Part shown: positions 1 to 54,602 of the stretch, one piece after another | Position numbering within the stretch: position 1 is the stretch's first letter | Layout: the number at the start of each line of letters is the position of its first letter | Assembly: GCA_018712645.1 (NCBI GenBank) | Contig: DVGO01000015.1 | Coordinates: forward strand, 1-54,602 | Direction: 5' to 3' | Length of the DNA stretch: 54,602 nucleotides | Source: Candidatus Faecousia faecavium | GTDB lineage: Bacteria; Bacillota; Clostridia; Oscillospirales; Oscillospiraceae | Notes under the pieces: generated by a model | Seen by the model: only the letters and a program-made list of their open reading frames with translations | Database searches by the model: none | Told to the model about the DNA's origin: nothing | Made by a program: the position numbers and the translations under genes

Positions 1-1461
1 TGTATCGCCACCTCCGGCCCCGGTGCCACCAATCTGGTCACCGGTATTGCCACCGCTTACATCGATTCCGTCCCGCTGGTTGCCATTACAGGCAACGTGC
101 CCACTACCATCATCGGCACCGATGGTTTCCAGGAAATCGATATTACCGGCGTGACCCTGCCCATCACCAAGCACAATTACTTTGTTGGCTCCATTGATAA
201 GCTGGCAGACACCATCCGGGAAGCCTTCCGGCTGGCCAAATCCGGCCGTCCCGGCCCCGTTCTGATTGATGTGCCCAAGGATGTTCAGGTTGCCCAGTGG
301 GAATACGAACCCCAGGACGCGGTTGCCGCTGAGGAAAGTTTCCCTGCCAAGGATATTCGCATCCAACAAGCTGCCGACTGCATCAACGCCGCCCAGCGTC
401 CCTTCCTGTACTTTGGCGGCGGTCTGATTACCAGCGATGCTCAGGATGAACTGCTGCAGATTGCAGAACGGATTGACGCACCCATTGGCTGCTCCATGAT
501 GGGCATTTCCGGTGTTCCCACCGATTACCCCCGGTTCCTGGGTATGCAGGGCATGCACGGCCATTATGCCTGCTCTACCGCCATGCACCACGCTGACTGC
601 ATTATCGCCCTGGGATGCCGGTTCAACGATCGGGTTACTGGCGACCGGGCCAAGTTTGCGGTAGGCGCCAAGATTGTCCACATCGACATTGACGGTGCCG
701 AGCTGGGCAAAACCGTTACCCCCGCCCATGGTCTGCGGGGTGACGTGAAAAAGACGCTGCAAAAGCTGCTGCCCCTGCTGAAGGAAGTCAAGCATCCTCA
801 GTGGCAGGAAACCATTGACCGTTTTCTGGAAGAAGAGCAGCAGGGTATGGACAACCGGGAAGGCATGACCCCCCGCAATGTCATTGGTCTGCTCAACCAG
901 CACCTGAACGAAAACACCCCCGTTGCCACCGATGTGGGCCAGCACCAGATGTGGGCTGCACAGTATCTGAACCTGAAGAATACTCGCCGGTTCATTTCCA
1001 GCGGCGGTCTGGGTACCATGGGCTTCGGTATGGGTGCCGCTATGGGCGCTGCACTGGGCACCAAGGAGCGAGCTGTACTGGTTACCGGTGACGGAAGCTT
1101 CGGCATGAATCTGAACGAGCTGGCCACCGCCGTGGTCAACCGGGTTCCTCTGGTGATTCTGCTGCTGAACAACGGTGTTCTGGGTATGGTTCGCCAGTGG
1201 CAGACCCTGTTCTTCGACAAACATTATTCCAACACCACCCTGTCTGACCGTCAGACGGACTTTGTAAAGCTGGCTGAGGCTTTTGGCGCCAAGGCAAGTC
1301 GGGCGCTGACCCTGGAGGAACTGGAAGAGGCTCTGACCAAGGCTTTCGCCTGCGACGGTCCTTATCTGATTGACTGCGCTATTGACAAAGACGAATTCGT
1401 TTTGCCCATGCTGCCTCCCGGCGGTTCCATGGATGATATCATTGTAAGGATTGGTGATTGA
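1..1461 (+). CDS. ilvB: Acetolactate synthase large subunit, 5' end cut by window edge
   Basis: Catalytic subunit of acetohydroxyacid synthase, which condenses pyruvate with pyruvate or 2-oxobutyrate in the first common step of valine, leucine and isoleucine synthesis. The frame is open from base 1 and reads CIATSGPGATN, an internal part of the N-terminal TPP-enzyme domain, so roughly 70-80 residues, including the catalytic glutamate region, lie outside the window. The C-terminal TPP-binding motif is clear at about residue 363 of the visible part (GDGSFGMNLNEL, ending in LLLNN). The first ATG in the frame, at 97, is internal and is not the start. The stop lies just before ilvN, and the genes that follow are ilvN, ilvC and ilvD, so the assignment is firm. 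Confidence 0.96.
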   Translation, partial: CIATSGPGATNLVTGIATAYIDSVPLVAITGNVPTTIIGTDGFQEIDITGVTLPITKHNYFVGSIDKLADTIREAFRLAKSGRPGPVLIDVPKDVQVAQWEYEPQDAVAAEESFPAKDIRIQQAADCINAAQRPFLYFGGGLITSDAQDELLQIAERIDAPIGCSMMGISGVPTDYPRFLGMQGMHGHYACSTAMHHADCIIALGCRFNDRVTGDRAKFAVGAKIVHIDIDGAELGKTVTPAHGLRGDVKKTLQKLLPLLKEVKHPQWQETIDRFLEEEQQGMDNREGMTPRNVIGLLNQHLNENTPVATDVGQHQMWAAQYLNLKNTRRFISSGGLGTMGFGMGAAMGAALGTKERAVLVTGDGSFGMNLNELATAVVNRVPLVILLLNNGVLGMVRQWQTLFFDKHYSNTTLSDRQTDFVKLAEAFGAKASRALTLEELEEALTKAFACDGPYLIDCAIDKDEFVLPMLPPGGSMDDIIVRIGD

Positions 1462-1462
1462 T

Positions 1463-1969
1463 ATGAAGAAATTTACTGTAGCCATTCTGGTCAACAACCA
1501 ATTCGGCGTTCTGAACCGGGTCACCAGCATGTTCCGCCGCCGTCAGTTCAATATCACGTCTCTGACCGTCAGCGAGACGGAGTCCGAGGAATTCTCCCGG
1601 ATTACCGTACAGTCGGAAGGCGACGAAGTAAAAAAAGAGCAGCTGATCAACCAGCTGTACAAACTGCCCGATGTGTGCTCCGTTGCGGAACTGGACGATG
1701 TGGACACCGTAGGCCGGGAACTTCTGCTGATCAAAATGCGCAATGACCCTGCTGCCCGCAACGACATCCGCTCCGCTTCCACCGCTTACGAAGGCAAAGT
1801 GGTAGACTACACCAAAGACTCCTTCATCATTCAGATGGTGGGCGACAGCCGGAAAATTGACAACTTTATCGACCTGATGCGGGACTTTGAGATTCTGGAA
1901 ATCTGCCGCACCGGCCTTGTCACCCTCCAGAGAGGTGCTACCACCATCCGCAGAGTGACCAACCTGTAA
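1463..1969 (+). CDS. ilvN: Acetolactate synthase regulatory small subunit
   Basis: A 168-residue regulatory subunit that activates IlvB and usually confers feedback inhibition by valine. The N-terminal ACT domain is plain (KKFTVAILVNNQFGVLNRVT, residues 2-21) and is followed by the small-subunit C-terminal domain ending in GLVTLQRG. The frame extends upstream to a TTG at 1451 and a GTG at 1454, but those overlap ilvB. The ATG at 1463 matches the family N terminus and has AAGGA at 1446-1450 as a somewhat distant ribosome site. The start is 1 base after the ilvB stop, so translation is probably coupled. Confidence 0.95.
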   Translation: MKKFTVAILVNNQFGVLNRVTSMFRRRQFNITSLTVSETESEEFSRITVQSEGDEVKKEQLINQLYKLPDVCSVAELDDVDTVGRELLLIKMRNDPAARNDIRSASTAYEGKVVDYTKDSFIIQMVGDSRKIDNFIDLMRDFEILEICRTGLVTLQRGATTIRRVTNL

Positions 1970-2031
1970 TTTCTCTTGTTTTCCCTTATCCCCGATAATC
2001 GAAATAAAAATGAACTAATTTTGGGAGGTAA

Positions 2032-3054
<1,023 letters not shown>

Positions 3055-3061
3055 TTCTGTA

Positions 3062-3099
3062 CCACAGGAGGGGCTCTGCCCCTCCTTCTGTGGATTTTT
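3062..3099 (+). terminator. Hairpin after ilvC, possible partial terminator
   Basis: The inverted repeat CCACAG/CTGTGG continues into AGGGGC/GCCCCT around a short loop and is followed by ATTTTT. It sits between ilvC and ilvD, which look like one operon, so it may attenuate or stabilise the upstream message rather than fully terminate. Confidence 0.55.
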
Positions 3100-3126
3100 C
3101 GATATTTCAGAAAGTGGGAATTTCCT

Positions 3127-4785
3127 ATGATCAAAGACACAATCGTAAACGGTCCCCAGAATGCGCCCCATCGCAGCCTCTATCACGCTTTGGGGCTGAC
3201 CCACGAGGAACAGCAGCGGCCTCTGATCGGCATTGTCAGTTCCTACAATGAAATTGTTCCCGGTCACATGAACCTGGACAAAATCGTGGAAGCGGTAAAG
3301 ATGGGCGTTGCCATGGCTGGCGGCACTCCCATCGTCTTCCCCGCCATCGCCGTCTGCGACGGCATTGCCATGGGCCACGAGGGCATGAAGTACTCCCTGG
3401 TTACTCGGGATCTGATTGCCGACTCCACCGAAGCTATGGTCAAAGCTCACGGCTTTGACGGTCTGGTTATGATACCCAACTGCGACAAAAACGTGCCGGG
3501 TCTTTTGATGGCAGCTGCCCGGGTCAATATCCCCACTATTTTCGTCAGCGGCGGCCCCATGATGGCCGGTCGGGTGGATGGCAAGAAAACCAGCCTGTCC
3601 AGCATGTTTGAAGCGGTGGGTGCCTACTCTGCCGGAAAAATCGACGAAAACCAGCTGCGGGTCTGTGAAGAAAATACATGTCCCACCTGCGGTTCCTGCT
3701 CCGGCATGTACACCGCCAATTCCATGAACTGTCTGACGGAAGTTCTGGGCATGGGCTTGCGGGGCAACGGCACCATTCCTGCGGTTTACTCTGCCCGGAT
3801 CGAGCTGGCAAAGCATGCCGGTATGCAGATTATGAACCTGGTAAAGGAGAATATCCGCCCCCGGGATATTATGACCGCTGCGGCAATTCGCAACGCCCTG
3901 ACTGCGGACATGGCGCTGGGCTGCTCCACTAACTCCATGCTCCATCTGCCCGCCATTGCCAACGAGTGCCAGGTGGAATTCAACCTGGATATGGCCAACG
4001 AAATCAGTGCCAAGACTCCCAACCTGTGCCACCTGGCACCCGCAGGTCCCACTTATATGGAAGATCTGAACGAAGCCGGCGGCGTATATGCGGTTCTGAA
4101 AGAACTGACCAAGGGCAATCTGCTGGATACTTCGGTAATGACCGTCACCGGGAAAACTCTGGGCGAGAACATTGCCACGGCATATAACCGGGACCCCTCT
4201 GTGATCCGTCCCTACGAAGATCCCTACTCCCCCACCGGCGGCATTGCGGTGCTGCGGGGCAATCTGGCTATGGAAGGCAGCGTTGTCAAGCGCAGCGCCG
4301 TTCTGCCGGAAATGCTGGTCCACGAAGGTCCTGCCCGGGTGTTTGAATGTGAAGAAGATGCCCAGGCTGCCATCAATGCCGGAAAGATTCAGCCCGGTGA
4401 TGTGGTAGTCATCCGTTACGAAGGCCCCAAGGGCGGCCCTGGTATGCGGGAAATGCTGAATCCCACCTCCGCCATTATGGGCATGGGTCTGGGCAACAGC
4501 GTGGCACTGATTACCGATGGACGGTTCAGCGGCGCTACCCGTGGTGCCTGCATTGGTCACGTCTCTCCCGAAGCCGCTGCTGGCGGCGTGATCGGCGTGG
4601 TTCAGGAAGGCGACATCATCCACATTGACATTCCGGGCAGCAAGCTGGAACTGAAGATCTCCGACGAAGAGCTGGCAGCCCGAATGGCGAACTTTGTTCC
4701 CAAGAAGAAGGAACTGTCCGGTTATCTCAAGCGCTATGCTGCCTTGGTTTCCAGCGGTGCCAAGGGTGCAATTTTGAACGTATGA
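3127..4785 (+). CDS. ilvD: Dihydroxy-acid dehydratase
   Basis: Dehydrates 2,3-dihydroxy-isovalerate or -methylvalerate to the 2-oxo acids, the third step of branched-chain synthesis. The iron-sulfur ligands expected in the family are visible: C119 in CDKNVPG, and the CPTCGSC cluster at 185-191. The C-terminal active-site stretch [15 protein letters not shown] is also intact. Length (552 residues) is normal. The last codon overlaps the ATG of the DUF815 ATPase gene (ATGA at 4782), so the two are probably translated together. Confidence 0.97.
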
Positions 4786-5981
4786 CAAAGAACAGTCTTT
4801 CCCAATTACAGATTCGTCTGCATTCTCTGGCGATTTTCCGCAATCTTCTGAACGACCCGGTGATGGAGAGTCTGCTGGTGTACCTGGAATCTCTTCAGAT
4901 TGGCCCCCTTTCTCATGCGGTGTCCTGTTATGGCCAGTTTGTCTCCCGGCTCTACGCCGCCGGGAGCACGACCCTGGCCCGGTATGTGGAGCAGCTGGCA
5001 GGTGACGACGAAAATCCCTACATCCGCCGGATCGGTCGGGGCGAAACCCCCGCTCCGGAGATGGTGGGATGCGTTCGGGCGGAATTGGATATTCTTCAAG
5101 CTGCTGCGGATTTAACCCCGGAAACCTTGCGCTCCGGGCTGGAGTGGGATGGGTATTTGCCGGTATTTCAGACAGAACCGGTGGACATTGCTGCCAGCTA
5201 TCGCCACCGGTGCGAAAACATCGGCAAGCTGGGCTATGGCATCTATGCCCGTCACCGGATGTTCTATGTGGGAGACAACGGACAGATTGTCCCCGTCCAC
5301 AACCCGGACAAGATTCGCCTGTCTTCCCTGATCGACTACAAGCGGGAGCAGCAGATTATTCTGGACAACACCCTGGCGCTGCTCTCCGGCAAGCCTGCCG
5401 CCAATATCCTGCTCACCGGCGATGCCGGTACCGGAAAATCCTCCACTGTAAAAGCGGTAGTCAATGAGCTTGCCTACAAGGGACTGCGGATTCTGGAAGT
5501 GCGCAAGGAACAGCTGCATGCCATTCCTGCCATTCTGGATGAGCTGAACAGCAATCCGCTGAAATTCATCCTCTTTATCGACGACCTGTCCTTTCAGAAA
5601 GATGACGACAACTTCAGCGCCCTGAAGGCCATACTGGAAGGCAGCGTTTCTGCCAAGAGCCGGAACATTGTGATTTATGCCACCTCCAACCGGCGGCATC
5701 TGGTGAAGGAAACCTTCTCCGACCGGGATGGGGACGACGTGCACCGCAACGACACCATGCAGGAACTGCTGTCGCTATCTGAACGGTTCGGCATTCAGGT
5801 AACCTTCCAGAAGCCGGACAAGAAAACCTACCTGGGCATTGTTCATCACCTGGCAAAGGAAAAGGGCATTCAAATAGAAGAAAGCCAGCTGGATGCCCTG
5901 GCAGAGCGCTATGCGCTGGGCCGCAGCGGGCGATCCGCTCGGGCTGCCAATCAATTTATTGATGGACTGCTGGCAAAATAA
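4782..5981 (+). CDS. DUF815-family AAA ATPase
   Basis: A 399-residue ATPase of the DUF815 group. The C-terminal half holds Walker A GDAGTGKS at 213-220, Walker B LFIDD near residue 265, a sensor-like region [10 protein letters not shown], and a lid ending in [14 protein letters not shown]. The N-terminal 200 residues have no motif I recognise. The molecular function of the family is not established; it resembles MoxR/RuvB-like P-loop proteins. The start overlaps the ilvD stop (ATGA), which fixes it. A terminator follows, so it ends the ilv transcript. No functional link with branched-chain synthesis is known to me; co-transcription is the only evidence. Confidence 0.88.
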
Positions 5982-5998
5982 CGATTCTCCCAATGAAA

Positions 5999-6040
5999 AC
6001 TGTGCGCCGAACGTAAGATTTCGGCGCACAGTCTTTTTCT
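5999..6040 (+). terminator. Rho-independent terminator of the ilv/DUF815 operon
   Basis: A 13-bp perfect stem (ACTGTGCGCCGAA pairing with its complement at 6020-6032) is followed by CTTTTTCT. Confidence 0.9.
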
Positions 6041-6121
6041 AAGCAAGTTTTTCCGACACTCTGGGTAAAACATTTTTTGTTCTTTTTTTACAAAAACTTC
6101 ATCGAACCAAGGAATGCGATA

Positions 6122-6130
6122 TGGTACAAT
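6122..6130 (+). promoter_or_regulatory. Extended -10 promoter element for the TIM-barrel gene
   Basis: TGGTACAAT has the TGn extension and a good -10 hexamer about 60 bases before the start at 6190. No convincing -35 box is visible at the right distance; the upstream stretch is T-rich. Confidence 0.4.
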
Positions 6131-6189
6131 GATTTTAATACGTTTATCCGTGTTTCACTTCTTCGGAAGTACTCAGAAAAGAGGTGCCT

Positions 6190-6876
6190 ATGAACATCAT
6201 CGAAAAAGCAGTCCCTCCCCGCATTGATGGAACCCTTCGCAAATTTTCCCTTCGTGTTCCGGAGGCCATCTGGAAGTGCAGCGGCATTATCCTGTTTGGA
6301 CGCAGAATCAAGTCCCTGGCCTTTACCACCGATCTGGCAATTCTGCGCAATCTCAATGCCGACGCCATTCTGGCGGTTTATCCCTTTACCCCCCAGCCTA
6401 TTATCAACCAGGCGCTGCTGACAGCTGCGGACATTCCCGTTTTTGCCGGCGTGGGCGGCGGTTTGACCAAGGGCAAGCGAGTGGTCACCCTGGGCGTTTT
6501 CTCCGAGATGCAGGGCGCTGTGGGGCTTGTGGTTAACGCACCTACCGCACCGGAAGTCATTGCCCAGCTGTCGGAAAATGTGGATATTCCCATTGTGGTA
6601 ACCGTGACCCGATGGTGTGAGGAACTGCACCAACAAATCGAAGCCGGAGCCTCCATACTGAATGTGGCAGCCGGTGCCAATACCGCTGATCTGGTGCGTC
6701 AGGTTCGGAGCATGTATCCGGACATTCCGATTATGGCCAGCGGCGGGCCTACCGATGAAAGCGTACTGGTTACCATTGCCGCCGGCGCCAACGCCATTAC
6801 CTGGACGCCGCCGTCAAACAAAGAAGTTTTCAGCGACGTGATGGCCAATTACCGGGACGGGAAAGAGCATTCCTAA
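6190..6876 (+). CDS. Conserved TIM-barrel protein, function unknown (often labelled hydrolase)
   Basis: A 228-residue protein with alternating strand/helix segments and a phosphate- or flavin-binding style C terminus (IMASGGPTDESVLVTIAAGANAI), like the IMPDH/nitronate monooxygenase superfamily. Glycine-rich GVGGGLTKGKR near residue 93 is a second ligand-loop candidate. Clostridial relatives are usually labelled hydrolase without evidence. A GTG at 6184 is in frame, but AGAGG at 6179-6183 is correctly placed for the ATG at 6190. It is monocistronic between two terminators. There is no signal peptide, so it should be cytosolic. Substrate cannot be predicted. Confidence 0.75.
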   Translation: MNIIEKAVPPRIDGTLRKFSLRVPEAIWKCSGIILFGRRIKSLAFTTDLAILRNLNADAILAVYPFTPQPIINQALLTAADIPVFAGVGGGLTKGKRVVTLGVFSEMQGAVGLVVNAPTAPEVIAQLSENVDIPIVVTVTRWCEELHQQIEAGASILNVAAGANTADLVRQVRSMYPDIPIMASGGPTDESVLVTIAAGANAITWTPPSNKEVFSDVMANYRDGKEHS

Positions 6877-6886
6877 AAGAAAACAT

Positions 6887-6942
6887 CCCCCTTGCCTGCT
6901 GCCGGGAATTTGCCCGGTAAGCCATGCAAGGGGGGCATTTTT
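6887..6942. terminator. Bidirectional terminator between convergent genes
   Basis: CCCCCTTGC at 6887-6895 pairs with GCAAGGGGG at 6926-6934, enclosing a second small hairpin (CCGGG/CCCGG). T-runs flank both sides. It serves the TIM-barrel gene on the plus strand and the CLC gene on the minus strand. Confidence 0.85.
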
Positions 6943-6945
6943 TTG

Positions 6946-8220
6946 TTACTCCGGAAGGTTCTCGACCTCTTTTTCCACACTGCTTCGTTTGACCATGCGG
7001 GATTTGGAGAACTGGATAATTTGACAGGAGTACAGTCCCCAGTTTCCGGAAATCACGAAACCAATGACTCCCACCAGGGCGAACAAATGCAGATTGGCGC
7101 TGCCGAACATTTCAATGCTGAGAATCAGCGCCGCAATGGGGCTATTGGTGACGCAGCAAAACAAGCCCACCAGTCCCAAAGCTCCGGCAAGTCCCGGGTC
7201 CAGTCCCAGCAGTCCTCCCACCACGCAGCCAAAGGTTGCGCCAATACAGAACGTGGGGACAATTTCGCCGCCTTTGAATCCGGCGGAGAGGGTAATGGCA
7301 GTAAAGAGCAGTTTCATCAGGAAGTCATACCAGTTTGCCTCTCCCGCCACTGCCTTCAGTGCCATATCCATTCCGGCACCGCTGTAACGCTGATCCCCTA
7401 CCAACAGGGTCATCACGATCACTGCAGCACCACCCAGGACGATCCGCAGCATATCATTGGGAATCCGTTTCTTCGCCAGATGCTCCACCTGGTGGAAGCA
7501 GTAGCACATCACCATTCCCAGAACGCCAACCAGTACCGCCAGGGCCAGAAGCTGAGCCCCCTCAACTACAGTGAAAGCAGCAGCTTTCTCCAAGGGGAAG
7601 GTCTCTGCATGGACGCCCAGAATCCCGGACACATGGCTGGCGGAAATCGCCGCCAGATAACACGGCAACAGCGCCGGGGAGAAAATAATCCCCACAGATG
7701 CAAACTCCATGGTAAACAGAGTCGCTGTCAAAGGTGTTCCAAACAATCCGGCAAACACCGCTGCCATGCCGGCCATGGTCAGTACGACCCGTTCATTTTC
7801 TTTCAAATGCAGCAGTTTTCCCAACAGTGAGCCGGTAGAGCCACCCAGCTGCAGTGCAGCGCCCTCCCGTCCAGCGGAACCGCCAAAAAAGTGGGTAATG
7901 ACCGTAGACAGGAAAATGACCGGAGCTACTGCGGTGCGTACATTTCCATCATTCAAAATGGCATCGATCACTTCATTGGTTCCCCGATTTCCCCGCAGGC
8001 GGAAAAGGCGGTAGAGTCCCAGGGTCATAAGACCGCCCACTGGGAGAAAAAACAGCACCCAGGGATGTTGCCCCCGGATTCCGGTGACAAAGGTCAGCGC
8101 GTAGTGAAATCCCGCGCCCAGTAATCCACCGAAAATCCCCATAACCGTACCGAGAATCCCCCATTTGAACAGGATTTTCCAGTACTTTTCCGGATGGTGC
8201 AGATGTTCAAGCACAGACAT
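6946..8220 (-). CDS. CLC-family anion channel or antiporter, possibly fluoride type
   Basis: An integral membrane protein of 424 residues with about 10-12 hydrophobic segments. CLC hallmarks are GGSAGREGAALQLGG with gating glutamate E119, GTPLTATLFTMEF (161-173), and GGEIVPTF near the C terminus. The usual chloride-selectivity motif GSGIPEIE is absent; the matching loop reads RGTNEVIDAI. The internal proton glutamate of the E. coli protein aligns with F173. Both features recall the CLC-F branch, but this is an inference. The frame runs further upstream, but AAAGAGG before the ATG at 8220 and the family N terminus favour this start. No CBS domains follow. Confidence 0.85.
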   Translation of the reverse strand: MSVLEHLHHPEKYWKILFKWGILGTVMGIFGGLLGAGFHYALTFVTGIRGQHPWVLFFLPVGGLMTLGLYRLFRLRGNRGTNEVIDAILNDGNVRTAVAPVIFLSTVITHFFGGSAGREGAALQLGGSTGSLLGKLLHLKENERVVLTMAGMAAVFAGLFGTPLTATLFTMEFASVGIIFSPALLPCYLAAISASHVSGILGVHAETFPLEKAAAFTVVEGAQLLALAVLVGVLGMVMCYCFHQVEHLAKKRIPNDMLRIVLGGAAVIVMTLLVGDQRYSGAGMDMALKAVAGEANWYDFLMKLLFTAITLSAGFKGGEIVPTFCIGATFGCVVGGLLGLDPGLAGALGLVGLFCCVTNSPIAALILSIEMFGSANLHLFALVGVIGFVISGNWGLYSCQIIQFSKSRMVKRSSVEKEVENLPE

Positions 8221-8252
8221 GGTTTTTCCTCTTTCTTGGATCAGAATTTGCT

Positions 8253-8275
8253 GCTTGCGGCATAGCTTGCCGCAA
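8253..8275 (-). promoter_or_regulatory. 5' UTR stem-loop of the CLC gene
   Basis: CTTGCGGCA pairs with TGCCGCAAG around a 5-base loop in the leader of the CLC transcript. No T-run follows on the minus strand, so it is not a terminator. It does not show the fluoride-riboswitch consensus. Confidence 0.45.
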
Positions 8276-8283
8276 GGCCATTT

Positions 8284-8312
8284 ATCATAGCACGTTCCTG
8301 CAGATTTTTCCA
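8284..8312 (-). promoter_or_regulatory. Promoter of the CLC gene
   Basis: Read on the minus strand: TGGAAA, a 17-base spacer, then TATGAT preceded by TGC (extended -10). It lies about 65 bases before the CLC start. Confidence 0.55.
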
Positions 8313-8343
8313 GAGGCATTTTTCTATTATCCGTTGAAAGGGC

Positions 8344-8377
8344 AGAAAAAGCGGACGCAGGCAAGCTCTGCGTCCGC
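8344..8377 (-). terminator. Terminator of the ywlG-yggS unit
   Basis: On the minus strand, perfect 10-bp stem GCGGACGCAG/CTGCGTCCGC around a 7-base loop, followed by TTTTTC. Confidence 0.9.
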
Positions 8378-8382
8378 TTCCG

Positions 8383-9105
8383 TTACTTGTTGCCGTAGTC
8401 GCGCTGTCCGTAAATGGCAGTACCAATGCGCACAATGGTTGCACCTTCGGCAATGGCAGCAGCGTAGTCTCCGCTCATGCCCATGGAAAGAATCTCCATG
8501 TCAGTATTTTCATAATGCCGGTTCTGCGCCGCAAAGAGCAGTTCCCGCATGGCGGCAAAATAGCGCCGAGTAGCAGCTTCGTCGGCATCTGCCGGAGGAA
8601 TGGCCATCAAGCCACGAACCCGGATGTGGGATTTTTCTGCCGCCTGTTCCAGCAAGGACCAAAGCTGCTCGGGCTGCAGGCCGCTTTTGCTCAATTCCTC
8701 ACCGATGTTGATTTCCACCAGAATATCCTGAACCAGATTCAGGCGCTGGGCAGCCAGGTCAATCTTATCCAGCAGCCGGGAGCTGTCCACGCTCTGAATC
8801 AGAGCTGCACGGCCCACAACTTTGTTGACCTTGTTGGTTTGCAGATGGCCGATGAAATGTCCCGGTTTTCCCAGATAGGCTCCGGCATCGTATTTTTCCA
8901 CCAGTTCCTGTACATGGTTTTCTCCAAACAGATCAATGGGAAGCTCCGCACTGAATCGCACTTCTTCCACTGTACGGGTTTTACAGGCGGCGCAAAGCTG
9001 GATTTCTTCCGGTGCCCGGCCTGCGCTTCTGGCTGCTGCTGCCATGGTCTCCCGAATACGGGCCACGGCCTCCTGCATTTGCTGTTGCTGCGGTTTCGGA
9101 ATCAT
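8383..9105 (-). CDS. yggS: YggS/PROSC-family pyridoxal-phosphate homeostasis protein
   Basis: A 240-residue single-domain PLP-binding protein related to the N-terminal barrel of alanine racemase; it buffers free PLP and has no known catalytic reaction. The PLP lysine is K42 in LCAACKTRTVEEV. Other family marks are FGENHVQELVEKY, HFIGHLQTNKVNKVV, the ISMGMSGDYAAAI-type phosphate loop (here LSMGMSGDYAAAI) and RIGTAIYG at the C terminus. The ATG overlaps the ywlG stop (ATGA at 9102-9105), with GAGGAAAG just upstream, so the pair is translationally coupled. Many Firmicutes keep yggS near sepF and divIVA; here it is not. Confidence 0.93.
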   Translation of the reverse strand: MIPKPQQQQMQEAVARIRETMAAAARSAGRAPEEIQLCAACKTRTVEEVRFSAELPIDLFGENHVQELVEKYDAGAYLGKPGHFIGHLQTNKVNKVVGRAALIQSVDSSRLLDKIDLAAQRLNLVQDILVEINIGEELSKSGLQPEQLWSLLEQAAEKSHIRVRGLMAIPPADADEAATRRYFAAMRELLFAAQNRHYENTDMEILSMGMSGDYAAAIAEGATIVRIGTAIYGQRDYGNK

Positions 9106-9659
9106 CTTCTTTCCTCCTCACTGTATACCGCCCGGGCACCGCCGATCAGCGGCGGGCGGGTACAGGCACAGATCAAAATTGCCTGCCCAATGTGGTCCAG
9201 GGACAGGCGGACAGGAACCGCCACCCGGCGCAGGTGCATTCCGATCAAGGTAGCGCCGATATCCATTCCAGCCTCTGCCTGGATCTGCTCCACCAGTACC
9301 GGGTCCTGGAAGGCACGCCAGCAGTTGGTGGCCCAGCTGCCTCCCGCATGGGGCTGAGGGATGGCGGAGACAATCTGCAAATTCCGCTGACGGGCAACCG
9401 AGCGTTCCACCACAATGGCCCGATTCAGGTGCTCACAGCACTGGGCAGCCAAGAAAATCCCCTGTTCCCGCAGCACCGGGAGAATTCCTTCCAATACTGC
9501 AGCAGCCGCTTCCATGCTGGAATGCTTGCCAATTCTGCCGCCCACAATTTCGCTGCTTGAGCAGCCTACCACAAAAACATCTCCCGGCTCCAGTTTCGCC
9601 TGGGCCAGCAATTCCTGGGCTGCCTGACGGGCCTGGGATGTTATTTCCGAAAGTTCCAT
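9102..9659 (-). CDS. ywlG: YwlG / TIGR01440 (UPF0340) family protein
   Basis: A 185-residue conserved Firmicutes protein of unknown function. Family marks are VVGCSSSEIVGGRIGKHSS near residues 31-49, ILPVLREQGIFLAAQCCEHLNRA, and a C terminus with DIGATLIGMHLRRVAVPVR. Conserved cysteines in AAQCCEH suggest a bound ligand or metal, which is speculation. The frame opens at 9707, but the ATG at 9659 has GGGGGTAAGGA in front and matches the usual N terminus (MELSEITSQA). It is the first gene of a two-gene unit with yggS. Confidence 0.88.
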   Translation of the reverse strand: MELSEITSQARQAAQELLAQAKLEPGDVFVVGCSSSEIVGGRIGKHSSMEAAAAVLEGILPVLREQGIFLAAQCCEHLNRAIVVERSVARQRNLQIVSAIPQPHAGGSWATNCWRAFQDPVLVEQIQAEAGMDIGATLIGMHLRRVAVPVRLSLDHIGQAILICACTRPPLIGGARAVYSEEERR

Positions 9660-9705
9660 ATCCTTACCCCCTGTACTCCGGCATACTGTCCGGATCTTTT
9701 TTCTC

Positions 9706-9714
9706 ATTATACCA
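9706..9714 (-). promoter_or_regulatory. Extended -10 promoter of ywlG-yggS
   Basis: On the minus strand TGGTATAAT, a consensus -10 with the TGn extension, about 47 bases before the ywlG start. The -35 region (TTTCCC at 17 bases) is poor. Confidence 0.55.
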
Positions 9715-9734
9715 CAGATTTTGTTTCAGGGAAA

Positions 9735-9774
9735 GAGAGAAAACGCCTTCGCAGCAACAGCTTGCGAAGGCGTT
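9735..9774 (-). terminator. Terminator after the LytTR/DUF3021 pair
   Basis: Perfect 12-bp stem AACGCCTTCGCA (9742-9753 with its complement at 9763-9774), followed on the minus strand by TTCTCTCTTT. Confidence 0.75.
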
Positions 9775-9778
9775 GGGT

Positions 9779-10216
9779 TTATTCCCCTTGAAATTCTTTC
9801 AGGCTGCGATTTAAGTCCTTGGTATCCTGACGGGTTTCCAGCAGCAATGCATACCACATGGCAAACAAGCCTGCCTCCAGCAGTGCCGCCAGGAGCCATC
9901 CGCCCCAGGCGGGAATCCCTGCAAACCAGCCAAAGAGGAAGGCGCATCCAATATAAAAAACGTTGGCCAGCACCGCCCACAGTCCCGTCCGCCAGGGGGT
10001 CAGCCCCCACTGTTTTCCCTGGGGGAAAATGGCGGTTTCCACACAGGCAAATGCCATGCTCACCAGCACCATTTCCAGCAGCGTCAGGCTCTCGATGCTA
10101 TAGACGCCGTTCAGGGCGTTGACAATTCCCTTGAACCAGATTGCGACCACAGTATACAGTCCCATCCGGTACTTCATATCCCGGCCCCACATGTAAAAGC
10201 GGTGGAATCCTTTCAT
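9779..10216 (-). CDS. DUF3021-type membrane protein, partner of the LytTR regulator
   Basis: A 145-residue integral membrane protein with four predicted hydrophobic segments (about 20-35, 45-63, 78-98 and 103-125) and a charged C-terminal tail. Size, topology and the gene directly upstream match the DUF3021 proteins that accompany LytTR regulators; members are thought to inhibit or modulate the regulator from the membrane, but no ligand is known. It starts 17 bases after the LytTR stop with AAGGAG in front, so the two form one transcript ended by the hairpin at 9735-9774. Assignment rests on context and topology more than on motifs. Confidence 0.7.
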   Translation of the reverse strand: MKGFHRFYMWGRDMKYRMGLYTVVAIWFKGIVNALNGVYSIESLTLLEMVLVSMAFACVETAIFPQGKQWGLTPWRTGLWAVLANVFYIGCAFLFGWFAGIPAWGGWLLAALLEAGLFAMWYALLLETRQDTKDLNRSLKEFQGE

Positions 10217-10233
10217 AATATGCTCCTTTCTCC

Positions 10234-10671
10234 TTACATCCCCAGCCGCTCCCGCAGCATGGGTGCGTAGTGGCGGGAGATGAGCAGCTTCTCTCCGGTA
10301 GACAGCAGCGCCTCAATTCTTCCCGCCGGACAACTTTTCAGCTTCCGGATTTCATGTAGATTCACCACCCAGGATTTTCCGCAGCGAAACAGCCCCAGAT
10401 CTCCCCAACGGTCTTCCAACTCCGCCAGGGGAAGGGCTGTCCGGTACATTCCTTCCCGGGTATAGACGAAGGTTTTCTCATCCACAGTTTCGCAGTATAC
10501 CACCTGGGTAACCGGCAGCGGAAGGGTTTCTCTGTTCTCGTTCCAGACCAGAATTTTCTGCATTCCCGAGCGAAGAAGGGATAGAATTCCCAGCATTTCC
10601 TCGTCCAGTTCCCGACAGCGCAGGATCACTTCGTTTTCTCCCTGGCAGACGTGCTCCACAGTAATCTTCAT
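10234..10671 (-). CDS. LytTR-family DNA-binding regulator
   Basis: A 145-residue protein with a short N-terminal region (MKITVEHVCQGENEVILRC) and a C-terminal LytTR domain: VVYCETVDEKTFVYTREGMYRT, then LFRCGKSWVVNLHEIRKLKS. There is no receiver domain, so it is not a conventional response regulator; such short LytTR proteins usually pair with a membrane protein such as the DUF3021 protein next to it. The frame opens at 10878, but the ATG at 10671 has AAAGGGGGG at the right distance and matches the family N terminus. Two GGTGT repeats 11 bases apart lie at its promoter and may be autoregulatory sites. Confidence 0.85.
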   Translation of the reverse strand: MKITVEHVCQGENEVILRCRELDEEMLGILSLLRSGMQKILVWNENRETLPLPVTQVVYCETVDEKTFVYTREGMYRTALPLAELEDRWGDLGLFRCGKSWVVNLHEIRKLKSCPAGRIEALLSTGEKLLISRHYAPMLRERLGM

Positions 10672-10710
10672 GAAATCCCCCCTTTTTGTCTCAGGCCTTT
10701 TGACAATGTT

Positions 10711-10739
10711 ATCATAGCATCCCCGCCACCGGTGTGCAA
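10711..10739 (-). promoter_or_regulatory. Promoter of the LytTR-DUF3021 unit
   Basis: On the minus strand TTGCAC, 17 bases, TATGAT with TGC extension. GGTGT repeats (plus strand 10731-10735 and 10742-10746), one helical turn apart, overlap the -35 box and could be LytTR-binding half sites. Confidence 0.6.
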
Positions 10740-10788
10740 GAGGTGTACCGCCAAGGGGATATTTTGGGCCGGGAAGCTGCATTTCGGC

Positions 10789-10838
10789 AAAAAACAGCCT
10801 GCACCCGATCCGCCGCGCAGATCTAAGGTGCAGGCTGT
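10789..10838 (-). terminator. Terminator of the MATE gene
   Basis: Twelve-bp stem ACAGCCTGCACC (10794-10805 with 10827-10838) around a GC-rich loop, followed on the minus strand by TTTTTGCC. Confidence 0.85.
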
Positions 10839-10849
10839 AAAGCAACCGA

Positions 10850-12214
10850 CTAAGCTTTCTTCGCTTCCAGACGGTCAAAATTATGAATCCAGTCGGCCTT
10901 CAGGAAATAAATCAGGAATACAAGGCTGCTGCAAGTCCAGGTCAGTGGGTAGGCTCTGGACACAGTTTCCAGCTGAGGAACATAACGGACCGCAATGGTA
11001 ATGTAGGAAACCCGGATCAGGCACCAACAAGCAAGCATGGTGAACATGGGCACGGACACCTTTCCCGCCCCCCGCATAATACCCGCAATGCAGTGGGAGA
11101 AGGCAAGTAAACAGTAAAACAGGCAGATGGTACGCATATGCCGGGTGCCAAAATCCACCACATCCGGCGCAGAATTGAAAAACCGGATCAGCTGGGGCGC
11201 AAAGATGTAAGAAGCGATGCCAATCAGTTCCGCCATAATCACCGAGCAGGCAATGCCGAAGCCTACGCCTTTCTTTACCCGGTCATAGCGGTGGGCACCC
11301 AGGTTCTGCCCCACAAAGGTACTCAGTGCCTGGGCAAAACAGGTAATGGGCAGGAAGGCAAATCCTTCCAGTTTGGAATAGGCTCCGCAGCCTGCCATTG
11401 CGGCGGCACCGAAGGAATTGATGTTGCTCTGCACCACCACATTGGCCAGGGCAATCACCGAGTTCTGGATTCCGGAGGGCAGACCGAAGCGGATAATATC
11501 CACCAGACTTTTCCAGTCAAAGCGCACCTGCCGCCACTTCAGCCGGTAAGGCGCATCCTGAATCCGCATCATATGTACGCAGCACAGCAGTGCGCTGACA
11601 CCTTGGGAGATGGTGGTTGCCACAGCAGCGGAACCAACTCCCATGCGAAATCCTGCCACAAAGACCAAATCCAGCACCACGTTGACAATGGTGGAGAAAA
11701 TCAGGTAGTACAGCGGATGGCGGCTGTCTCCCAGAGCGTGAAGGATGCCCACAAAAATGTTATACATGACTGTGAACAAAATACCCCAGGAGTAGTAACG
11801 GAAATAGCTGACCGACTGGGGCATAACCTCTTCGGGTGTTCCCATCCACAGCAAAATGGTGGGGGTGAAGATGACGCTCGCCACCGTCAGAACCGCGCCG
11901 GAAACCAGGCCGAAGGCCACGTCCGTATGGATGGCCTTGTTCATGGCGTCATAATCCTGGGCGCCAAAGTACCGGGCAATGATTACGCCGGCACCCATGG
12001 CTACACCATTGAAGAATCCCACCAGCATAAAGATCAGGCTTCCCGACGAGCTCACCGCAGCCAGCGCCGTATCTCCGATAAACTTTCCCACAACCCAGGA
12101 GTCAAAAGCGTTATAAAACTGCTGAAAAATGTTTCCCAACAGCACCGGCAGGGCAAACAGAAGCATGGATTTCCAAATGGAGCCGGTTACCAGGGAGGTT
12201 CTCTCGTTATACAT
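10850..12214 (-). CDS. MATE-family multidrug efflux transporter
   Basis: A 454-residue membrane protein with 12 predicted helices. The N terminus SIWKSMLLFALPVLLGNIFQQFYNAFDSWVVGKFIG is typical of the DinF/NorM-like MATE branch common in Clostridia, and the second half repeats the motif (FGLPSGIQNSVIALANVVVQ). MATE proteins export cationic drugs or toxic compounds by Na+ or H+ antiport; the substrate here is unknown. It starts at the ATG at 12214 with AAGGAAAGGG upstream. It has its own promoter and terminator, so it is probably monocistronic. No regulator gene is adjacent. Confidence 0.93.
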   Translation of the reverse strand: MYNERTSLVTGSIWKSMLLFALPVLLGNIFQQFYNAFDSWVVGKFIGDTALAAVSSSGSLIFMLVGFFNGVAMGAGVIIARYFGAQDYDAMNKAIHTDVAFGLVSGAVLTVASVIFTPTILLWMGTPEEVMPQSVSYFRYYSWGILFTVMYNIFVGILHALGDSRHPLYYLIFSTIVNVVLDLVFVAGFRMGVGSAAVATTISQGVSALLCCVHMMRIQDAPYRLKWRQVRFDWKSLVDIIRFGLPSGIQNSVIALANVVVQSNINSFGAAAMAGCGAYSKLEGFAFLPITCFAQALSTFVGQNLGAHRYDRVKKGVGFGIACSVIMAELIGIASYIFAPQLIRFFNSAPDVVDFGTRHMRTICLFYCLLAFSHCIAGIMRGAGKVSVPMFTMLACWCLIRVSYITIAVRYVPQLETVSRAYPLTWTCSSLVFLIYFLKADWIHNFDRLEAKKA

Positions 12215-12257
12215 GGGACTACCCTTTCCTTAAGCAAATTGCATTTCTTTCCTGTAT

Positions 12258-12286
12258 ATTATGCGCCGGATTGCCTCGGTTGTCAA
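12258..12286 (-). promoter_or_regulatory. Promoter of the MATE gene
   Basis: On the minus strand TTGACA, 17 bases, CATAAT (or TAATAT at 19), about 44 bases before the start. Confidence 0.7.
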
Positions 12287-12344
12287 GGGCAGTCCCCTGC
12301 CTATGAATCATCGTCCATTCCGCTTTTCCCTGTCCCATTTCGTT

Positions 12345-12569
12345 TCAAAAGCAGGCCTTCAACAGCAACAAGGCTCCTCCCACCATGGCAATGGGAATCA
12401 TCAGCAGGATTCCCCCGGCAAATACCAGGCATAAAATCAGCACAGGCACTGCAAGTGCAAACAAAATAGAAGCGACAATTTTGGTTGCTCCCCAGGCAAG
12501 CCGTACCGCCAGACCCAGGGCTTTCACAAACAGCCAGCAAAACAAAATAATTCCCAGTAATTCAAACAT
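12345..12569 (-). CDS. Small hydrophobic membrane protein
   Basis: A 74-residue protein, almost wholly hydrophobic, with two or three predicted membrane helices (about 2-18, 28-50 and 53-72) and very few charges. I do not recognise a family. Support for a real gene is the strong CAGGAGG 7 bases before the ATG and the lack of a competing long frame. It lies downstream of the PadR-DUF2812 unit on the same strand, 32 bases after the DUF2812 stop, and could be its third gene. Such proteins are often toxin-like or subunits of small transport complexes, but nothing here decides that. Confidence 0.6.
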   Translation of the reverse strand: MFELLGIILFCWLFVKALGLAVRLAWGATKIVASILFALAVPVLILCLVFAGGILLMIPIAMVGGALLLLKACF

Positions 12570-12601
12570 GTCTTTTCCTCCTGAAATAACGCATTTTCAA
12601 G

Positions 12602-13969
12602 TTACCCATGGTTTATCTGTTCCATGCGATTTCGGATGATTTGGATTTGCTCCGAAGTTGGCTCCCAATCCAAAGCAATTTCCGCCAGTAAATTGTCATA
12701 ACACAGCAAATATCGATTGATCGCACTGCCCTGGGTGTCATAACCTTGATAGGCTTTTTCCGCTCCCCAGGGAGTCGGCTCCATGGGCTGGTAGGTATAG
12801 GTTTCCAGTACCCCTTTTCTTTTCTGCCCATGCAGCAGTTCTTCCAGACAAGGGTTATACAGGCAGGAAACTTTCACATCCATCAAAGTATAGCGCAGTT
12901 TTGGTTTTGTGCTGTCGTCGGATTCCGGAAGCTGGGCCACAATCTGCCGTCCCAGCAGAATGGATTCCTGACCGATGGTTTCGATGGTATAATCATCATA
13001 TGTCTGAGCGGTCAGATCTTCCATGGTCAATGGAATTTCTTCAACGCCACTGCTTAACTGCGTTTGCTGACCGAAGTCTGCACCCCAAATCTGCCGATTT
13101 CCCCACATCAGCGCCCAAGCCAGAGCCAGCAGCCCCGCGGCCGCCGCTAACCAAGTGATCGTTCGCACCGTCTCTTTGGACCAGTTTCTCCCCTTCAAAA
13201 ACCCCTGTGTTATTGAAAACCAAATGATGTAAACACATAGCCCAAATGCAAACAGTCCAACAATACACCACCGCTGAAGCGCCGTCTCTGCCGGGAAGGA
13301 GAGCGAAACCTGGTAAACCCAAAGAACCAGAAATCCTCCTACCGTCCCCCGGAGCATGCCGCTGAAATTCCCCGGATTCAGGAAAACTCCCGCCTGGGCA
13401 GCGTATTTTGCCCATGTATACCAACGCAGGTACAGAAGCCCCTGTACCAAATAAGTAATCCCCAGCAGAGCAAAGCAAAACATGGAAAAGAGCTGATGAG
13501 CGTCAGTCAAAACCGAAATGGGCGTACGTTGGAGCTGCGCAATCATTTGTCGTGACCGAAGCAGCAAAAGCAGCAGTAATACTCCCAGAATCCGCAGAAA
13601 ATGCTTCATGGCATAGGTGTGGATGGCTTCCAATTTGAGTTCCGGCTCCGTTTCCAGGGGTGTGGGATTTTCTCGGGTGTCGTAGAAAATCATCATCTGC
13701 CCATAGGTGCAGGTCAATTCCCAGCCGTCATGGGCGCACAGATCCCGAAATTCCTCCTATGCTGGTGACAGCTGAGAGTCATATTCGGAGGCGGATGCAA
13801 AATAGGCAATATCAAAGGAAATTTTCTCAGGTGAAATCTGCCGATATATCCAGAAAGGATGGTTAATTTCCAGCAGCAGCCAGCCTTTTTGCGCCATTCC
13901 TTCCAAATGACGGGAAATTTCCTCCGGCTGCCAAAAGGCAAAGAGTTCCAGGCGGCGTTTCGTCTTCAC
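12602..13969 (-). pseudogene. DUF2812 membrane protein interrupted by one in-frame TAG
   Basis: Two collinear frames on the same strand and in the same phase make one DUF2812 protein of about 455 codons. The first (13969-13757) is MKTKRRLELFAFWQPEEISRHLEGMA..., the classic DUF2812 N terminus, ending ...EYDSQLSPA. A single TAG at 13759-13757 follows, then the frame resumes EEFRDLCAHDGWELTCTYGQMMIFYDT, still inside the DUF2812 domain. The rest has five or so membrane helices and a soluble C-terminal domain. No base is inserted or lost. GGAGG lies right after the TAG, but the first usable start (TTG, 13717) is about 36 bases on. The gene overlaps padR (ATGA at 13966), so it is normally PadR-linked. 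It could be a point-mutated gene, a sequencing error or, less likely, readthrough. Confidence 0.75.
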
Positions 13970-14289
13970 GGCGATTCCTCCTTTTCAAAAATCCGTCGGT
14001 AGTCAGCCAGCTGTTTTTCCAGCCGACTGCGTTCTGTACGAAGCATTTCCATACCCTTTTCCGTAAGGATGTAGCTGCGTCGGCGGCCTTCCACTTTGGT
14101 TTGCCGAATCATATCTTCATCCAAAAACTGTTCCAGCAAGGTGTATAACGTTCCGGAGCCGATATTGACCCGGCCTTGGGTCATGGCCCGAACCCGGTCT
14201 AAAATATCCGTACCGCAGCACTCGTCTTTCAGGCATAGAAGGGTATAAAACATCTGTTCCGTCAGGGTTTGAAACTTTGTCCTGGCCAT
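13966..14289 (-). CDS. PadR-family transcriptional regulator
   Basis: A 107-residue winged-helix repressor. The PadR domain spans nearly the whole protein: LTEQMFYTLLCLKDECCGTDILDRVRAMTQGRVNIGSGTLYTLLEQFLDEDMI, then the wing VEGRRRSYILTEKGMEML and a dimerisation helix. It starts at 14289 with GGGGGGAG upstream. The stop overlaps the DUF2812 ATG, an arrangement common for PadR-DUF2812 pairs in Firmicutes. Two CTCGA-3-TCGAG palindromes at its own promoter are very probably its operators, so it should repress itself and the DUF2812 gene until a ligand or membrane signal releases it. Confidence 0.92.
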   Translation of the reverse strand: MARTKFQTLTEQMFYTLLCLKDECCGTDILDRVRAMTQGRVNIGSGTLYTLLEQFLDEDMIRQTKVEGRRRSYILTEKGMEMLRTERSRLEKQLADYRRIFEKEESP

Positions 14290-14303
14290 GGACTCCCCCC
14301 ATT

Positions 14304-14356
14304 CTCGATTATCGAGTTTTCTATTTTTATTATATCTCGAATATCGAGATTGTCAA
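14304..14356 (-). promoter_or_regulatory. padR promoter with two PadR-type operators
   Basis: On the minus strand TTGACA (14356-14351), a 16-base spacer, then TATAAT (14334-14329), both perfect. A palindrome with arms ATCTCGA/TCGAGAT and a 3-base centre (14334-14350) fills the spacer. A second copy, CTCGA-TTA-TCGAG (14304-14316), lies just downstream of the transcription start. Occupying either site would block RNA polymerase. Confidence 0.85.
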
Positions 14357-14393
14357 GAAAAAATCACCCACGGAAGGTTTTCTTCCGTGGGTG
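14357..14393 (-). terminator. Terminator of the ASKHA gene
   Basis: Perfect 12-bp stem CACCCACGGAAG/CTTCCGTGGGTG with a 5-base loop, then ATTTTTTC on the minus strand. The T-run directly abuts the -35 box of padR. Confidence 0.9.
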
Positions 14394-14407
14394 CAAATGG
14401 TCTTGCG

Positions 14408-15931
14408 TTATTGGGGCAGATTTGCTGCCACTGTGGGGTAGTTTTCCAGATTGGTATGGGGGTAGAAACTGGCGGCCCGCATTTCTTCCACAAAGGTTTC
14501 CTGCATGGCAAATTCCAAGTAATAAATCTCCCGTGCTACCCGGTCCGCTTCCTCCGGTGAAATCCGTCCGCAGAGCAGGTCACAAGCCCCTTCCAGAGAG
14601 CTGTTGCCCACGTTGCGGAACTTTTCCCGGGGCGCATCCGGATACAGGCCGATGGTGATGGCGGATTCCAGATTCAGGTGCCGCCCAAAAGCGCCTGCCA
14701 GATAAATCCGGTCCACGTTTTTCAGTCCCAGTCCTGCGGTATTCAGCAACACCGCCACCATGGTATGGGCTGCTGCTTTGGTTTCCGTAAACTGGCGGAT
14801 ATCCTCCTGAGTAAAGTAGAGGGGCTGACCATCAGCACTTTCGGTTTCGTCGGCATAGACCACCGCCCACTGTTCGTCCAAGACGCGGATTCGCTGGGAT
14901 TTTTCCGGCTGTAAAACGCCCTGTCGGTTCATCCACCCCGCCAGAAGCATCTGAGCCAGCAAGTCTACAATGCCGGAACCGCAGATGCCCTTGGGCTTCT
15001 CCCCTGCGATGGTGGTAATCGTCAGCTGGTTATCTGCAATGGTGACCGAATCCACCGCACCGGGGCGGGCACGCATACCGCTTTTGCTGATATCCCCTTC
15101 CAGGGCAGGCCCGGCAGCGCCTGCGCCGCCGATGAGATATTCCCGGTTACCCAGCACCATTTCTCCGTTGGTGCCGATATCCAGAAACAGGGAGGTTTCC
15201 TCCCGCTGGGTCAGGCCGGTGGCCAGCAGGCCGCTGATGATGTCCCCGCCCAGATAGTTGGCAGTGGAGGGGAAGCAGTAAACGGGCCCGGCAACGCTAA
15301 GCCCCAATTCCCTGCCCCACACCAGTCCCGGATGCTTCACCACCGGGCGGAAGGGGGTATGGAACAGGCAGAAGGTATCCAGCCCCAGCAAAAAGTGAAT
15401 CATGGTGGTGTTACCGCTGATGACCATGGTACAGATCTGCTCCGGAAGGATTCCCGCCTGAGCGCAAACAGAATCCACAAGGGCATTCAGGGTCTCCACA
15501 GTAACCGTTTGAAGTTCCTTGCGGTGCTCTGGATTGTCTTTGGTGTAGAAAATCCGGCTGAGGATTTCGTCACCATAGGCACGCTGCCCATTGCGCACGG
15601 TATCCTCCGCCAGAATGCTGCCGGAAGCAAAATCCACCAGCCGCATCACCACGGTGGTACTTCCCAAGTCCACCGCAGCACCATAACAGGCCAGTGTCGT
15701 GTCGCCCGGCTCTGCCCGTACAATTTCCCAACAGCATGCTTTTTTCAGCACAGTGACCGTAAAGGTTTCCAGCCGCAAAACTTCATAGTATTCCTGCACC
15801 ACCGAGATGGGTATCTCCGCTTCCATTCCCTGTGCCGCCAGTGCATCCAGGCAGCGTTGGACATCATCGGTGTGGTCGGTATCCACATCCTGCATGGTCA
15901 GGCATCGTTTTTGTATCCAAGGGTTTATCAT
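14408..15931 (-). CDS. ASKHA-domain (DUF4445/RACo-like) ATPase lacking the ferredoxin domain
   Basis: A 507-residue protein of the family that includes RACo, the ATP-dependent reductive activator of corrinoid proteins. Phosphate loop 1 is AAVDLGSTTVVMRLVD, with SGNTTMIHFLLG, STANYLGGDIISGL, then phosphate loop 2 SLFLDIGTNGEMV and the adenosine region IYLAGAFGRHLNLESA. Classical members carry an N-terminal [2Fe-2S] domain of about 90 residues; here the first 85 residues have no such cysteine pattern and resemble only the linker. No corrinoid protein or methyltransferase is next to it. The start at 15931 has GAGG upstream. It is monocistronic. It may activate a methyltransferase encoded elsewhere, or do something else. 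Confidence 0.85.
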   Translation of the reverse strand: MINPWIQKRCLTMQDVDTDHTDDVQRCLDALAAQGMEAEIPISVVQEYYEVLRLETFTVTVLKKACCWEIVRAEPGDTTLACYGAAVDLGSTTVVMRLVDFASGSILAEDTVRNGQRAYGDEILSRIFYTKDNPEHRKELQTVTVETLNALVDSVCAQAGILPEQICTMVISGNTTMIHFLLGLDTFCLFHTPFRPVVKHPGLVWGRELGLSVAGPVYCFPSTANYLGGDIISGLLATGLTQREETSLFLDIGTNGEMVLGNREYLIGGAGAAGPALEGDISKSGMRARPGAVDSVTIADNQLTITTIAGEKPKGICGSGIVDLLAQMLLAGWMNRQGVLQPEKSQRIRVLDEQWAVVYADETESADGQPLYFTQEDIRQFTETKAAAHTMVAVLLNTAGLGLKNVDRIYLAGAFGRHLNLESAITIGLYPDAPREKFRNVGNSSLEGACDLLCGRISPEEADRVAREIYYLEFAMQETFVEEMRAASFYPHTNLENYPTVAANLPQ

Positions 15932-15964
15932 GGTTACCCCTCATTTCCTTTCAGCGATGGTTCC

Positions 15965-15993
15965 ATGGTAGCACAAAATCCGCCATATAGCAA
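15965..15993 (-). promoter_or_regulatory. Promoter of the ASKHA gene
   Basis: On the minus strand TTGCTA, 17 bases, TACCAT with TGC extension, 34 bases before the start. Confidence 0.55.
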
Positions 15994-16026
15994 GGAGCGG
16001 TTTTTCCCAGCGCTGTGTGTAATGAC

Positions 16027-16055
16027 TTGTCCTGCATCCTGTGATAAAATATCTA
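16027..16055 (+). promoter_or_regulatory. Possible promoter of the ECF sigma operon
   Basis: TTGTCC, 17 bases, TATCTA, with about 80 bases of leader to the start. The match is moderate. An ECF-type autoregulated promoter closer to the gene is not excluded. Nothing else is seen in 15994-16138. Confidence 0.4.
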
Positions 16056-16138
16056 TATGAAAAGCTGCTTTTGCTGTAATGAACGGGAATATTTTACGGC
16101 TATATAGGTGAACAACAAAAATACAAGGAGGTGTTTGT

Positions 16139-16696
16139 GTGGAAGATCAGAAAATTATCGATCTGTACTTTGCCCGCTCAGAGCAGGCCATTCATGAAAC
16201 CGATGCCAAATACGGCGGATACTGCTACAGCATTGCATTCAACATCCTCACAAACCAGGAAGATTCCGAAGAATGTGTCAGCGACACCTACCTGTCGGCG
16301 TGGAACGCCATACCCCCGAAACGGCCCAATTTCTTGTCTGCATTTCTGGGCAGAATGACCCGGTACATTTCCATTGACCGCTGGCGCAAACGCAGCAGCG
16401 TCAAGCGGGGCGGCGGAGAAATCCCCTTGGCATTGGATGAGCTGCTGGAGTGCGTATCCCAGAGTGAGTGCATCGAGGATGCACTGCAAAAAAAGCAGGA
16501 CGCAGCTGTGCTGAATCACTTTCTCGATGCGCTGCCGGAGACGGAGCGAAATGTACTGCTTTGCCGGTACTGGTACCTAGATTCCATCGCTTCTATTGCG
16601 GAAAAAACAGGTTTCACCCCGGGAAAAGTTGCCACCATGCTATGCCGTACCCGAAAGAAACTGAGAATCTGTCTGGAAAAGGAGGAGTTGCTATGA
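16139..16696 (+). CDS. ECF-type RNA polymerase sigma factor
   Basis: A 185-residue sigma-70-like factor with only regions 2 and 4. Region 2 includes YCYSIAFNILTNQEDSEECVSDTYLSAWNAIP and the DNA-melting segment RMTRYISIDRWRKR; region 4 is LPETERNVLLCRYWYLDSIASIAEKTGFTPGKVATMLCRTRKKL. It starts at GTG 16139 with AAGGAGG 7 bases upstream. The stop overlaps the ATG of a one-pass membrane protein (ATGA at 16693), the usual sigma/anti-sigma arrangement. It is therefore likely held inactive by that protein and released by an envelope signal. Confidence 0.93.
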   Translation: MEDQKIIDLYFARSEQAIHETDAKYGGYCYSIAFNILTNQEDSEECVSDTYLSAWNAIPPKRPNFLSAFLGRMTRYISIDRWRKRSSVKRGGGEIPLALDELLECVSQSECIEDALQKKQDAAVLNHFLDALPETERNVLLCRYWYLDSIASIAEKTGFTPGKVATMLCRTRKKLRICLEKEELL

Positions 16697-18537
16697 CCAA
16701 TCAGGAACTGCTTGACCTGTTTGGGTCAGCAAAGGACATCTATATTCTGGATGCCCAGAAGCTGAGATCCGGAGAATCCGGGCAGAAAGTCCGGAAACTG
16801 TCCACCCGGAAACTATGGCTGCTGATTGCAGCAATTCTTGCCCTGCTGGCTCTGTCCGCAACGGCCTATGCTGCTATCCAGGCCCGCATCCGGATGACCC
16901 TGACCCGAAACAATCTGGAAACCACAGCGTCCCAGTATGGGGATGTTATCCGGACCTATTACCCCCAGAACATTGCGGAAGGATATGCTTTAACAAACGG
17001 TTCGATTTCCGGGAAAAACCGGCATCTTGTTTATGAAAATGCGGAAAAACAATCCATCACGTTTTCCATTTCCACAAAGGATTTTACCCAAGATATCCAG
17101 CTGAGGCCCCCGGTCACGGAGAAGACAGTGGAAATTGCCGGACAGAGTACCATGTTGAAAGGCACCCAGGACGGTACCCAGGTGTTGGCATGGAGCAATC
17201 CACAGGTTGGTTATTTTGCGTCCTTATTCACCACCGATCCCCAGGCCGACCTGGCAGCCATGGCAGAGAGTGTGGATGCCGGGGTAGCTTTGGAGGACAA
17301 TTTCCAGCTCCAGGACGGGGGATCCTGGAACCCCTGGTATCCGCAGAAGCTTCCGGAGGGATACAGCTGCGTCGATGTCACCCCTATCAGTGAAGGCAGC
17401 CAGATTGTTCGCTATGCCTCTGAGACAGATTCCTTCGAGTTTGCCATCTCCATCTCCCGGGACCTCAGCGATATTGGCACCGCTCCCCACAGCACCATGG
17501 AATGGGAAGATGTGGACATTGCCGGTGTGCCGGGACGGATGGTCACCATTGGCGGAGAGCAGCGGATTTTGTTCTGGAAGCAAGAATCCGAAGGTTCCAA
17601 CGCCATGCTGATGACCACCAATTCTCAGATAGATCTGATTTCCATTGCGGCCAGCGTCGGCCCCGGGGAGCCTCTGAAAGTCAGCGACTGGTATATAGCA
17701 GAACCCGACTATGATTTGGACATTTCCCAGGATCAGGAAAGCTATGTAGGATATGAGCCCTGGTATCCCCAGGAGATTCCCGAGGGATATCGCCTGATTC
17801 AAGTCACGGACCATACCTACGGGAATCAGTCCTACTTTTACGAAAACGATCATGGCGGAGATATCACCTACAAATTTACCTTCCAGCTGGGAGACTGGGG
17901 CAGTAGGTCCGGCATGGGAACGGTGGAAGAAGTGGAGATCAACGGGAATATGGGATATTACTTCCCGGAGACGAACACCATAACTTGGGTGCAGGAAGAA
18001 AAAGGCTTTGCCTTCTCTATTTGGGCAACGGAAGATGTGGATGTCATTGCCATGGCCCGCAGTGTGGCTCTGGGGCCAGATCTTACCCCCAGTCAGGATG
18101 AAAAACTCTCCCTGGCTCTGGAACAGTTGGGCGATTACCGGATTACCCAGCTGCCGGAAGGAATGGTGCAGGAGGAAATAGCTGGTTCTCCCCTGGAAGA
18201 CGGCGGAGGATGGTATTCCTATGTCCGACGCTGGTACGTTGACAAAACCACCAATGACAAAATTTATATGGCATATGAAAGCTATATCACAGCTCCAGAG
18301 GATTGCGCTTCTGCTCAGGAAGTAGCGGATATGCAAGTCGGCAGCGTAAATTACCCTGACGACGTGAAGCACCTGGAAATCAATGGCTGTCCGGCCTCTG
18401 CTCTGGAATACGACGGAAGCGCAACCGTGGCTTGGGCTGCCGGGGATGGGCAGAAAGGAACAGTTTTCTCCCTCTACAGCCAGGATTTTACCGCAGCGGA
18501 ATTGGTGGAAATCGCGAAGAGCGTCCGGGCGTTCTAG
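16693..18537 (+). CDS. Membrane-anchored protein with four DUF4367-like repeats, probable anti-sigma factor
   Basis: 614 residues. A short cytosolic tail (1-40, MTNQELLDLFGSAKDIYILDA), one membrane helix (41-63), then a large outer part. Four repeats can be read there, each opening with a proline/PEGY strand and closing with a short amphipathic helix: 89-197 (YYPQNIAEGY ... LAAMAESV), 215-325 (WYPQKLPEGY ... LISIAASV), 357-462 (WYPQEIPEGY ... VIAMARSV) and 481-613 (YRITQLPEGM ... LVEIAKSV). Related DUF4367 proteins normally carry one or two. The ATG overlaps the sigma stop, and the longer upstream frame is inside the sigma gene. The cytosolic tail probably binds the sigma factor; the repeats are probably the sensor. 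Ligand unknown. Confidence 0.8.
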   Translation: MTNQELLDLFGSAKDIYILDAQKLRSGESGQKVRKLSTRKLWLLIAAILALLALSATAYAAIQARIRMTLTRNNLETTASQYGDVIRTYYPQNIAEGYALTNGSISGKNRHLVYENAEKQSITFSISTKDFTQDIQLRPPVTEKTVEIAGQSTMLKGTQDGTQVLAWSNPQVGYFASLFTTDPQADLAAMAESVDAGVALEDNFQLQDGGSWNPWYPQKLPEGYSCVDVTPISEGSQIVRYASETDSFEFAISISRDLSDIGTAPHSTMEWEDVDIAGVPGRMVTIGGEQRILFWKQESEGSNAMLMTTNSQIDLISIAASVGPGEPLKVSDWYIAEPDYDLDISQDQESYVGYEPWYPQEIPEGYRLIQVTDHTYGNQSYFYENDHGGDITYKFTFQLGDWGSRSGMGTVEEVEINGNMGYYFPETNTITWVQEEKGFAFSIWATEDVDVIAMARSVALGPDLTPSQDEKLSLALEQLGDYRITQLPEGMVQEEIAGSPLEDGGGWYSYVRRWYVDKTTNDKIYMAYESYITAPEDCASAQEVADMQVGSVNYPDDVKHLEINGCPASALEYDGSATVAWAAGDGQKGTVFSLYSQDFTAAELVEIAKSVRAF

Positions 18538-18552
18538 CCACCTCAAAACTTC

Positions 18553-18581
18553 TTTACAGCTTCTCTTCCCTATGGTAAACT
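18553..18581 (+). promoter_or_regulatory. Promoter of the 18622 lipoprotein gene
   Basis: TTTACA, 17 bases, TAAACT with TGG extension, 40 bases before the start. Confidence 0.6.
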
Positions 18582-18621
18582 AAATGCAGCAATTTTTACA
18601 AAGGCGTAGGAGGGGCTGTAC

Positions 18622-19152
18622 ATGAAGAAACGTATCGTTTTCGTTTTGGCTTTGGTTTGGATGTTGTGCCTGGTGGGCTGTGGAGCGAAGCCCCTGACCT
18701 ACTACTCCCACGGCTATGATTTCAGCAACTCGGATTGTGAGCAAGTTATCTATCGGGTTTATCACTCTGACACAGATACCCACAACTGGGAACTGCTGAC
18801 CACGTTTACCTGCACTCCGGAAGCAGGTCACTATTTTGACGTGAGCCTGGATGGCAGTGAGAATCTGCTGAAGCTGAATTTGTTAGACCGTCAAGTTGAA
18901 AAGACGGAGAATGCCGAGTCCATCCAAACGGAAGTCATCGGGACATTTGAATTTGCCGTAAATGGATTTGACGGTGCGATTCCTGGATATCAAACCTTTC
19001 CGGTAGAAAATACCGATGGGGAGCAGTTTTACCGTCTGTATCCCATTACCAACGGTAACGGCAGATACTTTATGGATCTAGCATTGGATCAGCCCTATGA
19101 CACCCAGACGGACAACCTGGACAACATTCTCATCACCGTCACACTGGAATAA
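18622..19152 (+). CDS. Hypothetical secreted lipoprotein
   Basis: 176 residues with a lipoprotein signal: MKKR, a hydrophobic core, then lipobox LVGC with the lipidated cysteine at residue 20. The mature part (YYSHGYDFSNSDCEQVIYRVYHSD...) looks beta-rich, and I recognise no family. TAGGAGGGG stands before the ATG. It has its own promoter and terminator and lies between the sigma/anti-sigma pair and the BlaI/BlaR pair, so it may be an envelope target of either. No catalytic motif is visible. Confidence 0.8.
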   Translation: MKKRIVFVLALVWMLCLVGCGAKPLTYYSHGYDFSNSDCEQVIYRVYHSDTDTHNWELLTTFTCTPEAGHYFDVSLDGSENLLKLNLLDRQVEKTENAESIQTEVIGTFEFAVNGFDGAIPGYQTFPVENTDGEQFYRLYPITNGNGRYFMDLALDQPYDTQTDNLDNILITVTLE

Positions 19153-19179
19153 GAATTCGGCACAGCTGAATACCGCAAA

Positions 19180-19221
19180 GCCCACCGGCAATACAAACCG
19201 GTGGGCTTATTCCTTTTTTTA
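19180..19221 (+). terminator. Terminator of the lipoprotein gene
   Basis: GCCCACCGG/CCGGTGGGC stem around a 9-base loop, then TTATTCCTTTTTTT. Confidence 0.88.
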
Positions 19222-19251
19222 TACAAAATCCTACAAATTCAGCAGAAATGC

Positions 19252-19298
19252 TTGACAAAGTTGTCTGTTTATAATAGACTATACTTGTCGGTTGACAA
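19252..19298 (+). promoter_or_regulatory. blaI-type promoter with two GACAA/TTGTC dyads
   Basis: TTGACA (19252-19257), 17 bases, TAGACT (19275-19280). Dyad 1, GACAA-AG-TTGTC (19254-19265), overlaps the -35 box. Dyad 2, TTGTC-GGTT-GACAA (19285-19298), lies at the start of the transcript. The same half site occurs four times. This is the placement expected for an autorepressing BlaI/MecI-type protein; the half-site sequence itself is not the textbook TACA/TGTA. Confidence 0.6.
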
Positions 19299-19321
19299 TA
19301 GACACATTGGAGGTATCCGGT

Positions 19322-19681
19322 ATGGAAGATTACAAGTTGGGCCAGATAGAATCCCGGTTTGCTGACTTTATTTGGGAAGGCGAGCCTATGACCACCAAGG
19401 AACTGGTGGATTTGTGCGCCGAAGAACTGCACTGGAAGCGGACTACCACCTACTCTATTTTGAAAAAACTGTGTGAAAAAGGATTTTTCAAAATGGAAAA
19501 CAGTGTGGTCACTTCTGTGATGTCCAAAGACGAATACAACGCCTTTCAGAGTGAAAAATTCGTAGAGGAAACCTTCCAGGGGTCTCTCCCTGCTCTGGTA
19601 CTGTCTTTTGGTTCCCGGAAGAAACTGAACAAAAAGGAAATTGAGGATCTGCAAAAAATCATCGACAGCATGAAGGAGTGA
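19322..19681 (+). CDS. BlaI/MecI/CopY-family repressor
   Basis: A 119-residue winged-helix repressor: IESRFADFIWEGEPMTTKELVDLCAEELHWKRTTTYSILKKLCEKGFF is the DNA-binding domain, and the C-terminal helices (KKLNKKEIEDLQKIIDSMKE) form the dimer region. A TTG at 19292 is in frame but lies in the operator; the ATG at 19322 has TTGGAGG in front. The M56 protease gene follows after 4 bases. In classical systems the transmembrane protease leads to cleavage of the repressor on sensing a wall antibiotic, and a similar circuit is inferred here. Confidence 0.93.
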   Translation: MEDYKLGQIESRFADFIWEGEPMTTKELVDLCAEELHWKRTTTYSILKKLCEKGFFKMENSVVTSVMSKDEYNAFQSEKFVEETFQGSLPALVLSFGSRKKLNKKEIEDLQKIIDSMKE

Positions 19682-19685
19682 TGGT

Positions 19686-22223
19686 ATGAAGGAACTCTTT
19701 TCCCAGGTGCTCAATATGAGCATGACTGCAAGTGTGATGATTGTGCTGGTGATTCTGGCCCGGTTGGCACTAAAGCGGGCACCGAAGATTTATTCCTACG
19801 TTTTGTGGTCTGTGGTACTGTTTCGGCTGCTGTGTCCGGTGTCCCTGCCCTCGCCGGTTTCTCTGCTTGGGATGCTGGATGCTCCGGTGGCGGAAAACGT
19901 TGGACTGACCACATCCGTTGCCTATATTCAACCAGAAACAGCCTTCCGAATGGGGCTGCCCTCAGAGCAAGCAGAAAGTCAAGTTCAACCAGAAGCGGAA
20001 GTTTCTGAGCCGCTTGAGACAAACAAGGTAGATCGCAAAGATACCATCTCTCTTCCAGATGTGCTGGCTGTGGTCTGGCTCACCGGAGCGGTCTGCCTGT
20101 TGTTGCTCGGTGTGGGAAATTACCTTCGGTTCCGCCGGAAACTGCGCTGCGCCTGGAGACTGGATAGTAATGTGTACCTGTTGGATCACATTGATACCGC
20201 ATTTGCGGCTGGTTTCTTCTCTCCGAAAATTTATTTGCCCTCCCATTTGCCCAAAGATCAGACTGCCTACATTGTGGCCCATGAGCGCTGCCATATCCGC
20301 CGCCTAGACCCGTTGACCCGACTGCTTGCCTTTACCGCAGTATGCCTGCACTGGTTCAATCCCCTGGTCTGGCTGGCCTTTGTACTGTCCGGAAAAGATA
20401 TGGAGATGAGCTGCGATGAGGCGGTGATCCGTCAGTTGGGCCCCGGCATCCGCAGCGCCTATTCCCAGTCGCTGCTGAATCTTGCTGCCGGGAACCGCCT
20501 CTTCCCTGGCGCCCCCCTGGCATTCGGGGAAGGAGATACCGGCAGTCGCATCCGAAACCTGGCGGCCTGGCGCAAGCCCAAAATTGGGGGCAGCATTCTG
20601 TGCCTGGTATTGTCCCTTGCCATACTGGCCGCCTGCGGATTGAATCCGGAACATCCCACAGCAGACTCCCCCGCCACGGTATCTGATTCCCTGCCAGAGT
20701 GGACAGAAGAGGAGGCCATGGCCCGCTGCCAGGAAGTACTGGAGCAGGTTCAGAGCAGCGAAGGGTATCAGATTCTGATTTATCAGGAGAATCTGGGGGA
20801 TCTGGCTTTGAACGAGACTTCCATGGGCAGCTTTTGGAAATCCGGGGATAATTGGCTCTCCATGTACCGAATTCCTACCGAACCGCCGCATAGTATTTTT
20901 GCCTACTTACATTGGGATGGCGTTTACTGGGACAACGAGACCACCGGAGGATTTGACGAAAATGGATGCATTCTCTGGGAAAGTTGGAAAACCGAAGAAG
21001 TTCCAGAACCTTGGCTGGCGGCGTTTCAGTGGTCTGATGAGAAAATTTCCCAGCTTTCCATAGAAGATACGTCGCAGCAGCGGATTGTCCGCCTGACTGT
21101 ATCTGAGCCTTATGTGGAAGGCGAATGGATCACGGAAGCTGGATATTCGGTAGACTTCGTGTTCAACCGGGACAGCACTTTCTCTCACGTCATTACACAC
21201 ACACAGAATTTCAGTGAACAAGAGGGAGAATTTGGGTATAACCGCACCATGTACATCCAGACTCTGGACACTTCTGCCGTGACAGCAGATATAGAAGCCT
21301 ACCGTGATGGAAAAAAACCTGCTATGACCCGGATTCAGCCGGAAGAATTGGCGCATGCAAAGGCAAGCATCGGCAAGGATATTACGGAATTTACAAACAT
21401 GGACGGTTCCGCTTCCTTCCAAATAGCAGATGCGCTGCCAGATCCGCCGGAAGGAAAAATACTCACAGCAACCCCCAGGTTGGTTACGGAAGATGAGGTA
21501 AAGGAAATCGAGAAACGCCTGTTCCCGGAAGAAGCCCAGACGGAGATTTATGTCAGCGCAGATCAGTTCTCTATCTATCTTTCAGGCAGCCAGCCACTGC
21601 AATGGGAAGTGCCCACACAGGAGCAGATAGCGGCAGCAAAAGCAGATGCCCAGAATATTCTGGACAGCATAGGCATTGGTCAATGGAGGGTAACCAGTGC
21701 AGAAGTAATACAGTATGGGTCTGAAAACGCTCCAGAGTACGGAATTCTGGTTCAGGCCGCCCAGATGCTTCAGGAATTGGAGCTGACAGTGGAAGAAAAT
21801 TGGAGTCTGGGCGCTACGGACACCAATGCATGGCTGCGTTTTACGCCAGATGGTACGCTGGTGGATATTGGCTGCTGGTCGCCTTTGCAAGTGACAGAAG
21901 AATCCAGCGTGGAAATTCTGGATCCGGACACTTTGCTGGAAAAGGCGAAGTCGGTTCTGGCCTCCTATCCTGCCATCCAAACCTTTGGAAAACCCGCCGA
22001 ATATACTGTGGAAATTACCGATATCGTTTGGGGCTCCACCCTGACCGGCGTAGATGCACAGACAGGCGCATACCGATATGTACCCAGTTTGATTTTCCGT
22101 GGGGAAATCCAGTTCCAGAGTCCGGAGGGACAATACCTGTTTTCCCAGGTTCTAGGAACGAAGAACCGTCTAATCCTCAACGCCTTGGATGGAAGCATCC
22201 TCTATACCGGATTGCCAGAGTGA
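19686..22223 (+). CDS. M56/BlaR1-type sensor metalloprotease with a very large outer domain
   Basis: 845 residues. The N-terminal 320 match the BlaR1/MecR1 membrane protease: helices near 12-29 and 37-55, a cytosolic zinc-protease domain with HERCH at 199-203 and SCDEAV downstream, HWFNPLVWLAF, and a last helix about 301-318. BlaR1 has a C-terminal penicillin-binding domain of about 250 residues; here the outer 525 residues contain no SxxK or KTG motif set and are instead beta-rich, acidic and partly repeat-like. An inner unit around 600-640 begins DPPEGKILTATPRLVTEDEV, a style shared with clostridial M56 proteins of unknown ligand. AAGGAG within the blaI end serves the start. It probably releases the adjacent repressor. 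Confidence 0.88.
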   Translation: MKELFSQVLNMSMTASVMIVLVILARLALKRAPKIYSYVLWSVVLFRLLCPVSLPSPVSLLGMLDAPVAENVGLTTSVAYIQPETAFRMGLPSEQAESQVQPEAEVSEPLETNKVDRKDTISLPDVLAVVWLTGAVCLLLLGVGNYLRFRRKLRCAWRLDSNVYLLDHIDTAFAAGFFSPKIYLPSHLPKDQTAYIVAHERCHIRRLDPLTRLLAFTAVCLHWFNPLVWLAFVLSGKDMEMSCDEAVIRQLGPGIRSAYSQSLLNLAAGNRLFPGAPLAFGEGDTGSRIRNLAAWRKPKIGGSILCLVLSLAILAACGLNPEHPTADSPATVSDSLPEWTEEEAMARCQEVLEQVQSSEGYQILIYQENLGDLALNETSMGSFWKSGDNWLSMYRIPTEPPHSIFAYLHWDGVYWDNETTGGFDENGCILWESWKTEEVPEPWLAAFQWSDEKISQLSIEDTSQQRIVRLTVSEPYVEGEWITEAGYSVDFVFNRDSTFSHVITHTQNFSEQEGEFGYNRTMYIQTLDTSAVTADIEAYRDGKKPAMTRIQPEELAHAKASIGKDITEFTNMDGSASFQIADALPDPPEGKILTATPRLVTEDEVKEIEKRLFPEEAQTEIYVSADQFSIYLSGSQPLQWEVPTQEQIAAAKADAQNILDSIGIGQWRVTSAEVIQYGSENAPEYGILVQAAQMLQELELTVEENWSLGATDTNAWLRFTPDGTLVDIGCWSPLQVTEESSVEILDPDTLLEKAKSVLASYPAIQTFGKPAEYTVEITDIVWGSTLTGVDAQTGAYRYVPSLIFRGEIQFQSPEGQYLFSQVLGTKNRLILNALDGSILYTGLPE

Positions 22224-22271
22224 TAGATAGACGAATTGCTGAAAGTATCCCATTGAGCATATCAAAACATT

Positions 22272-22312
22272 CCGAGGCGATAACGCAGTGTCGTTATCGC
22301 CTCGGATATTTT
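22272..22312 (+). terminator. Terminator of the BlaI/M56 unit
   Basis: Perfect 14-bp stem CCGAGGCGATAACG/CGTTATCGCCTCGG with a 6-base loop, followed by ATATTTT. The T-run is short but the stem is very strong. Confidence 0.8.
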
Positions 22313-22408
22313 GGTTGTATCAAAGTCATCCCCTGCTAACGCAGAGAAGTTTCCAACAATATATGGTCACCGTGGATGAAAATCAATCTCTTCCCCTGAT
22401 CCAGGAAG

Positions 22409-23617
22409 TCACGATTCTTTGATAGGCAGCCATAACTCACACCGATAAGGCGTGCTGTTGTGAAACTCCGCTTTGCCGCCGTGGGCTGCGGCGATCTGGG
22501 CTACCAGCCGCAGTCCGGTACCATGGGCAGCTCCGCCGTCCGATTCCAGCGGATGATGCGAGATAGTTTCCGTTGAATCGGTTACCATTCCGCCTTCCAC
22601 CCAAAGAACGATCCACTTGCCCACGGTCTTGCCTCCCAATCGTATCAGACAGCCAGGACTGTTATGCCGCACACAGTTGGTAAGCAGGTTGTTTATCGCC
22701 CGACGTAAGAGGAAAGGGTCGGCGTTCATCTCTGGCAGCGGTATTTCTGGCAAGTCGATTTCAAAATCAGCTTCTGTCTCCATTCCGCTATTGAGAAAGT
22801 CCGCTCCGATTTGCCGCAATAACGTTTCCGGTCGCAGGATTTCCTTTCGCAGTGCCTGCATTTCACAGTCCAAGCGCATGGTCAGATTCAGATCGTTGAC
22901 CAAATCCCGAATGACCTGACTCTGTGATCGGATGGCGGATGCCTTCTGTCTGTACAGTGCGCTTATATCCGGAGCATCTTCCAGTTGCGCGGCGTAACCC
23001 ATCACCACGGAAAGTGGCGTACGGATATCGTGGGAAACGCCGTTGATCCAATTTGAGCGGGCAGCATCCCGTACCTGCTGATCCTGGCGGAACCATTTGC
23101 CCACAGTCAGCCAGGCAAGTCCCAGTACACTGCCCAGTGCTATCAGGAAAATACCAGCAAACCAGATAGGAATCTGAAGCAGGTCCTGAGTGTTCATAGC
23201 AATATCATGTTTCCAGACACTTCCTTTGGGGGAACCCACCACCAGCAGCCCGTCGGGACGCACCCAGCATCGGACGGGATAGTCTTCGAGATACCACCGG
23301 GTAAACGAGGCCACATCCGTAAGCGTGTATTGCTCCGGAGTATCCTCCGGTTTGCGCAGGGACCACACCACCTGTCCCTGGGGATTCAGCAGCATCATCC
23401 AGCAATCTTCCTCCAACAAATTCTCTCCGGTAAAGGTGTAGCTTTTTCCATCCCAGGTTAACGCCTTGGAGTACTCACTTATGGGAACATTCCACCCTCG
23501 TCCTCCATCAGAAATATAACAGCCAAAGGCAAACCATCCCAGCAAGGTAATCACAAAAATCAGCAGTGCGGAGACGGTCACCAGCATGGCTCCTTTTTGC
23601 AAACTGCGCAATTTCAT
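22409..23617 (-). CDS. Sensor histidine kinase of a lantibiotic-type two-component system
   Basis: 402 residues. Two membrane helices (about 10-33 and 149-171) bound an outer domain of some 115 residues (WDGKSYTFTGENLL ... LVVGSP). The dimerisation box is GVSHDIRTPLSVVMGY with H196. The N box is NNLLTNCVRHN, and the G2-like GTGLRLVAQIAAAHGG is present. The G1 box, normally DxGxG, reads VEGGMV, and the F box is not visible, so ATP binding may be altered. The ATG overlaps the stop of the response regulator (ATGA at 23614-23617). It lies divergent from the ABC transporter at 24455, its likely target. Confidence 0.9.
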   Translation of the reverse strand: MKLRSLQKGAMLVTVSALLIFVITLLGWFAFGCYISDGGRGWNVPISEYSKALTWDGKSYTFTGENLLEEDCWMMLLNPQGQVVWSLRKPEDTPEQYTLTDVASFTRWYLEDYPVRCWVRPDGLLVVGSPKGSVWKHDIAMNTQDLLQIPIWFAGIFLIALGSVLGLAWLTVGKWFRQDQQVRDAARSNWINGVSHDIRTPLSVVMGYAAQLEDAPDISALYRQKASAIRSQSQVIRDLVNDLNLTMRLDCEMQALRKEILRPETLLRQIGADFLNSGMETEADFEIDLPEIPLPEMNADPFLLRRAINNLLTNCVRHNSPGCLIRLGGKTVGKWIVLWVEGGMVTDSTETISHHPLESDGGAAHGTGLRLVAQIAAAHGGKAEFHNSTPYRCELWLPIKES

Positions 23618-24300
23618 TGTCCTTCCTCCCGTTTCAGCCGATAACCCAACCCCCGCACTGTCAGCAGAAATCGGGGATGGGATGGGTCTGCCTCTATTTT
23701 CTCCCGCAGACGCCGGATGTGTACCATGAGCGTATTCTCATAACCCACCAAAGGGCCATCCCACAGGGCGGCGCACAAAGCATCAATGGTGACAATGTTT
23801 CCCCGGGCCTCCCAAAGCTTTTTCAGCAGGGTAAATTCTTTTGCAGTAAGGGCAATTTCCGCACCATCCCGGAAAATGTTGCTTTTACCCCAGTCGATTT
23901 TCGTTTTCCCCAGTTGTGAAACCGTGGAAACTGTCCGATAGACCCGACGCAGTACCGCCTTTATGCGCAGAAGCAGCTCCTGCGGGAGAAAGGGCTTGGT
24001 AATATAATCGTCTGCACCCAAGCCAAGGCCCTGGAGTCTGGCTTCATCTTCGTCACGGGCAGAAAGGAAGAGCACCGGTACATCCCGAATGTCCCGGAGT
24101 TTTCCGAAAAGAGAAAACCCGTCTCCATCCGGAAGCATCACATCCAACAACACTGCATCCGGCGCTGCGCAGCGAAAACGCTCCAGAGCTTGGGCGCAGG
24201 AAAGAGCCGCATCTGTCTCATAACCCTCCTGAGTCAGAATATCCTTTACCATTTTCTGAAGAGCCGGTTCATCATCCACAATGAAAATACGGTAAGCCAT
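23614..24300 (-). CDS. OmpR/PhoB-family response regulator
   Basis: 228 residues. Receiver domain with acidic pair D9-D10, phospho-acceptor D53 (LLDVMLPDGDG) and the conserved lysine in DDYITKPF; winged-helix output domain with ALTAKEFTLLKKLWEARGNIV and NTLMVHIRRLREKIE ... LTVRGLGYRL. An upstream in-frame ATG gives a longer product, but the ATG at 24300 has AAAGGAGG at 8 bases. It is the first gene of the unit with the kinase and is divergent from the ABC operon, the usual layout for peptide-antibiotic detoxification modules. Confidence 0.95.
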   Translation of the reverse strand: MAYRIFIVDDEPALQKMVKDILTQEGYETDAALSCAQALERFRCAAPDAVLLDVMLPDGDGFSLFGKLRDIRDVPVLFLSARDEDEARLQGLGLGADDYITKPFLPQELLLRIKAVLRRVYRTVSTVSQLGKTKIDWGKSNIFRDGAEIALTAKEFTLLKKLWEARGNIVTIDALCAALWDGPLVGYENTLMVHIRRLREKIEADPSHPRFLLTVRGLGYRLKREEGQ

Positions 24301-24332
24301 GGTACCTTCCTCCTTTGCGTTCAACTGTCACC

Positions 24333-24361
24333 ATTATAGAAAAAAGCCTTTTATTTGTCCA
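24333..24361 (-). promoter_or_regulatory. Promoter of the 24300 response regulator/kinase operon
   Basis: On the minus strand TGGACA, 17 bases, TATAAT, 33 bases before the start. On the other side, ACGTAAGGA occurs at 24387-24395 and again at 24437-24445, the second being the ribosome site of the ABC gene. No clear plus-strand promoter is visible for the ABC operon. Confidence 0.75.
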
Positions 24362-24454
24362 GACGGCCTGATGGGATTTCAGGTAAACGTAAGGAAGGCT
24401 TCATCGGTCTGTAAGGCAGATGCGGTATTCTGGACCACGTAAGGAGGTTTTACC

Positions 24455-25366
24455 ATGAACATTATCGAAACACATGATTTATGCAAGCAATATGGAAATG
24501 CAATGCGGGTATCCCACCTGGACTTAAACGTACCGAAAGGCAGCGTCTATGGCTTCCTTGGTCCAAACGGAGCGGGAAAGTCCACTACACTGAAAATGAT
24601 TTTGGGTTTGGTTCGTCCCACAGCAGGAAGCATTCAAGTGTTGGGAAACAACATGGATAACCAGCATCGTTTGGCAGTACTGCGACAGGTTGGGAGCCTG
24701 ATTGAAAGTCCCAGTTACTACGGACATCTTACCGGCGAAGAAAATCTACGCATTATCCAGACCCTTCGGGGGGTACCGGAAAAGAACATTCGGGAAGTCC
24801 TGCAAATTGTCCGTCTGGACGGTCAGCGCGGAAAGAAGGTTGCCCACTATTCCTTGGGTATGAAACAGCGTTTAGGCCTGGCGGCGGCGCTGCTGGGATA
24901 TCCCAAGCTACTGATTCTGGATGAGCCAACCAATGGCCTGGACCCAGCAGGCATCCAGGAGATGCGGGAACTGATTCGGGACTTACCCGGACGGTTTGGC
25001 ATGACTGTGGTAGTGTCCAGCCATCTGCTCAGCGAAATTGACCAGATGGCAGACCATGTGGCCATCATTCGAGAAGGAGAACTGGTATTTCAGGATTCTC
25101 TGCAAGTTCTCCATGGCCGCAGCAGTCATCACCTGGCACTGCGAACCACCAACAATACCGTTGCCCGGAGCCTTCTGTCAGAAAAGTCCCTAGACTGCCA
25201 GGAAGAAGATGGATTCCTCATTCTTCCTATTTTGTCTGACGAAATTACCGCCAAAATCACTTATTTCCTGGCAAAAAATCGCTTGGGTGTCCTGCGTCTG
25301 GAGGAGCGGCAGAAGAGCCTGGAGGATATTTTCCTGGAACTGACGGGAAGGGCGGTGAGCCTGTGA
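24455..25366 (+). CDS. Lantibiotic-protection-type ABC transporter, ATPase subunit
   Basis: 303 residues of the BcrA/MutF/EpiF group. Walker A GPNGAGKST near 36-44, Q-loop region VGSLIESPSYYGHLTGEENL, signature YSLGMKQRLGLA, Walker B LLILDEPTNGLDP and the H-loop SSHLLSE. The C-terminal 80 residues are the variable domain of the group. AAGGAGG stands 7 bases before the ATG. The GTG of the first permease overlaps its stop. Such three-part transporters expel or shield against lantibiotics and bacitracin-like compounds. The divergent two-component system probably controls it. Confidence 0.93.
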   Translation: MNIIETHDLCKQYGNAMRVSHLDLNVPKGSVYGFLGPNGAGKSTTLKMILGLVRPTAGSIQVLGNNMDNQHRLAVLRQVGSLIESPSYYGHLTGEENLRIIQTLRGVPEKNIREVLQIVRLDGQRGKKVAHYSLGMKQRLGLAAALLGYPKLLILDEPTNGLDPAGIQEMRELIRDLPGRFGMTVVVSSHLLSEIDQMADHVAIIREGELVFQDSLQVLHGRSSHHLALRTTNNTVARSLLSEKSLDCQEEDGFLILPILSDEITAKITYFLAKNRLGVLRLEERQKSLEDIFLELTGRAVSL

Positions 25367-26112
25367 AATTACTGGGACTGGAATTTTACAAATGCCGCCG
25401 ACGGAAAATTGTCCTGGTATGCGCCACAATGCTGGCAGTGGAGCTGATCTGGATGTGCGTTTTTTTGACCCGTCAGGATGCGGAGAATCTGCAGCAGGGT
25501 TGGATGCTTCTAATATACAACCTGATAATTGTAGACGCCATTGTCCTTCCCCTAAGCGTCGCCACGCTGGCCAGCCGGAATTGCGAACTGGAACATAAAG
25601 GCAGTACCTGGAAGCTTTTGGAAACCATGGTTCCGCCGGGAAGGCTTTATACGACGAAGCTTTGCTGGGGCGCCCTGGTGCTGGCACTGCTTCTGATGAT
25701 ACGCGCAGGACTCTTCTTGGCGGTAGGTGTGTACAGCCAGTTTCCCGGCCCGATTCCCTGGGGGTGGATGGGATTGCTTACCTTTGTTTCCTGGGCGGTG
25801 TCCATGATGGTATATGCCCTCCAGCAGGGTCTTTCCCTTCGATTTGTCAACCAAGCAGCGGCCCTGGTATGCGGTATCTCGGGAAGCTTTCTGGGGCTCC
25901 TGTCCATGCTATTTCCCGCATGGCTGAAACGGTGTGTACCCTGGGGGTATTATGGGCTTCTGAGTTTTGTTGGCATGGACTGGGAACCTGCCACTGGTGT
26001 AACCAGATTTTATTGGCTCTGGCCCCAGGCTGCGGATGCAGCGCTGCTGGCAGTTTGGGCCGCGTTGTTTCTGGCAGCAGGCCGGACGCTATTTGTAAAT
26101 AAGGAGGTATAA
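25363..26112 (+). CDS. Lantibiotic-immunity-type ABC permease (MutE/EpiE group)
   Basis: 249 residues with six predicted membrane helices and the N terminus KLLGLEFYKCRRRKIVLVC, close to the KAExxKxxR pattern of this permease group. It starts at GTG 25363, overlapping the ATPase stop (GTGA), which fixes the start. The second, similar permease begins 3 bases after its end, so the complex is probably one ATPase dimer with two different permeases, as in EpiFEG, MutFEG and SpaFEG. No bacteriocin structural gene is adjacent, so this is a resistance rather than a self-immunity setting. Confidence 0.87.
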   Translation: MKLLGLEFYKCRRRKIVLVCATMLAVELIWMCVFLTRQDAENLQQGWMLLIYNLIIVDAIVLPLSVATLASRNCELEHKGSTWKLLETMVPPGRLYTTKLCWGALVLALLLMIRAGLFLAVGVYSQFPGPIPWGWMGLLTFVSWAVSMMVYALQQGLSLRFVNQAAALVCGISGSFLGLLSMLFPAWLKRCVPWGYYGLLSFVGMDWEPATGVTRFYWLWPQAADAALLAVWAALFLAAGRTLFVNKEV

Positions 26113-26115
26113 ACG

Positions 26116-26844
26116 ATGCTTCTGCGATGCTTGAAAGCAGAACTGCAAAAATGCCGCCGCTCACCGGTATGGCTGGCGTTTCTGATGCTGCCAATTTTCC
26201 CCGCCGTCTTGGGAACCGGGAATTATCTTGCCAATCTGGAGGTGCTGGACAATGGATGGTACAGCCTGTGGAGCCAGCATACCCTGTTCTGCTCCACCTT
26301 TTTCCTTCCTGCTCTGCTGGGTGTATTCTGCGCCTGGCAGTGGCGGCTGGAACATTGGGATCATAACTGGAACAGTTTTCTCACCGCTCCCGTACCGGTG
26401 GGATGTTTATACGGAGCCAAACTGATTCTAGCAGCTGGGATGTCCCTTCTGGCGCAAGTCTGTATTGGGGTGCTGTTTCTGCTCAGCGGAAAAATGGCAG
26501 GCATAACTGCTCCCGTGCCGCCGGAATTGCTGCAGTGGCTGCTATGGGGCGCAGTGGGAGGAATTTCTGTGTGTGCGGTGCAGCTCTTTTTCAGCCTGGT
26601 GATTCGGGCCTTTGCCCCGCCGGTAGCCATGGGCTTAATCGGTGGTATTCTGGGGCTTTTAATGACCGCTCAGGGTCTGGGGTACGCTTTCCCCTACTCC
26701 CTGCTGTGCCTGGGAATGCGGGCCAATAATCCCCAGATGAAGCTGCAGATACTTCCCTTTTTCTTCTCTGCTCTGATCTATACCGCGGTATTTGCCATCT
26801 TAGCTGTGGGATATATTCGTCGGTGGGATGCGGCAGCGGAATAG
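26116..26844 (+). CDS. Lantibiotic-immunity-type ABC permease (MutG/EpiG group)
   Basis: 242 residues, six predicted helices, N terminus LLRCLKAELQKCRRSPVWLAFLMLPIFPAVLGTGNY, the standard opening of MutG-like permeases. WSLWSQHTLFCSTFF-type residues (here YSLWSQHTLF) and HWDHNWNSFLTAPVP are also typical of the group. AAGGAGG at 26101-26107 supports the ATG. It is third in the operon and is followed by a hairpin terminator at 26901. It works with the 24455 ATPase and the 25363 permease. Confidence 0.87.
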   Translation: MLLRCLKAELQKCRRSPVWLAFLMLPIFPAVLGTGNYLANLEVLDNGWYSLWSQHTLFCSTFFLPALLGVFCAWQWRLEHWDHNWNSFLTAPVPVGCLYGAKLILAAGMSLLAQVCIGVLFLLSGKMAGITAPVPPELLQWLLWGAVGGISVCAVQLFFSLVIRAFAPPVAMGLIGGILGLLMTAQGLGYAFPYSLLCLGMRANNPQMKLQILPFFFSALIYTAVFAILAVGYIRRWDAAAE

Positions 26845-26900
26845 GAGCGAAATTGCCTTTCAACGATTTCCATATCATCTTCATCTCTGGACAACCTGAC

Positions 26901-26934
26901 AAAACGCCGCAAGGATATTCTGCGGCGTTTTGCT
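26901..26934. terminator. Terminator of the lantibiotic-type ABC operon
   Basis: AAAACGCCGCA/TGCGGCGTTTT, 11 perfect pairs around a 9-base loop, T-run on either strand. Confidence 0.85.
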
Positions 26935-26941
26935 GTTCGTA

Positions 26942-26970
26942 TTGATTTCACGCCGGACAAACACTATAAT
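26942..26970 (+). promoter_or_regulatory. Promoter of the second two-component operon
   Basis: TTGATT, 17 bases, TATAAT, 45 bases before the response-regulator start. Confidence 0.75.
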
Positions 26971-27015
26971 GAGATTATCGAGTTTGCTTACCGAACGAGG
27001 ATGCGAGGCTGAAGT

Positions 27016-27699
27016 ATGAAACACATTTTATTATTGGAAGACGATGAATCCTTGGGCCGTGGCATTGCCATGGCATTGGAATCTTCTCAGTTGGCGGTCA
27101 GACGGTGTACTTCCTTGGCTCAGGCGGAAGAATTGCTGGAAACGGGGCGGTTTGACCTGCTGATTCTGGACATCAATCTGCCTGACGGCAGCGGTCTGGA
27201 CCTGCTGCGCAAGCGCAGAGAAAGCGGCGACACTACCCCCATCATCCTACTCACCGCCAAGGATCTGGAGCTAGACGAGGTGACCGGGCTTGAAGCCGGA
27301 GCGGATGACTACATTACCAAACCTTTCTCTTTGGCGGTGCTTCGGGCCAGGGTCGCTGCCCAGCTGCGCCGGGAACAGAAAAAGCCTGCCGGAGTGCTGA
27401 CGTTTGGACCGTTTACCTTTGACTTTGAACGGATGGATTTTCGCCGGGACGGTACTGCGGTGGAACTGTCCAAAACCGAGCAAAAGCTTTTACGCCTGCT
27501 GGTAGAAAACCGGGGACGTACCCTGAGCCGGAATCAGCTGCTGGATGGCGTATGGACGGATGGGGCTGAGTATGTGGAAGAAAACGCCCTGTCTGTTACC
27601 GTGAAACGGCTGCGCAGCAAGTTGGAAGCGGACCCTTCCCGTCCGGAATACCTGAAAACGGTATATGGCATCGGTTATACTTGGGCGGTGAAACCATGA
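27016..27699 (+). CDS. OmpR/PhoB-family response regulator, second system
   Basis: 227 residues. Receiver domain with E8-D9-D10, phospho-acceptor D52 (LILDINLPDGSG), and DDYITKPFSLAVLRARV; winged helix with VELSKTEQKLLRLLVENRGRTLSRNQLLDGVW and NALSVTVKRLRSKLE ... KTVYGIGYTW. It resembles BceR/VanR-type regulators. The kinase ATG overlaps its stop (ATGATG). The ABC transporter genes 1.8 kb downstream, on the same strand, have dyads in their leader and are the likely target. Confidence 0.95.
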   Translation: MKHILLLEDDESLGRGIAMALESSQLAVRRCTSLAQAEELLETGRFDLLILDINLPDGSGLDLLRKRRESGDTTPIILLTAKDLELDEVTGLEAGADDYITKPFSLAVLRARVAAQLRREQKKPAGVLTFGPFTFDFERMDFRRDGTAVELSKTEQKLLRLLVENRGRTLSRNQLLDGVWTDGAEYVEENALSVTVKRLRSKLEADPSRPEYLKTVYGIGYTWAVKP

Positions 27700-28595
27700 T
27701 GGGATATATTGTGACAGGAATCGCCCTGACCGTTGCGTTGGCGGTAGTGATTTACAGCCGGTGGCGGACAGGGCGCACCATAAAGCGGCTGGATGCCATG
27801 TTTACCGCTGCCACCAACGGGACCTTCCTGGAAACACAGTTTGATGAAACCAATCTTTCCGCCCTGGAAAGCCGGGTACGGCGGTATCTGACAGCCAGTG
27901 CCCTGTCAGCCCGGAATGTCCAGGAACAAAAAGACCAGATCAGTACCCTGATTTCGGATATTTCCCACCAGACCAAAACCCCGGTAGCCAATCTGCAGCT
28001 GTATGCCCAGCTGTTGGAAGAACAGCCTCTGACAGAGCAGGAGCGAAGCTGTGCACAGGCCATTTCCTCCCAAGCAGAAAAGCTGCAAACGCTGATTGAA
28101 GCGCTGGTAAAAACGTCCCGGCTGGAAACGGGCATTCTTTCCCTGCATCCGCAGCCAGGGGAACTTTCCCCCATGGTGCAGCGGGCAGCAGCCCAATATG
28201 CCCCCAAAGCTTCCGAGAAGCAAGTTACCCTGACGCTGAAAAATACAGAGGGCAACGCCTGCTTTGATCCCAAATGGACGGAAGAAGCGCTGTGCAATCT
28301 ACTGGATAATGCAGTTAAATATGCCCCTTCCGGCGGCACGGTTTCGGTAGATGTCAAACAATATGAGCTGTTCTGCGCCATTCGGGTATCGGATACCGGC
28401 CCGGGGATTCCGGAAGCGGAACAGGCCAAAATTTTCGGACGATTCTACCGAGCATCCCATGCCTATCAGGAAGAAGGGGTGGGCATCGGCCTGTACCTGA
28501 CACGGCAGATTGCCCAGAAGCAAGGCGGCTATGTAAAAGTAGAAAGCAGTGCCGAAAAAGGAAGCACCTTTGCCTTGTATCTTCCCCGGGAATAA
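27696..28595 (+). CDS. Histidine kinase with a single membrane helix and no sensor domain
   Basis: 299 residues. A single N-terminal helix (MMGYIVTGIALTVALAVVIY) is followed at once by a short coiled linker and the kinase core: SDISHQTKTPVANLQLYAQLLEE with H91, N box NLLDNAVKYAPSG, G1 VSDTGPGIP, F box FGRFYR and G2 GVGIGLYLTR. With no outer domain it cannot bind an external ligand by itself; kinases of this style often receive the signal through a partner transporter, as BceS does from BceAB, and a BceAB-like transporter lies downstream. The start overlaps the regulator stop; a TTG at 27681 is in frame but unneeded. Confidence 0.92.
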   Translation: MMGYIVTGIALTVALAVVIYSRWRTGRTIKRLDAMFTAATNGTFLETQFDETNLSALESRVRRYLTASALSARNVQEQKDQISTLISDISHQTKTPVANLQLYAQLLEEQPLTEQERSCAQAISSQAEKLQTLIEALVKTSRLETGILSLHPQPGELSPMVQRAAAQYAPKASEKQVTLTLKNTEGNACFDPKWTEEALCNLLDNAVKYAPSGGTVSVDVKQYELFCAIRVSDTGPGIPEAEQAKIFGRFYRASHAYQEEGVGIGLYLTRQIAQKQGGYVKVESSAEKGSTFALYLPRE

Positions 28596-28625
28596 GACAA
28601 GAAATCCATGCAGGAGGCAAACCCT

Positions 28626-29357
28626 ATGACAAACGAATATGAAAATGACCATTTTTTTGAAGCTTATGCCCAGATGCCCCGGAGCAAGGAAGGGCTTTCC
28701 GCAGCGGGAGAATGGCATCAGCTGAAACCCCTGTTTCCGCCTCTGGAAGGAAAATCCGTGCTGGATTTGGGATGCGGATACGGATGGCACTGTAAGTTCG
28801 CATCCGAGCAGGGCGCAAAGGAAGTACTGGGAATTGACCTGAGTCAAAAAATGATTGCTCAGGCCCAGCAGCGCAGCAAGGGTGATGGAATTACTTACTG
28901 CGTCTGCGGAATCGAAGAATATGAGTATCCCCAGAGCAGATGGGACTGCGTGGTTTCCAATCTGGCGCTGCACTACATTGAAAATCTAGATGCCGTGTTT
29001 CAGAATGTGTACCGGACGCTGAAGCCGGGCGGGATATTCCTGTTCAACATCGAACATCCTGCTTTCACTGCCGGAGTCAATCAGGATTGGGAGTATGCTC
29101 CCGACGGGACACCCAAGTATTGGCCCATTGACAATTACTTCCTGCCCGGTGAGCGGATTACGAACTTCTTAGGCTGCCAGGTGCATAAGCAGCATCATAC
29201 CCTGACCCAAATTCTGATGGGGTTGCTGCGCAATGGATTTGTGCTGGAAGTGGTGGAGGAAGCCATGCCTTCCCCGCAGATGCTGGAGATCCCCGGTATG
29301 CGCGACGAACTGCGCCGTCCTATGATGCTGCTGGTTCGCTCCAGGAAAGAAGCCTGA
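28626..29357 (+). CDS. Class I SAM-dependent methyltransferase
   Basis: 243 residues with a Rossmann-type methyltransferase fold. Motif I is VLDLGCGYGWHCKFA (45-59), then GIDLSQKMIAQAQ, WDCVVSNLALHYI (motif II/post) and LKPGGIFLFNIEHPAF. It resembles the UbiE/Methyltransf_11 group, small-molecule enzymes of undetermined substrate. AGGAGG at 28612-28617 supports the ATG at 28626 over the in-frame ATG at 28608. It starts 30 bases after the kinase stop and is probably co-transcribed with the two-component genes, unusual company for a methyltransferase; a role in modifying an antibiotic or a wall precursor is only a guess. Confidence 0.88.
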   Translation: MTNEYENDHFFEAYAQMPRSKEGLSAAGEWHQLKPLFPPLEGKSVLDLGCGYGWHCKFASEQGAKEVLGIDLSQKMIAQAQQRSKGDGITYCVCGIEEYEYPQSRWDCVVSNLALHYIENLDAVFQNVYRTLKPGGIFLFNIEHPAFTAGVNQDWEYAPDGTPKYWPIDNYFLPGERITNFLGCQVHKQHHTLTQILMGLLRNGFVLEVVEEAMPSPQMLEIPGMRDELRRPMMLLVRSRKEA

Positions 29358-29383
29358 GGGTAATTTCCGGAACTTCTGTCAAA

Positions 29384-29403
29384 ACTGTCACATTCTTGAC
29401 AGT
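29384..29403 (+). promoter_or_regulatory. ACTGTCA/TGACAGT dyad overlapping a TTGACA -35 box
   Basis: Seven-base perfect arms with a 6-base centre. The right arm contains TTGACA (29396-29401), a consensus -35 box, and a third half site CTGTCA lies at 29376-29381. A good -10 at 16-18 bases is not obvious. This is a likely binding site for a response regulator controlling the ABC genes at 29478. Confidence 0.5.
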
Positions 29404-29424
29404 ACCAGGAAAGATTTCGGTGGT

Positions 29425-29458
29425 AAAGTCTGTATTGTCAAAAGACAGTACAGACTTT
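29425..29458 (+). promoter_or_regulatory. Strong leader hairpin before the BceAB-like ABC genes
   Basis: AAAGTCTGTA (29425-29434) pairs with TACAGACTTT (29449-29458). The inner TGTC/GACA pairs too, giving 15 pairs with one T-G wobble and loop AAAA. TTTTC follows, then the ribosome site of the next gene. It could be a terminator for the methyltransferase transcript, an attenuator, or a DNA operator. Confidence 0.55.
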
Positions 29459-29477
29459 TCTACATCAGGAGGACAAT

Positions 29478-30146
29478 ATGGCAATTCTGCAAACCAAAGA
29501 CCTGAAAAAGTACTATGGCTCCGGGGATACCCAGGTAAAGGCCCTGGACGGAGTGAACCTGAGCGTGGAACAAGGAGAATTTGTGGCCATTGTGGGCACC
29601 TCCGGTTCCGGAAAGTCCACCCTGCTGCACATGCTGGGCGGGCTGGATCGTCCCACCTCCGGCAGCGTCATGGTGGACGGCAAGGATATTTTTTCTTTGA
29701 AAGATGAAGCCCTGACCATTTTCCGCCGGAGAAAAATCGGCTTTGTGTTCCAGTCGTACAACCTGGTTCCGGTGCTCAGCGTATGGGAAAACATCATCCT
29801 GCCCATTCAGCTGGACGGGAACAAGGTGGATACGGAATATGTCCACAAGGTAATCGAAACCCTTGGCTTGGAGAAGAAACTGAAAAATCTGCCCAATCAG
29901 CTCTCCGGCGGTCAGCAGCAGCGGGTCGCCATCGCCCGGGCGCTGGCAGCCAAACCTGCCATTGTGCTGGCAGATGAGCCTACCGGCAATCTGGACAGCA
30001 GAACCAGCCAGGATGTGCTGAGCCTGATGAAGGTAACCGGGCAGAAATTCTCCCAGACCATGGTGATGATTACCCACAATGAAGAGATCGCCCAAATGGC
30101 CGACCGGATCGTCCGCATTGAGGACGGCCGGATTGTGACACGGTAA
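29478..30146 (+). CDS. ABC transporter ATPase, MacB/BceA type
   Basis: 222 residues, the typical size for a stand-alone ATPase partnering an FtsX-type permease. Walker A GTSGSGKST near residues 40-48, Q-loop FVFQSYNLVPVLSVWENI, signature LSGGQQQRVAIARAL, Walker B VLADEPTGNLDS and MITHNEEIAQMADRI. AGGAGG stands 7 bases before the ATG. The permease gene begins 12 bases after its stop. BceA-type units use mechanotransmission by the permease to free lipid II-cycle targets from peptide antibiotics; that function is inferred from the family and the upstream two-component genes. Confidence 0.95.
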   Translation: MAILQTKDLKKYYGSGDTQVKALDGVNLSVEQGEFVAIVGTSGSGKSTLLHMLGGLDRPTSGSVMVDGKDIFSLKDEALTIFRRRKIGFVFQSYNLVPVLSVWENIILPIQLDGNKVDTEYVHKVIETLGLEKKLKNLPNQLSGGQQQRVAIARALAAKPAIVLADEPTGNLDSRTSQDVLSLMKVTGQKFSQTMVMITHNEEIAQMADRIVRIEDGRIVTR

Positions 30147-30158
30147 GGGGGAAACAAG

Positions 30159-32804
30159 ATGAATGTCTCCAATCGTGGGTGCATCCGCAGACTGAGCCTG
30201 CGGGCACTGCGGGCAAACCGCACCCGGAATCTGGTAGCCATTATCGCCATTGCCCTGACAACCATGCTGTTTACCTCTTTGTTTACCATTACCCTGTCCA
30301 TCAACGAAGGCTTCCAGCAGAGCAATTTTCGCCAGGCGGGAGGCTGGAGCCACGGCGGTTTCAAGTACCTGACGGAAGATCAGTTTGAAGAGTTGCGAGA
30401 GGACCCGCTGATCTCCCAATGGGGCCTGCGGCGTTTCCTGGGAATGCCCATGGACGTTCCCTTCAACAAATCCCACGTGGAGGTGGGCTATTCCGATGCC
30501 AATCAGGCACACTGGATGTACTGTGACCCCGTCCAAGGCCGTCTGCCCCAGGAAGATACCAACGAAGCTGCCACCGACACCCATGTACTGGAATTGCTGG
30601 GGGTAGCGCCGGAGTTGGGAGCAGAATTTACCGTCACCTTCTATGTAGACGGTCACGAAACAACCCAGACCTTCACCCTTTGCGGTTGGTGGGAGTATGA
30701 CGAAGCCATCGTGGCCAACCATATCCTCATTCCAGAAAGCCGGGTAAATGCCGTGCTGGAAGAGGTTGGGGTAACGCCCCCCGGAAGCGATGGTATGACC
30801 GGCACCTGGAACCTGGATGTGATGCTCAAGCATGGCGCCCGCTCCATTGCTGCGGACATTGAGGAAATTCTGTCCAATCACGGCTATCAGAGCGAAAGCC
30901 GGGACGATAATTATATTGCCATCGGAGTCAACTGGGGATATACCGGGGCCCAGCTTTCGGAAAATCTGGATTTCGGAATGGGGTTGGTGCTTGCCGGAAT
31001 TCTGCTGCTCATTCTGTTTACCGGATATCTGATTATCTACAACGTGTTCCAGATTTCAGTGGCGGGAGACATCCGGTTCTATGGCCTGCTGAAAACCATC
31101 GGCACCACCCCCCGGCAGATCCGGCGGATTATCCGCACACAAGCTCTTTTGTTGTCTGCGGCCGGTATCCCCTTGGGATTGGTGTTGGGATGGTTATTGG
31201 GCGGTGTGCTCACGCCGGTAATTGTGGCCCAGCTCGATGCCGTTACCGCTGTGGTGTCGGTAAACCCGGCCATCTTTGTGGGGTCGGCAGTGTTTGCGCT
31301 GATAACGGTACTGATTTCCTGCCGCCGCCCGGGACGGATTGCTGGCAAGGTATCTGCTGTGGAAGCGGTGCGCTACACGGAGGGAAAGGTTTCCAACCGG
31401 AAAGAAAAGCGGGATGGCAAAGGCGTGTCCCTGCTGTCCATGGCCTGGGCCAACCTGGGACGCAGCCGGGGCAAGACCGTGATTACAATTTTGTCCTTGT
31501 CTCTGGCGGTGGTGCTGCTGACGATGACGGTCACTTTTGCCCGTGGATTTGACATGGACAAATATTTGGCCTATTTTACCGCCAGCGATTTCCTGGTGGC
31601 GGATGCGCAGAAATTTCAGGTCAGCGGCAGCTATTTTCATCCGGACATGGATGTGACCCAGGATGTCATGGATTCGATTCGTACCCAGGGCGGCATCACA
31701 GGAAGCGGCAAAGTCTATGGTCAAACATTTAACGCCCAGGAATTTATCACCGAAGAGTATTACCGTACACTTTACGGTCAATGGTCGACTCAGGAAGAGA
31801 TCGACAGCATGCTCCTCTTCGCAGAACGAACAGAGGACGGACGGATCGCTGACAGGGTTCAGCTCTACGGAATGGAGTCCTTTGCTCTGGAGCGTCTGAC
31901 GGTATTAGAGGGTGATTTGAGCAAGCTGGAAGAACCCGGAGGAAACTATGTGGCCGCTGTTTACTCCGATGATGACTATGGAAATCCGGAGTTGGACAGC
32001 CACTGGGCCAAATTGGGAGATACCGTGACCATCCGGTATGTGGAAGAATACGAGTACTACGATCCGTTTACCGGTGAAGTCCGTACTTCCTGGGAGAACG
32101 GGGCAGTAATTGCCAGCCGAGCAGTGAAATATCGGGATGTAACGTACACTGTAGCGGCCCTGGTGACAGTTCCTACCCCCCTTTCTTACCGTTACTATGG
32201 CGCTGACGAGTTCATTATGAACGACCAAACCTTCATCCGAGACAGCGGCACCGACAATGTCATGTACTATGCCTTTGATACCACCCCGGAAGCCAATGCC
32301 GCTATGGAGGCTTTTTTGCGGGACTACACAGAAAATCAAAATCCCCAGTTCGACTACGAAAGTAAGGCAACCTATGCCGGGGAATTTGAAAGCTTCAGGA
32401 GTATGTTCCTGCTGTTGGGCGGAGCGCTGAGCTTCATCGTGGGGCTGGTGGGAGTGCTGAACTTCTTCAACGCCATCCTCACCGGAATCACCGCTCGCCA
32501 TCGGGAATTGGCGGTGCTGCAATCCATCGGCATGACGGCCCGGCAGCTGCGCACCATGCTGGCACTGGAAGGTCTGCTCTATACCCTGGGGGCCGCTGCT
32601 CTAGCGCTGGTTCTGATTGTGGCTACTGCCCCGTTCCTGGGTCCGTCCCTCAACGCTTTGATTTGGTTCTTCACCTATCGCTTCACCATCTGGCCCATTG
32701 CTGTGGTGCTGCCGGTATTTGCGGTACTGGGCATTGTCATCCCGGTACTCAGCAGCCGGGCAGCCCAGCGCTACAGCGTGGTAGAACGACTGCGTCAAGA
32801 ATAA
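30159..32804 (+). CDS. FtsX-domain ABC permease with two large outer loops
   Basis: 881 residues. An N-terminal helix (NLVAIIAIALTTMLFTSLFTITLS), an outer domain of about 230 residues, three helices ending near residue 385, a fifth helix (GKTVITILSLSLAVVLLTMTVTFARGF), a second outer domain of about 290 residues and three C-terminal helices closing with VVLPVFAVLGIVIPVLSSRAAQRYSVVERLR: eight helices and two FtsX modules. BceB has ten helices and one large loop, so this is closer to duplicated MacB/LolE-like permeases of Clostridia. GGGGGAAACAAG precedes the ATG. It pairs with the ATPase at 29478 and is the last gene before a terminator. Confidence 0.92.
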   Translation: MNVSNRGCIRRLSLRALRANRTRNLVAIIAIALTTMLFTSLFTITLSINEGFQQSNFRQAGGWSHGGFKYLTEDQFEELREDPLISQWGLRRFLGMPMDVPFNKSHVEVGYSDANQAHWMYCDPVQGRLPQEDTNEAATDTHVLELLGVAPELGAEFTVTFYVDGHETTQTFTLCGWWEYDEAIVANHILIPESRVNAVLEEVGVTPPGSDGMTGTWNLDVMLKHGARSIAADIEEILSNHGYQSESRDDNYIAIGVNWGYTGAQLSENLDFGMGLVLAGILLLILFTGYLIIYNVFQISVAGDIRFYGLLKTIGTTPRQIRRIIRTQALLLSAAGIPLGLVLGWLLGGVLTPVIVAQLDAVTAVVSVNPAIFVGSAVFALITVLISCRRPGRIAGKVSAVEAVRYTEGKVSNRKEKRDGKGVSLLSMAWANLGRSRGKTVITILSLSLAVVLLTMTVTFARGFDMDKYLAYFTASDFLVADAQKFQVSGSYFHPDMDVTQDVMDSIRTQGGITGSGKVYGQTFNAQEFITEEYYRTLYGQWSTQEEIDSMLLFAERTEDGRIADRVQLYGMESFALERLTVLEGDLSKLEEPGGNYVAAVYSDDDYGNPELDSHWAKLGDTVTIRYVEEYEYYDPFTGEVRTSWENGAVIASRAVKYRDVTYTVAALVTVPTPLSYRYYGADEFIMNDQTFIRDSGTDNVMYYAFDTTPEANAAMEAFLRDYTENQNPQFDYESKATYAGEFESFRSMFLLLGGALSFIVGLVGVLNFFNAILTGITARHRELAVLQSIGMTARQLRTMLALEGLLYTLGAAALALVLIVATAPFLGPSLNALIWFFTYRFTIWPIAVVLPVFAVLGIVIPVLSSRAAQRYSVVERLRQE

Positions 32805-32810
32805 CAAGCA

Positions 32811-32849
32811 AACACCCCTGCAAGTCTATGACTTGTGGGGGTGTTTTTT
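32811..32849 (+). terminator. Terminator of the FtsX-type ABC operon
   Basis: AACACCCC ... GGGGTGTT with further pairing inside (CAAGTC/GACTTG) and a TTTTTTC tail. Confidence 0.92.
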
Positions 32850-32899
32850 CTATTGATGTTTCGAGGGTGCATGATTCCTTCCGTCATTCAGGCAAGGAC

Positions 32900-32928
32900 T
32901 TGTAATTCACACTAACTTCCTGTATAGT
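32900..32928 (+). promoter_or_regulatory. Promoter of the TIGR04076 gene
   Basis: TTGTAA, 17 bases, TATAGT, 56 bases before the start. Confidence 0.6.
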
Positions 32929-32984
32929 AAACCATACAAAGTCGTGCAGTAAGGCAGCTTTCTTGACCAAAAGGAGAGATTACC

Positions 32985-33305
32985 ATGAAAAAAGTCAAAA
33001 TTACCGTGCTGCGGAAGGAGTTTTATCCGGGATATGCAGATGCCTATCTCACCGAAGGCACATCCGTGGGCCCCTGTCCTCTTTTGAACGAGGGAGATAC
33101 CTTTATTTTTGAAGGAAACGCACAGATGCCGGAGGGATTTTGTCCCTGGGCATGGGTGGATATCTATCCCAGCGTCAGCGCAATCTCTTCCGGTGCCAGC
33201 TATACTCCATGGAACAAGCAGGATGGGCAAACCATTGTTTGCTGCACAGATGGCATTCGCCCGGTAGTATTTTGTGTTCAAGCAATCACCGACACAGAGC
33301 CATAG
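32985..33305 (+). CDS. TIGR04076-family small protein
   Basis: 106 residues matching TIGR04076: KKVKITVLRKEFYPGYADAYL, GPCPLLNEGDTFIFEGNAQMPEGFCPWAWVDIYPSV, and the cysteine-bearing end GQTIVCCTDGIRPVVFCVQ. The conserved cysteines (C31, C53 and the CC pair) suggest metal or redox function, but none is established. No signal peptide, so it is cytosolic. AGGAGAG stands before the ATG. The phosphatase gene follows after 48 bases and may share the transcript. Confidence 0.85.
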   Translation: MKKVKITVLRKEFYPGYADAYLTEGTSVGPCPLLNEGDTFIFEGNAQMPEGFCPWAWVDIYPSVSAISSGASYTPWNKQDGQTIVCCTDGIRPVVFCVQAITDTEP

Positions 33306-33353
33306 TATCAGGCGTTTTTTAATTCTTTTTTTGCTCAGAAAGGTTTGTGTAAG

Positions 33354-33809
33354 ATGAAGAAAGTTCTGTTTGTGTGCCATGGAAATATCTGCCGCAGTCC
33401 AATGGCAGAGTATGTGATGAAAGATTTAGTAAAAAAGGCTGGGGTGGAAAATCAGTTTTTGATTGCCTCAGCGGCTACCAGCACCGAAGAAATTGGCAAT
33501 CCAGTCTATCCCCCTGCCCGGCGGAAGCTGGCAGAGCATGGCATTTCCTGCCAGGGGCACGCCGCACGGCAGCTCCAAGCCCAAGATTACCAAAAATACG
33601 ATTTGCTGATTGGCATGGACAACGCCAATATTCGCAATATGCGGCGGATCTGTGGTGGAGACCCGGATGATAAAATTCATCTTCTGATGGACTATGCCGG
33701 TCAGCCCGGCAAAGAAGTGGCCGACCCCTGGTACACCGGGGATTTTGAAACCACCTGGCAGGATGTGCTCAGCGGATGCCGGGGACTTCTGAAAGCACTG
33801 GGCTTTTAA
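33354..33809 (+). CDS. Low-molecular-weight protein tyrosine phosphatase
   Basis: 151 residues. The active-site loop CHGNICRSPMAE (C8, R14, S15) is at the very N terminus as required, and the general acid is in DPWYTGDF near the C terminus. GMDNANIRNM is the conserved middle helix. The ATG at 33354 gives the standard MKKVLFVC start; GAAAGG is about 12 bases upstream, and an in-frame TTG at 33345 is unlikely. It may dephosphorylate tyrosine-phosphorylated proteins or free phosphotyrosine; no partner kinase or capsule gene is nearby. Confidence 0.94.
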   Translation: MKKVLFVCHGNICRSPMAEYVMKDLVKKAGVENQFLIASAATSTEEIGNPVYPPARRKLAEHGISCQGHAARQLQAQDYQKYDLLIGMDNANIRNMRRICGGDPDDKIHLLMDYAGQPGKEVADPWYTGDFETTWQDVLSGCRGLLKALGF

Positions 33810-33821
33810 TGGGATACAGCA

Positions 33822-33853
33822 AAACCCGCCTGGGGAAATCCTCAGGCGGGTTT
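33822..33853. terminator. Bidirectional terminator between convergent genes
   Basis: AAACCCGCCTG/CAGGCGGGTTT with a short inner stem, flanked by A-rich and T-rich tracts. It serves the phosphatase on the plus strand and the lipoprotein on the minus strand. Confidence 0.85.
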
Positions 33854-33860
33854 ATATTAT

Positions 33861-34652
33861 TTATTCTACCGCATAGAACAGATCCAGCAGCTGCTGAGTT
33901 TTATCCTCTACAAAGCTGCTTACTGTCAGGGTAACACCATATTGTCCGACTGTATAATCCATAATCTGCAAAGTATAGTAAGGCACACCCTGGGTCATTG
34001 CCTGGGTTTTCATTGCCCAGTGCTCCTGTCCCAGGAATTCAACCTGTACTTTCTCCATAGATGATACTTCCAGCCCCATCTGGGCATAGCTCTGCACAAG
34101 GGTATCCTTTTGTTCGAGGAGCGTGTCCACAACTTCCTCCTCGCTCAAAACCATGTATGCCAGCCGTTCCTGCAGTCCCAACTGGGTATACAATACGTTT
34201 ATCGTAGCCAGTTCGTCCGCATTTTCTGCCTGCATATCCATAATCCGGGTAATTTGCGCCATGCCCTCGGCAAGTTCAGTGTCAGCCAGCAGTTCTTCTA
34301 CATTATCCGGAAGTGTCTGAAGCTCCTCCGCACTGTAATAAACCCAGCTTTCATCCAGTTGGCATCCATAACCGGCATAAGAATTGGTGTAAGTACCACC
34401 TTCCATGCGGCCCAGTGCTGCAGATTCCTGATCCGCGTTCTGCAGAGCTTCTGTGGTTTCCGGAGGCACAGTTTCCTCGGCGGCTGACTGTGTGGGCACA
34501 GCAGCAGGTGCTGTGGTGGTGACCTCTACACTGCTCTGGGTAGGATTCGGTTCAATTTGCCCGGAAACAGGCGGCTCATCCTTGGCACATCCACAGATCA
34601 TCAGGGCCAATGCCAGCATTGCAGCCGGGAGAATCATGCGTTTTCTGTTCAT
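33861..34652 (-). CDS. Hypothetical lipoprotein with Thr/Pro-rich linker
   Basis: 263 residues. Signal MNRKR plus a hydrophobic core with lipobox ICGC (lipidated C22), then a low-complexity stretch rich in T, P, E and A (about 24-75), likely a wall-spanning linker, then a folded domain from NSYAGYGCQLDESWVYYSAEELQTL to the end. The opening of that domain resembles proteins that read like a PsbP/DUF1795-type lipoprotein fold, but I cannot confirm this. GGAAAGGA precedes the ATG at 34652. It is monocistronic. Confidence 0.8.
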   Translation of the reverse strand: MNRKRMILPAAMLALALMICGCAKDEPPVSGQIEPNPTQSSVEVTTTAPAAVPTQSAAEETVPPETTEALQNADQESAALGRMEGGTYTNSYAGYGCQLDESWVYYSAEELQTLPDNVEELLADTELAEGMAQITRIMDMQAENADELATINVLYTQLGLQERLAYMVLSEEEVVDTLLEQKDTLVQSYAQMGLEVSSMEKVQVEFLGQEHWAMKTQAMTQGVPYYTLQIMDYTVGQYGVTLTVSSFVEDKTQQLLDLFYAVE

Positions 34653-34705
34653 ATCATCTATCCTTTCCTCTTCTTTCTGGGAATGCCCCATGGCACTCTA
34701 TTGAC

Positions 34706-34733
34706 ATTGTACCATATGGTATAAAAAAGGCAA
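34706..34733 (-). promoter_or_regulatory. Promoter of the 33861 lipoprotein gene
   Basis: On the minus strand TTGCCT, 16 bases, TACAAT with TGG extension. A 12-base palindrome TACCATATGGTA (34710-34721) overlaps the -10 box and could be an operator. Confidence 0.6.
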
Positions 34734-34747
34734 TAGATGAGCGATAA

Positions 34748-35437
34748 TTATTTTATATTCGGCACAATCTCCTGTACTGTCAGTACATTTTCCTTCACGG
34801 TAAAGCGAATATCCACCCCGGCAAAGGGCAGACCGTACACCCGCTCCGGATTTCTCTGGTAGGACGGTCTGGGGTCATGGGACAGGACACCGATGGCGGC
34901 ATCCCGCTTGTCCTCTGGCAGCATTTCCAGCAGCTGCTGGGGAAACTCCACATTCAGCAGGAACTCCCCTGCCCGGTCGGTAAAACCGCCCACGGCATCC
35001 GGATGGCAATCCCCATAAGGGATATAGGGTTTGATATCAAAAATCGGCGTTCCATCCATCAAATCCGCACCGCCCACATGCAGGACGGTTCCGTAGTTTT
35101 TGGTCTGCTCCACACCCAGAAGGGTGACGCTGGATAACCCCAGATTGTTGGGCCGGAAGGGAGAGCGGGTGGCAAATACCCCCATCCGGGTATTTCCCCC
35201 CAGGCGAGGCGGACGCACCGTGGCAGACCATCCCTGGCGCACCGCTTCGGAAAACTGCCAGATCAGCCACAGATGGGAGAATTCCTCAATTCCTCGCAGA
35301 GCATCCGGATTGCGAAATTCCGGTTCAAATACAATGGTGGAGCGAAGCTCCTGCACCAATCCGCTTTGCCGTGGAATGCCGAACTTGCTGGAAAAATCGC
35401 TGTGCATCCGGGCAATGGCCTGTATTGTCGTCTGCAT
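34748..35437 (-). CDS. trmO: tRNA N6-threonylcarbamoyladenosine methyltransferase
   Basis: 229 residues of the TrmO/YaeB (UPF0066) family, which uses SAM to add a methyl group to t6A37 of threonine tRNAs. Family marks are SKFGIPRQSGLVQELRSTIVF, ALRGIEEFSHLWLIWQFSE, the highly conserved RPPRLGGNTRMGVFATRSPFRPN and DIKPYIPYGD; the C-terminal domain (SYQRNPERVYGLPFAGVDIRF) is present. It starts 1 base after the permease stop, so it is the last gene of the zinc-type ABC operon, an unusual partner. Confidence 0.95.
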   Translation of the reverse strand: MQTTIQAIARMHSDFSSKFGIPRQSGLVQELRSTIVFEPEFRNPDALRGIEEFSHLWLIWQFSEAVRQGWSATVRPPRLGGNTRMGVFATRSPFRPNNLGLSSVTLLGVEQTKNYGTVLHVGGADLMDGTPIFDIKPYIPYGDCHPDAVGGFTDRAGEFLLNVEFPQQLLEMLPEDKRDAAIGVLSHDPRPSYQRNPERVYGLPFAGVDIRFTVKENVLTVQEIVPNIK

Positions 35438-35438
35438 A

Positions 35439-36278
35439 TTACGCCCTCCGTTTCCGCAGGGTAAAGGTCAGGGCAAAAATAATTGCCAGAATCAAACTGA
35501 TGGCCGCACCGGCAGAGCAGCCGGTGTAATACGAGACACTCAAGCCGCCAATTCCTGCCGCCAGGGCAAACAAAACAGAAAAGCCGTGATATTGCCGCAG
35601 GTTTCGGGAGATATTGCGGGCAGAAGCACCAGGAAGCACCAGCAGAGAGTTGAGAATCAGCAGTCCCACGCTGGAAATACTCAGCGTTACCACCACCGCA
35701 ATGGCAACGACAAACAATGTCTGGGAAAGTCCCACAGGAATTCCTCGGGAAGAAGCCAGCTGGGGATGAATGGCAGTCAGGGTCAGACGGTTCGCACATA
35801 CCCCCCAGAACACCAGAACACACACCAGCGTCAGAGCCAGCAGGCCAATTTCCTCCGGGGTAACGGAGAGAATGTCACCGATGAGATACTGATTGTACTT
35901 GGTAAAGCTTCCGCCATTGAGGGTAGCAACAAAAATACCCAGGGCCACGGCGGTGCTGGAAAAGACACCAATGAGGGTATCCGCAGCCTGGTTGCTTCGG
36001 CTTTTTACATAAGAAAACAGCAGAGCAAACCCTACACTAAAACCTACCGCCGCCCACAAGGGTGCTGCCATGCCAAAAATGGCGCCGATGGCAATGCCGG
36101 TAAAGGCGGAATGGCCCAATGCATCGGAAAAGAAGCTCATCCGTCCCGTTACCACCATAGTTGAAAGCAGGCCGAACAAAGGCGCCATGAACAAAAGCGC
36201 CAGCAAGGCGTTCTGCATAAACTCCCAGCGGAGCATCTCCAGGGGCAGCAAATCGCAAAATCCATACCAAAGGCTCAT
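35439..36278 (-). CDS. znuB: Metal ABC transporter permease, ZnuB type
   Basis: 279 residues with eight or nine predicted helices of the ABC-3 family. GRMSFFSDALGHSAFTGIAIG near the N terminus is the family signature, and VVVTLSISSVGLLILNSLLVLPGASARNISRNLRQY is the second conserved block. A GTG at 36284 is in frame, but AGGAGG stands 6 bases before the ATG at 36278, which overlaps the znuC stop (36275-36277). Together with ZnuA and ZnuC it forms the importer. Confidence 0.9.
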   Translation of the reverse strand: MSLWYGFCDLLPLEMLRWEFMQNALLALLFMAPLFGLLSTMVVTGRMSFFSDALGHSAFTGIAIGAIFGMAAPLWAAVGFSVGFALLFSYVKSRSNQAADTLIGVFSSTAVALGIFVATLNGGSFTKYNQYLIGDILSVTPEEIGLLALTLVCVLVFWGVCANRLTLTAIHPQLASSRGIPVGLSQTLFVVAIAVVVTLSISSVGLLILNSLLVLPGASARNISRNLRQYHGFSVLFALAAGIGGLSVSYYTGCSAGAAISLILAIIFALTFTLRKRRA

Positions 36279-37027
36279 ACGCACCCTCCTTTCATATGAA
36301 ACGCCTGATGAAAGGCATCGGAAGAGAGCACCGCATCCGGCTTTCCCTGAATCCGCACACTGCGGTCAATCAGCACCACCTGGTCAGCATACCGGGGCAA
36401 CATGGAAAAGTCGTGGGTGGTCATCAAAATAGACAGGTCATAGGTCTTTCGGATTTCGTCCAGCATATCCATCAGGGTTTCCATTCCCTCCACATCCACG
36501 CCGGACAAAGGCTCGTCCAAAATCAGAATATTGGGCAGCGGCTCCAGGGCCAAGGCCAGCAGCACCCGCTGCAGTTCGCCGCCGGACAAGGTTCCCACCC
36601 GCTTGTCCATCAGCTCCCGGGCGTGAACCCGCTCCAGGCACTCGGAAACCGTCTGCCGCATCTGCTTGCTCAGACCCAAAAAGCTGGGACGCTTGCTCAT
36701 GCAGCAGGCAAACAAATCCGCCACGGATACCGGATCGCTGGGATCAAAGGCAGGGCTTTGGGGAACGTAGCCGATCCGTGGCTTTTTGCTGCGCTGCCCC
36801 GGCTCAGAAAAGGCAATGACGCCGCTGTATTCCCGCTGGCCCAAAATGGTTTTTAAAAATGTAGATTTGCCGGCACCGTTGGGGCCGATCAGCGCCACCA
36901 TCTCCCCGCAGTGGACATGCAGGTTGATATCCGTCAAAATCGGGTCCGTTCCGATTTTCACCGACAGATTTTCCACCCGCAGACAGCAGGAATGGCCGCA
37001 GGAACCGCCGTGATGAGGAAAGTTCAT
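36275..37027 (-). CDS. znuC: Metal ABC transporter ATPase, ZnuC type, with His/Cys-rich N terminus
   Basis: 250 residues. Walker A GPNGAGKST, Q-loop YVPQSPAFD, signature LSGGELQRVLLALAL, Walker B ILILDEPLSGVD and the H-loop MTTHDFS. The first 16 residues read MNFPHHGGSCGHSCCL, with three His and three Cys before the nucleotide-binding domain proper; this looks like a metal-binding tag that could sense cytosolic zinc or receive it from the permease. The ATG overlaps the znuA stop (ATGA at 37024). It energises import through ZnuB. Confidence 0.92.
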   Translation of the reverse strand: MNFPHHGGSCGHSCCLRVENLSVKIGTDPILTDINLHVHCGEMVALIGPNGAGKSTFLKTILGQREYSGVIAFSEPGQRSKKPRIGYVPQSPAFDPSDPVSVADLFACCMSKRPSFLGLSKQMRQTVSECLERVHARELMDKRVGTLSGGELQRVLLALALEPLPNILILDEPLSGVDVEGMETLMDMLDEIRKTYDLSILMTTHDFSMLPRYADQVVLIDRSVRIQGKPDAVLSSDAFHQAFHMKGGCV

Positions 37028-37911
37028 TGCAGTGCCTCCTTTATGGTATCAATATTGTGGTACATGGCATCAAAATAGCTGTCCCCAGTCATGGCCATGT
37101 CCAGGGTATAGACTGCGCAGCCGGTCTCCCGGGAAATCACGTCTGCAGCAGAAACGCTGCCGCTTTTTTCCGTAAAAACCGCAGGCAGGCTGTGATGTTC
37201 TACATCTTCAATCAGGTGAATCAGTTCTTTGGCAGAAGCTTCACTACCGGATTCCTCTTCCACCGCTTCCAAAATGGTCAGGTCAAAGGCCTGGGCAAAA
37301 TAGGAAAATCCATCGTGGAACGTAATCAGTTCCCGACAGGACAGCGTTTCCAGCTGCTGCTTTCCATATTGCAGCAGCGCATCCAAATCTTCCTGCAAAT
37401 CGGTTAAATTCTGGGAAAAGGTCTGATCATACTCCGGATATTGTTCAGAAAGTCCCACACAGATATTCTGTACCATTTGCTTTGCATTTTCCGGGGACAG
37501 CCAGATGTGGGGGTCCTCCTCGTGATGATGTCCGTCATCATGGTCGTGGCCCTCATGGTCTTCCTCCGGGCAAATCAAGGTGATTCCCTGGGAGGCATCC
37601 ACAATCGGAGCATCCAGCAGAAGATCCCCCAGAAACTCCTCCAGCCCGGCACCGGAGATCACAACCATCTCGGCTGCCTCCACCGCCCGAACCTGGCGGA
37701 CATTCAACGAATAATCATGCAGGCAGGACACCTGCTCCGTCACCAGCCGGGTTACGGTGATGGGCGTTCCCTGACACAGGCGCAGCGTAAAGTCATACAC
37801 CGGCAAGGTGGTTGCCGCCACCTGGGTATTGGGTCCGTTTTCGGCGCAGCCGCCCAGCAGGCCAAGCAGCAACAGGGCAATCAAAAGGCGAATCAGTCGT
37901 TTCATTTTCAT
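37024..37911 (-). CDS. znuA: Zinc-type ABC substrate-binding lipoprotein
   Basis: 295 residues of the cluster A-I solute-binding family. Lipobox LGGC with C22. The expected metal ligands are H65 (SCLHDYSL), H135 (DPHIW) and the histidine of ITFHDGFSYFA near 199. A flexible His/Asp/Glu loop (119-135, HEGHDHDDGHHHEEDPH) is typical of zinc rather than manganese proteins. ATG at 37911. First gene of the operon znuA-znuC-znuB-trmO. No Zur or MntR box was recognised upstream, and no clean promoter either, although TTGACA lies on the minus strand about 45 bases before the start. Confidence 0.92.
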   Translation of the reverse strand: MKMKRLIRLLIALLLLGLLGGCAENGPNTQVAATTLPVYDFTLRLCQGTPITVTRLVTEQVSCLHDYSLNVRQVRAVEAAEMVVISGAGLEEFLGDLLLDAPIVDASQGITLICPEEDHEGHDHDDGHHHEEDPHIWLSPENAKQMVQNICVGLSEQYPEYDQTFSQNLTDLQEDLDALLQYGKQQLETLSCRELITFHDGFSYFAQAFDLTILEAVEEESGSEASAKELIHLIEDVEHHSLPAVFTEKSGSVSAADVISRETGCAVYTLDMAMTGDSYFDAMYHNIDTIKEALQ

Positions 37912-37999
37912 CTTCCCAACACTATGGTTTTCTACCTTTTAGCATATCATATTTGTCAAGACAGAAAGAAAAAGTTTCTGTTTCTCCCACTATGTCACG

Positions 38000-38028
38000 T
38001 TGCATTTTGGGAGAAAAAGGAGTATAAT
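38000..38028 (+). promoter_or_regulatory. Promoter of the heterodimeric ABC exporter operon
   Basis: TTGCAT, 17 bases, TATAAT, 28 bases before the TTG start. Confidence 0.8.
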
Positions 38029-38055
38029 CCTACCAGTATTTGTGAGGTGATCGGA

Positions 38056-39783
38056 TTGAAAAAACTTTTGCCGTATTTGAAAGGCTATGAAAGAGAATGC
38101 ATATTGGGGCCGCTGTTCAAACTTCTGGAAGCAGCCTTTGAGCTGATCGTACCATTGGTCGTTGCCCGGATTGTGGATCAGGGCATTGTCTCCGGTGACC
38201 AAGGCTATGTTGTCAAAATGTGCCTGGTAATGGTGGCGCTGGGCATCATTGGCCTGATCATGTCCGTATCCGCCCAGTATTTTTCCGCAGTGGCCGCAGT
38301 GGGTTTTTCCACCAAGCTGCGCCATGCGGTGCTCAAGCACATTCTGGGGCTGAGCTACAGCCAGATTGACCAGGTGGGCACCTCTACCATGATTACCCGG
38401 ATGACTTCTGACATCAACCAGGTGCAAAACGGTGTGAACCTGACCCTGCGGCTGCTGCTGCGCTCCCCTTTTGTGGTGTTCGGCGCCATGTTTATGGCCT
38501 TTACCATTGATTTTCAGGCGGCACTGGTGTTTGTGGGTGTGATTCCGGTTCTCTGTTTGGTGGTATTCGGCATTATGCTGATTACCATCCCGATGTACAA
38601 ACGAGTTCAGGGTGCCCTGGACACTGTGACCTCCGCCACCCGCCAGAATCTAACTGGCGTGCGGGTATTGCGGGCTTTCTGCAAGGAGGACAGCGAGATT
38701 GCTTCCTTTGAAAACAGCACCCAGAATCTGACGGTCAACCAGGTGTCCGCCGGGCGAATCTCCGGACTGATGAATCCCATGACCTATGTGATTATCAATC
38801 TAGCGGTGGTGATTCTGGTTCGAGTTGGCGCAGTTAAGGTAGAAAGCGGACTGCTGACCCAGGGACTGGTGATTGCCCTTTACAATTACATGTCTCAGAT
38901 TCTGGTAGAGCTGATCAAAATGGCAAATCTGGTCATTACTATAACCAAGTCCCTTGCCTGTGCCAACCGGGTTTCTTCTGTGCTGGAACTGAAGAGCAGC
39001 CAGGAAAACGGCAACCGCAGCGCAGAGCATCTTACGGGGAACGTGGAATTCCGGGATGTTTCCGCCCAATATGCCGGTGCTTCCAGCCCCTCTTTGGAGC
39101 ATATCAGCTTCACTGCTGAGCCGGGAAAAACCATCGGCATCATCGGCGGAACCGGTTCCGGCAAGACTACCTTGGTCAATCTGATTCCCAGGCTTTACGA
39201 CGCCGTCAGCGGACAGGTATTGCTGGATGGTGAAGATGCCGCATCTTACGACATGGTTTCCCTGCGCCGGGCCATTGGAGTAGTGCCTCAAAAGTCCGTA
39301 CTGTTCCAGGGAACCATCCGGCAGAATCTGCTCTGGGGCAATGAAAACGCCTCGGACGATGAGCTGTGGGCCGCACTGGAAACGGCGCAGGCAAGAGAAG
39401 TGGTCAAAGACAAAGAAGGAGAACTGGACGCGGAAGTGGAACAGGGCGGTCTGAATTTCTCCGGCGGACAGCGCCAGCGCCTTGCCATTGCCCGGGCACT
39501 GGTGCGCAAACCGAGAATCCTGATTCTCGATGACAGCGCATCCGCCTTGGACTATGCCACCGATGCCAATCTGCGCATGGCAATCCGCAATATGAAAAAT
39601 CCTCCCACAACCTTCCTGGTATCTCAGCGGGCAGCTTCCGTCCGGTTTGCCGATGAAATTCTGGTGCTGGACGACGGTGTACTGGTAGGAAAAGGCACCC
39701 ACAACCAGCTTTTGCAGCAGTGCCCGGTGTATCAGGAAATCTACTATTCCCAGTTTCCCAAGGAGGTGAAGGCAAATGGCTAA
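38056..39783 (+). CDS. ABC exporter half-transporter 1 (membrane domain plus ATPase)
   Basis: 575 residues: six membrane helices (about 1-310) and an ATPase domain with Walker A GGTGSGKTT, signature NFSGGQRQRLAIARAL and Walker B RILILDDSASALD. The residue after the Walker B aspartates is S in DDSASALD where a catalytic glutamate is expected, so this is the degenerate site of a heterodimer. The start is TTG 38056 (MKKLLPYLKGYERE), chosen because GAGGTGAT lies 6 bases upstream and because the longer frame runs back through the divergent znuA gene. The partner gene overlaps its end. Confidence 0.93.
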   Translation: MKKLLPYLKGYERECILGPLFKLLEAAFELIVPLVVARIVDQGIVSGDQGYVVKMCLVMVALGIIGLIMSVSAQYFSAVAAVGFSTKLRHAVLKHILGLSYSQIDQVGTSTMITRMTSDINQVQNGVNLTLRLLLRSPFVVFGAMFMAFTIDFQAALVFVGVIPVLCLVVFGIMLITIPMYKRVQGALDTVTSATRQNLTGVRVLRAFCKEDSEIASFENSTQNLTVNQVSAGRISGLMNPMTYVIINLAVVILVRVGAVKVESGLLTQGLVIALYNYMSQILVELIKMANLVITITKSLACANRVSSVLELKSSQENGNRSAEHLTGNVEFRDVSAQYAGASSPSLEHISFTAEPGKTIGIIGGTGSGKTTLVNLIPRLYDAVSGQVLLDGEDAASYDMVSLRRAIGVVPQKSVLFQGTIRQNLLWGNENASDDELWAALETAQAREVVKDKEGELDAEVEQGGLNFSGGQRQRLAIARALVRKPRILILDDSASALDYATDANLRMAIRNMKNPPTTFLVSQRAASVRFADEILVLDDGVLVGKGTHNQLLQQCPVYQEIYYSQFPKEVKANG

Positions 39784-41515
39784 TCAAATGGCAACGCTGA
39801 AAAAAGTCCTTTACCGCATTCGCCGCTACTGGCCCACCCTGGTCGCCACCGTGATTCTGGCAACCATCAATGTGGTCATGAGCCTGTACATCCCCATTCT
39901 GGTAGGAAATGCCATTGACTGCATTGTAGATCAAGGTCAGGTAGACTTTTCTGCCATGGGTATGTATCTGGAGCAGGTGGTTCTCTGCGCCGCAGTTGCC
40001 GCTCTTGCCCAGTGGGTAATGAATGAGCTGTGCAACCGGATGACCTATCAGGTAACCCGGGACATTCGGGATGAAGCCTTCCGTCACATTCAGGTATTGC
40101 CCCTTTCCTATCTTGACAAGCATCCCCAGGGAGATCTGGTCAGCCGGGTCATTGCAGATGTGGATACCTTCGCCGACGGACTGCTGATGGGCTTTACCCA
40201 GCTGTTTACCGGTGTAATGACAATCTTAGGCACCCTGATTTTCATGGTGCGGCTGCACTGGGGAACGGCTTTGGTGGTGGTGTGCATTACGCCGCTGTCA
40301 CTGGTGGTTGCCAATTTCATTGCCACACGCACTTACTCCATGTTCCGGCTGCAAACCCTGACCCGGGGCGAACAGACCGGCCTGATTGATGAAACCATCG
40401 GTAATATTAAAGTGGTGCAGGCTTTTGGCCATGAGGCGGCTTCTTTGGAGCAGTTTGACGAAATCAACGACCGGCTGCAAAAGGCATCCCTGCGGGCAAT
40501 CTTCTTCTCTTCCCTGGTCAATCCCTGCACCCGGTTTGTCAACGCTTTGGCCTATGCCGGTGTAGGGCTTACCGGTGCCTTGATTGCCATTGGCGGCGGC
40601 ATCACTGTCGGTAATCTGACCAGCTTCTTAAGCTACGCCAATCAGTACACCAAGCCCTTCAACGAAATTTCCGGTGTGGTGACGGAACTGCAAAATGCCC
40701 TGGCCTGCTCCGGCCGAGTCTTTGAGCTGCTGGAAACCCCGGCAAGAACGCCAGAGCCGGAACATCCCCAGTGCCCGGAAGAAATCCATGGCGCTGTGGA
40801 CATTCACAATCTGCAATTTGCCTATGATCCGGAAAAGCCCCTAATCGGTGACTTCAACCTGTCCGTAAAGCCAGGCCAGCGGGTGGCCATCGTCGGCCCC
40901 ACCGGCTGCGGAAAGACTACCTTCATTAACCTTCTGATGCGTTTCTACGATCCGGACGGTGGAGAAATCCTGCTCGACGGAGTCAACACCCGGAATATGA
41001 ACCGGCAGCAGTTGCGCCGCAGTGTGGGTATGGTGCTCCAGGACACCTGGCTGAAAGCCGGCACCATCCGGGACAACATCGCCATGGGCAAGCCAGATGC
41101 CACAGAGGATGAAATCATCGCTGCTGCCAAACAGGCCCACGCCCACAGCTTCATCCGCCGCCTGCCCCAGGGCTACGACACCTGGATTTCCGAAGCCGGC
41201 GGCAACCTATCCCAGGGCCAGAAGCAGCTGCTGTGCATTGCCCGGGTGATGCTGTGTCTGCCGCCGATGCTGTTTTTGGACGAGGCCACCTCTTCCATTG
41301 ATACCCGGACGGAAATCAAGATTCAGAAGGCCTTCGACACCCTGATGCAAGGCAGAACCTCCTTCATCGTTGCCCACCGGCTGTCCACCATTCAGGAAGC
41401 GGATGTGATTCTGGTTATGCGGAGCGGTCACATTGTGGAGCAGGGCCGCCACGAAGAACTTCTGCAAAAGCGAGGCTTCTACGCCCAGCTGTATCAGAGC
41501 CAGTTTGCCCACTGA
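39776..41515 (+). CDS. ABC exporter half-transporter 2 (membrane domain plus ATPase)
   Basis: 579 residues with six helices and an ATPase domain: Walker A GPTGCGKTT, signature NLSQGQKQLLCIARVM and Walker B MLFLDEATSSID, which keeps the catalytic glutamate. SQGQ in place of SGGQ is common in this partner. It is the active subunit complementing the degenerate 38056 subunit, as in BmrCD- or TM287/288-like multidrug exporters. The ATG lies inside the 3' end of the first gene (8-base overlap), and AAGGAGG is just upstream. A terminator follows. Substrate unknown. Confidence 0.94.
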   Translation: MANQMATLKKVLYRIRRYWPTLVATVILATINVVMSLYIPILVGNAIDCIVDQGQVDFSAMGMYLEQVVLCAAVAALAQWVMNELCNRMTYQVTRDIRDEAFRHIQVLPLSYLDKHPQGDLVSRVIADVDTFADGLLMGFTQLFTGVMTILGTLIFMVRLHWGTALVVVCITPLSLVVANFIATRTYSMFRLQTLTRGEQTGLIDETIGNIKVVQAFGHEAASLEQFDEINDRLQKASLRAIFFSSLVNPCTRFVNALAYAGVGLTGALIAIGGGITVGNLTSFLSYANQYTKPFNEISGVVTELQNALACSGRVFELLETPARTPEPEHPQCPEEIHGAVDIHNLQFAYDPEKPLIGDFNLSVKPGQRVAIVGPTGCGKTTFINLLMRFYDPDGGEILLDGVNTRNMNRQQLRRSVGMVLQDTWLKAGTIRDNIAMGKPDATEDEIIAAAKQAHAHSFIRRLPQGYDTWISEAGGNLSQGQKQLLCIARVMLCLPPMLFLDEATSSIDTRTEIKIQKAFDTLMQGRTSFIVAHRLSTIQEADVILVMRSGHIVEQGRHEELLQKRGFYAQLYQSQFAH

Positions 41516-41523
41516 TTCCTCAT

Positions 41524-41560
41524 AAAGCCGAATGCGTTTTCCGCATTCGGCTTTGATTTT
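41524..41560 (+). terminator. Terminator of the ABC exporter operon
   Basis: AAAGCCGAATGCG/CGCATTCGGCTTT, 13 pairs with a 5-base loop, then GATTTT. Confidence 0.88.
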
Positions 41561-41571
41561 GCAAAAAGGGC

Positions 41572-41600
41572 TTGCAAATTGCATTTTTCTGTGCTACCAT
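41572..41600 (+). promoter_or_regulatory. Promoter of the T-box-pheST operon
   Basis: TTGCAA, 17 bases, TACCAT with TGC extension, immediately upstream of the T-box leader. Confidence 0.65.
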
Positions 41601-41866
41601 AACGAGGATAGTCAAAAGCAATGATTGGGCCGCCTTGTATTGGCTTTGCCCCACACAGCGAAAGCGGGATGGTGTGAGCCGCTTGGGTGCAATACCGGGC
41701 TTTCTCCCAGGAGCTGCCGCCTGAACAGCAGTAGGGTGCGCCGGGTGACGCCGTTATCGGTCTTGGATGTGTCTGCATCTGAAAGTGCGCCGTTGTGGCG
41801 AATTGCGGGTGGTACCGCGGAAGGATTGCCTTTCGTCCCGATTTTAGGGATGAAGGGTTTTTTTAT
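41601..41866 (+). promoter_or_regulatory. T-box riboswitch, phenylalanine type
   Basis: The T-box core GGGTGGTACCGCGG at 41808-41821 contains the UGGN bulge that pairs with the free acceptor end of uncharged tRNA. Stem I elements (AGCGA, then GGTG in the distal loop) are seen at 41656-41675. A TTC triplet at 41702-41704 in the expected specifier region fits tRNA-Phe and the downstream pheS. The intrinsic terminator is CCTTTCGTCCC/GGGATGAAGGG (41828-41856) with a TTTTTTT tail. Uncharged tRNA-Phe should favour the antiterminator and allow pheST expression. Confidence 0.92.
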
Positions 41867-41902
41867 TTACTTTTTGTAGTCAACCTTTCAGGAGGAATCA
41901 AC

Positions 41903-42946
41903 ATGAAAGAACAATTGGAGCAGATCAAATGCAATGCTCTGGCAGCCCTGGACGCTGCCGATACCCCTGCGGCTCTGGAAGAACTGCGGGTGAAACTTCT
42001 GGGCAAAAAGGGCGAGCTCACCGCCGTGCTGAAGCAGATGGGCAAGCTTTCTGCCGAAGAGCGCCCGGTGATGGGCCAGCTGGCCAACTCCGTCCGGGCT
42101 CAGATTGAGCAGAAACTGGAAGACCGGAAAGCCGCCATTCACGCCGCTGTGCTGGAAGCCAAGCTGGCTGCCGAAGCAATCGACGTTACCATCCCCGGCG
42201 AAACCGTACCCCTGGGCCATCAGCACCCCATGAACCAAGTGCTGCAGGAGATCAAGGACATTTTCGTAGGCCTTGGCTACCAGGTAGTAGACGGCCCCGA
42301 AGTGGAACTGGCCAGCTATAACTTCACCCGGCTGAATATCGAGGAAGGCCACCCCTCCCGGGACCGCTCCGATACCTTCTACTTTACCGATGACGACAGC
42401 GTTCTGCTGCGGACCCAGACCAGCCCCATGCAGATCCGTTTCATGGAAAACCACAAGCCCCCCTTCTGCATGCTGGCTCCCGGCCGGGTGTTCCGGAAGG
42501 ACGAAGCTGACGCCACCCACTCCCCCATGTTCCATCAGATTGAGGGTCTGGTGGTGGACGAGCACATCACCATGGGTGACCTGAAGGGTGCGCTGATTAC
42601 CATGATGCGCAAGATCTATGGCGCCGACTCCGAAATGCGGTTCCGTCCCCACCATTTCCCCTTCACCGAGCCCAGCTGCGAAATGGACATGCAGTGCCAC
42701 AAGTGCCACGGCACCGGTGAAATCGACGGTCAGGTTTGCTCTACCTGCCACGGCGAGGGTTGGATTGAGCTGCTGGGCGCCGGTATGGTGCATCCCACCG
42801 TTCTGGAAAACTGCGGCATTGACCCGGAAAAGTACTCCGGCTTTGCTTTCGGTATGGGTCTGGAACGTATGGCCATGGGTCGGATGAAGATCAATGACCT
42901 GCGTCTGATTTTCGACAATGACATCCGGTTCCTGAACCAGTTCTAA
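41903..42946 (+). CDS. pheS: Phenylalanine-tRNA ligase alpha subunit
   Basis: 347 residues. An N-terminal coiled-coil tRNA-binding arm (1-85), then the class II catalytic core with HPMNQVLQEIKDIFVGLGY, LLRTQTSPMQIRFM, RVFRKDEADATHSPMFHQIEGLVV (motif 2) and GFAFGMGLERMAMGRMKINDLR (motif 3). Between FTEPSCEMDMQ and GWIELLGAGMVHP is a CxxCxGxG repeat pair (CHKCHGTG, CSTCHGEG), a probable zinc knuckle present in a number of Firmicutes PheS proteins. The frame opens upstream in the leader, but AGGAGG before the ATG at 41903 sets the start. PheT follows after 14 bases. Confidence 0.97.
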   Translation: MKEQLEQIKCNALAALDAADTPAALEELRVKLLGKKGELTAVLKQMGKLSAEERPVMGQLANSVRAQIEQKLEDRKAAIHAAVLEAKLAAEAIDVTIPGETVPLGHQHPMNQVLQEIKDIFVGLGYQVVDGPEVELASYNFTRLNIEEGHPSRDRSDTFYFTDDDSVLLRTQTSPMQIRFMENHKPPFCMLAPGRVFRKDEADATHSPMFHQIEGLVVDEHITMGDLKGALITMMRKIYGADSEMRFRPHHFPFTEPSCEMDMQCHKCHGTGEIDGQVCSTCHGEGWIELLGAGMVHPTVLENCGIDPEKYSGFAFGMGLERMAMGRMKINDLRLIFDNDIRFLNQF

Positions 42947-42960
42947 GGAGGAACAATCGT

Positions 42961-45348
42961 ATGAAACTGAACAGAAAATGGCTGAATGAAGAATTTGTGG
43001 ATCTTTCCCAGGTTTCTGATAAAGAATTTGTGGACACCCTGACTGTTTTCGGTCAGAAGGTGGAAACCTATGAGCGGATGGATGCCGAAATCAAAAATGT
43101 GGTTGTGGGCAAAGTGCTGTCCATGGTGCGCCATCCCAACTCCGACCACATGTGGATTTGCCAGGTGGATGTGGGCAAGGAGGAACCTGTGCAGACTGTC
43201 ACCGGCGCTCAGAATGTCCACGAGGGCGACCTGGTTCCCGCTGCTCTGCACAACTCCTGGCTGCCCGGCGGCGTGCACATTACCAAGGGCAAACTCCGTG
43301 GTGAGCCTTCCAACGGCATGCTGTGCTCCTTTGCCGAACTGGGCCTGACCCAGAATGATTTCCCCGATGCTTATGCTGACGGCATCTGGATTCTCAACAA
43401 CGAGGATTGCCAGGTAGGCCAGGACATCAATCTGGTCATCGGCAACGATGACACTGTGGTGGATTTTGAAATCACCAACAACCGTCCCGACTGCTACTCC
43501 ATCATCGGTCTTGCCCGGGAAGCTGCCGCTGCCTTTGGCAAGCAGATGAAGCATCACGAGCCCGTGGTACAGGGCAGCAGCGCCGGCAGCATTTATGACT
43601 ACCTGGATGTGGAAGTGCCTGCCATCGAGCTGTGCAACCGCTATTCTTCCAGGATGGTTGCCAATGTCAAAATCGGCCCCAGCCCCAAGTGGCTGCGTCA
43701 GCGACTCCGTGCCAACGGCGTGCGGCCCATCAACAACATCGTGGACATCACCAACTATGTGATGCTGGAGTACGGCCAGCCCATGCATGCTTTCGACTAC
43801 CGCTATGTTTCCTCCGGAAAAATCGTGGTGCGGGAAGCAGAAGAGGGCGAAACCCTGACCACCCTGGACGGCAATGTGCGCAATCTGAAAGCCGGTATGC
43901 TGGTCATCGCCGATGAAAACCGGGCCATTGGCCTTGCCGGTATCATGGGCGGCGAAAATTCCGAAATTCTGGATGACACCACCATGGTGGTCTTTGAATC
44001 CGCCAACTTCAACGGTACCTCCATCCGTCAGACTGCTCTGGCTCTGGGTATGCGTACCGAAGCTTCCGGTAAGTTCGAGAAGAGCCTGGACCCCATGATG
44101 ACCATTCCCGCTGTGCAGCGGGCCTGTGAGTTGGTGGAGCTGCTTCAGTGCGGCGATGTGCTGGAAGGCACCATCGATGTTATCAACTACGTTCCGGAAA
44201 CCAGAACACTGCCCCTTGAGTGCGACAAGATCAACCGTCTGCTGGGCACCAATATTTCCAAAGAGGATATGGTCAAGTACCTGAATTTGTTGGAAATCCC
44301 CGTGGAAGGCGATCAGATTCTGGTTCCCTCTTTCCGTCCCGACCTGGTGCGGATGGCAGACATTGCCGAGGAAGTGGGCCGCTCCTACGGCTACAACGAA
44401 ATCCCCACCACCGCCTTCAAGACCTCTACCCAGGGCGGCTACACCAAGGAAATGAAGCTGGAAGCCAAGGCTGGCACCTTGTGCCGGGGCATGGGCTACA
44501 GTGAAATCATCACTTACTCCTTCGTCTCCCCCACCATTTTTGACCAGATTCGGCTGCCGGAAGACTCTCCCCTGCGCAATGCCCTGCGGATTCAGAATCC
44601 TCTAGGTGAAGACACCTCCATTATGCGTACCATTGCCCTGCCTTCCATGATGGATATTCTCTCCCGGAACAACGCTTACCACAACAAAGCGGTCAAGCTC
44701 TACGAGCTGGCAAAGATTTACCTGCCTGTAGAGGGTCAGCCCCTGCCGGAAGAACCGAAGATGCTGCTGCTGGGCACTTACGGTGCAAATGAAACCTTCT
44801 TCACCCTGAAGGGCGAGCTGGAAGCCATCTTTGCTGGTCTGCGGCTGAAGAAGGCCAGCTACACCGCCCAGAAGAACAACCCCAGCTATCACCCCGGTCG
44901 CTGCGCCACCGTCAGCATCGACGGCGTAGAAGTGGGCGTGCTGGGCCAGGTGCATCCTCTGGTTGCCAAGAACTACGGCATCGACGCCGATGTCTACTGT
45001 GCGGAAATCAACTTCACCAAGCTGATGACCTTCCTGCTGCCCGATGCCACCTACACTCCGCTGCCCAAGTATCCCAGCGTATCCCGGGATCTGGCATTGG
45101 TCTGCGACGAAGCGGTGACTGTAGCCCAGGCCGAGAATGTCATCACCGCTGCCGCCGGAAAGCTGCTGCGGGGTGTGAAACTGTTCGACATCTACCGGGG
45201 CACCGGTGTTCCCGAAGGCAAGAAGAGCATGGCTTTCTCTCTGGAACTGCGGGCCGATGACCGCACCCTGACAGACACCGATTCTGAGACTGTGGTGAAT
45301 AAAGTCCTGTCTGCCCTGAAAGAGAAGCTGAACGCCGTTTTGCGGTAA
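42961..45348 (+). CDS. pheT: Phenylalanine-tRNA ligase beta subunit
   Basis: 795 residues, normal length for the bacterial long form. Domain order: N-terminal piece, EMAP/OB tRNA-binding domain (about 40-150, VVGKVLSMVRHPNSDHMWICQVDVG), B3/B4 editing module (RPDCYSIIGLARE ... FDYRYV), B5 domain, inactive synthetase-like core (SYGYNEIPTTAF onwards) and a C-terminal anticodon-binding FDX-ACB domain (PLPKYPSVSRDLALVCDE ... FSLELRADDRTLTD). AAGGAGG stands 7 bases before the ATG. It forms the alpha2-beta2 enzyme with PheS under T-box control. Confidence 0.97.
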   Translation: MKLNRKWLNEEFVDLSQVSDKEFVDTLTVFGQKVETYERMDAEIKNVVVGKVLSMVRHPNSDHMWICQVDVGKEEPVQTVTGAQNVHEGDLVPAALHNSWLPGGVHITKGKLRGEPSNGMLCSFAELGLTQNDFPDAYADGIWILNNEDCQVGQDINLVIGNDDTVVDFEITNNRPDCYSIIGLAREAAAAFGKQMKHHEPVVQGSSAGSIYDYLDVEVPAIELCNRYSSRMVANVKIGPSPKWLRQRLRANGVRPINNIVDITNYVMLEYGQPMHAFDYRYVSSGKIVVREAEEGETLTTLDGNVRNLKAGMLVIADENRAIGLAGIMGGENSEILDDTTMVVFESANFNGTSIRQTALALGMRTEASGKFEKSLDPMMTIPAVQRACELVELLQCGDVLEGTIDVINYVPETRTLPLECDKINRLLGTNISKEDMVKYLNLLEIPVEGDQILVPSFRPDLVRMADIAEEVGRSYGYNEIPTTAFKTSTQGGYTKEMKLEAKAGTLCRGMGYSEIITYSFVSPTIFDQIRLPEDSPLRNALRIQNPLGEDTSIMRTIALPSMMDILSRNNAYHNKAVKLYELAKIYLPVEGQPLPEEPKMLLLGTYGANETFFTLKGELEAIFAGLRLKKASYTAQKNNPSYHPGRCATVSIDGVEVGVLGQVHPLVAKNYGIDADVYCAEINFTKLMTFLLPDATYTPLPKYPSVSRDLALVCDEAVTVAQAENVITAAAGKLLRGVKLFDIYRGTGVPEGKKSMAFSLELRADDRTLTDTDSETVVNKVLSALKEKLNAVLR

Positions 45349-45413
45349 ACTTCCTTTTCTGCTAAAAAACCGCTTGGTTAAGAAAACTTCACAAATAAAT
45401 CCGTAGTTAGGAC

Positions 45414-45442
45414 TTTACAGTGGTGTAAAATTCGGTTATAAT
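45414..45442 (+). promoter_or_regulatory. ireB promoter
   Basis: TTTACA, 17 bases, TATAAT, 32 bases before the start. Confidence 0.8.
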
Positions 45443-45474
45443 GACCACATCCTACTTCTGAGGAGGCTGAAAAC

Positions 45475-45729
45475 ATGACGGATATGAACACACAGAAATT
45501 CACGGTTGCCTGCGACGACAAAGAGAATATGCGGCGCATTCTCCGGAGCGTGTATGAGGCCCTGACGGAGAAGGGCTACAATCCCATCAACCAGATTGTG
45601 GGCTATCTGCTGACGGAAGATCCCACCTATATCACCAACTACAACAGCGCCCGCAGCATGATCTGCAAGATCGACCGGGACGAGCTGATGCAGGTTCTGG
45701 TACAGGAGTATCTGTTCCAGCGGAATTAA
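45475..45729 (+). CDS. ireB: IreB-family regulatory phosphoprotein
   Basis: 84 residues of the UPF0297/DUF965 family: [66 protein letters not shown]. In Enterococcus the homologue IreB is phosphorylated on threonines by the PASTA kinase IreK and lowers cephalosporin resistance, a wall-stress role. The usual neighbours ruvX and a DUF1292 gene are missing; it has its own promoter and terminator. GAGGAGG precedes the ATG. Confidence 0.95.
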
Positions 45730-45759
45730 CCGTAGGCCATCAGGCTTTCTTACAAGCTG

Positions 45760-45797
45760 CAAGAGGCTTTTGCGATGGGCAAAAGCCTCTTGTTTTA
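45760..45797 (+). terminator. ireB terminator
   Basis: CAAGAGGCTTTTGC/GCAAAAGCCTCTTG, 14 perfect pairs, 5-base loop, tail TTTTAT. Confidence 0.9.
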
Positions 45798-45949
45798 TAG
45801 CACACCTCTCTTTCCGGCACCCAAAAATATACGGTGCCACGCAGCTTGAAAAGTTCATACTTTCCCCTCCGTCTTGCCTGTTTCTTACCATTTATTCCCA
45901 TAATGTTACGTAAACCTTCGAGTTTCTCGGGTTTTCGAAACATTTCTTC

Positions 45950-45978
45950 TTGACAAGAGCGTAACAATATGTTACAAT
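45950..45978 (+). promoter_or_regulatory. Promoter with an operator-like dyad in its spacer (gene 46009)
   Basis: TTGACA (45950-45955), 17 bases, TACAAT (45973-45978). GTAACA-ATA-TGTTAC (45961-45975) is a perfect 6-base dyad inside the spacer and reaches the -10 box. A related TGTTACGTAA lies at 45904-45913. A repressor site is likely. Apart from these elements, 45798-45949 shows nothing I can identify. Confidence 0.7.
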
Positions 45979-46008
45979 CTGATTACATTTTTGCAGGAGG
46001 TATCTCTC

Positions 46009-46299
46009 ATGGCTGACGAAAATGCAGTTTTGATGTATAAGGGCCGTCCCCTTATGCGCAAAGACAATTTTGTTTACTACGGTTCCATGGCCGACAGCCA
46101 CATCGTTATGCTTCAGATCCTGGAGACCAAAAAGCAGGGCGATATGGACATTGCAACCCGGGTTTCCGTGCAGCTGCAGCTGACTGATCCCGCTGCCAAG
46201 AGCCGGTCCCGCATCGTAAAGAAAAGTGAAAAAGACGGTCTGTACACTGCCCTGGATGTGGGCTGTGTCTGGCTGGAACGCGCGCTGGCAGGCAAATAA
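46009..46299 (+). CDS. Small conserved protein of unknown function
   Basis: 96 residues: MADENAVLMYKGRPLMRKDNFVYYGSMADSHIVMLQILETKKQGDMDIATRVSVQLQLTD and a C terminus DGLYTALDVGCVWLERALAGK. I believe clostridial homologues of nearly the same length exist, but I know no domain name or function. No signal peptide or membrane helix; probably a compact alpha/beta protein. GCAGGAGG sits 8 bases before the ATG at 46009. The strong promoter with an operator-like dyad suggests tight regulation. It is followed by the NlpC/P60 gene without an obvious terminator. Confidence 0.75.
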   Translation: MADENAVLMYKGRPLMRKDNFVYYGSMADSHIVMLQILETKKQGDMDIATRVSVQLQLTDPAAKSRSRIVKKSEKDGLYTALDVGCVWLERALAGK

Positions 46300-46364
46300 G
46301 CCTGCCGCTTTTTCAGGGACTGTGAGCAATAGCCCCAGTCTCTAACAAAGACGGAGGACAAAGT

Positions 46365-47354
46365 ATGAAACGCACCCATCGACTTTTTACCCTGATACTG
46401 GCACTGATTTTGTCAGTCGGCACTGTGATCGTCCCTGCCGCCGCAGCGGAAGATCTGATGTACGGAATTGGTTTTGTGAACGCCTCTTCCCTGCGGCTTC
46501 GCTCCGAACCGGACACCAACGCTTCCACCATCGCCACAGCACCCCAGAACGACTGCGTGGTGGTAATCAGCAAAACCGGTCAGTGGTATAAAGTCAACTA
46601 CAATCTCCAGGAAGGCTACATGCATGAAGATTACCTGGATGTACTTACCAAGGAAAACGCAGAACTGGGATACGGAGAAATTACAGGCGACGGAGTCAAT
46701 CTTCGCACCGGCCCGTCTACCTCTTATCAGGTTGCCGCCGTATCCGGCAAAGGAGACCGCTGCTACATTCTGGGCCTGAACGAAGGCTGGTATAAGGTGA
46801 TTTACAATGGCACCACCTGCTACATCCGCAGCGATTTTCTGAAGCTGACCGAGTATCCCTATGAAAACCAGGCTTCTCCCAACACCCCCAAGTTCTTCCG
46901 CAGAGGCAAGTCCACCGGCGTTTCCCCCAGCGGCAGCGCTGTCAACGGAAGCACCGTGAACAACACGACCAGCAGCGGCTCCTTTACCGGGGCGGATATT
47001 TTGGCAGAAGCCCAGAAGTATCTGGGCGTACGCTATGTCAGCGGTGGTGCAAGCCCCAGCGGGTTTGATTGCTCGGGTCTGGTGTATTATGTATTGAAGC
47101 AGCTTGGCTATTCCCCCTACCGCACACCTGCGGATCAGTACAAGCAAGGTACTTCCGTGAGTAAGTCCGAATTGCAGCCCGGCGACATTGTATTCTTTGC
47201 CGGTACTGTGGGAAGCGGCATTAGTCACGTTGGTATCTACGCAGGCGGCGGACAGTTCATCCACTCCCCCAATTCCCGCTCCACGGTTTCCTATTCCGAT
47301 CTGACCAGCGGCTATTGGGCAGAGCATTACTACGGAGCCCGCCGGATTGGTTAA
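46365..47354 (+). CDS. Secreted SH3b-SH3b-NlpC/P60 peptidoglycan endopeptidase
   Basis: 329 residues. Sec signal peptide 1-28 (cleavage after PAAAA), bacterial SH3 domains at about 33-92 and 103-163 (VNLRTGPSTSYQV), a Ser/Thr/Asn-rich linker (170-206), and an NlpC/P60 catalytic domain from 208. The catalytic cysteine is C236 (FDCSGLVYY), the histidine H288 (SHVGIYAG), and H300 is probably the third residue. It should cut the D-Glu/diamino acid link of stem peptides during growth or separation. GACGGAGGA precedes the ATG. A terminator shared with dpaB follows. Confidence 0.94.
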   Translation: MKRTHRLFTLILALILSVGTVIVPAAAAEDLMYGIGFVNASSLRLRSEPDTNASTIATAPQNDCVVVISKTGQWYKVNYNLQEGYMHEDYLDVLTKENAELGYGEITGDGVNLRTGPSTSYQVAAVSGKGDRCYILGLNEGWYKVIYNGTTCYIRSDFLKLTEYPYENQASPNTPKFFRRGKSTGVSPSGSAVNGSTVNNTTSSGSFTGADILAEAQKYLGVRYVSGGASPSGFDCSGLVYYVLKQLGYSPYRTPADQYKQGTSVSKSELQPGDIVFFAGTVGSGISHVGIYAGGGQFIHSPNSRSTVSYSDLTSGYWAEHYYGARRIG

Positions 47355-47366
47355 GAGATTGCATGT

Positions 47367-47405
47367 AAAAACGGAGTTCTCCTGAAATCGGAGAACTCCG
47401 TTTTG
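47367..47405. terminator. Bidirectional terminator between the NlpC/P60 gene and dpaB
   Basis: AAAACGGAGTTCTCC/GGAGAACTCCGTTTT, 15 perfect pairs, 7-base loop, T-runs on both strands. Confidence 0.93.
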
Positions 47406-47972
47406 TTAACCCCGCAGCAAGATTGGCTGAATCTGCCGCCCTTGCAAGGCTTCTTCCAAGGCCTTGGGAATCATGGTAAAATCCGCCACCATGCTGGTGG
47501 GTTTTCCAAGGCAATCGTCCTGGCCAAAGGGGACAAAATAGTAGTGCTTGCGTCCCATGAGCCTTCCAATATTTTCCGCTGCCGCCGCCAGCGCATCGTT
47601 GGAGGAAACCGCCAGCAGTATGGGTCGGCCGTTGCGCAGATGGCTTTTCGCCGCCATGGTCACCGGGCCATCGGCAATGCCGTGGGCCAGTTTCGCCAGG
47701 GTATTTCCCGTACAGGGCGCAATCACCAAAATGTCCAGTAGCTTCTTGGGGCCGATGGGCTCCACCTGGTCAATGGTACGCAGCGGCGCACTGCCGCAGA
47801 TTTCCTCCGCCCGGGCAAGATGCTCCTGAGCCGTACCAAAGCGGCTGTCTACTTGGCAGGACGCTTCCGAAAAAATGGGAATTACATGATGGTGCTGACT
47901 CAGCTGCTCCATAACTGGGAACACTTTGCTGTATGTACAAAAGGAACCGCACATGGCAAATCCCACATTCAT
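47406..47972 (-). CDS. dpaB: Dipicolinate synthase subunit B
   Basis: 188 residues of the SpoVFB flavoprotein-fold family: VGFAMCGSFCTYSKVFPVMEQL at the N terminus, ILVIAPCTGNTLAKLAHGIADGPVTMAAKSHLRNGRP in the middle and YYFVPFGQDDCLGKPTSMVADFTMIPKALEEAL at the end. With DpaA it makes dipicolinic acid from a lysine-pathway intermediate in the mother cell; the product fills the spore core. It starts 4 bases after the dpaA stop, so the pair is one transcript from the sigma-K-like promoter. Its presence implies endospore formation. Confidence 0.94.
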   Translation of the reverse strand: MNVGFAMCGSFCTYSKVFPVMEQLSQHHHVIPIFSEASCQVDSRFGTAQEHLARAEEICGSAPLRTIDQVEPIGPKKLLDILVIAPCTGNTLAKLAHGIADGPVTMAAKSHLRNGRPILLAVSSNDALAAAAENIGRLMGRKHYYFVPFGQDDCLGKPTSMVADFTMIPKALEEALQGRQIQPILLRG

Positions 47973-47976
47973 ATGA

Positions 47977-48732
47977 TTACCTCCCGGTAAGTCTTAATAT
48001 CGTTTTGGCGATCAATCTGCCGGAAGATTCCGGCGCATACAGTCCAGGCAGGCCTCTGGCAATCACCACGTCCTCCCCTTCCAGCCCCGGTTGGGAGGCC
48101 AGATCAATCTTCAGGCACTTGGGATAGGGCGATAGCTGGTCTTGTGTCAGCATCTTTTGGGGAACCGTGTTGTAGATCACGCCGAATTGTCCCAGCGCTT
48201 GGGGTATTTCCGGGATATCCAACGTCCGGTATCCCAAAGCTTCCAGCATGGCCCGGTCGGATTCTTTCCGGGCTGCAACGGTCACCTCTGTGCCCATGGC
48301 TTGGAGCAGCTTTGCCAGGCATTTTCCGATCCGGCCCCACCCAATAATCAGTGCAGGGGTTTCGGCAAAGGTGGTTTGTAATTTGGGTGCTGCCACCCGC
48401 AGGGCACAGTCAGCAGTGATAGCTGCGTTTTTTGCCACATAGATGCCGTCCTTCAAAAGATCCAGAACCGGATAATCCTTCAGATCCGGATGGGAAAGGT
48501 TTCCCCCGATAACGGTAATGGTGTCCGGAAGCATACGCAGCAGCGGCTTTAATTCCCCACCTCCCCGCAATTTCCCATCTGCGGAAAAACTGGGTACATC
48601 CAGCAGCAGGTGGGTTACCTCCGGCGATGGGTGGTCAACCATGGCAATTCCGGCCTGGGCCAGCCGCTTCGCTGCCCATCGGCAAGCAGGCGTACTTCCC
48701 AGAGGATACATCAGCATGTTTTCCAATCGCAT
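47977..48732 (-). CDS. dpaA: Dipicolinate synthase subunit A
   Basis: 251 residues, shorter than the roughly 295 of B. subtilis SpoVFA; the N-terminal domain is reduced, but the Rossmann domain is intact: ALIIGWGRIGKCLAKLLQAMGTEVTVAARK, then VIYNTVPQKML, IDLASQPGLEGEDVVIARGLPGLYAPESSGRLIAKTI. It is the NAD(P)H-using subunit. The start is uncertain: GTG 48735, ATG 48732 and TTG 48726 are all in frame; GGGAG is best spaced for the TTG, but I use the ATG. The gene is transcribed away from the DUF4364 gene. Confidence 0.93.
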   Translation of the reverse strand: MRLENMLMYPLGSTPACRWAAKRLAQAGIAMVDHPSPEVTHLLLDVPSFSADGKLRGGGELKPLLRMLPDTITVIGGNLSHPDLKDYPVLDLLKDGIYVAKNAAITADCALRVAAPKLQTTFAETPALIIGWGRIGKCLAKLLQAMGTEVTVAARKESDRAMLEALGYRTLDIPEIPQALGQFGVIYNTVPQKMLTQDQLSPYPKCLKIDLASQPGLEGEDVVIARGLPGLYAPESSGRLIAKTILRLTGR

Positions 48733-48745
48733 CACTCCCTCTGGC

Positions 48746-48775
48746 CAGAATATGCCGTGGGCCGACCGGTTGTGC
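48746..48775 (-). promoter_or_regulatory. Sigma-K-like promoter of dpaAB
   Basis: On the minus strand GCACA (48775-48771), 16 bases, CATATTCTG (48754-48746). This fits the Bacillus sigma-K pattern kmACm-N16-CATAnnnTA except for the last base. spoVF of B. subtilis is a sigma-K gene, so biology and sequence agree. Confidence 0.65.
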
Positions 48776-48803
48776 TTGATTTTTTTTCAGGATTTTGTAT
48801 AAT
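48776..48803 (+). promoter_or_regulatory. Housekeeping promoter of the DUF4364 gene
   Basis: TTGATT (48776-48781), 16 bases, TATAAT (48798-48803). Its -35 box directly abuts the -35 box of the divergent dpa promoter. Confidence 0.75.
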
Positions 48804-48823
48804 GACCATAAGAGGTGATACAA

Positions 48824-49366
48824 GTGCAGAGACTGGGCTTTATCCACGATATGCTGGATGTGAAAGTGCTGATCCTGTGTGTAATGGCTCGGGTCAACTA
48901 CCCGGTCAACACCCAGCAGATCTATGAGCTGTGTTATCAGGACGATTGCCTGAGTTATTTTGATGTGTGTACCGCCATTCCGGAAATGGTCAAGTCCGGC
49001 CATCTGAAGGAACTGGAGGATGGATGCTATGAAATTACGGAAAAAGGCAGAGCCGACGGGGCGTTGACGGAGGATTCCATTGCTTTTTCCGTCAAACACC
49101 GGGCAGAAAATGCCGTTGCCCGGTTTAACCGGCAGATTCACCGCAGCAGTTTTGTAAAAACCCAGGTAGTTCCCCGGGAAAGCGGCGATTTTTCCGTGAT
49201 TATGAAGCTGGATGACGAACTGGGAAATCTGATGACCCTGGAACTGCTGGCGCCGGACCAGCGTCAGGCCGTCCGGCTGAGCCGGCTGTTTGAGAAAAAA
49301 GCAGAGGCCGTTTACAACCTGACCATGGCGGAACTTCTGGATGACGAAGACGAATTAGACAACTGA
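48824..49366 (+). CDS. DUF4364-family protein
   Basis: 180 residues of a family frequent in Clostridia. The N-terminal 75 residues look like a winged-helix domain (MLDVKVLILCVMARVNYPVNTQQIYELCYQDDCLSYFDVCTAIPEMVKSGHLKELEDGCYEITEKG), suggesting a DNA-binding regulator; the C-terminal part is a small alpha/beta domain with an acidic tail DDEDELDN. The GTG at 48824 is chosen because AGAGGTGAT stands 4-8 bases upstream; GTG 48815 lies within that ribosome site. Targets unknown. Monocistronic. Confidence 0.85.
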   Translation: MQRLGFIHDMLDVKVLILCVMARVNYPVNTQQIYELCYQDDCLSYFDVCTAIPEMVKSGHLKELEDGCYEITEKGRADGALTEDSIAFSVKHRAENAVARFNRQIHRSSFVKTQVVPRESGDFSVIMKLDDELGNLMTLELLAPDQRQAVRLSRLFEKKAEAVYNLTMAELLDDEDELDN

Positions 49367-49372
49367 CACCCC

Positions 49373-49401
49373 TTGCCGCTGAAGCAAATTTGTGCTATAG
49401 T
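49373..49401 (+). promoter_or_regulatory. hpf promoter
   Basis: TTGCCG, 17 bases, TATAGT with TGC extension, 44 bases before the start. Confidence 0.7.
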
Positions 49402-49445
49402 GTAATTACACCGGATGACCGGTGATACGAAAGGAGCTGCCGCAT

Positions 49446-49985
49446 ATGAAATTCCAGTTCAGTGAAAAGAAAGTTAAACTCCCTGAGAATGTCCACGCTT
49501 ATGCTGAGAAAAAAGTTATGAAGCTGGCACGGTTCTTTGATGAGGATGCGGAAGCACTGATTGTCTTCTCTGTAGAAAAGAACCGGAACAATGTGGAACT
49601 GACCGTTCACGGTGCAGGCACCTGGTTCCGGGCAAGTGAAAGCACTTCCGATATGTTTGCTTCCATTGATGCCGCAGTAGGCACCATTGAAGGCCAGATC
49701 CGTAAGAACAAGACCCGCCTTGCCCGTCGTCTGAAGCAGGGTGCATTCAACCGCACTGTTCAGGACGAGACTTCCTTCGCACCGGATCCGGATGAGGAAG
49801 AGCTGAACATTGTGCGTATCAAGAAGTTCTACTTCAAGCCCATGACCCGGGAAGAAGCCGTGATGCAGATGAATCTGCTGGATCACAATTTCTTCGCTTT
49901 CCGGGATGAAGATAACGGCGGAAGCTTTGCCGTGGTATACCGCAGAAACGATGGCGGCTACGGCCTGCTGGATGACGTACAATAA
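49446..49985 (+). CDS. hpf: Ribosome hibernation-promoting factor, long form
   Basis: 179 residues. N-terminal S30AE domain (KFQFSEKKVKLPENVHAYAEKKVMKLARFFDEDAEALIVFSVEKNRNNVELTVHGAGTWFRA) and C-terminal dimerisation domain (NIVRIKKFYFKPMTREEAVMQMNLLDHNFFAFRDEDNGGSFAVVYRRNDGGYGLL) joined by a linker. The long form dimerises to hold two 70S ribosomes as a 100S particle in stationary phase. The frame opens at 49422, but GAAAGGAG precedes the ATG at 49446. It has its own promoter and terminator. Confidence 0.96.
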   Translation: MKFQFSEKKVKLPENVHAYAEKKVMKLARFFDEDAEALIVFSVEKNRNNVELTVHGAGTWFRASESTSDMFASIDAAVGTIEGQIRKNKTRLARRLKQGAFNRTVQDETSFAPDPDEEELNIVRIKKFYFKPMTREEAVMQMNLLDHNFFAFRDEDNGGSFAVVYRRNDGGYGLLDDVQ

Positions 49986-49994
49986 CCCAATCAG

Positions 49995-50025
49995 AAAAAG
50001 GAGCCTCTTTCGAGGCTCCTTTTTT
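49995..50025. terminator. Bidirectional terminator between hpf and glnN
   Basis: AAAAAGGAGCCTC/GAGGCTCCTTTTTT with loop TTTC. A second hairpin, GCCCC/GGGGC, lies at 50028-50048 on the glnN side. Confidence 0.93.
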
Positions 50026-50056
50026 GTGCCCCCGCTTTTGCAGGGGCATATTTTGT

Positions 50057-52141
50057 TTAGTAGTACAAAAGGTCAGAGTAAGTGGGATAGGGCCAGTAGG
50101 ATTTGTCGGTTAAGGACTCCAGAACATCCGCTTCCCGGCGCAGATCCTGCATGGCAGGAATCACCACATCGTGGTAATAGCTGGCGGCGCTGACGGCTTC
50201 CTTGGGCACTGCCCCCAGGGAGAACCGCAGCGATTCAATGTGGTCATACAGTGCATCGGTACCAGCGCTGAGCTTTTCTGCCAGTGCTTTTTCCGCTCGG
50301 GAGGACACCATCATCTTCTGCTTGGATTCCATTCCCCGGCACAGGTCGTGGGTGTAGTGCAGGGCAGCAGGCATGATCTGATGCAGCGCCATATCCACCA
50401 TGGTACGGGCTTCAATATTGACGATCTTATTGTATGCTTCCATATGGATCACATATCTTGCCCGGAACTCTTCCTCGGTGAAAATTCCGTGCCGGGTTAC
50501 CAGATCAATGTTTTTATCCGAAGCATAAGTTGGCAGGGCCTCTGCCGCAGAGGCCAAATTGCTCAGTCCCCGGGCGGCGGCTTCCTCCTTCCATTCCTGG
50601 CTGTAGCCGTTTCCGCTGAAGATGATCCGCTTGTGTTCCATCAGAGTCTGGCTGACCAGCTTCTGCAGCTGGGCGTCAAAGTCTTTCGCACCTTCCAGAG
50701 CATCGGCAAACTTTGCCAGTTCTTCCGCCATGATGGTATTGAGCGCAATGTTAGGGCCGGCAATGGACTGGGAAGAACCCAGCATGCGGAACTCAAACTT
50801 ATTACCGGTGAACGCCAGGGGGCTGGTACGGTTGCGGTCGGTGGTATCTTTCGGAATGGCAGGCAGCACATCCACGCCGATGCGCAGCATGCTCTTTTCC
50901 GGTTCAATGTAGTTAGTTCCCTCAATGATAGAGTGGATGATGCCGTTGAGCTCATCCCCCAGGAAAATGGAAATAATAGCCGGAGGCGCTTCATTGGCTC
51001 CCAAGCGATGGTCGTTACCCGCCGTTGCCACTGTGCAGCGCAGGAAGTCCTGATATTCATCCACACCGGCAATAAATGCCGCCAGGAACACCAGGAACCG
51101 GGCATTCTGACTGGGGGTCTTGCCAGGGCTGAACAGGTTTTTCCCGGAATCCGTGGACAAGGACCAGTTGTTGTGCTTGCCGGAACCGTTGACACCGTCA
51201 AAGGGCTTTTCATGGAGCAGGCAGACCAGGTTATGCTTGGCGGCGCACTTTTTCATGATCTCCATAATCAGCTGGTTGGCGTCGCAGGCAGTGTTCACAT
51301 CGGTGTAAATGGGAGCCAGTTCATGCTGGCAGGGTGCGCCTTCGTTGTGCTTGGTTTTGCTGAGAATACCCAGCCGCCACAGCTGCTCATCCAAGTCCTT
51401 CATAAAGGAGGATACCCGGGTACGGATGGTGCCGAAATAGTGGTCATCCAGTTCCTGGCCCTTGGGCGGCTGAGCGCCGAACAGGGTTCTGCCGGTCAGC
51501 CGCAAGTCCTCCCGCTGGGCATACAGGTCCTTGGGCAGCAGGAAGTATTCCTGCTCCGCGCCAACGGAGGGAATGACCCGCTGGGTTTCCTCGTCTCCGA
51601 ACAGCCGCAGAATCCGCACTGCTTCCCGGGAAACTTCGTCGATGGAACGCAGCAGAGGGGTCTTCTTATCCAGGGACTGGCCCGTGTAGGAGAAGAAGCA
51701 GGTAGGGATATACAAACTACCGTCCTTGACAAAAGCACAGGAAGTGGGGTCCCAAGCGGTGTAGCCCCGGGCTTCAAAGGTTGCCCGCAAGCCGCCAGAG
51801 GGGAACGAACTGGCATCCGGCTCGCCACGAACCAGCTCTTTGCCGGAAAACTCCATAATCACCCGTCCATCACCGGTAGGAGAAATGAAGGAATCATGTT
51901 TTTCCGCCGTAATTCCGGTCATTGGCTGGAACCAGTGGGTGTAATGGGTAGCACCCTTCTGGGTGGCCCAGACCTTCATGGCCTCCGCAATTTCATTCGC
52001 CACATCCAACGGCAGCTGAGAGCCGGTGGTAACGCAGTGTTTCCAGGCCAGGTAAACATCCGCCGGCAAACGCTGCTTCATGGTCGCTTCATTGAAAACA
52101 TCGCTGCCAAAGATTTCCGGGACATTCAAAACATCACTCAT
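50057..52141 (-). CDS. glnN: Glutamine synthetase type III
   Basis: 694 residues, the large GSIII class, which makes glutamine from glutamate, ammonia and ATP. GSIII marks are FPSGGLRATFEARGYTAWDPTS, VGAEQEYFLL, NEGAPCQHELAPIY, LLHEKPFDGVNGSGKHNNWSLST (glutamate/ATP site), GANEAPPAIISIFLG and NRTSPLAFTGNKFEFRMLGSSQS. An in-frame ATG exists at 52150, but AAAGGA is better spaced for the ATG at 52141 (MSDVLNVPEIFG). The roughly 115-base leader holds two close dyads. Divergent from the aminotransferase gene, which may share its nitrogen control. Confidence 0.95.
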   Translation of the reverse strand: MSDVLNVPEIFGSDVFNEATMKQRLPADVYLAWKHCVTTGSQLPLDVANEIAEAMKVWATQKGATHYTHWFQPMTGITAEKHDSFISPTGDGRVIMEFSGKELVRGEPDASSFPSGGLRATFEARGYTAWDPTSCAFVKDGSLYIPTCFFSYTGQSLDKKTPLLRSIDEVSREAVRILRLFGDEETQRVIPSVGAEQEYFLLPKDLYAQREDLRLTGRTLFGAQPPKGQELDDHYFGTIRTRVSSFMKDLDEQLWRLGILSKTKHNEGAPCQHELAPIYTDVNTACDANQLIMEIMKKCAAKHNLVCLLHEKPFDGVNGSGKHNNWSLSTDSGKNLFSPGKTPSQNARFLVFLAAFIAGVDEYQDFLRCTVATAGNDHRLGANEAPPAIISIFLGDELNGIIHSIIEGTNYIEPEKSMLRIGVDVLPAIPKDTTDRNRTSPLAFTGNKFEFRMLGSSQSIAGPNIALNTIMAEELAKFADALEGAKDFDAQLQKLVSQTLMEHKRIIFSGNGYSQEWKEEAAARGLSNLASAAEALPTYASDKNIDLVTRHGIFTEEEFRARYVIHMEAYNKIVNIEARTMVDMALHQIMPAALHYTHDLCRGMESKQKMMVSSRAEKALAEKLSAGTDALYDHIESLRFSLGAVPKEAVSAASYYHDVVIPAMQDLRREADVLESLTDKSYWPYPTYSDLLYY

Positions 52142-52174
52142 TGGGCACATCCTTTCCAGTTCTATAAAGGGACG

Positions 52175-52206
52175 GGCAATTGATTGCCTACTTTTCCAGG
52201 GAAAAG
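52175..52206 (-). promoter_or_regulatory. Twin dyads in the glnN leader
   Basis: GGCAAT-TG-ATTGCC (52175-52188) and CTTTTCC-AG-GGAAAAG (52191-52206), separated by 2 bases. Loops of two bases are poor as RNA hairpins, so these look more like DNA-binding sites. Regulator unknown. Confidence 0.4.
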
Positions 52207-52256
52207 GTCAGGAATTTCCATTAAAAGTTCCGTTTCCCCTTACTTTATCTGTATAA

Positions 52257-52285
52257 ATTGTATGCAAGCTTGGCAAAAAAAGCAA
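52257..52285 (-). promoter_or_regulatory. glnN promoter
   Basis: On the minus strand TTGCTT, 17 bases, TACAAT. Confidence 0.6.
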
Positions 52286-52390
52286 GGAGTGATTGTGTCG
52301 AAAAAACATTTCCCAGTGCGGCGCTTGTTTGTGCAATCCTCCAATTTCTTTATTTCTGGCTTTAAAAATGAAATTTCTGGCAATATGATA

Positions 52391-52419
52391 TTGCATTTTT
52401 TCTTCTGCAAGCATATAAT
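52391..52419 (+). promoter_or_regulatory. Promoter of the aminotransferase gene with a dyad at -35
   Basis: TTGCAT, 17 bases, TATAAT, 33 bases before the start. GCAATAT-G-ATATTGC (52380-52394), a perfect 7-base dyad, overlaps the -35 box. The rest of the glnN/aminotransferase divergent region (52286-52379) shows nothing else I can name. Confidence 0.8.
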
Positions 52420-52451
52420 AAGCCAAGAAAATATAGAAAATCCCAGGAAGG

Positions 52452-53738
52452 ATGATGGATGTGACCCCCTACTCTTGCATGACCACCGAAGAATTGGAAC
52501 GTGAATACCAGCGTGTTCTGGCAGATTTTGAGCATTGTAAGTCCCAGGGACTGAACTTGAACATGGCCCGCGGCAAGCCCTCCAAGGCGCAGCTGGACAT
52601 GGTCAGCGGCATTTTGACCATGCTGCAGACACCGGAAGATTGTATCGACGACGGTATTGACGCCCGGAACTATGGTGAGCTGGCAGGTATTCCCTGCGCT
52701 CGGGCCTACTGGGCCGATGTACTGGGCTGCAAGCCTTCGGAAGTGTTCGTAGGCGGCGCCGCATCCTTGAATATGATGTTTGATGTGGTGGCCCGTGCAT
52801 TCAGCCATGGTCTACTGCACAGCCCCCGTCCCTGGTGCAAGGAAGAGAAAGTCAAGTTCCTCTGCCCTGCCCCCGGCTATGACCGGCATTTCCAGATTGG
52901 TGAATTCTACGGTGCGGAGCTGATTACCATTCCCATGACCCCCACTGGCCCGGATATGGATCTGGTGGAGGAATATGTAAAAGATCCCCAGGTCAAGATG
53001 ATCTGGACGGTTCCCAAGTACTCCAACCCTGACGGCATTATTTTCTCCCAGGAGACCATTCAGCGCTTTGCCAATCTGAAGCCCGCTGCTCCGGACTTTG
53101 CCATTATCTGGGACAATGCTTACTGCATCCATGAGTTCGAAGGCGACTATGTCCCCTTCCCCGACATTATCTCCCTGTGCGCTCAGGCCGGTCGGCCCGA
53201 CATGGTCTATGAGTTCGCTTCCACTTCCAAGATTACCTTTGCCGGCGGCGGCATCAGCTGCATGGCTGCCAGCGAGGCAAACATCAAGTATTTCACCGAC
53301 ATTTTCGGCATCCAGATGATTTCCTACGACAAGGTCAACCAGCTGCGCCATGTTCGCTATCTGAAGAACAAGGCACACACCCTGGAAATCATGAAAGGCC
53401 ACGCTGCCATCATGGCGCCCAAGTTCCGGACGGTTGCGGAATACCTGAACCGGGAAATCGCACCTTTGGGCTTCGCCCATTGGAATGACCCCAAGGGCGG
53501 CTACTTCGTCAGCCTGTTCACCATGCCCGGCACCGCCAATCGGGCCTGGCAGCTGTGCAAGGAGGCCGGTGTCACCATGACCAACGCCGGTGCAACCTAC
53601 CCCTACGGCAAAGATCCCCAGGATTCCAACCTGCGCATTGCCCCCAGCCTGCCCCCGGTGGCTGAGCTGGAGCAGGCCATGGATGTACTTTGCACCTGCC
53701 TGAAACTGGCTGCATTGGAAAAACTGCTGAATAAGTAA
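52452..53738 (+). CDS. Class I/II aminotransferase, MocR-like/aspartate type
   Basis: 428 residues of the fold-type I PLP group (Aminotran_MocR branch, members of which act on aspartate). LNLNMARGKPSKAQLDM near residue 35, NYGELAGIPCARAYWADVLG, WTVPKYSNPDGIIFS (substrate strand), FAIIWDNAYCIHEF (the D and Y binding PLP) and the Schiff-base lysine K260 in STSKITFAGGG. There is no N-terminal DNA-binding domain, so it is an enzyme rather than a MocR regulator. Two ATGs (52452, 52455) are possible. Being divergent from glnN suggests a role in nitrogen and glutamate/aspartate metabolism. Confidence 0.9.
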   Translation: MMDVTPYSCMTTEELEREYQRVLADFEHCKSQGLNLNMARGKPSKAQLDMVSGILTMLQTPEDCIDDGIDARNYGELAGIPCARAYWADVLGCKPSEVFVGGAASLNMMFDVVARAFSHGLLHSPRPWCKEEKVKFLCPAPGYDRHFQIGEFYGAELITIPMTPTGPDMDLVEEYVKDPQVKMIWTVPKYSNPDGIIFSQETIQRFANLKPAAPDFAIIWDNAYCIHEFEGDYVPFPDIISLCAQAGRPDMVYEFASTSKITFAGGGISCMAASEANIKYFTDIFGIQMISYDKVNQLRHVRYLKNKAHTLEIMKGHAAIMAPKFRTVAEYLNREIAPLGFAHWNDPKGGYFVSLFTMPGTANRAWQLCKEAGVTMTNAGATYPYGKDPQDSNLRIAPSLPPVAELEQAMDVLCTCLKLAALEKLLNK

Positions 53739-53740
53739 AG

Positions 53741-53776
53741 GAAAGGAACCCATCTGCGTGATGGGTTCCTTTTTTA
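53741..53776 (+). terminator. Terminator of the aminotransferase gene
   Basis: GGAACCCAT/ATGGGTTCC, 7-base loop, then TTTTTT. Confidence 0.92.
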
Positions 53777-53803
53777 TGTGCTATCGTCTTTTATACTTCT
53801 GTT

Positions 53804-54241
53804 TTAGCGTAGTTTGTTCCGAATTTCAGCGCAGACAGCATCCAAGTCAGAACAGCCCGACACAATGTGGAGATCATGGGGCTGCGCATCAAAGCAGCCG
53901 TGCTTTCTTTCCAGCATGGCTGCCACCGGTGGTGGCAGCGTTCCTCTCATGCGGGCGGCAAAGCGGCGCTTGATCTCCTCCAGATCTGCTGTCACAAGAA
54001 TACGGAGGGCATCTTCCGGCAGCAGCGGCAAATGCTCCTGTTCGGAAATTACATAGACAATGTGCTGTGTTTTTCCTTCTTCCTGCAGCTTTTTCTGAAA
54101 GAGATTCCTGGCCATACTTTCACTTTTGGCAAGACGCAAGTAATCTTTTCCTGTGTACACCTGTGCACCCAGTTCTGTGCGCAACTTATCCGCAAGTGTG
54201 GATTTTCCGGTACAGCTCTCTCCGATAATCCCGATAACCAC
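53804..54241 (-). CDS. Small P-loop kinase-like protein
   Basis: 145 residues. Walker A GESCTGKST (7-15, K13) follows MVIGII at the N terminus, then a short nucleoside/shikimate-kinase-like fold with YVISEQEHLPLLPEDALRILVTADLEEIKRRFAARMRG, whose RRFAARMRG could be the lid arginines. It resembles cytidylate-kinase-like proteins found singly in Clostridia; substrate unknown. The start is GTG 54241, with AAAGAG inside the end of metK as a weak ribosome site. It starts 6 bases after the metK stop and is probably co-transcribed with it. Confidence 0.8.
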   Translation of the reverse strand: MVIGIIGESCTGKSTLADKLRTELGAQVYTGKDYLRLAKSESMARNLFQKKLQEEGKTQHIVYVISEQEHLPLLPEDALRILVTADLEEIKRRFAARMRGTLPPPVAAMLERKHGCFDAQPHDLHIVSGCSDLDAVCAEIRNKLR

Positions 54242-54247
54242 ACAAAA

Positions 54248-54602
54248 TTATCTCTTTGCCAGTTCCTTCAGCTGATCTGCAATGTCGGTCTGCTCCCAGG
54301 GGCGGTCTGCTACACCAAAGTGGCCGACGGCGGCAGTGGGTACGTAGATGGGACGGCGCAGGTTCAGCTTGCGGATGATGCCGGCGGAGGTCAGGTCGCA
54401 GGTTTCCCGCAGCAGCTCGGTCATCTTCTCATCGGAAATCACACCGGTGCCGAAGCTGTCCACCCGGACGGAGACCGGCTGTGCAACGCCAATGGCGTAA
54501 GCCAGCTGCACCTGCACCTGGGTTGCCAGTCCGGCAGCTACCAGGTTTTTCGCCATATACCGGGCCATGTAGGCGGCGCTGCGGTCTACCTTGGTGGGGT
54601 CC
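54248..54602 (-). CDS. metK: S-adenosylmethionine synthetase, C-terminal part, cut by window edge
   Basis: The last 117 codons and stop of metK. The frame reads [26 protein letters not shown] from the edge, a conserved segment close to the ATP/methionine site, and continues with [15 protein letters not shown] and the C-terminal [18 protein letters not shown] ... AVGHFG. About 270-280 N-terminal residues lie outside the window. It makes SAM from methionine and ATP. The P-loop kinase gene follows immediately. Any SAM riboswitch would lie beyond the window. Confidence 0.96.

Follow-up and report, generated by a model that had tools for sequence, protein, structure and literature searches.

The window, the whole 54,602-nucleotide stretch that we analysed from a contig of Candidatus Faecousia faecavium, carries a dense run of signal-transduction genes (Table 1). 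An initial annotation had described four module types here: an ECF sigma factor with a membrane sensor, a BlaI-type repressor with an M56 protease, a two-component system with a lantibiotic-type ABC transporter, and a sensorless kinase with a BceAB/MacB-like transporter, a methyltransferase, and a lipoprotein. Pfam and NCBIfam profiles located all four types where they had been placed. The fourth unit held for its response regulator, sensorless kinase, methyltransferase, and FtsX transporter but not for the lipoprotein, whose gene sits between the DUF4367 gene and blaI and had no Pfam or NCBIfam match. The block lies between genes for a RACo-type activase and an LMW phosphatase.

Table 1. Genes and regulatory features of the block, in window coordinates.
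Feature	Position	Strand	Evidence
Candidate ECF-autoregulated promoter element CGGCTATATAGGTGAA	16097..16112	+	Similar element upstream of ecf homologues
ECF sigma factor	16139..16696	+	Pfam Sigma70_r2, r4_2; TIGR02937 above cut-off
DUF4367 repeat protein, one TM, anti-sigma-like	16693..18537	+	Pfam DUF4367; ATGA overlap with ecf
Small lipoprotein, no family	18622..19152	+	LVGC lipobox
Two BlaI operator dyads	19262-19279, 19286-19303	+	Over blaI promoter, TTGACA at 19252 (promoter scan)
BlaI-type repressor	19322..19681	+	Pfam Penicillinase_R
M56 (BlaR1-type) protease	19686..22223	+	Pfam Peptidase_M56
Terminator-like hairpin, bidirectional, M56/hk1 gap	22271..22306	.	Terminator scan
HK1, two TMs with outer loop	22409..23617	-	Pfam HisKA/HATPase; hydropathy
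RR1, OmpR type	23614..24300	-	Pfam Response_reg/Trans_reg_C
Lantibiotic-type ABC transporter	24455..26844	+	ABC_tran and two ABC2_membrane_4; below NCBIfam cut-offs
ATPase of this transporter	24455-25366	+	
Permeases of this transporter	25363-26112 and 26116-26844	+	
RR2, OmpR type	27016..27699	+	Pfam Response_reg/Trans_reg_C
HK2, one N-terminal TM, without outer domain	27699..28595	+	Pfam HisKA/HATPase; hydropathy
SAM methyltransferase	28626..29357	+	Pfam Methyltransf_11
RR2 box	29375..29416	+	Conserved in macA leaders
Extended -10 element TGGTAAAGT	29421..29429	+	Invariant positions in genus leaders
Inverted repeat, terminator-like	29425..29459	+	5' arm holds -10 element and putative start site (about 29436)
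MacB/LolD-type ATPase (here named macA)	29478..30146	+	ABC_tran; NCBIfam LolD-type
Duplicated FtsX permease, 881 aa, 8 hydrophobic segments	30159..32804	+	Pfam FtsX; hydropathy
Terminator-like hairpin 3' of ftsX	32810..32846	+	Terminator scan

The ECF sigma factor has regions 2 and 4 but lacks region 3. The gene that overlaps it encodes a co-transcribed membrane partner with two DUF4367 stretches at an E-value of 0.001 and four at a looser cut-off. No RseA-type family from Pfam or NCBIfam matched this partner, and its last DUF4367-type domain is RseB-C-like in a structure model. The sigma factor would be held by an overlapping membrane anti-sigma with an RseB-C-like last domain. The arrangement recalls ECF sigma factors with a membrane anti-sigma and RseB/MucB, except that here one chain would combine the anchor with several repeated outer domains. 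Our search of the open-licence PMC literature found no paper on DUF4367 together with sigma factors. The candidate promoter element, compared by eye over 11 loci, had its sole perfect match in the window upstream of ecf and matched loosely at 11 places, compared with 7.0 in shuffles; since the motif is short and loose matches are many, further ECF targets are possible.

HK1 and RR1 are encoded divergently from the ABC transporter, which they would drive as a peptide-immunity system. An ATPase with two ABC2_membrane_4 permeases beside a divergent kinase and regulator resembles the LanFEG type of immunity transporter with its two-component system. The block differs in that its scores fall below the curated NCBIfam cut-offs (TIGR03740, 267.8 of 309.75; MutG, 29.5 of 117.2; MutE, 29.1 of 145.2; first permease, no match) and in that no lantibiotic genes were found among the annotated block genes.

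Side by side, an OmpR-type regulator (RR2), a kinase without an outer sensor (HK2), and an FtsX-type ABC transporter look like a Bce-type module (BceRS-BceAB). Hydropathy agreed with the description of HK2 as sensorless, giving it a single N-terminal hydrophobic segment, where the intramembrane-sensing kinases of Bce-type modules have two. We rejected a Bce-type assignment, however, and with it the BceB-like label: the permease shows two large outer loops, each joining the first two helices of one half, and 8 hydrophobic segments in all, and the RR2 box and leader hairpin also differ. One published report gives BceB 10 helices with one outer domain and YbbP 10 helices (PMC12646458). Two FtsX stretches were detected by Pfam, and the sequence matched the MacB-like 5xu1 (E 3e-7) as well as LolC, YtrF, and MacB. 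The FtsX domains with a LolD/MacB-type ATPase (230 bits for macA, below the equivalog cut-off of 308) resemble the type VII ABC group of MacB, LolC, YtrF, and YbbP, from which the block differs in having no MacA-type adaptor gene and in its 4+4 segments. The methyltransferase gene occurs in only part of the relatives. Kinases of Bce-type modules read the state of their transporter, and by analogy HK2 probably reads that of its own FtsX transporter. RR2 would have one target, the macA-ftsX promoter.

The RR2 box upstream of macA has one match in the window and one in the genome. Downstream of it, two positions of the -10 hexamer (A at 29425 and T at 29429) were invariant in a MAFFT alignment of 20 genus leaders, a comparison free of any placement step. 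The pattern TGnTAnnnT was placed in most of 95 leaders by a scoring that favours it. This element is part of a hairpin's 5' arm; the stem has 15 pairs and a T-rich end. No Rfam family exceeded its threshold in the window, and the leader had only sub-threshold miRNA, snoRNA, and RAGATH-type matches; folding energies are considered for the window leader only, since in that analysis the -10 element was missed in some of the 95 leaders and misplaced in a few (G019, G139, and L192). The shuffled leader controls keep base composition only. The hairpin accompanied hk2: it was found in 59 of 64 loci with hk2 directly upstream (five had hk2 and no hairpin) versus none of 8 without it. With relatives collapsed at 75% identity, the counts with and without the hairpin were 14/4 versus 0/5 (p 0.004); at 65% they were 3/2 versus 0/3 (p 0.20), and at 58% the comparison had no power.

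We propose that transcripts reading through from rr2-hk2 would form the complete hairpin and end there, while RNA started at the macA promoter would be without most of the 5' arm and would run on. The stem and the position after an upstream operon are those of an intrinsic terminator, and the T-rich end may be so too; the difference is that the 5' arm also supplies the -10 element and start region for the promoter downstream. A terminator-like, covarying hairpin whose 5' arm contains the -10 of a transporter promoter looks new; we found no paper on this promoter/terminator design in the open-licence PMC literature. The arrangement recurs across many gut Clostridia and, if true, is a compact way to tie a transporter to its own regulator only; relatives whose kinase genes lie elsewhere offer natural controls.

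The blaI-M56 unit combines an M56 protease (PF05569, 165 bits; HERCH, an HExxH motif, at residue 199) with an adjoining BlaI repressor and operator dyads at its promoter, as in BlaR1-BlaI and MecR1-MecI. By eye, the dyads were common to 15 other blaI upstream regions, and BlaI would occupy both over its own promoter. The difference lies in the outer part, at about residues 335-845, where no transpeptidase Pfam family matched even at E 5. The predicted structure instead contains LolA/LprG-like and YycI/YpeB-like folds (mean pLDDT 71, pTM 0.38), and NCBIfam blaR1_generic scored 67.4 of 400 bits, below its equivalog cut-off. A beta-lactam sensor was rejected on these grounds; as modelled, the M56 protein is probably not one. 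Its outer part would rather meet an amphiphilic or other envelope ligand, and the protease, steered by this lipoprotein-type part, would cleave BlaI. The initial annotation had named the M56 and DUF4367 sensors as the uncharacterised parts of the block, and we agree. Homologues of the M56 protein below E 1e-20 numbered 6041 among 7998 scored candidates. M56/BlaI pairs are abundant in gut Clostridia and easily taken for beta-lactam sensors; the outer folds, together with a lipobox, point to another ligand class and a possible processing step.

This lipobox, LAAC, ends TM4 (Cys317, codon 20634) and follows WRKPK and 14 hydrophobic residues. The M56 sensor appears joined to a lipoprotein-like part, a detail that looks new; no paper on a lipobox in BlaR1/M56 proteins was found in the open-licence PMC literature. 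We lean slightly towards a Cys that is neither lipidated nor cut and is kept for another reason, whether packing, signalling, metal, or redox; a hydrophobic helix rich in small residues would then resemble a lipobox only incidentally. In more distant M56 proteins of the genus, the Cys is often retained without a lipobox (AVCFLTNP, AICLLTSP) and sometimes absent, the strict pattern is broken in 13 of 116 close homologues, and an internal helix need not be accessible to Lgt and Lsp. Against this, the strict lipobox is kept in the other 103 although the outer parts vary, and in G015 a free lipoprotein encoded 1.2 kb from the M56 gene aligns to the M56 protein, its signal peptide and Cys included, at 34% over 487 columns. 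The domain after the Cys is also predicted to have the fold of LprG and LppX, which are lipoproteins. TM4 may, as a tentative second reading, be a working lipoprotein signal peptide, lipidated and cut at its Cys by Lgt and Lsp; the outer part would be shed as a free lipid-anchored lipoprotein and the signal would pass by re-association or by the cut itself, not along one continuous chain. The macA dyad likewise has another possible reading, one we think rather unlikely: a repressor could bind it as an operator in the DNA, or it could act in the RNA on processing or stability. Repressors do bind at -10 and start regions such as the one it overlaps. The T-run that follows the stem is also weak in the window, where a simple terminator scan left the hairpin unflagged because the four T share positions with the end of the stem. 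Among 81 leaders, the longest T-run at the 3' end ranged from 3 to 8, being at least 4 in 70 and only 3 in 11. Arms that differ widely in sequence while pairing is kept (12 of the 15 pairs change on both sides) fit a structure better than a fixed operator. An RNA element would be missing its 5' arm in any transcript from the putative start. Both also have to contend with the 8 leaders that have no hk2 upstream and no dyad; in the four of them inspected for it (L153, L157, L165, and L166), the RR2 box is kept; the terminator reading of the macA hairpin is the one we prefer.

The four units had been proposed to form one integrated wall-antibiotic defence locus, acting jointly and kept together. 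This now seems improbable to us. When gene order was compared in 136 genomes of the genus, the whole order was confined, among the matches listed and mapped loci, to the genome of the window and two near relatives (G000, G081, and G020, the last on separate contigs). In G147, another near relative, both flanks were present and the block absent, with flank genes 87-100% identical except for one lipoprotein gene (50%). The units were also apart in the surroundings of the FtsX unit at 80 named loci (flanks of 0-10 kb; tblastn, E 1e-6): neither blaI nor DUF4367 matched, M56 was found at one (27%), and ECF at one (41%, 10.6 kb away). Operators were separate, the full BlaI dyads within the window and the RR2 box each occurring at their own unit only. 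An integrated locus would fit the envelope-stress type common to all four units and the retention of the whole order in G081, whose proteins have diverged by about 10% and which carries two insertions, but such retention is expected anyway among near relatives. It would also fit several two-unit linkages: the RR2 unit is adjoined by the ABC unit, intact or decayed, in G070, G158, and L184; ECF-DUF4367 adjoins the RR2 unit in G158, blaI-M56 in G005, and, as a more distantly related pair (38%/28%), the RR2 unit in G133; and the FtsX unit of G144 is adjoined by an abcA/rr1/hk1-like set. These linkages leave room for functional coupling. We consider the stretch to be, somewhat more likely than not, an accumulation of self-contained envelope-stress modules at a variable site in the chromosome, each sensing and answering alone.

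A stack of this kind is mildly unexpected by chance. The host genome (89% complete) gave 23 matches to HATPase_c, 20 to sigma r4_2 (17 of them above the cut-off), and 8 rows for M56, which we read as about 6 genes; part of the HATPase_c and sigma matches are expected not to be sensor units. In random placements of 30, 38, or 46 units, the share of trials with some four inside a 12.1-kb span was 1.4%, 3.4%, or 7.1%, respectively.

The complete gene order of the block was rare among relatives. We searched 136 genus genomes (G numbers; G000 carries the window) with a 19.9-kb DNA query and mapped the fetched loci (L numbers). Among the matches listed, the order was complete in G000 and G081 and split over separate contigs in G020. 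The block gave no match in G147, though both flanks were present there on two contigs, one carrying RACo (95%) and the other LMW-PTP (94%) together with tsaA and znuABC (87–100%); the adjacent lipoprotein gene was only 50% identical. FtsX homologues occurred in 21 of the 136 genomes (E 1e-60) and homologues of the second ABC2 permease in seven (E 1e-12), a count that leaves out the G020 copy because its contig ends there. G069 carries ecf-DUF4367 at 91%/86% identity; the 2.4 kb before it gave no match to RACo. Around the FtsX unit in 80 named loci (flanks 0–10 kb), no blaI or DUF4367 match was found, and M56 (weak) and ECF (distant) matched once each. Neighbouring unit pairs do recur (G005, G070, G133, G144, G158, L184), which counts against full separation. 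The single integrated locus proposed in the initial annotation is thus not supported: some unit pairs stay adjacent, but the whole block is not conserved. From these varied combinations, units seem to have been exchanged and put together in varying ways, so that the four-unit stack would be a local outcome. For 30–46 randomly scattered units, numbers guided by genome-wide counts of HATPase_c, sigma r4_2 and M56 matches, the chance of some four falling within 12.1 kb is 1.4–7.1%. The stack is a mild statistical oddity and, as a stack, nearly ordinary. The window is contig 69 of 82 in a 2.29-Mb assembly, 89% complete.

The units also carry separate regulatory elements. TTGACA and dyads of one type are common, by eye, to 16 blaI upstream regions, including the window's. 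Full dyad matches in the window lie at the blaI promoter only, and loose matches (22 and 13) show no excess over shuffle means (22.2 and 12.3). The sole perfect ECF element in the window is upstream of ecf, and the RR2 box matches once in the window and once in the genome. Besides two terminator-like hairpins (see table), stem-like sequences were seen by eye 3' of the lipoprotein gene and 5' of rr2.

Coordinates of features in the window and in loci of relatives
Feature	Sequence	Coordinates	Remark
DUF4367 gene	window	16693–18537	ATGA overlap with ecf
Small lipoprotein gene	window	18622–19152	upstream of blaI
M56 protease gene	window	19686–22223	TM4 ends in lipobox (Cys317)
Terminator-like hairpin	window	22271–22306	
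Methyltransferase gene	window	28626–29357	between hk2 and macA
RR2 box	window	29375–29416	
Extended -10	window	29421–29429	TGnTAnnnT
Inverted repeat	window	29425–29459	
macA	window	29478–30146	
Terminator-like hairpin	window	32810–32846	
DUF4367 break, G081	L085	18707–19603	near residue 297
DUF4367 break, G081	L086	1–8786	
DUF4367 break, G081	L087	16375–17340	
Insert between M56 and hk1, G081	L087	437–12690	~12 kb
ABC unit remnant, G158	L105	4222–4392	
M56 and outer-part ORFs, G158	L106	8744–11238	

The DUF4367 gene of G081 is split between contigs. Its first part lies on contig 4, where a tRNA-Pro gene, a SIR2_2 protein gene and two genes of the phage-integrase family come next, and its last part lies on contig 20; other genes lie across the break, as if the site held an integrative element or a rearrangement. 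The G081 insert encodes a protein kinase, a PP2C phosphatase, VWA and leucine-rich-repeat proteins, and a GHKL/LytTR two-component pair. Decayed lantibiotic-type ABC units adjoin the RR2 unit in G070 (L107), as a C-terminal ATPase piece only with no RR1 match beside it, and in G158, as a piece of the second permease (46% identical).

Profile matches in the window recovered all the gene and module types first described, with three corrections. The DUF4367 gene begins at 16693, its ATGA overlapping ecf; residue numbers in the models, counted from one codon earlier, are one higher. The small lipoprotein had been placed with the fourth unit; it lies upstream of blaI. The transporter had been read as BceAB/MacB-like, and the BceB plan was rejected by profile and sequence matches and hydropathy, which gave the FtsX protein two MacB-like halves; the BceB and YbbP topologies compared are those given in PMC12646458. 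An FtsX homologue 96% identical lies on a contig named 'uncultured Oscillospiraceae bacterium'. The lipoprotein matched no family in Pfam/NCBIfam searches and is retained at 88% identity in G081. The methyltransferase gene is present in part of the relatives only (G071, G081, G158, L124, L126, L128, L199).

Two details are of real interest, the lipobox-bearing M56 receptor and a promoter nested in a hairpin upstream of macA; neither turned up in searches of open-licence PMC papers. The macA leader runs from RR box to TGnTAnnnT to inverted repeat in relatives that range from Oscillospiraceae and Lachnospiraceae to Syntrophomonas and Geosporobacter. The hexamer's A and last T are invariant across 20 genus leaders; of 95 leaders (20 genus, 75 named), all keep the last T, 93 the A, and 86 and 88 the preceding T and G, counts that lean towards TGnTAnnnT because hexamer placement favours it. 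The repeat scored at least 9 in 77 of the 95 leaders (at least 8 in 81) but in only 4.6% of 1900 shuffles, and in those 77 leaders began at +1 (59), 0 (11) or +3 (7) relative to the hexamer. In alignment A3 (61 sequences, 53 distinct), picked for having the hairpin and so biased to pairing, two-sided changes occur at 12 of 15 stem pairs and 94.6% of cells pair (83.6% with 3' letters shuffled, 27–50% when slid). Folding energies are -20.9 kcal/mol for the dyad in the window, -3.6 for an RNA beginning at the inferred start, and -26.6 (z -7.2) for a longer piece.

The hairpin is predicted from sequence to be a terminator insulating macA-ftsX from rr2-hk2 read-through. Such a terminator would be expected where hk2 lies upstream and lost where rr2-hk2 lies elsewhere, which matches the pattern seen: where hk2 is the gene directly upstream, 59 of 64 leaders have the hairpin, vs none of eight where it is not (three unknown, L164 included; Fisher 1e-7). 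With relatives merged at 75% identity the table is 14/4 vs 0/5 (p 0.004); at 65%, p is 0.20. Where rr2-hk2 lies downstream of ftsX (L153, L164, L165), the hairpin is absent and the RR box kept. Against an insulating terminator, five loci with hk2 upstream have no hairpin (L141, L152, L161, L187, L195), and the window's dyad is missed by a simple terminator scan, since the stem end and the TTTT overlap. A T-run of at least 4 lies near the stem end in 70 of 81 leaders.

Among M56 homologues (P numbers), P0089 and P0114 bear other outer domains (PF19499; PF03816), and the sequences suggest that domains have been exchanged behind a shared lipobox helix. In G158, separate but overlapping ORFs encode M56 and its outer part, the division falling within TM4; stand-alone outer parts of similar kind also occur (P0030, with nine member sequences, and P0031). 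P0027 and P0028 have 813 residues, and P0027, compared by eye with P0025, is without 26 protease-domain residues just before TM4. In predicted models, the M56 outer part resembles the LolA/RseB N-terminal fold, and the last DUF4367-type domain encoded next door is folded like the C-terminal domain of RseB/MucB.
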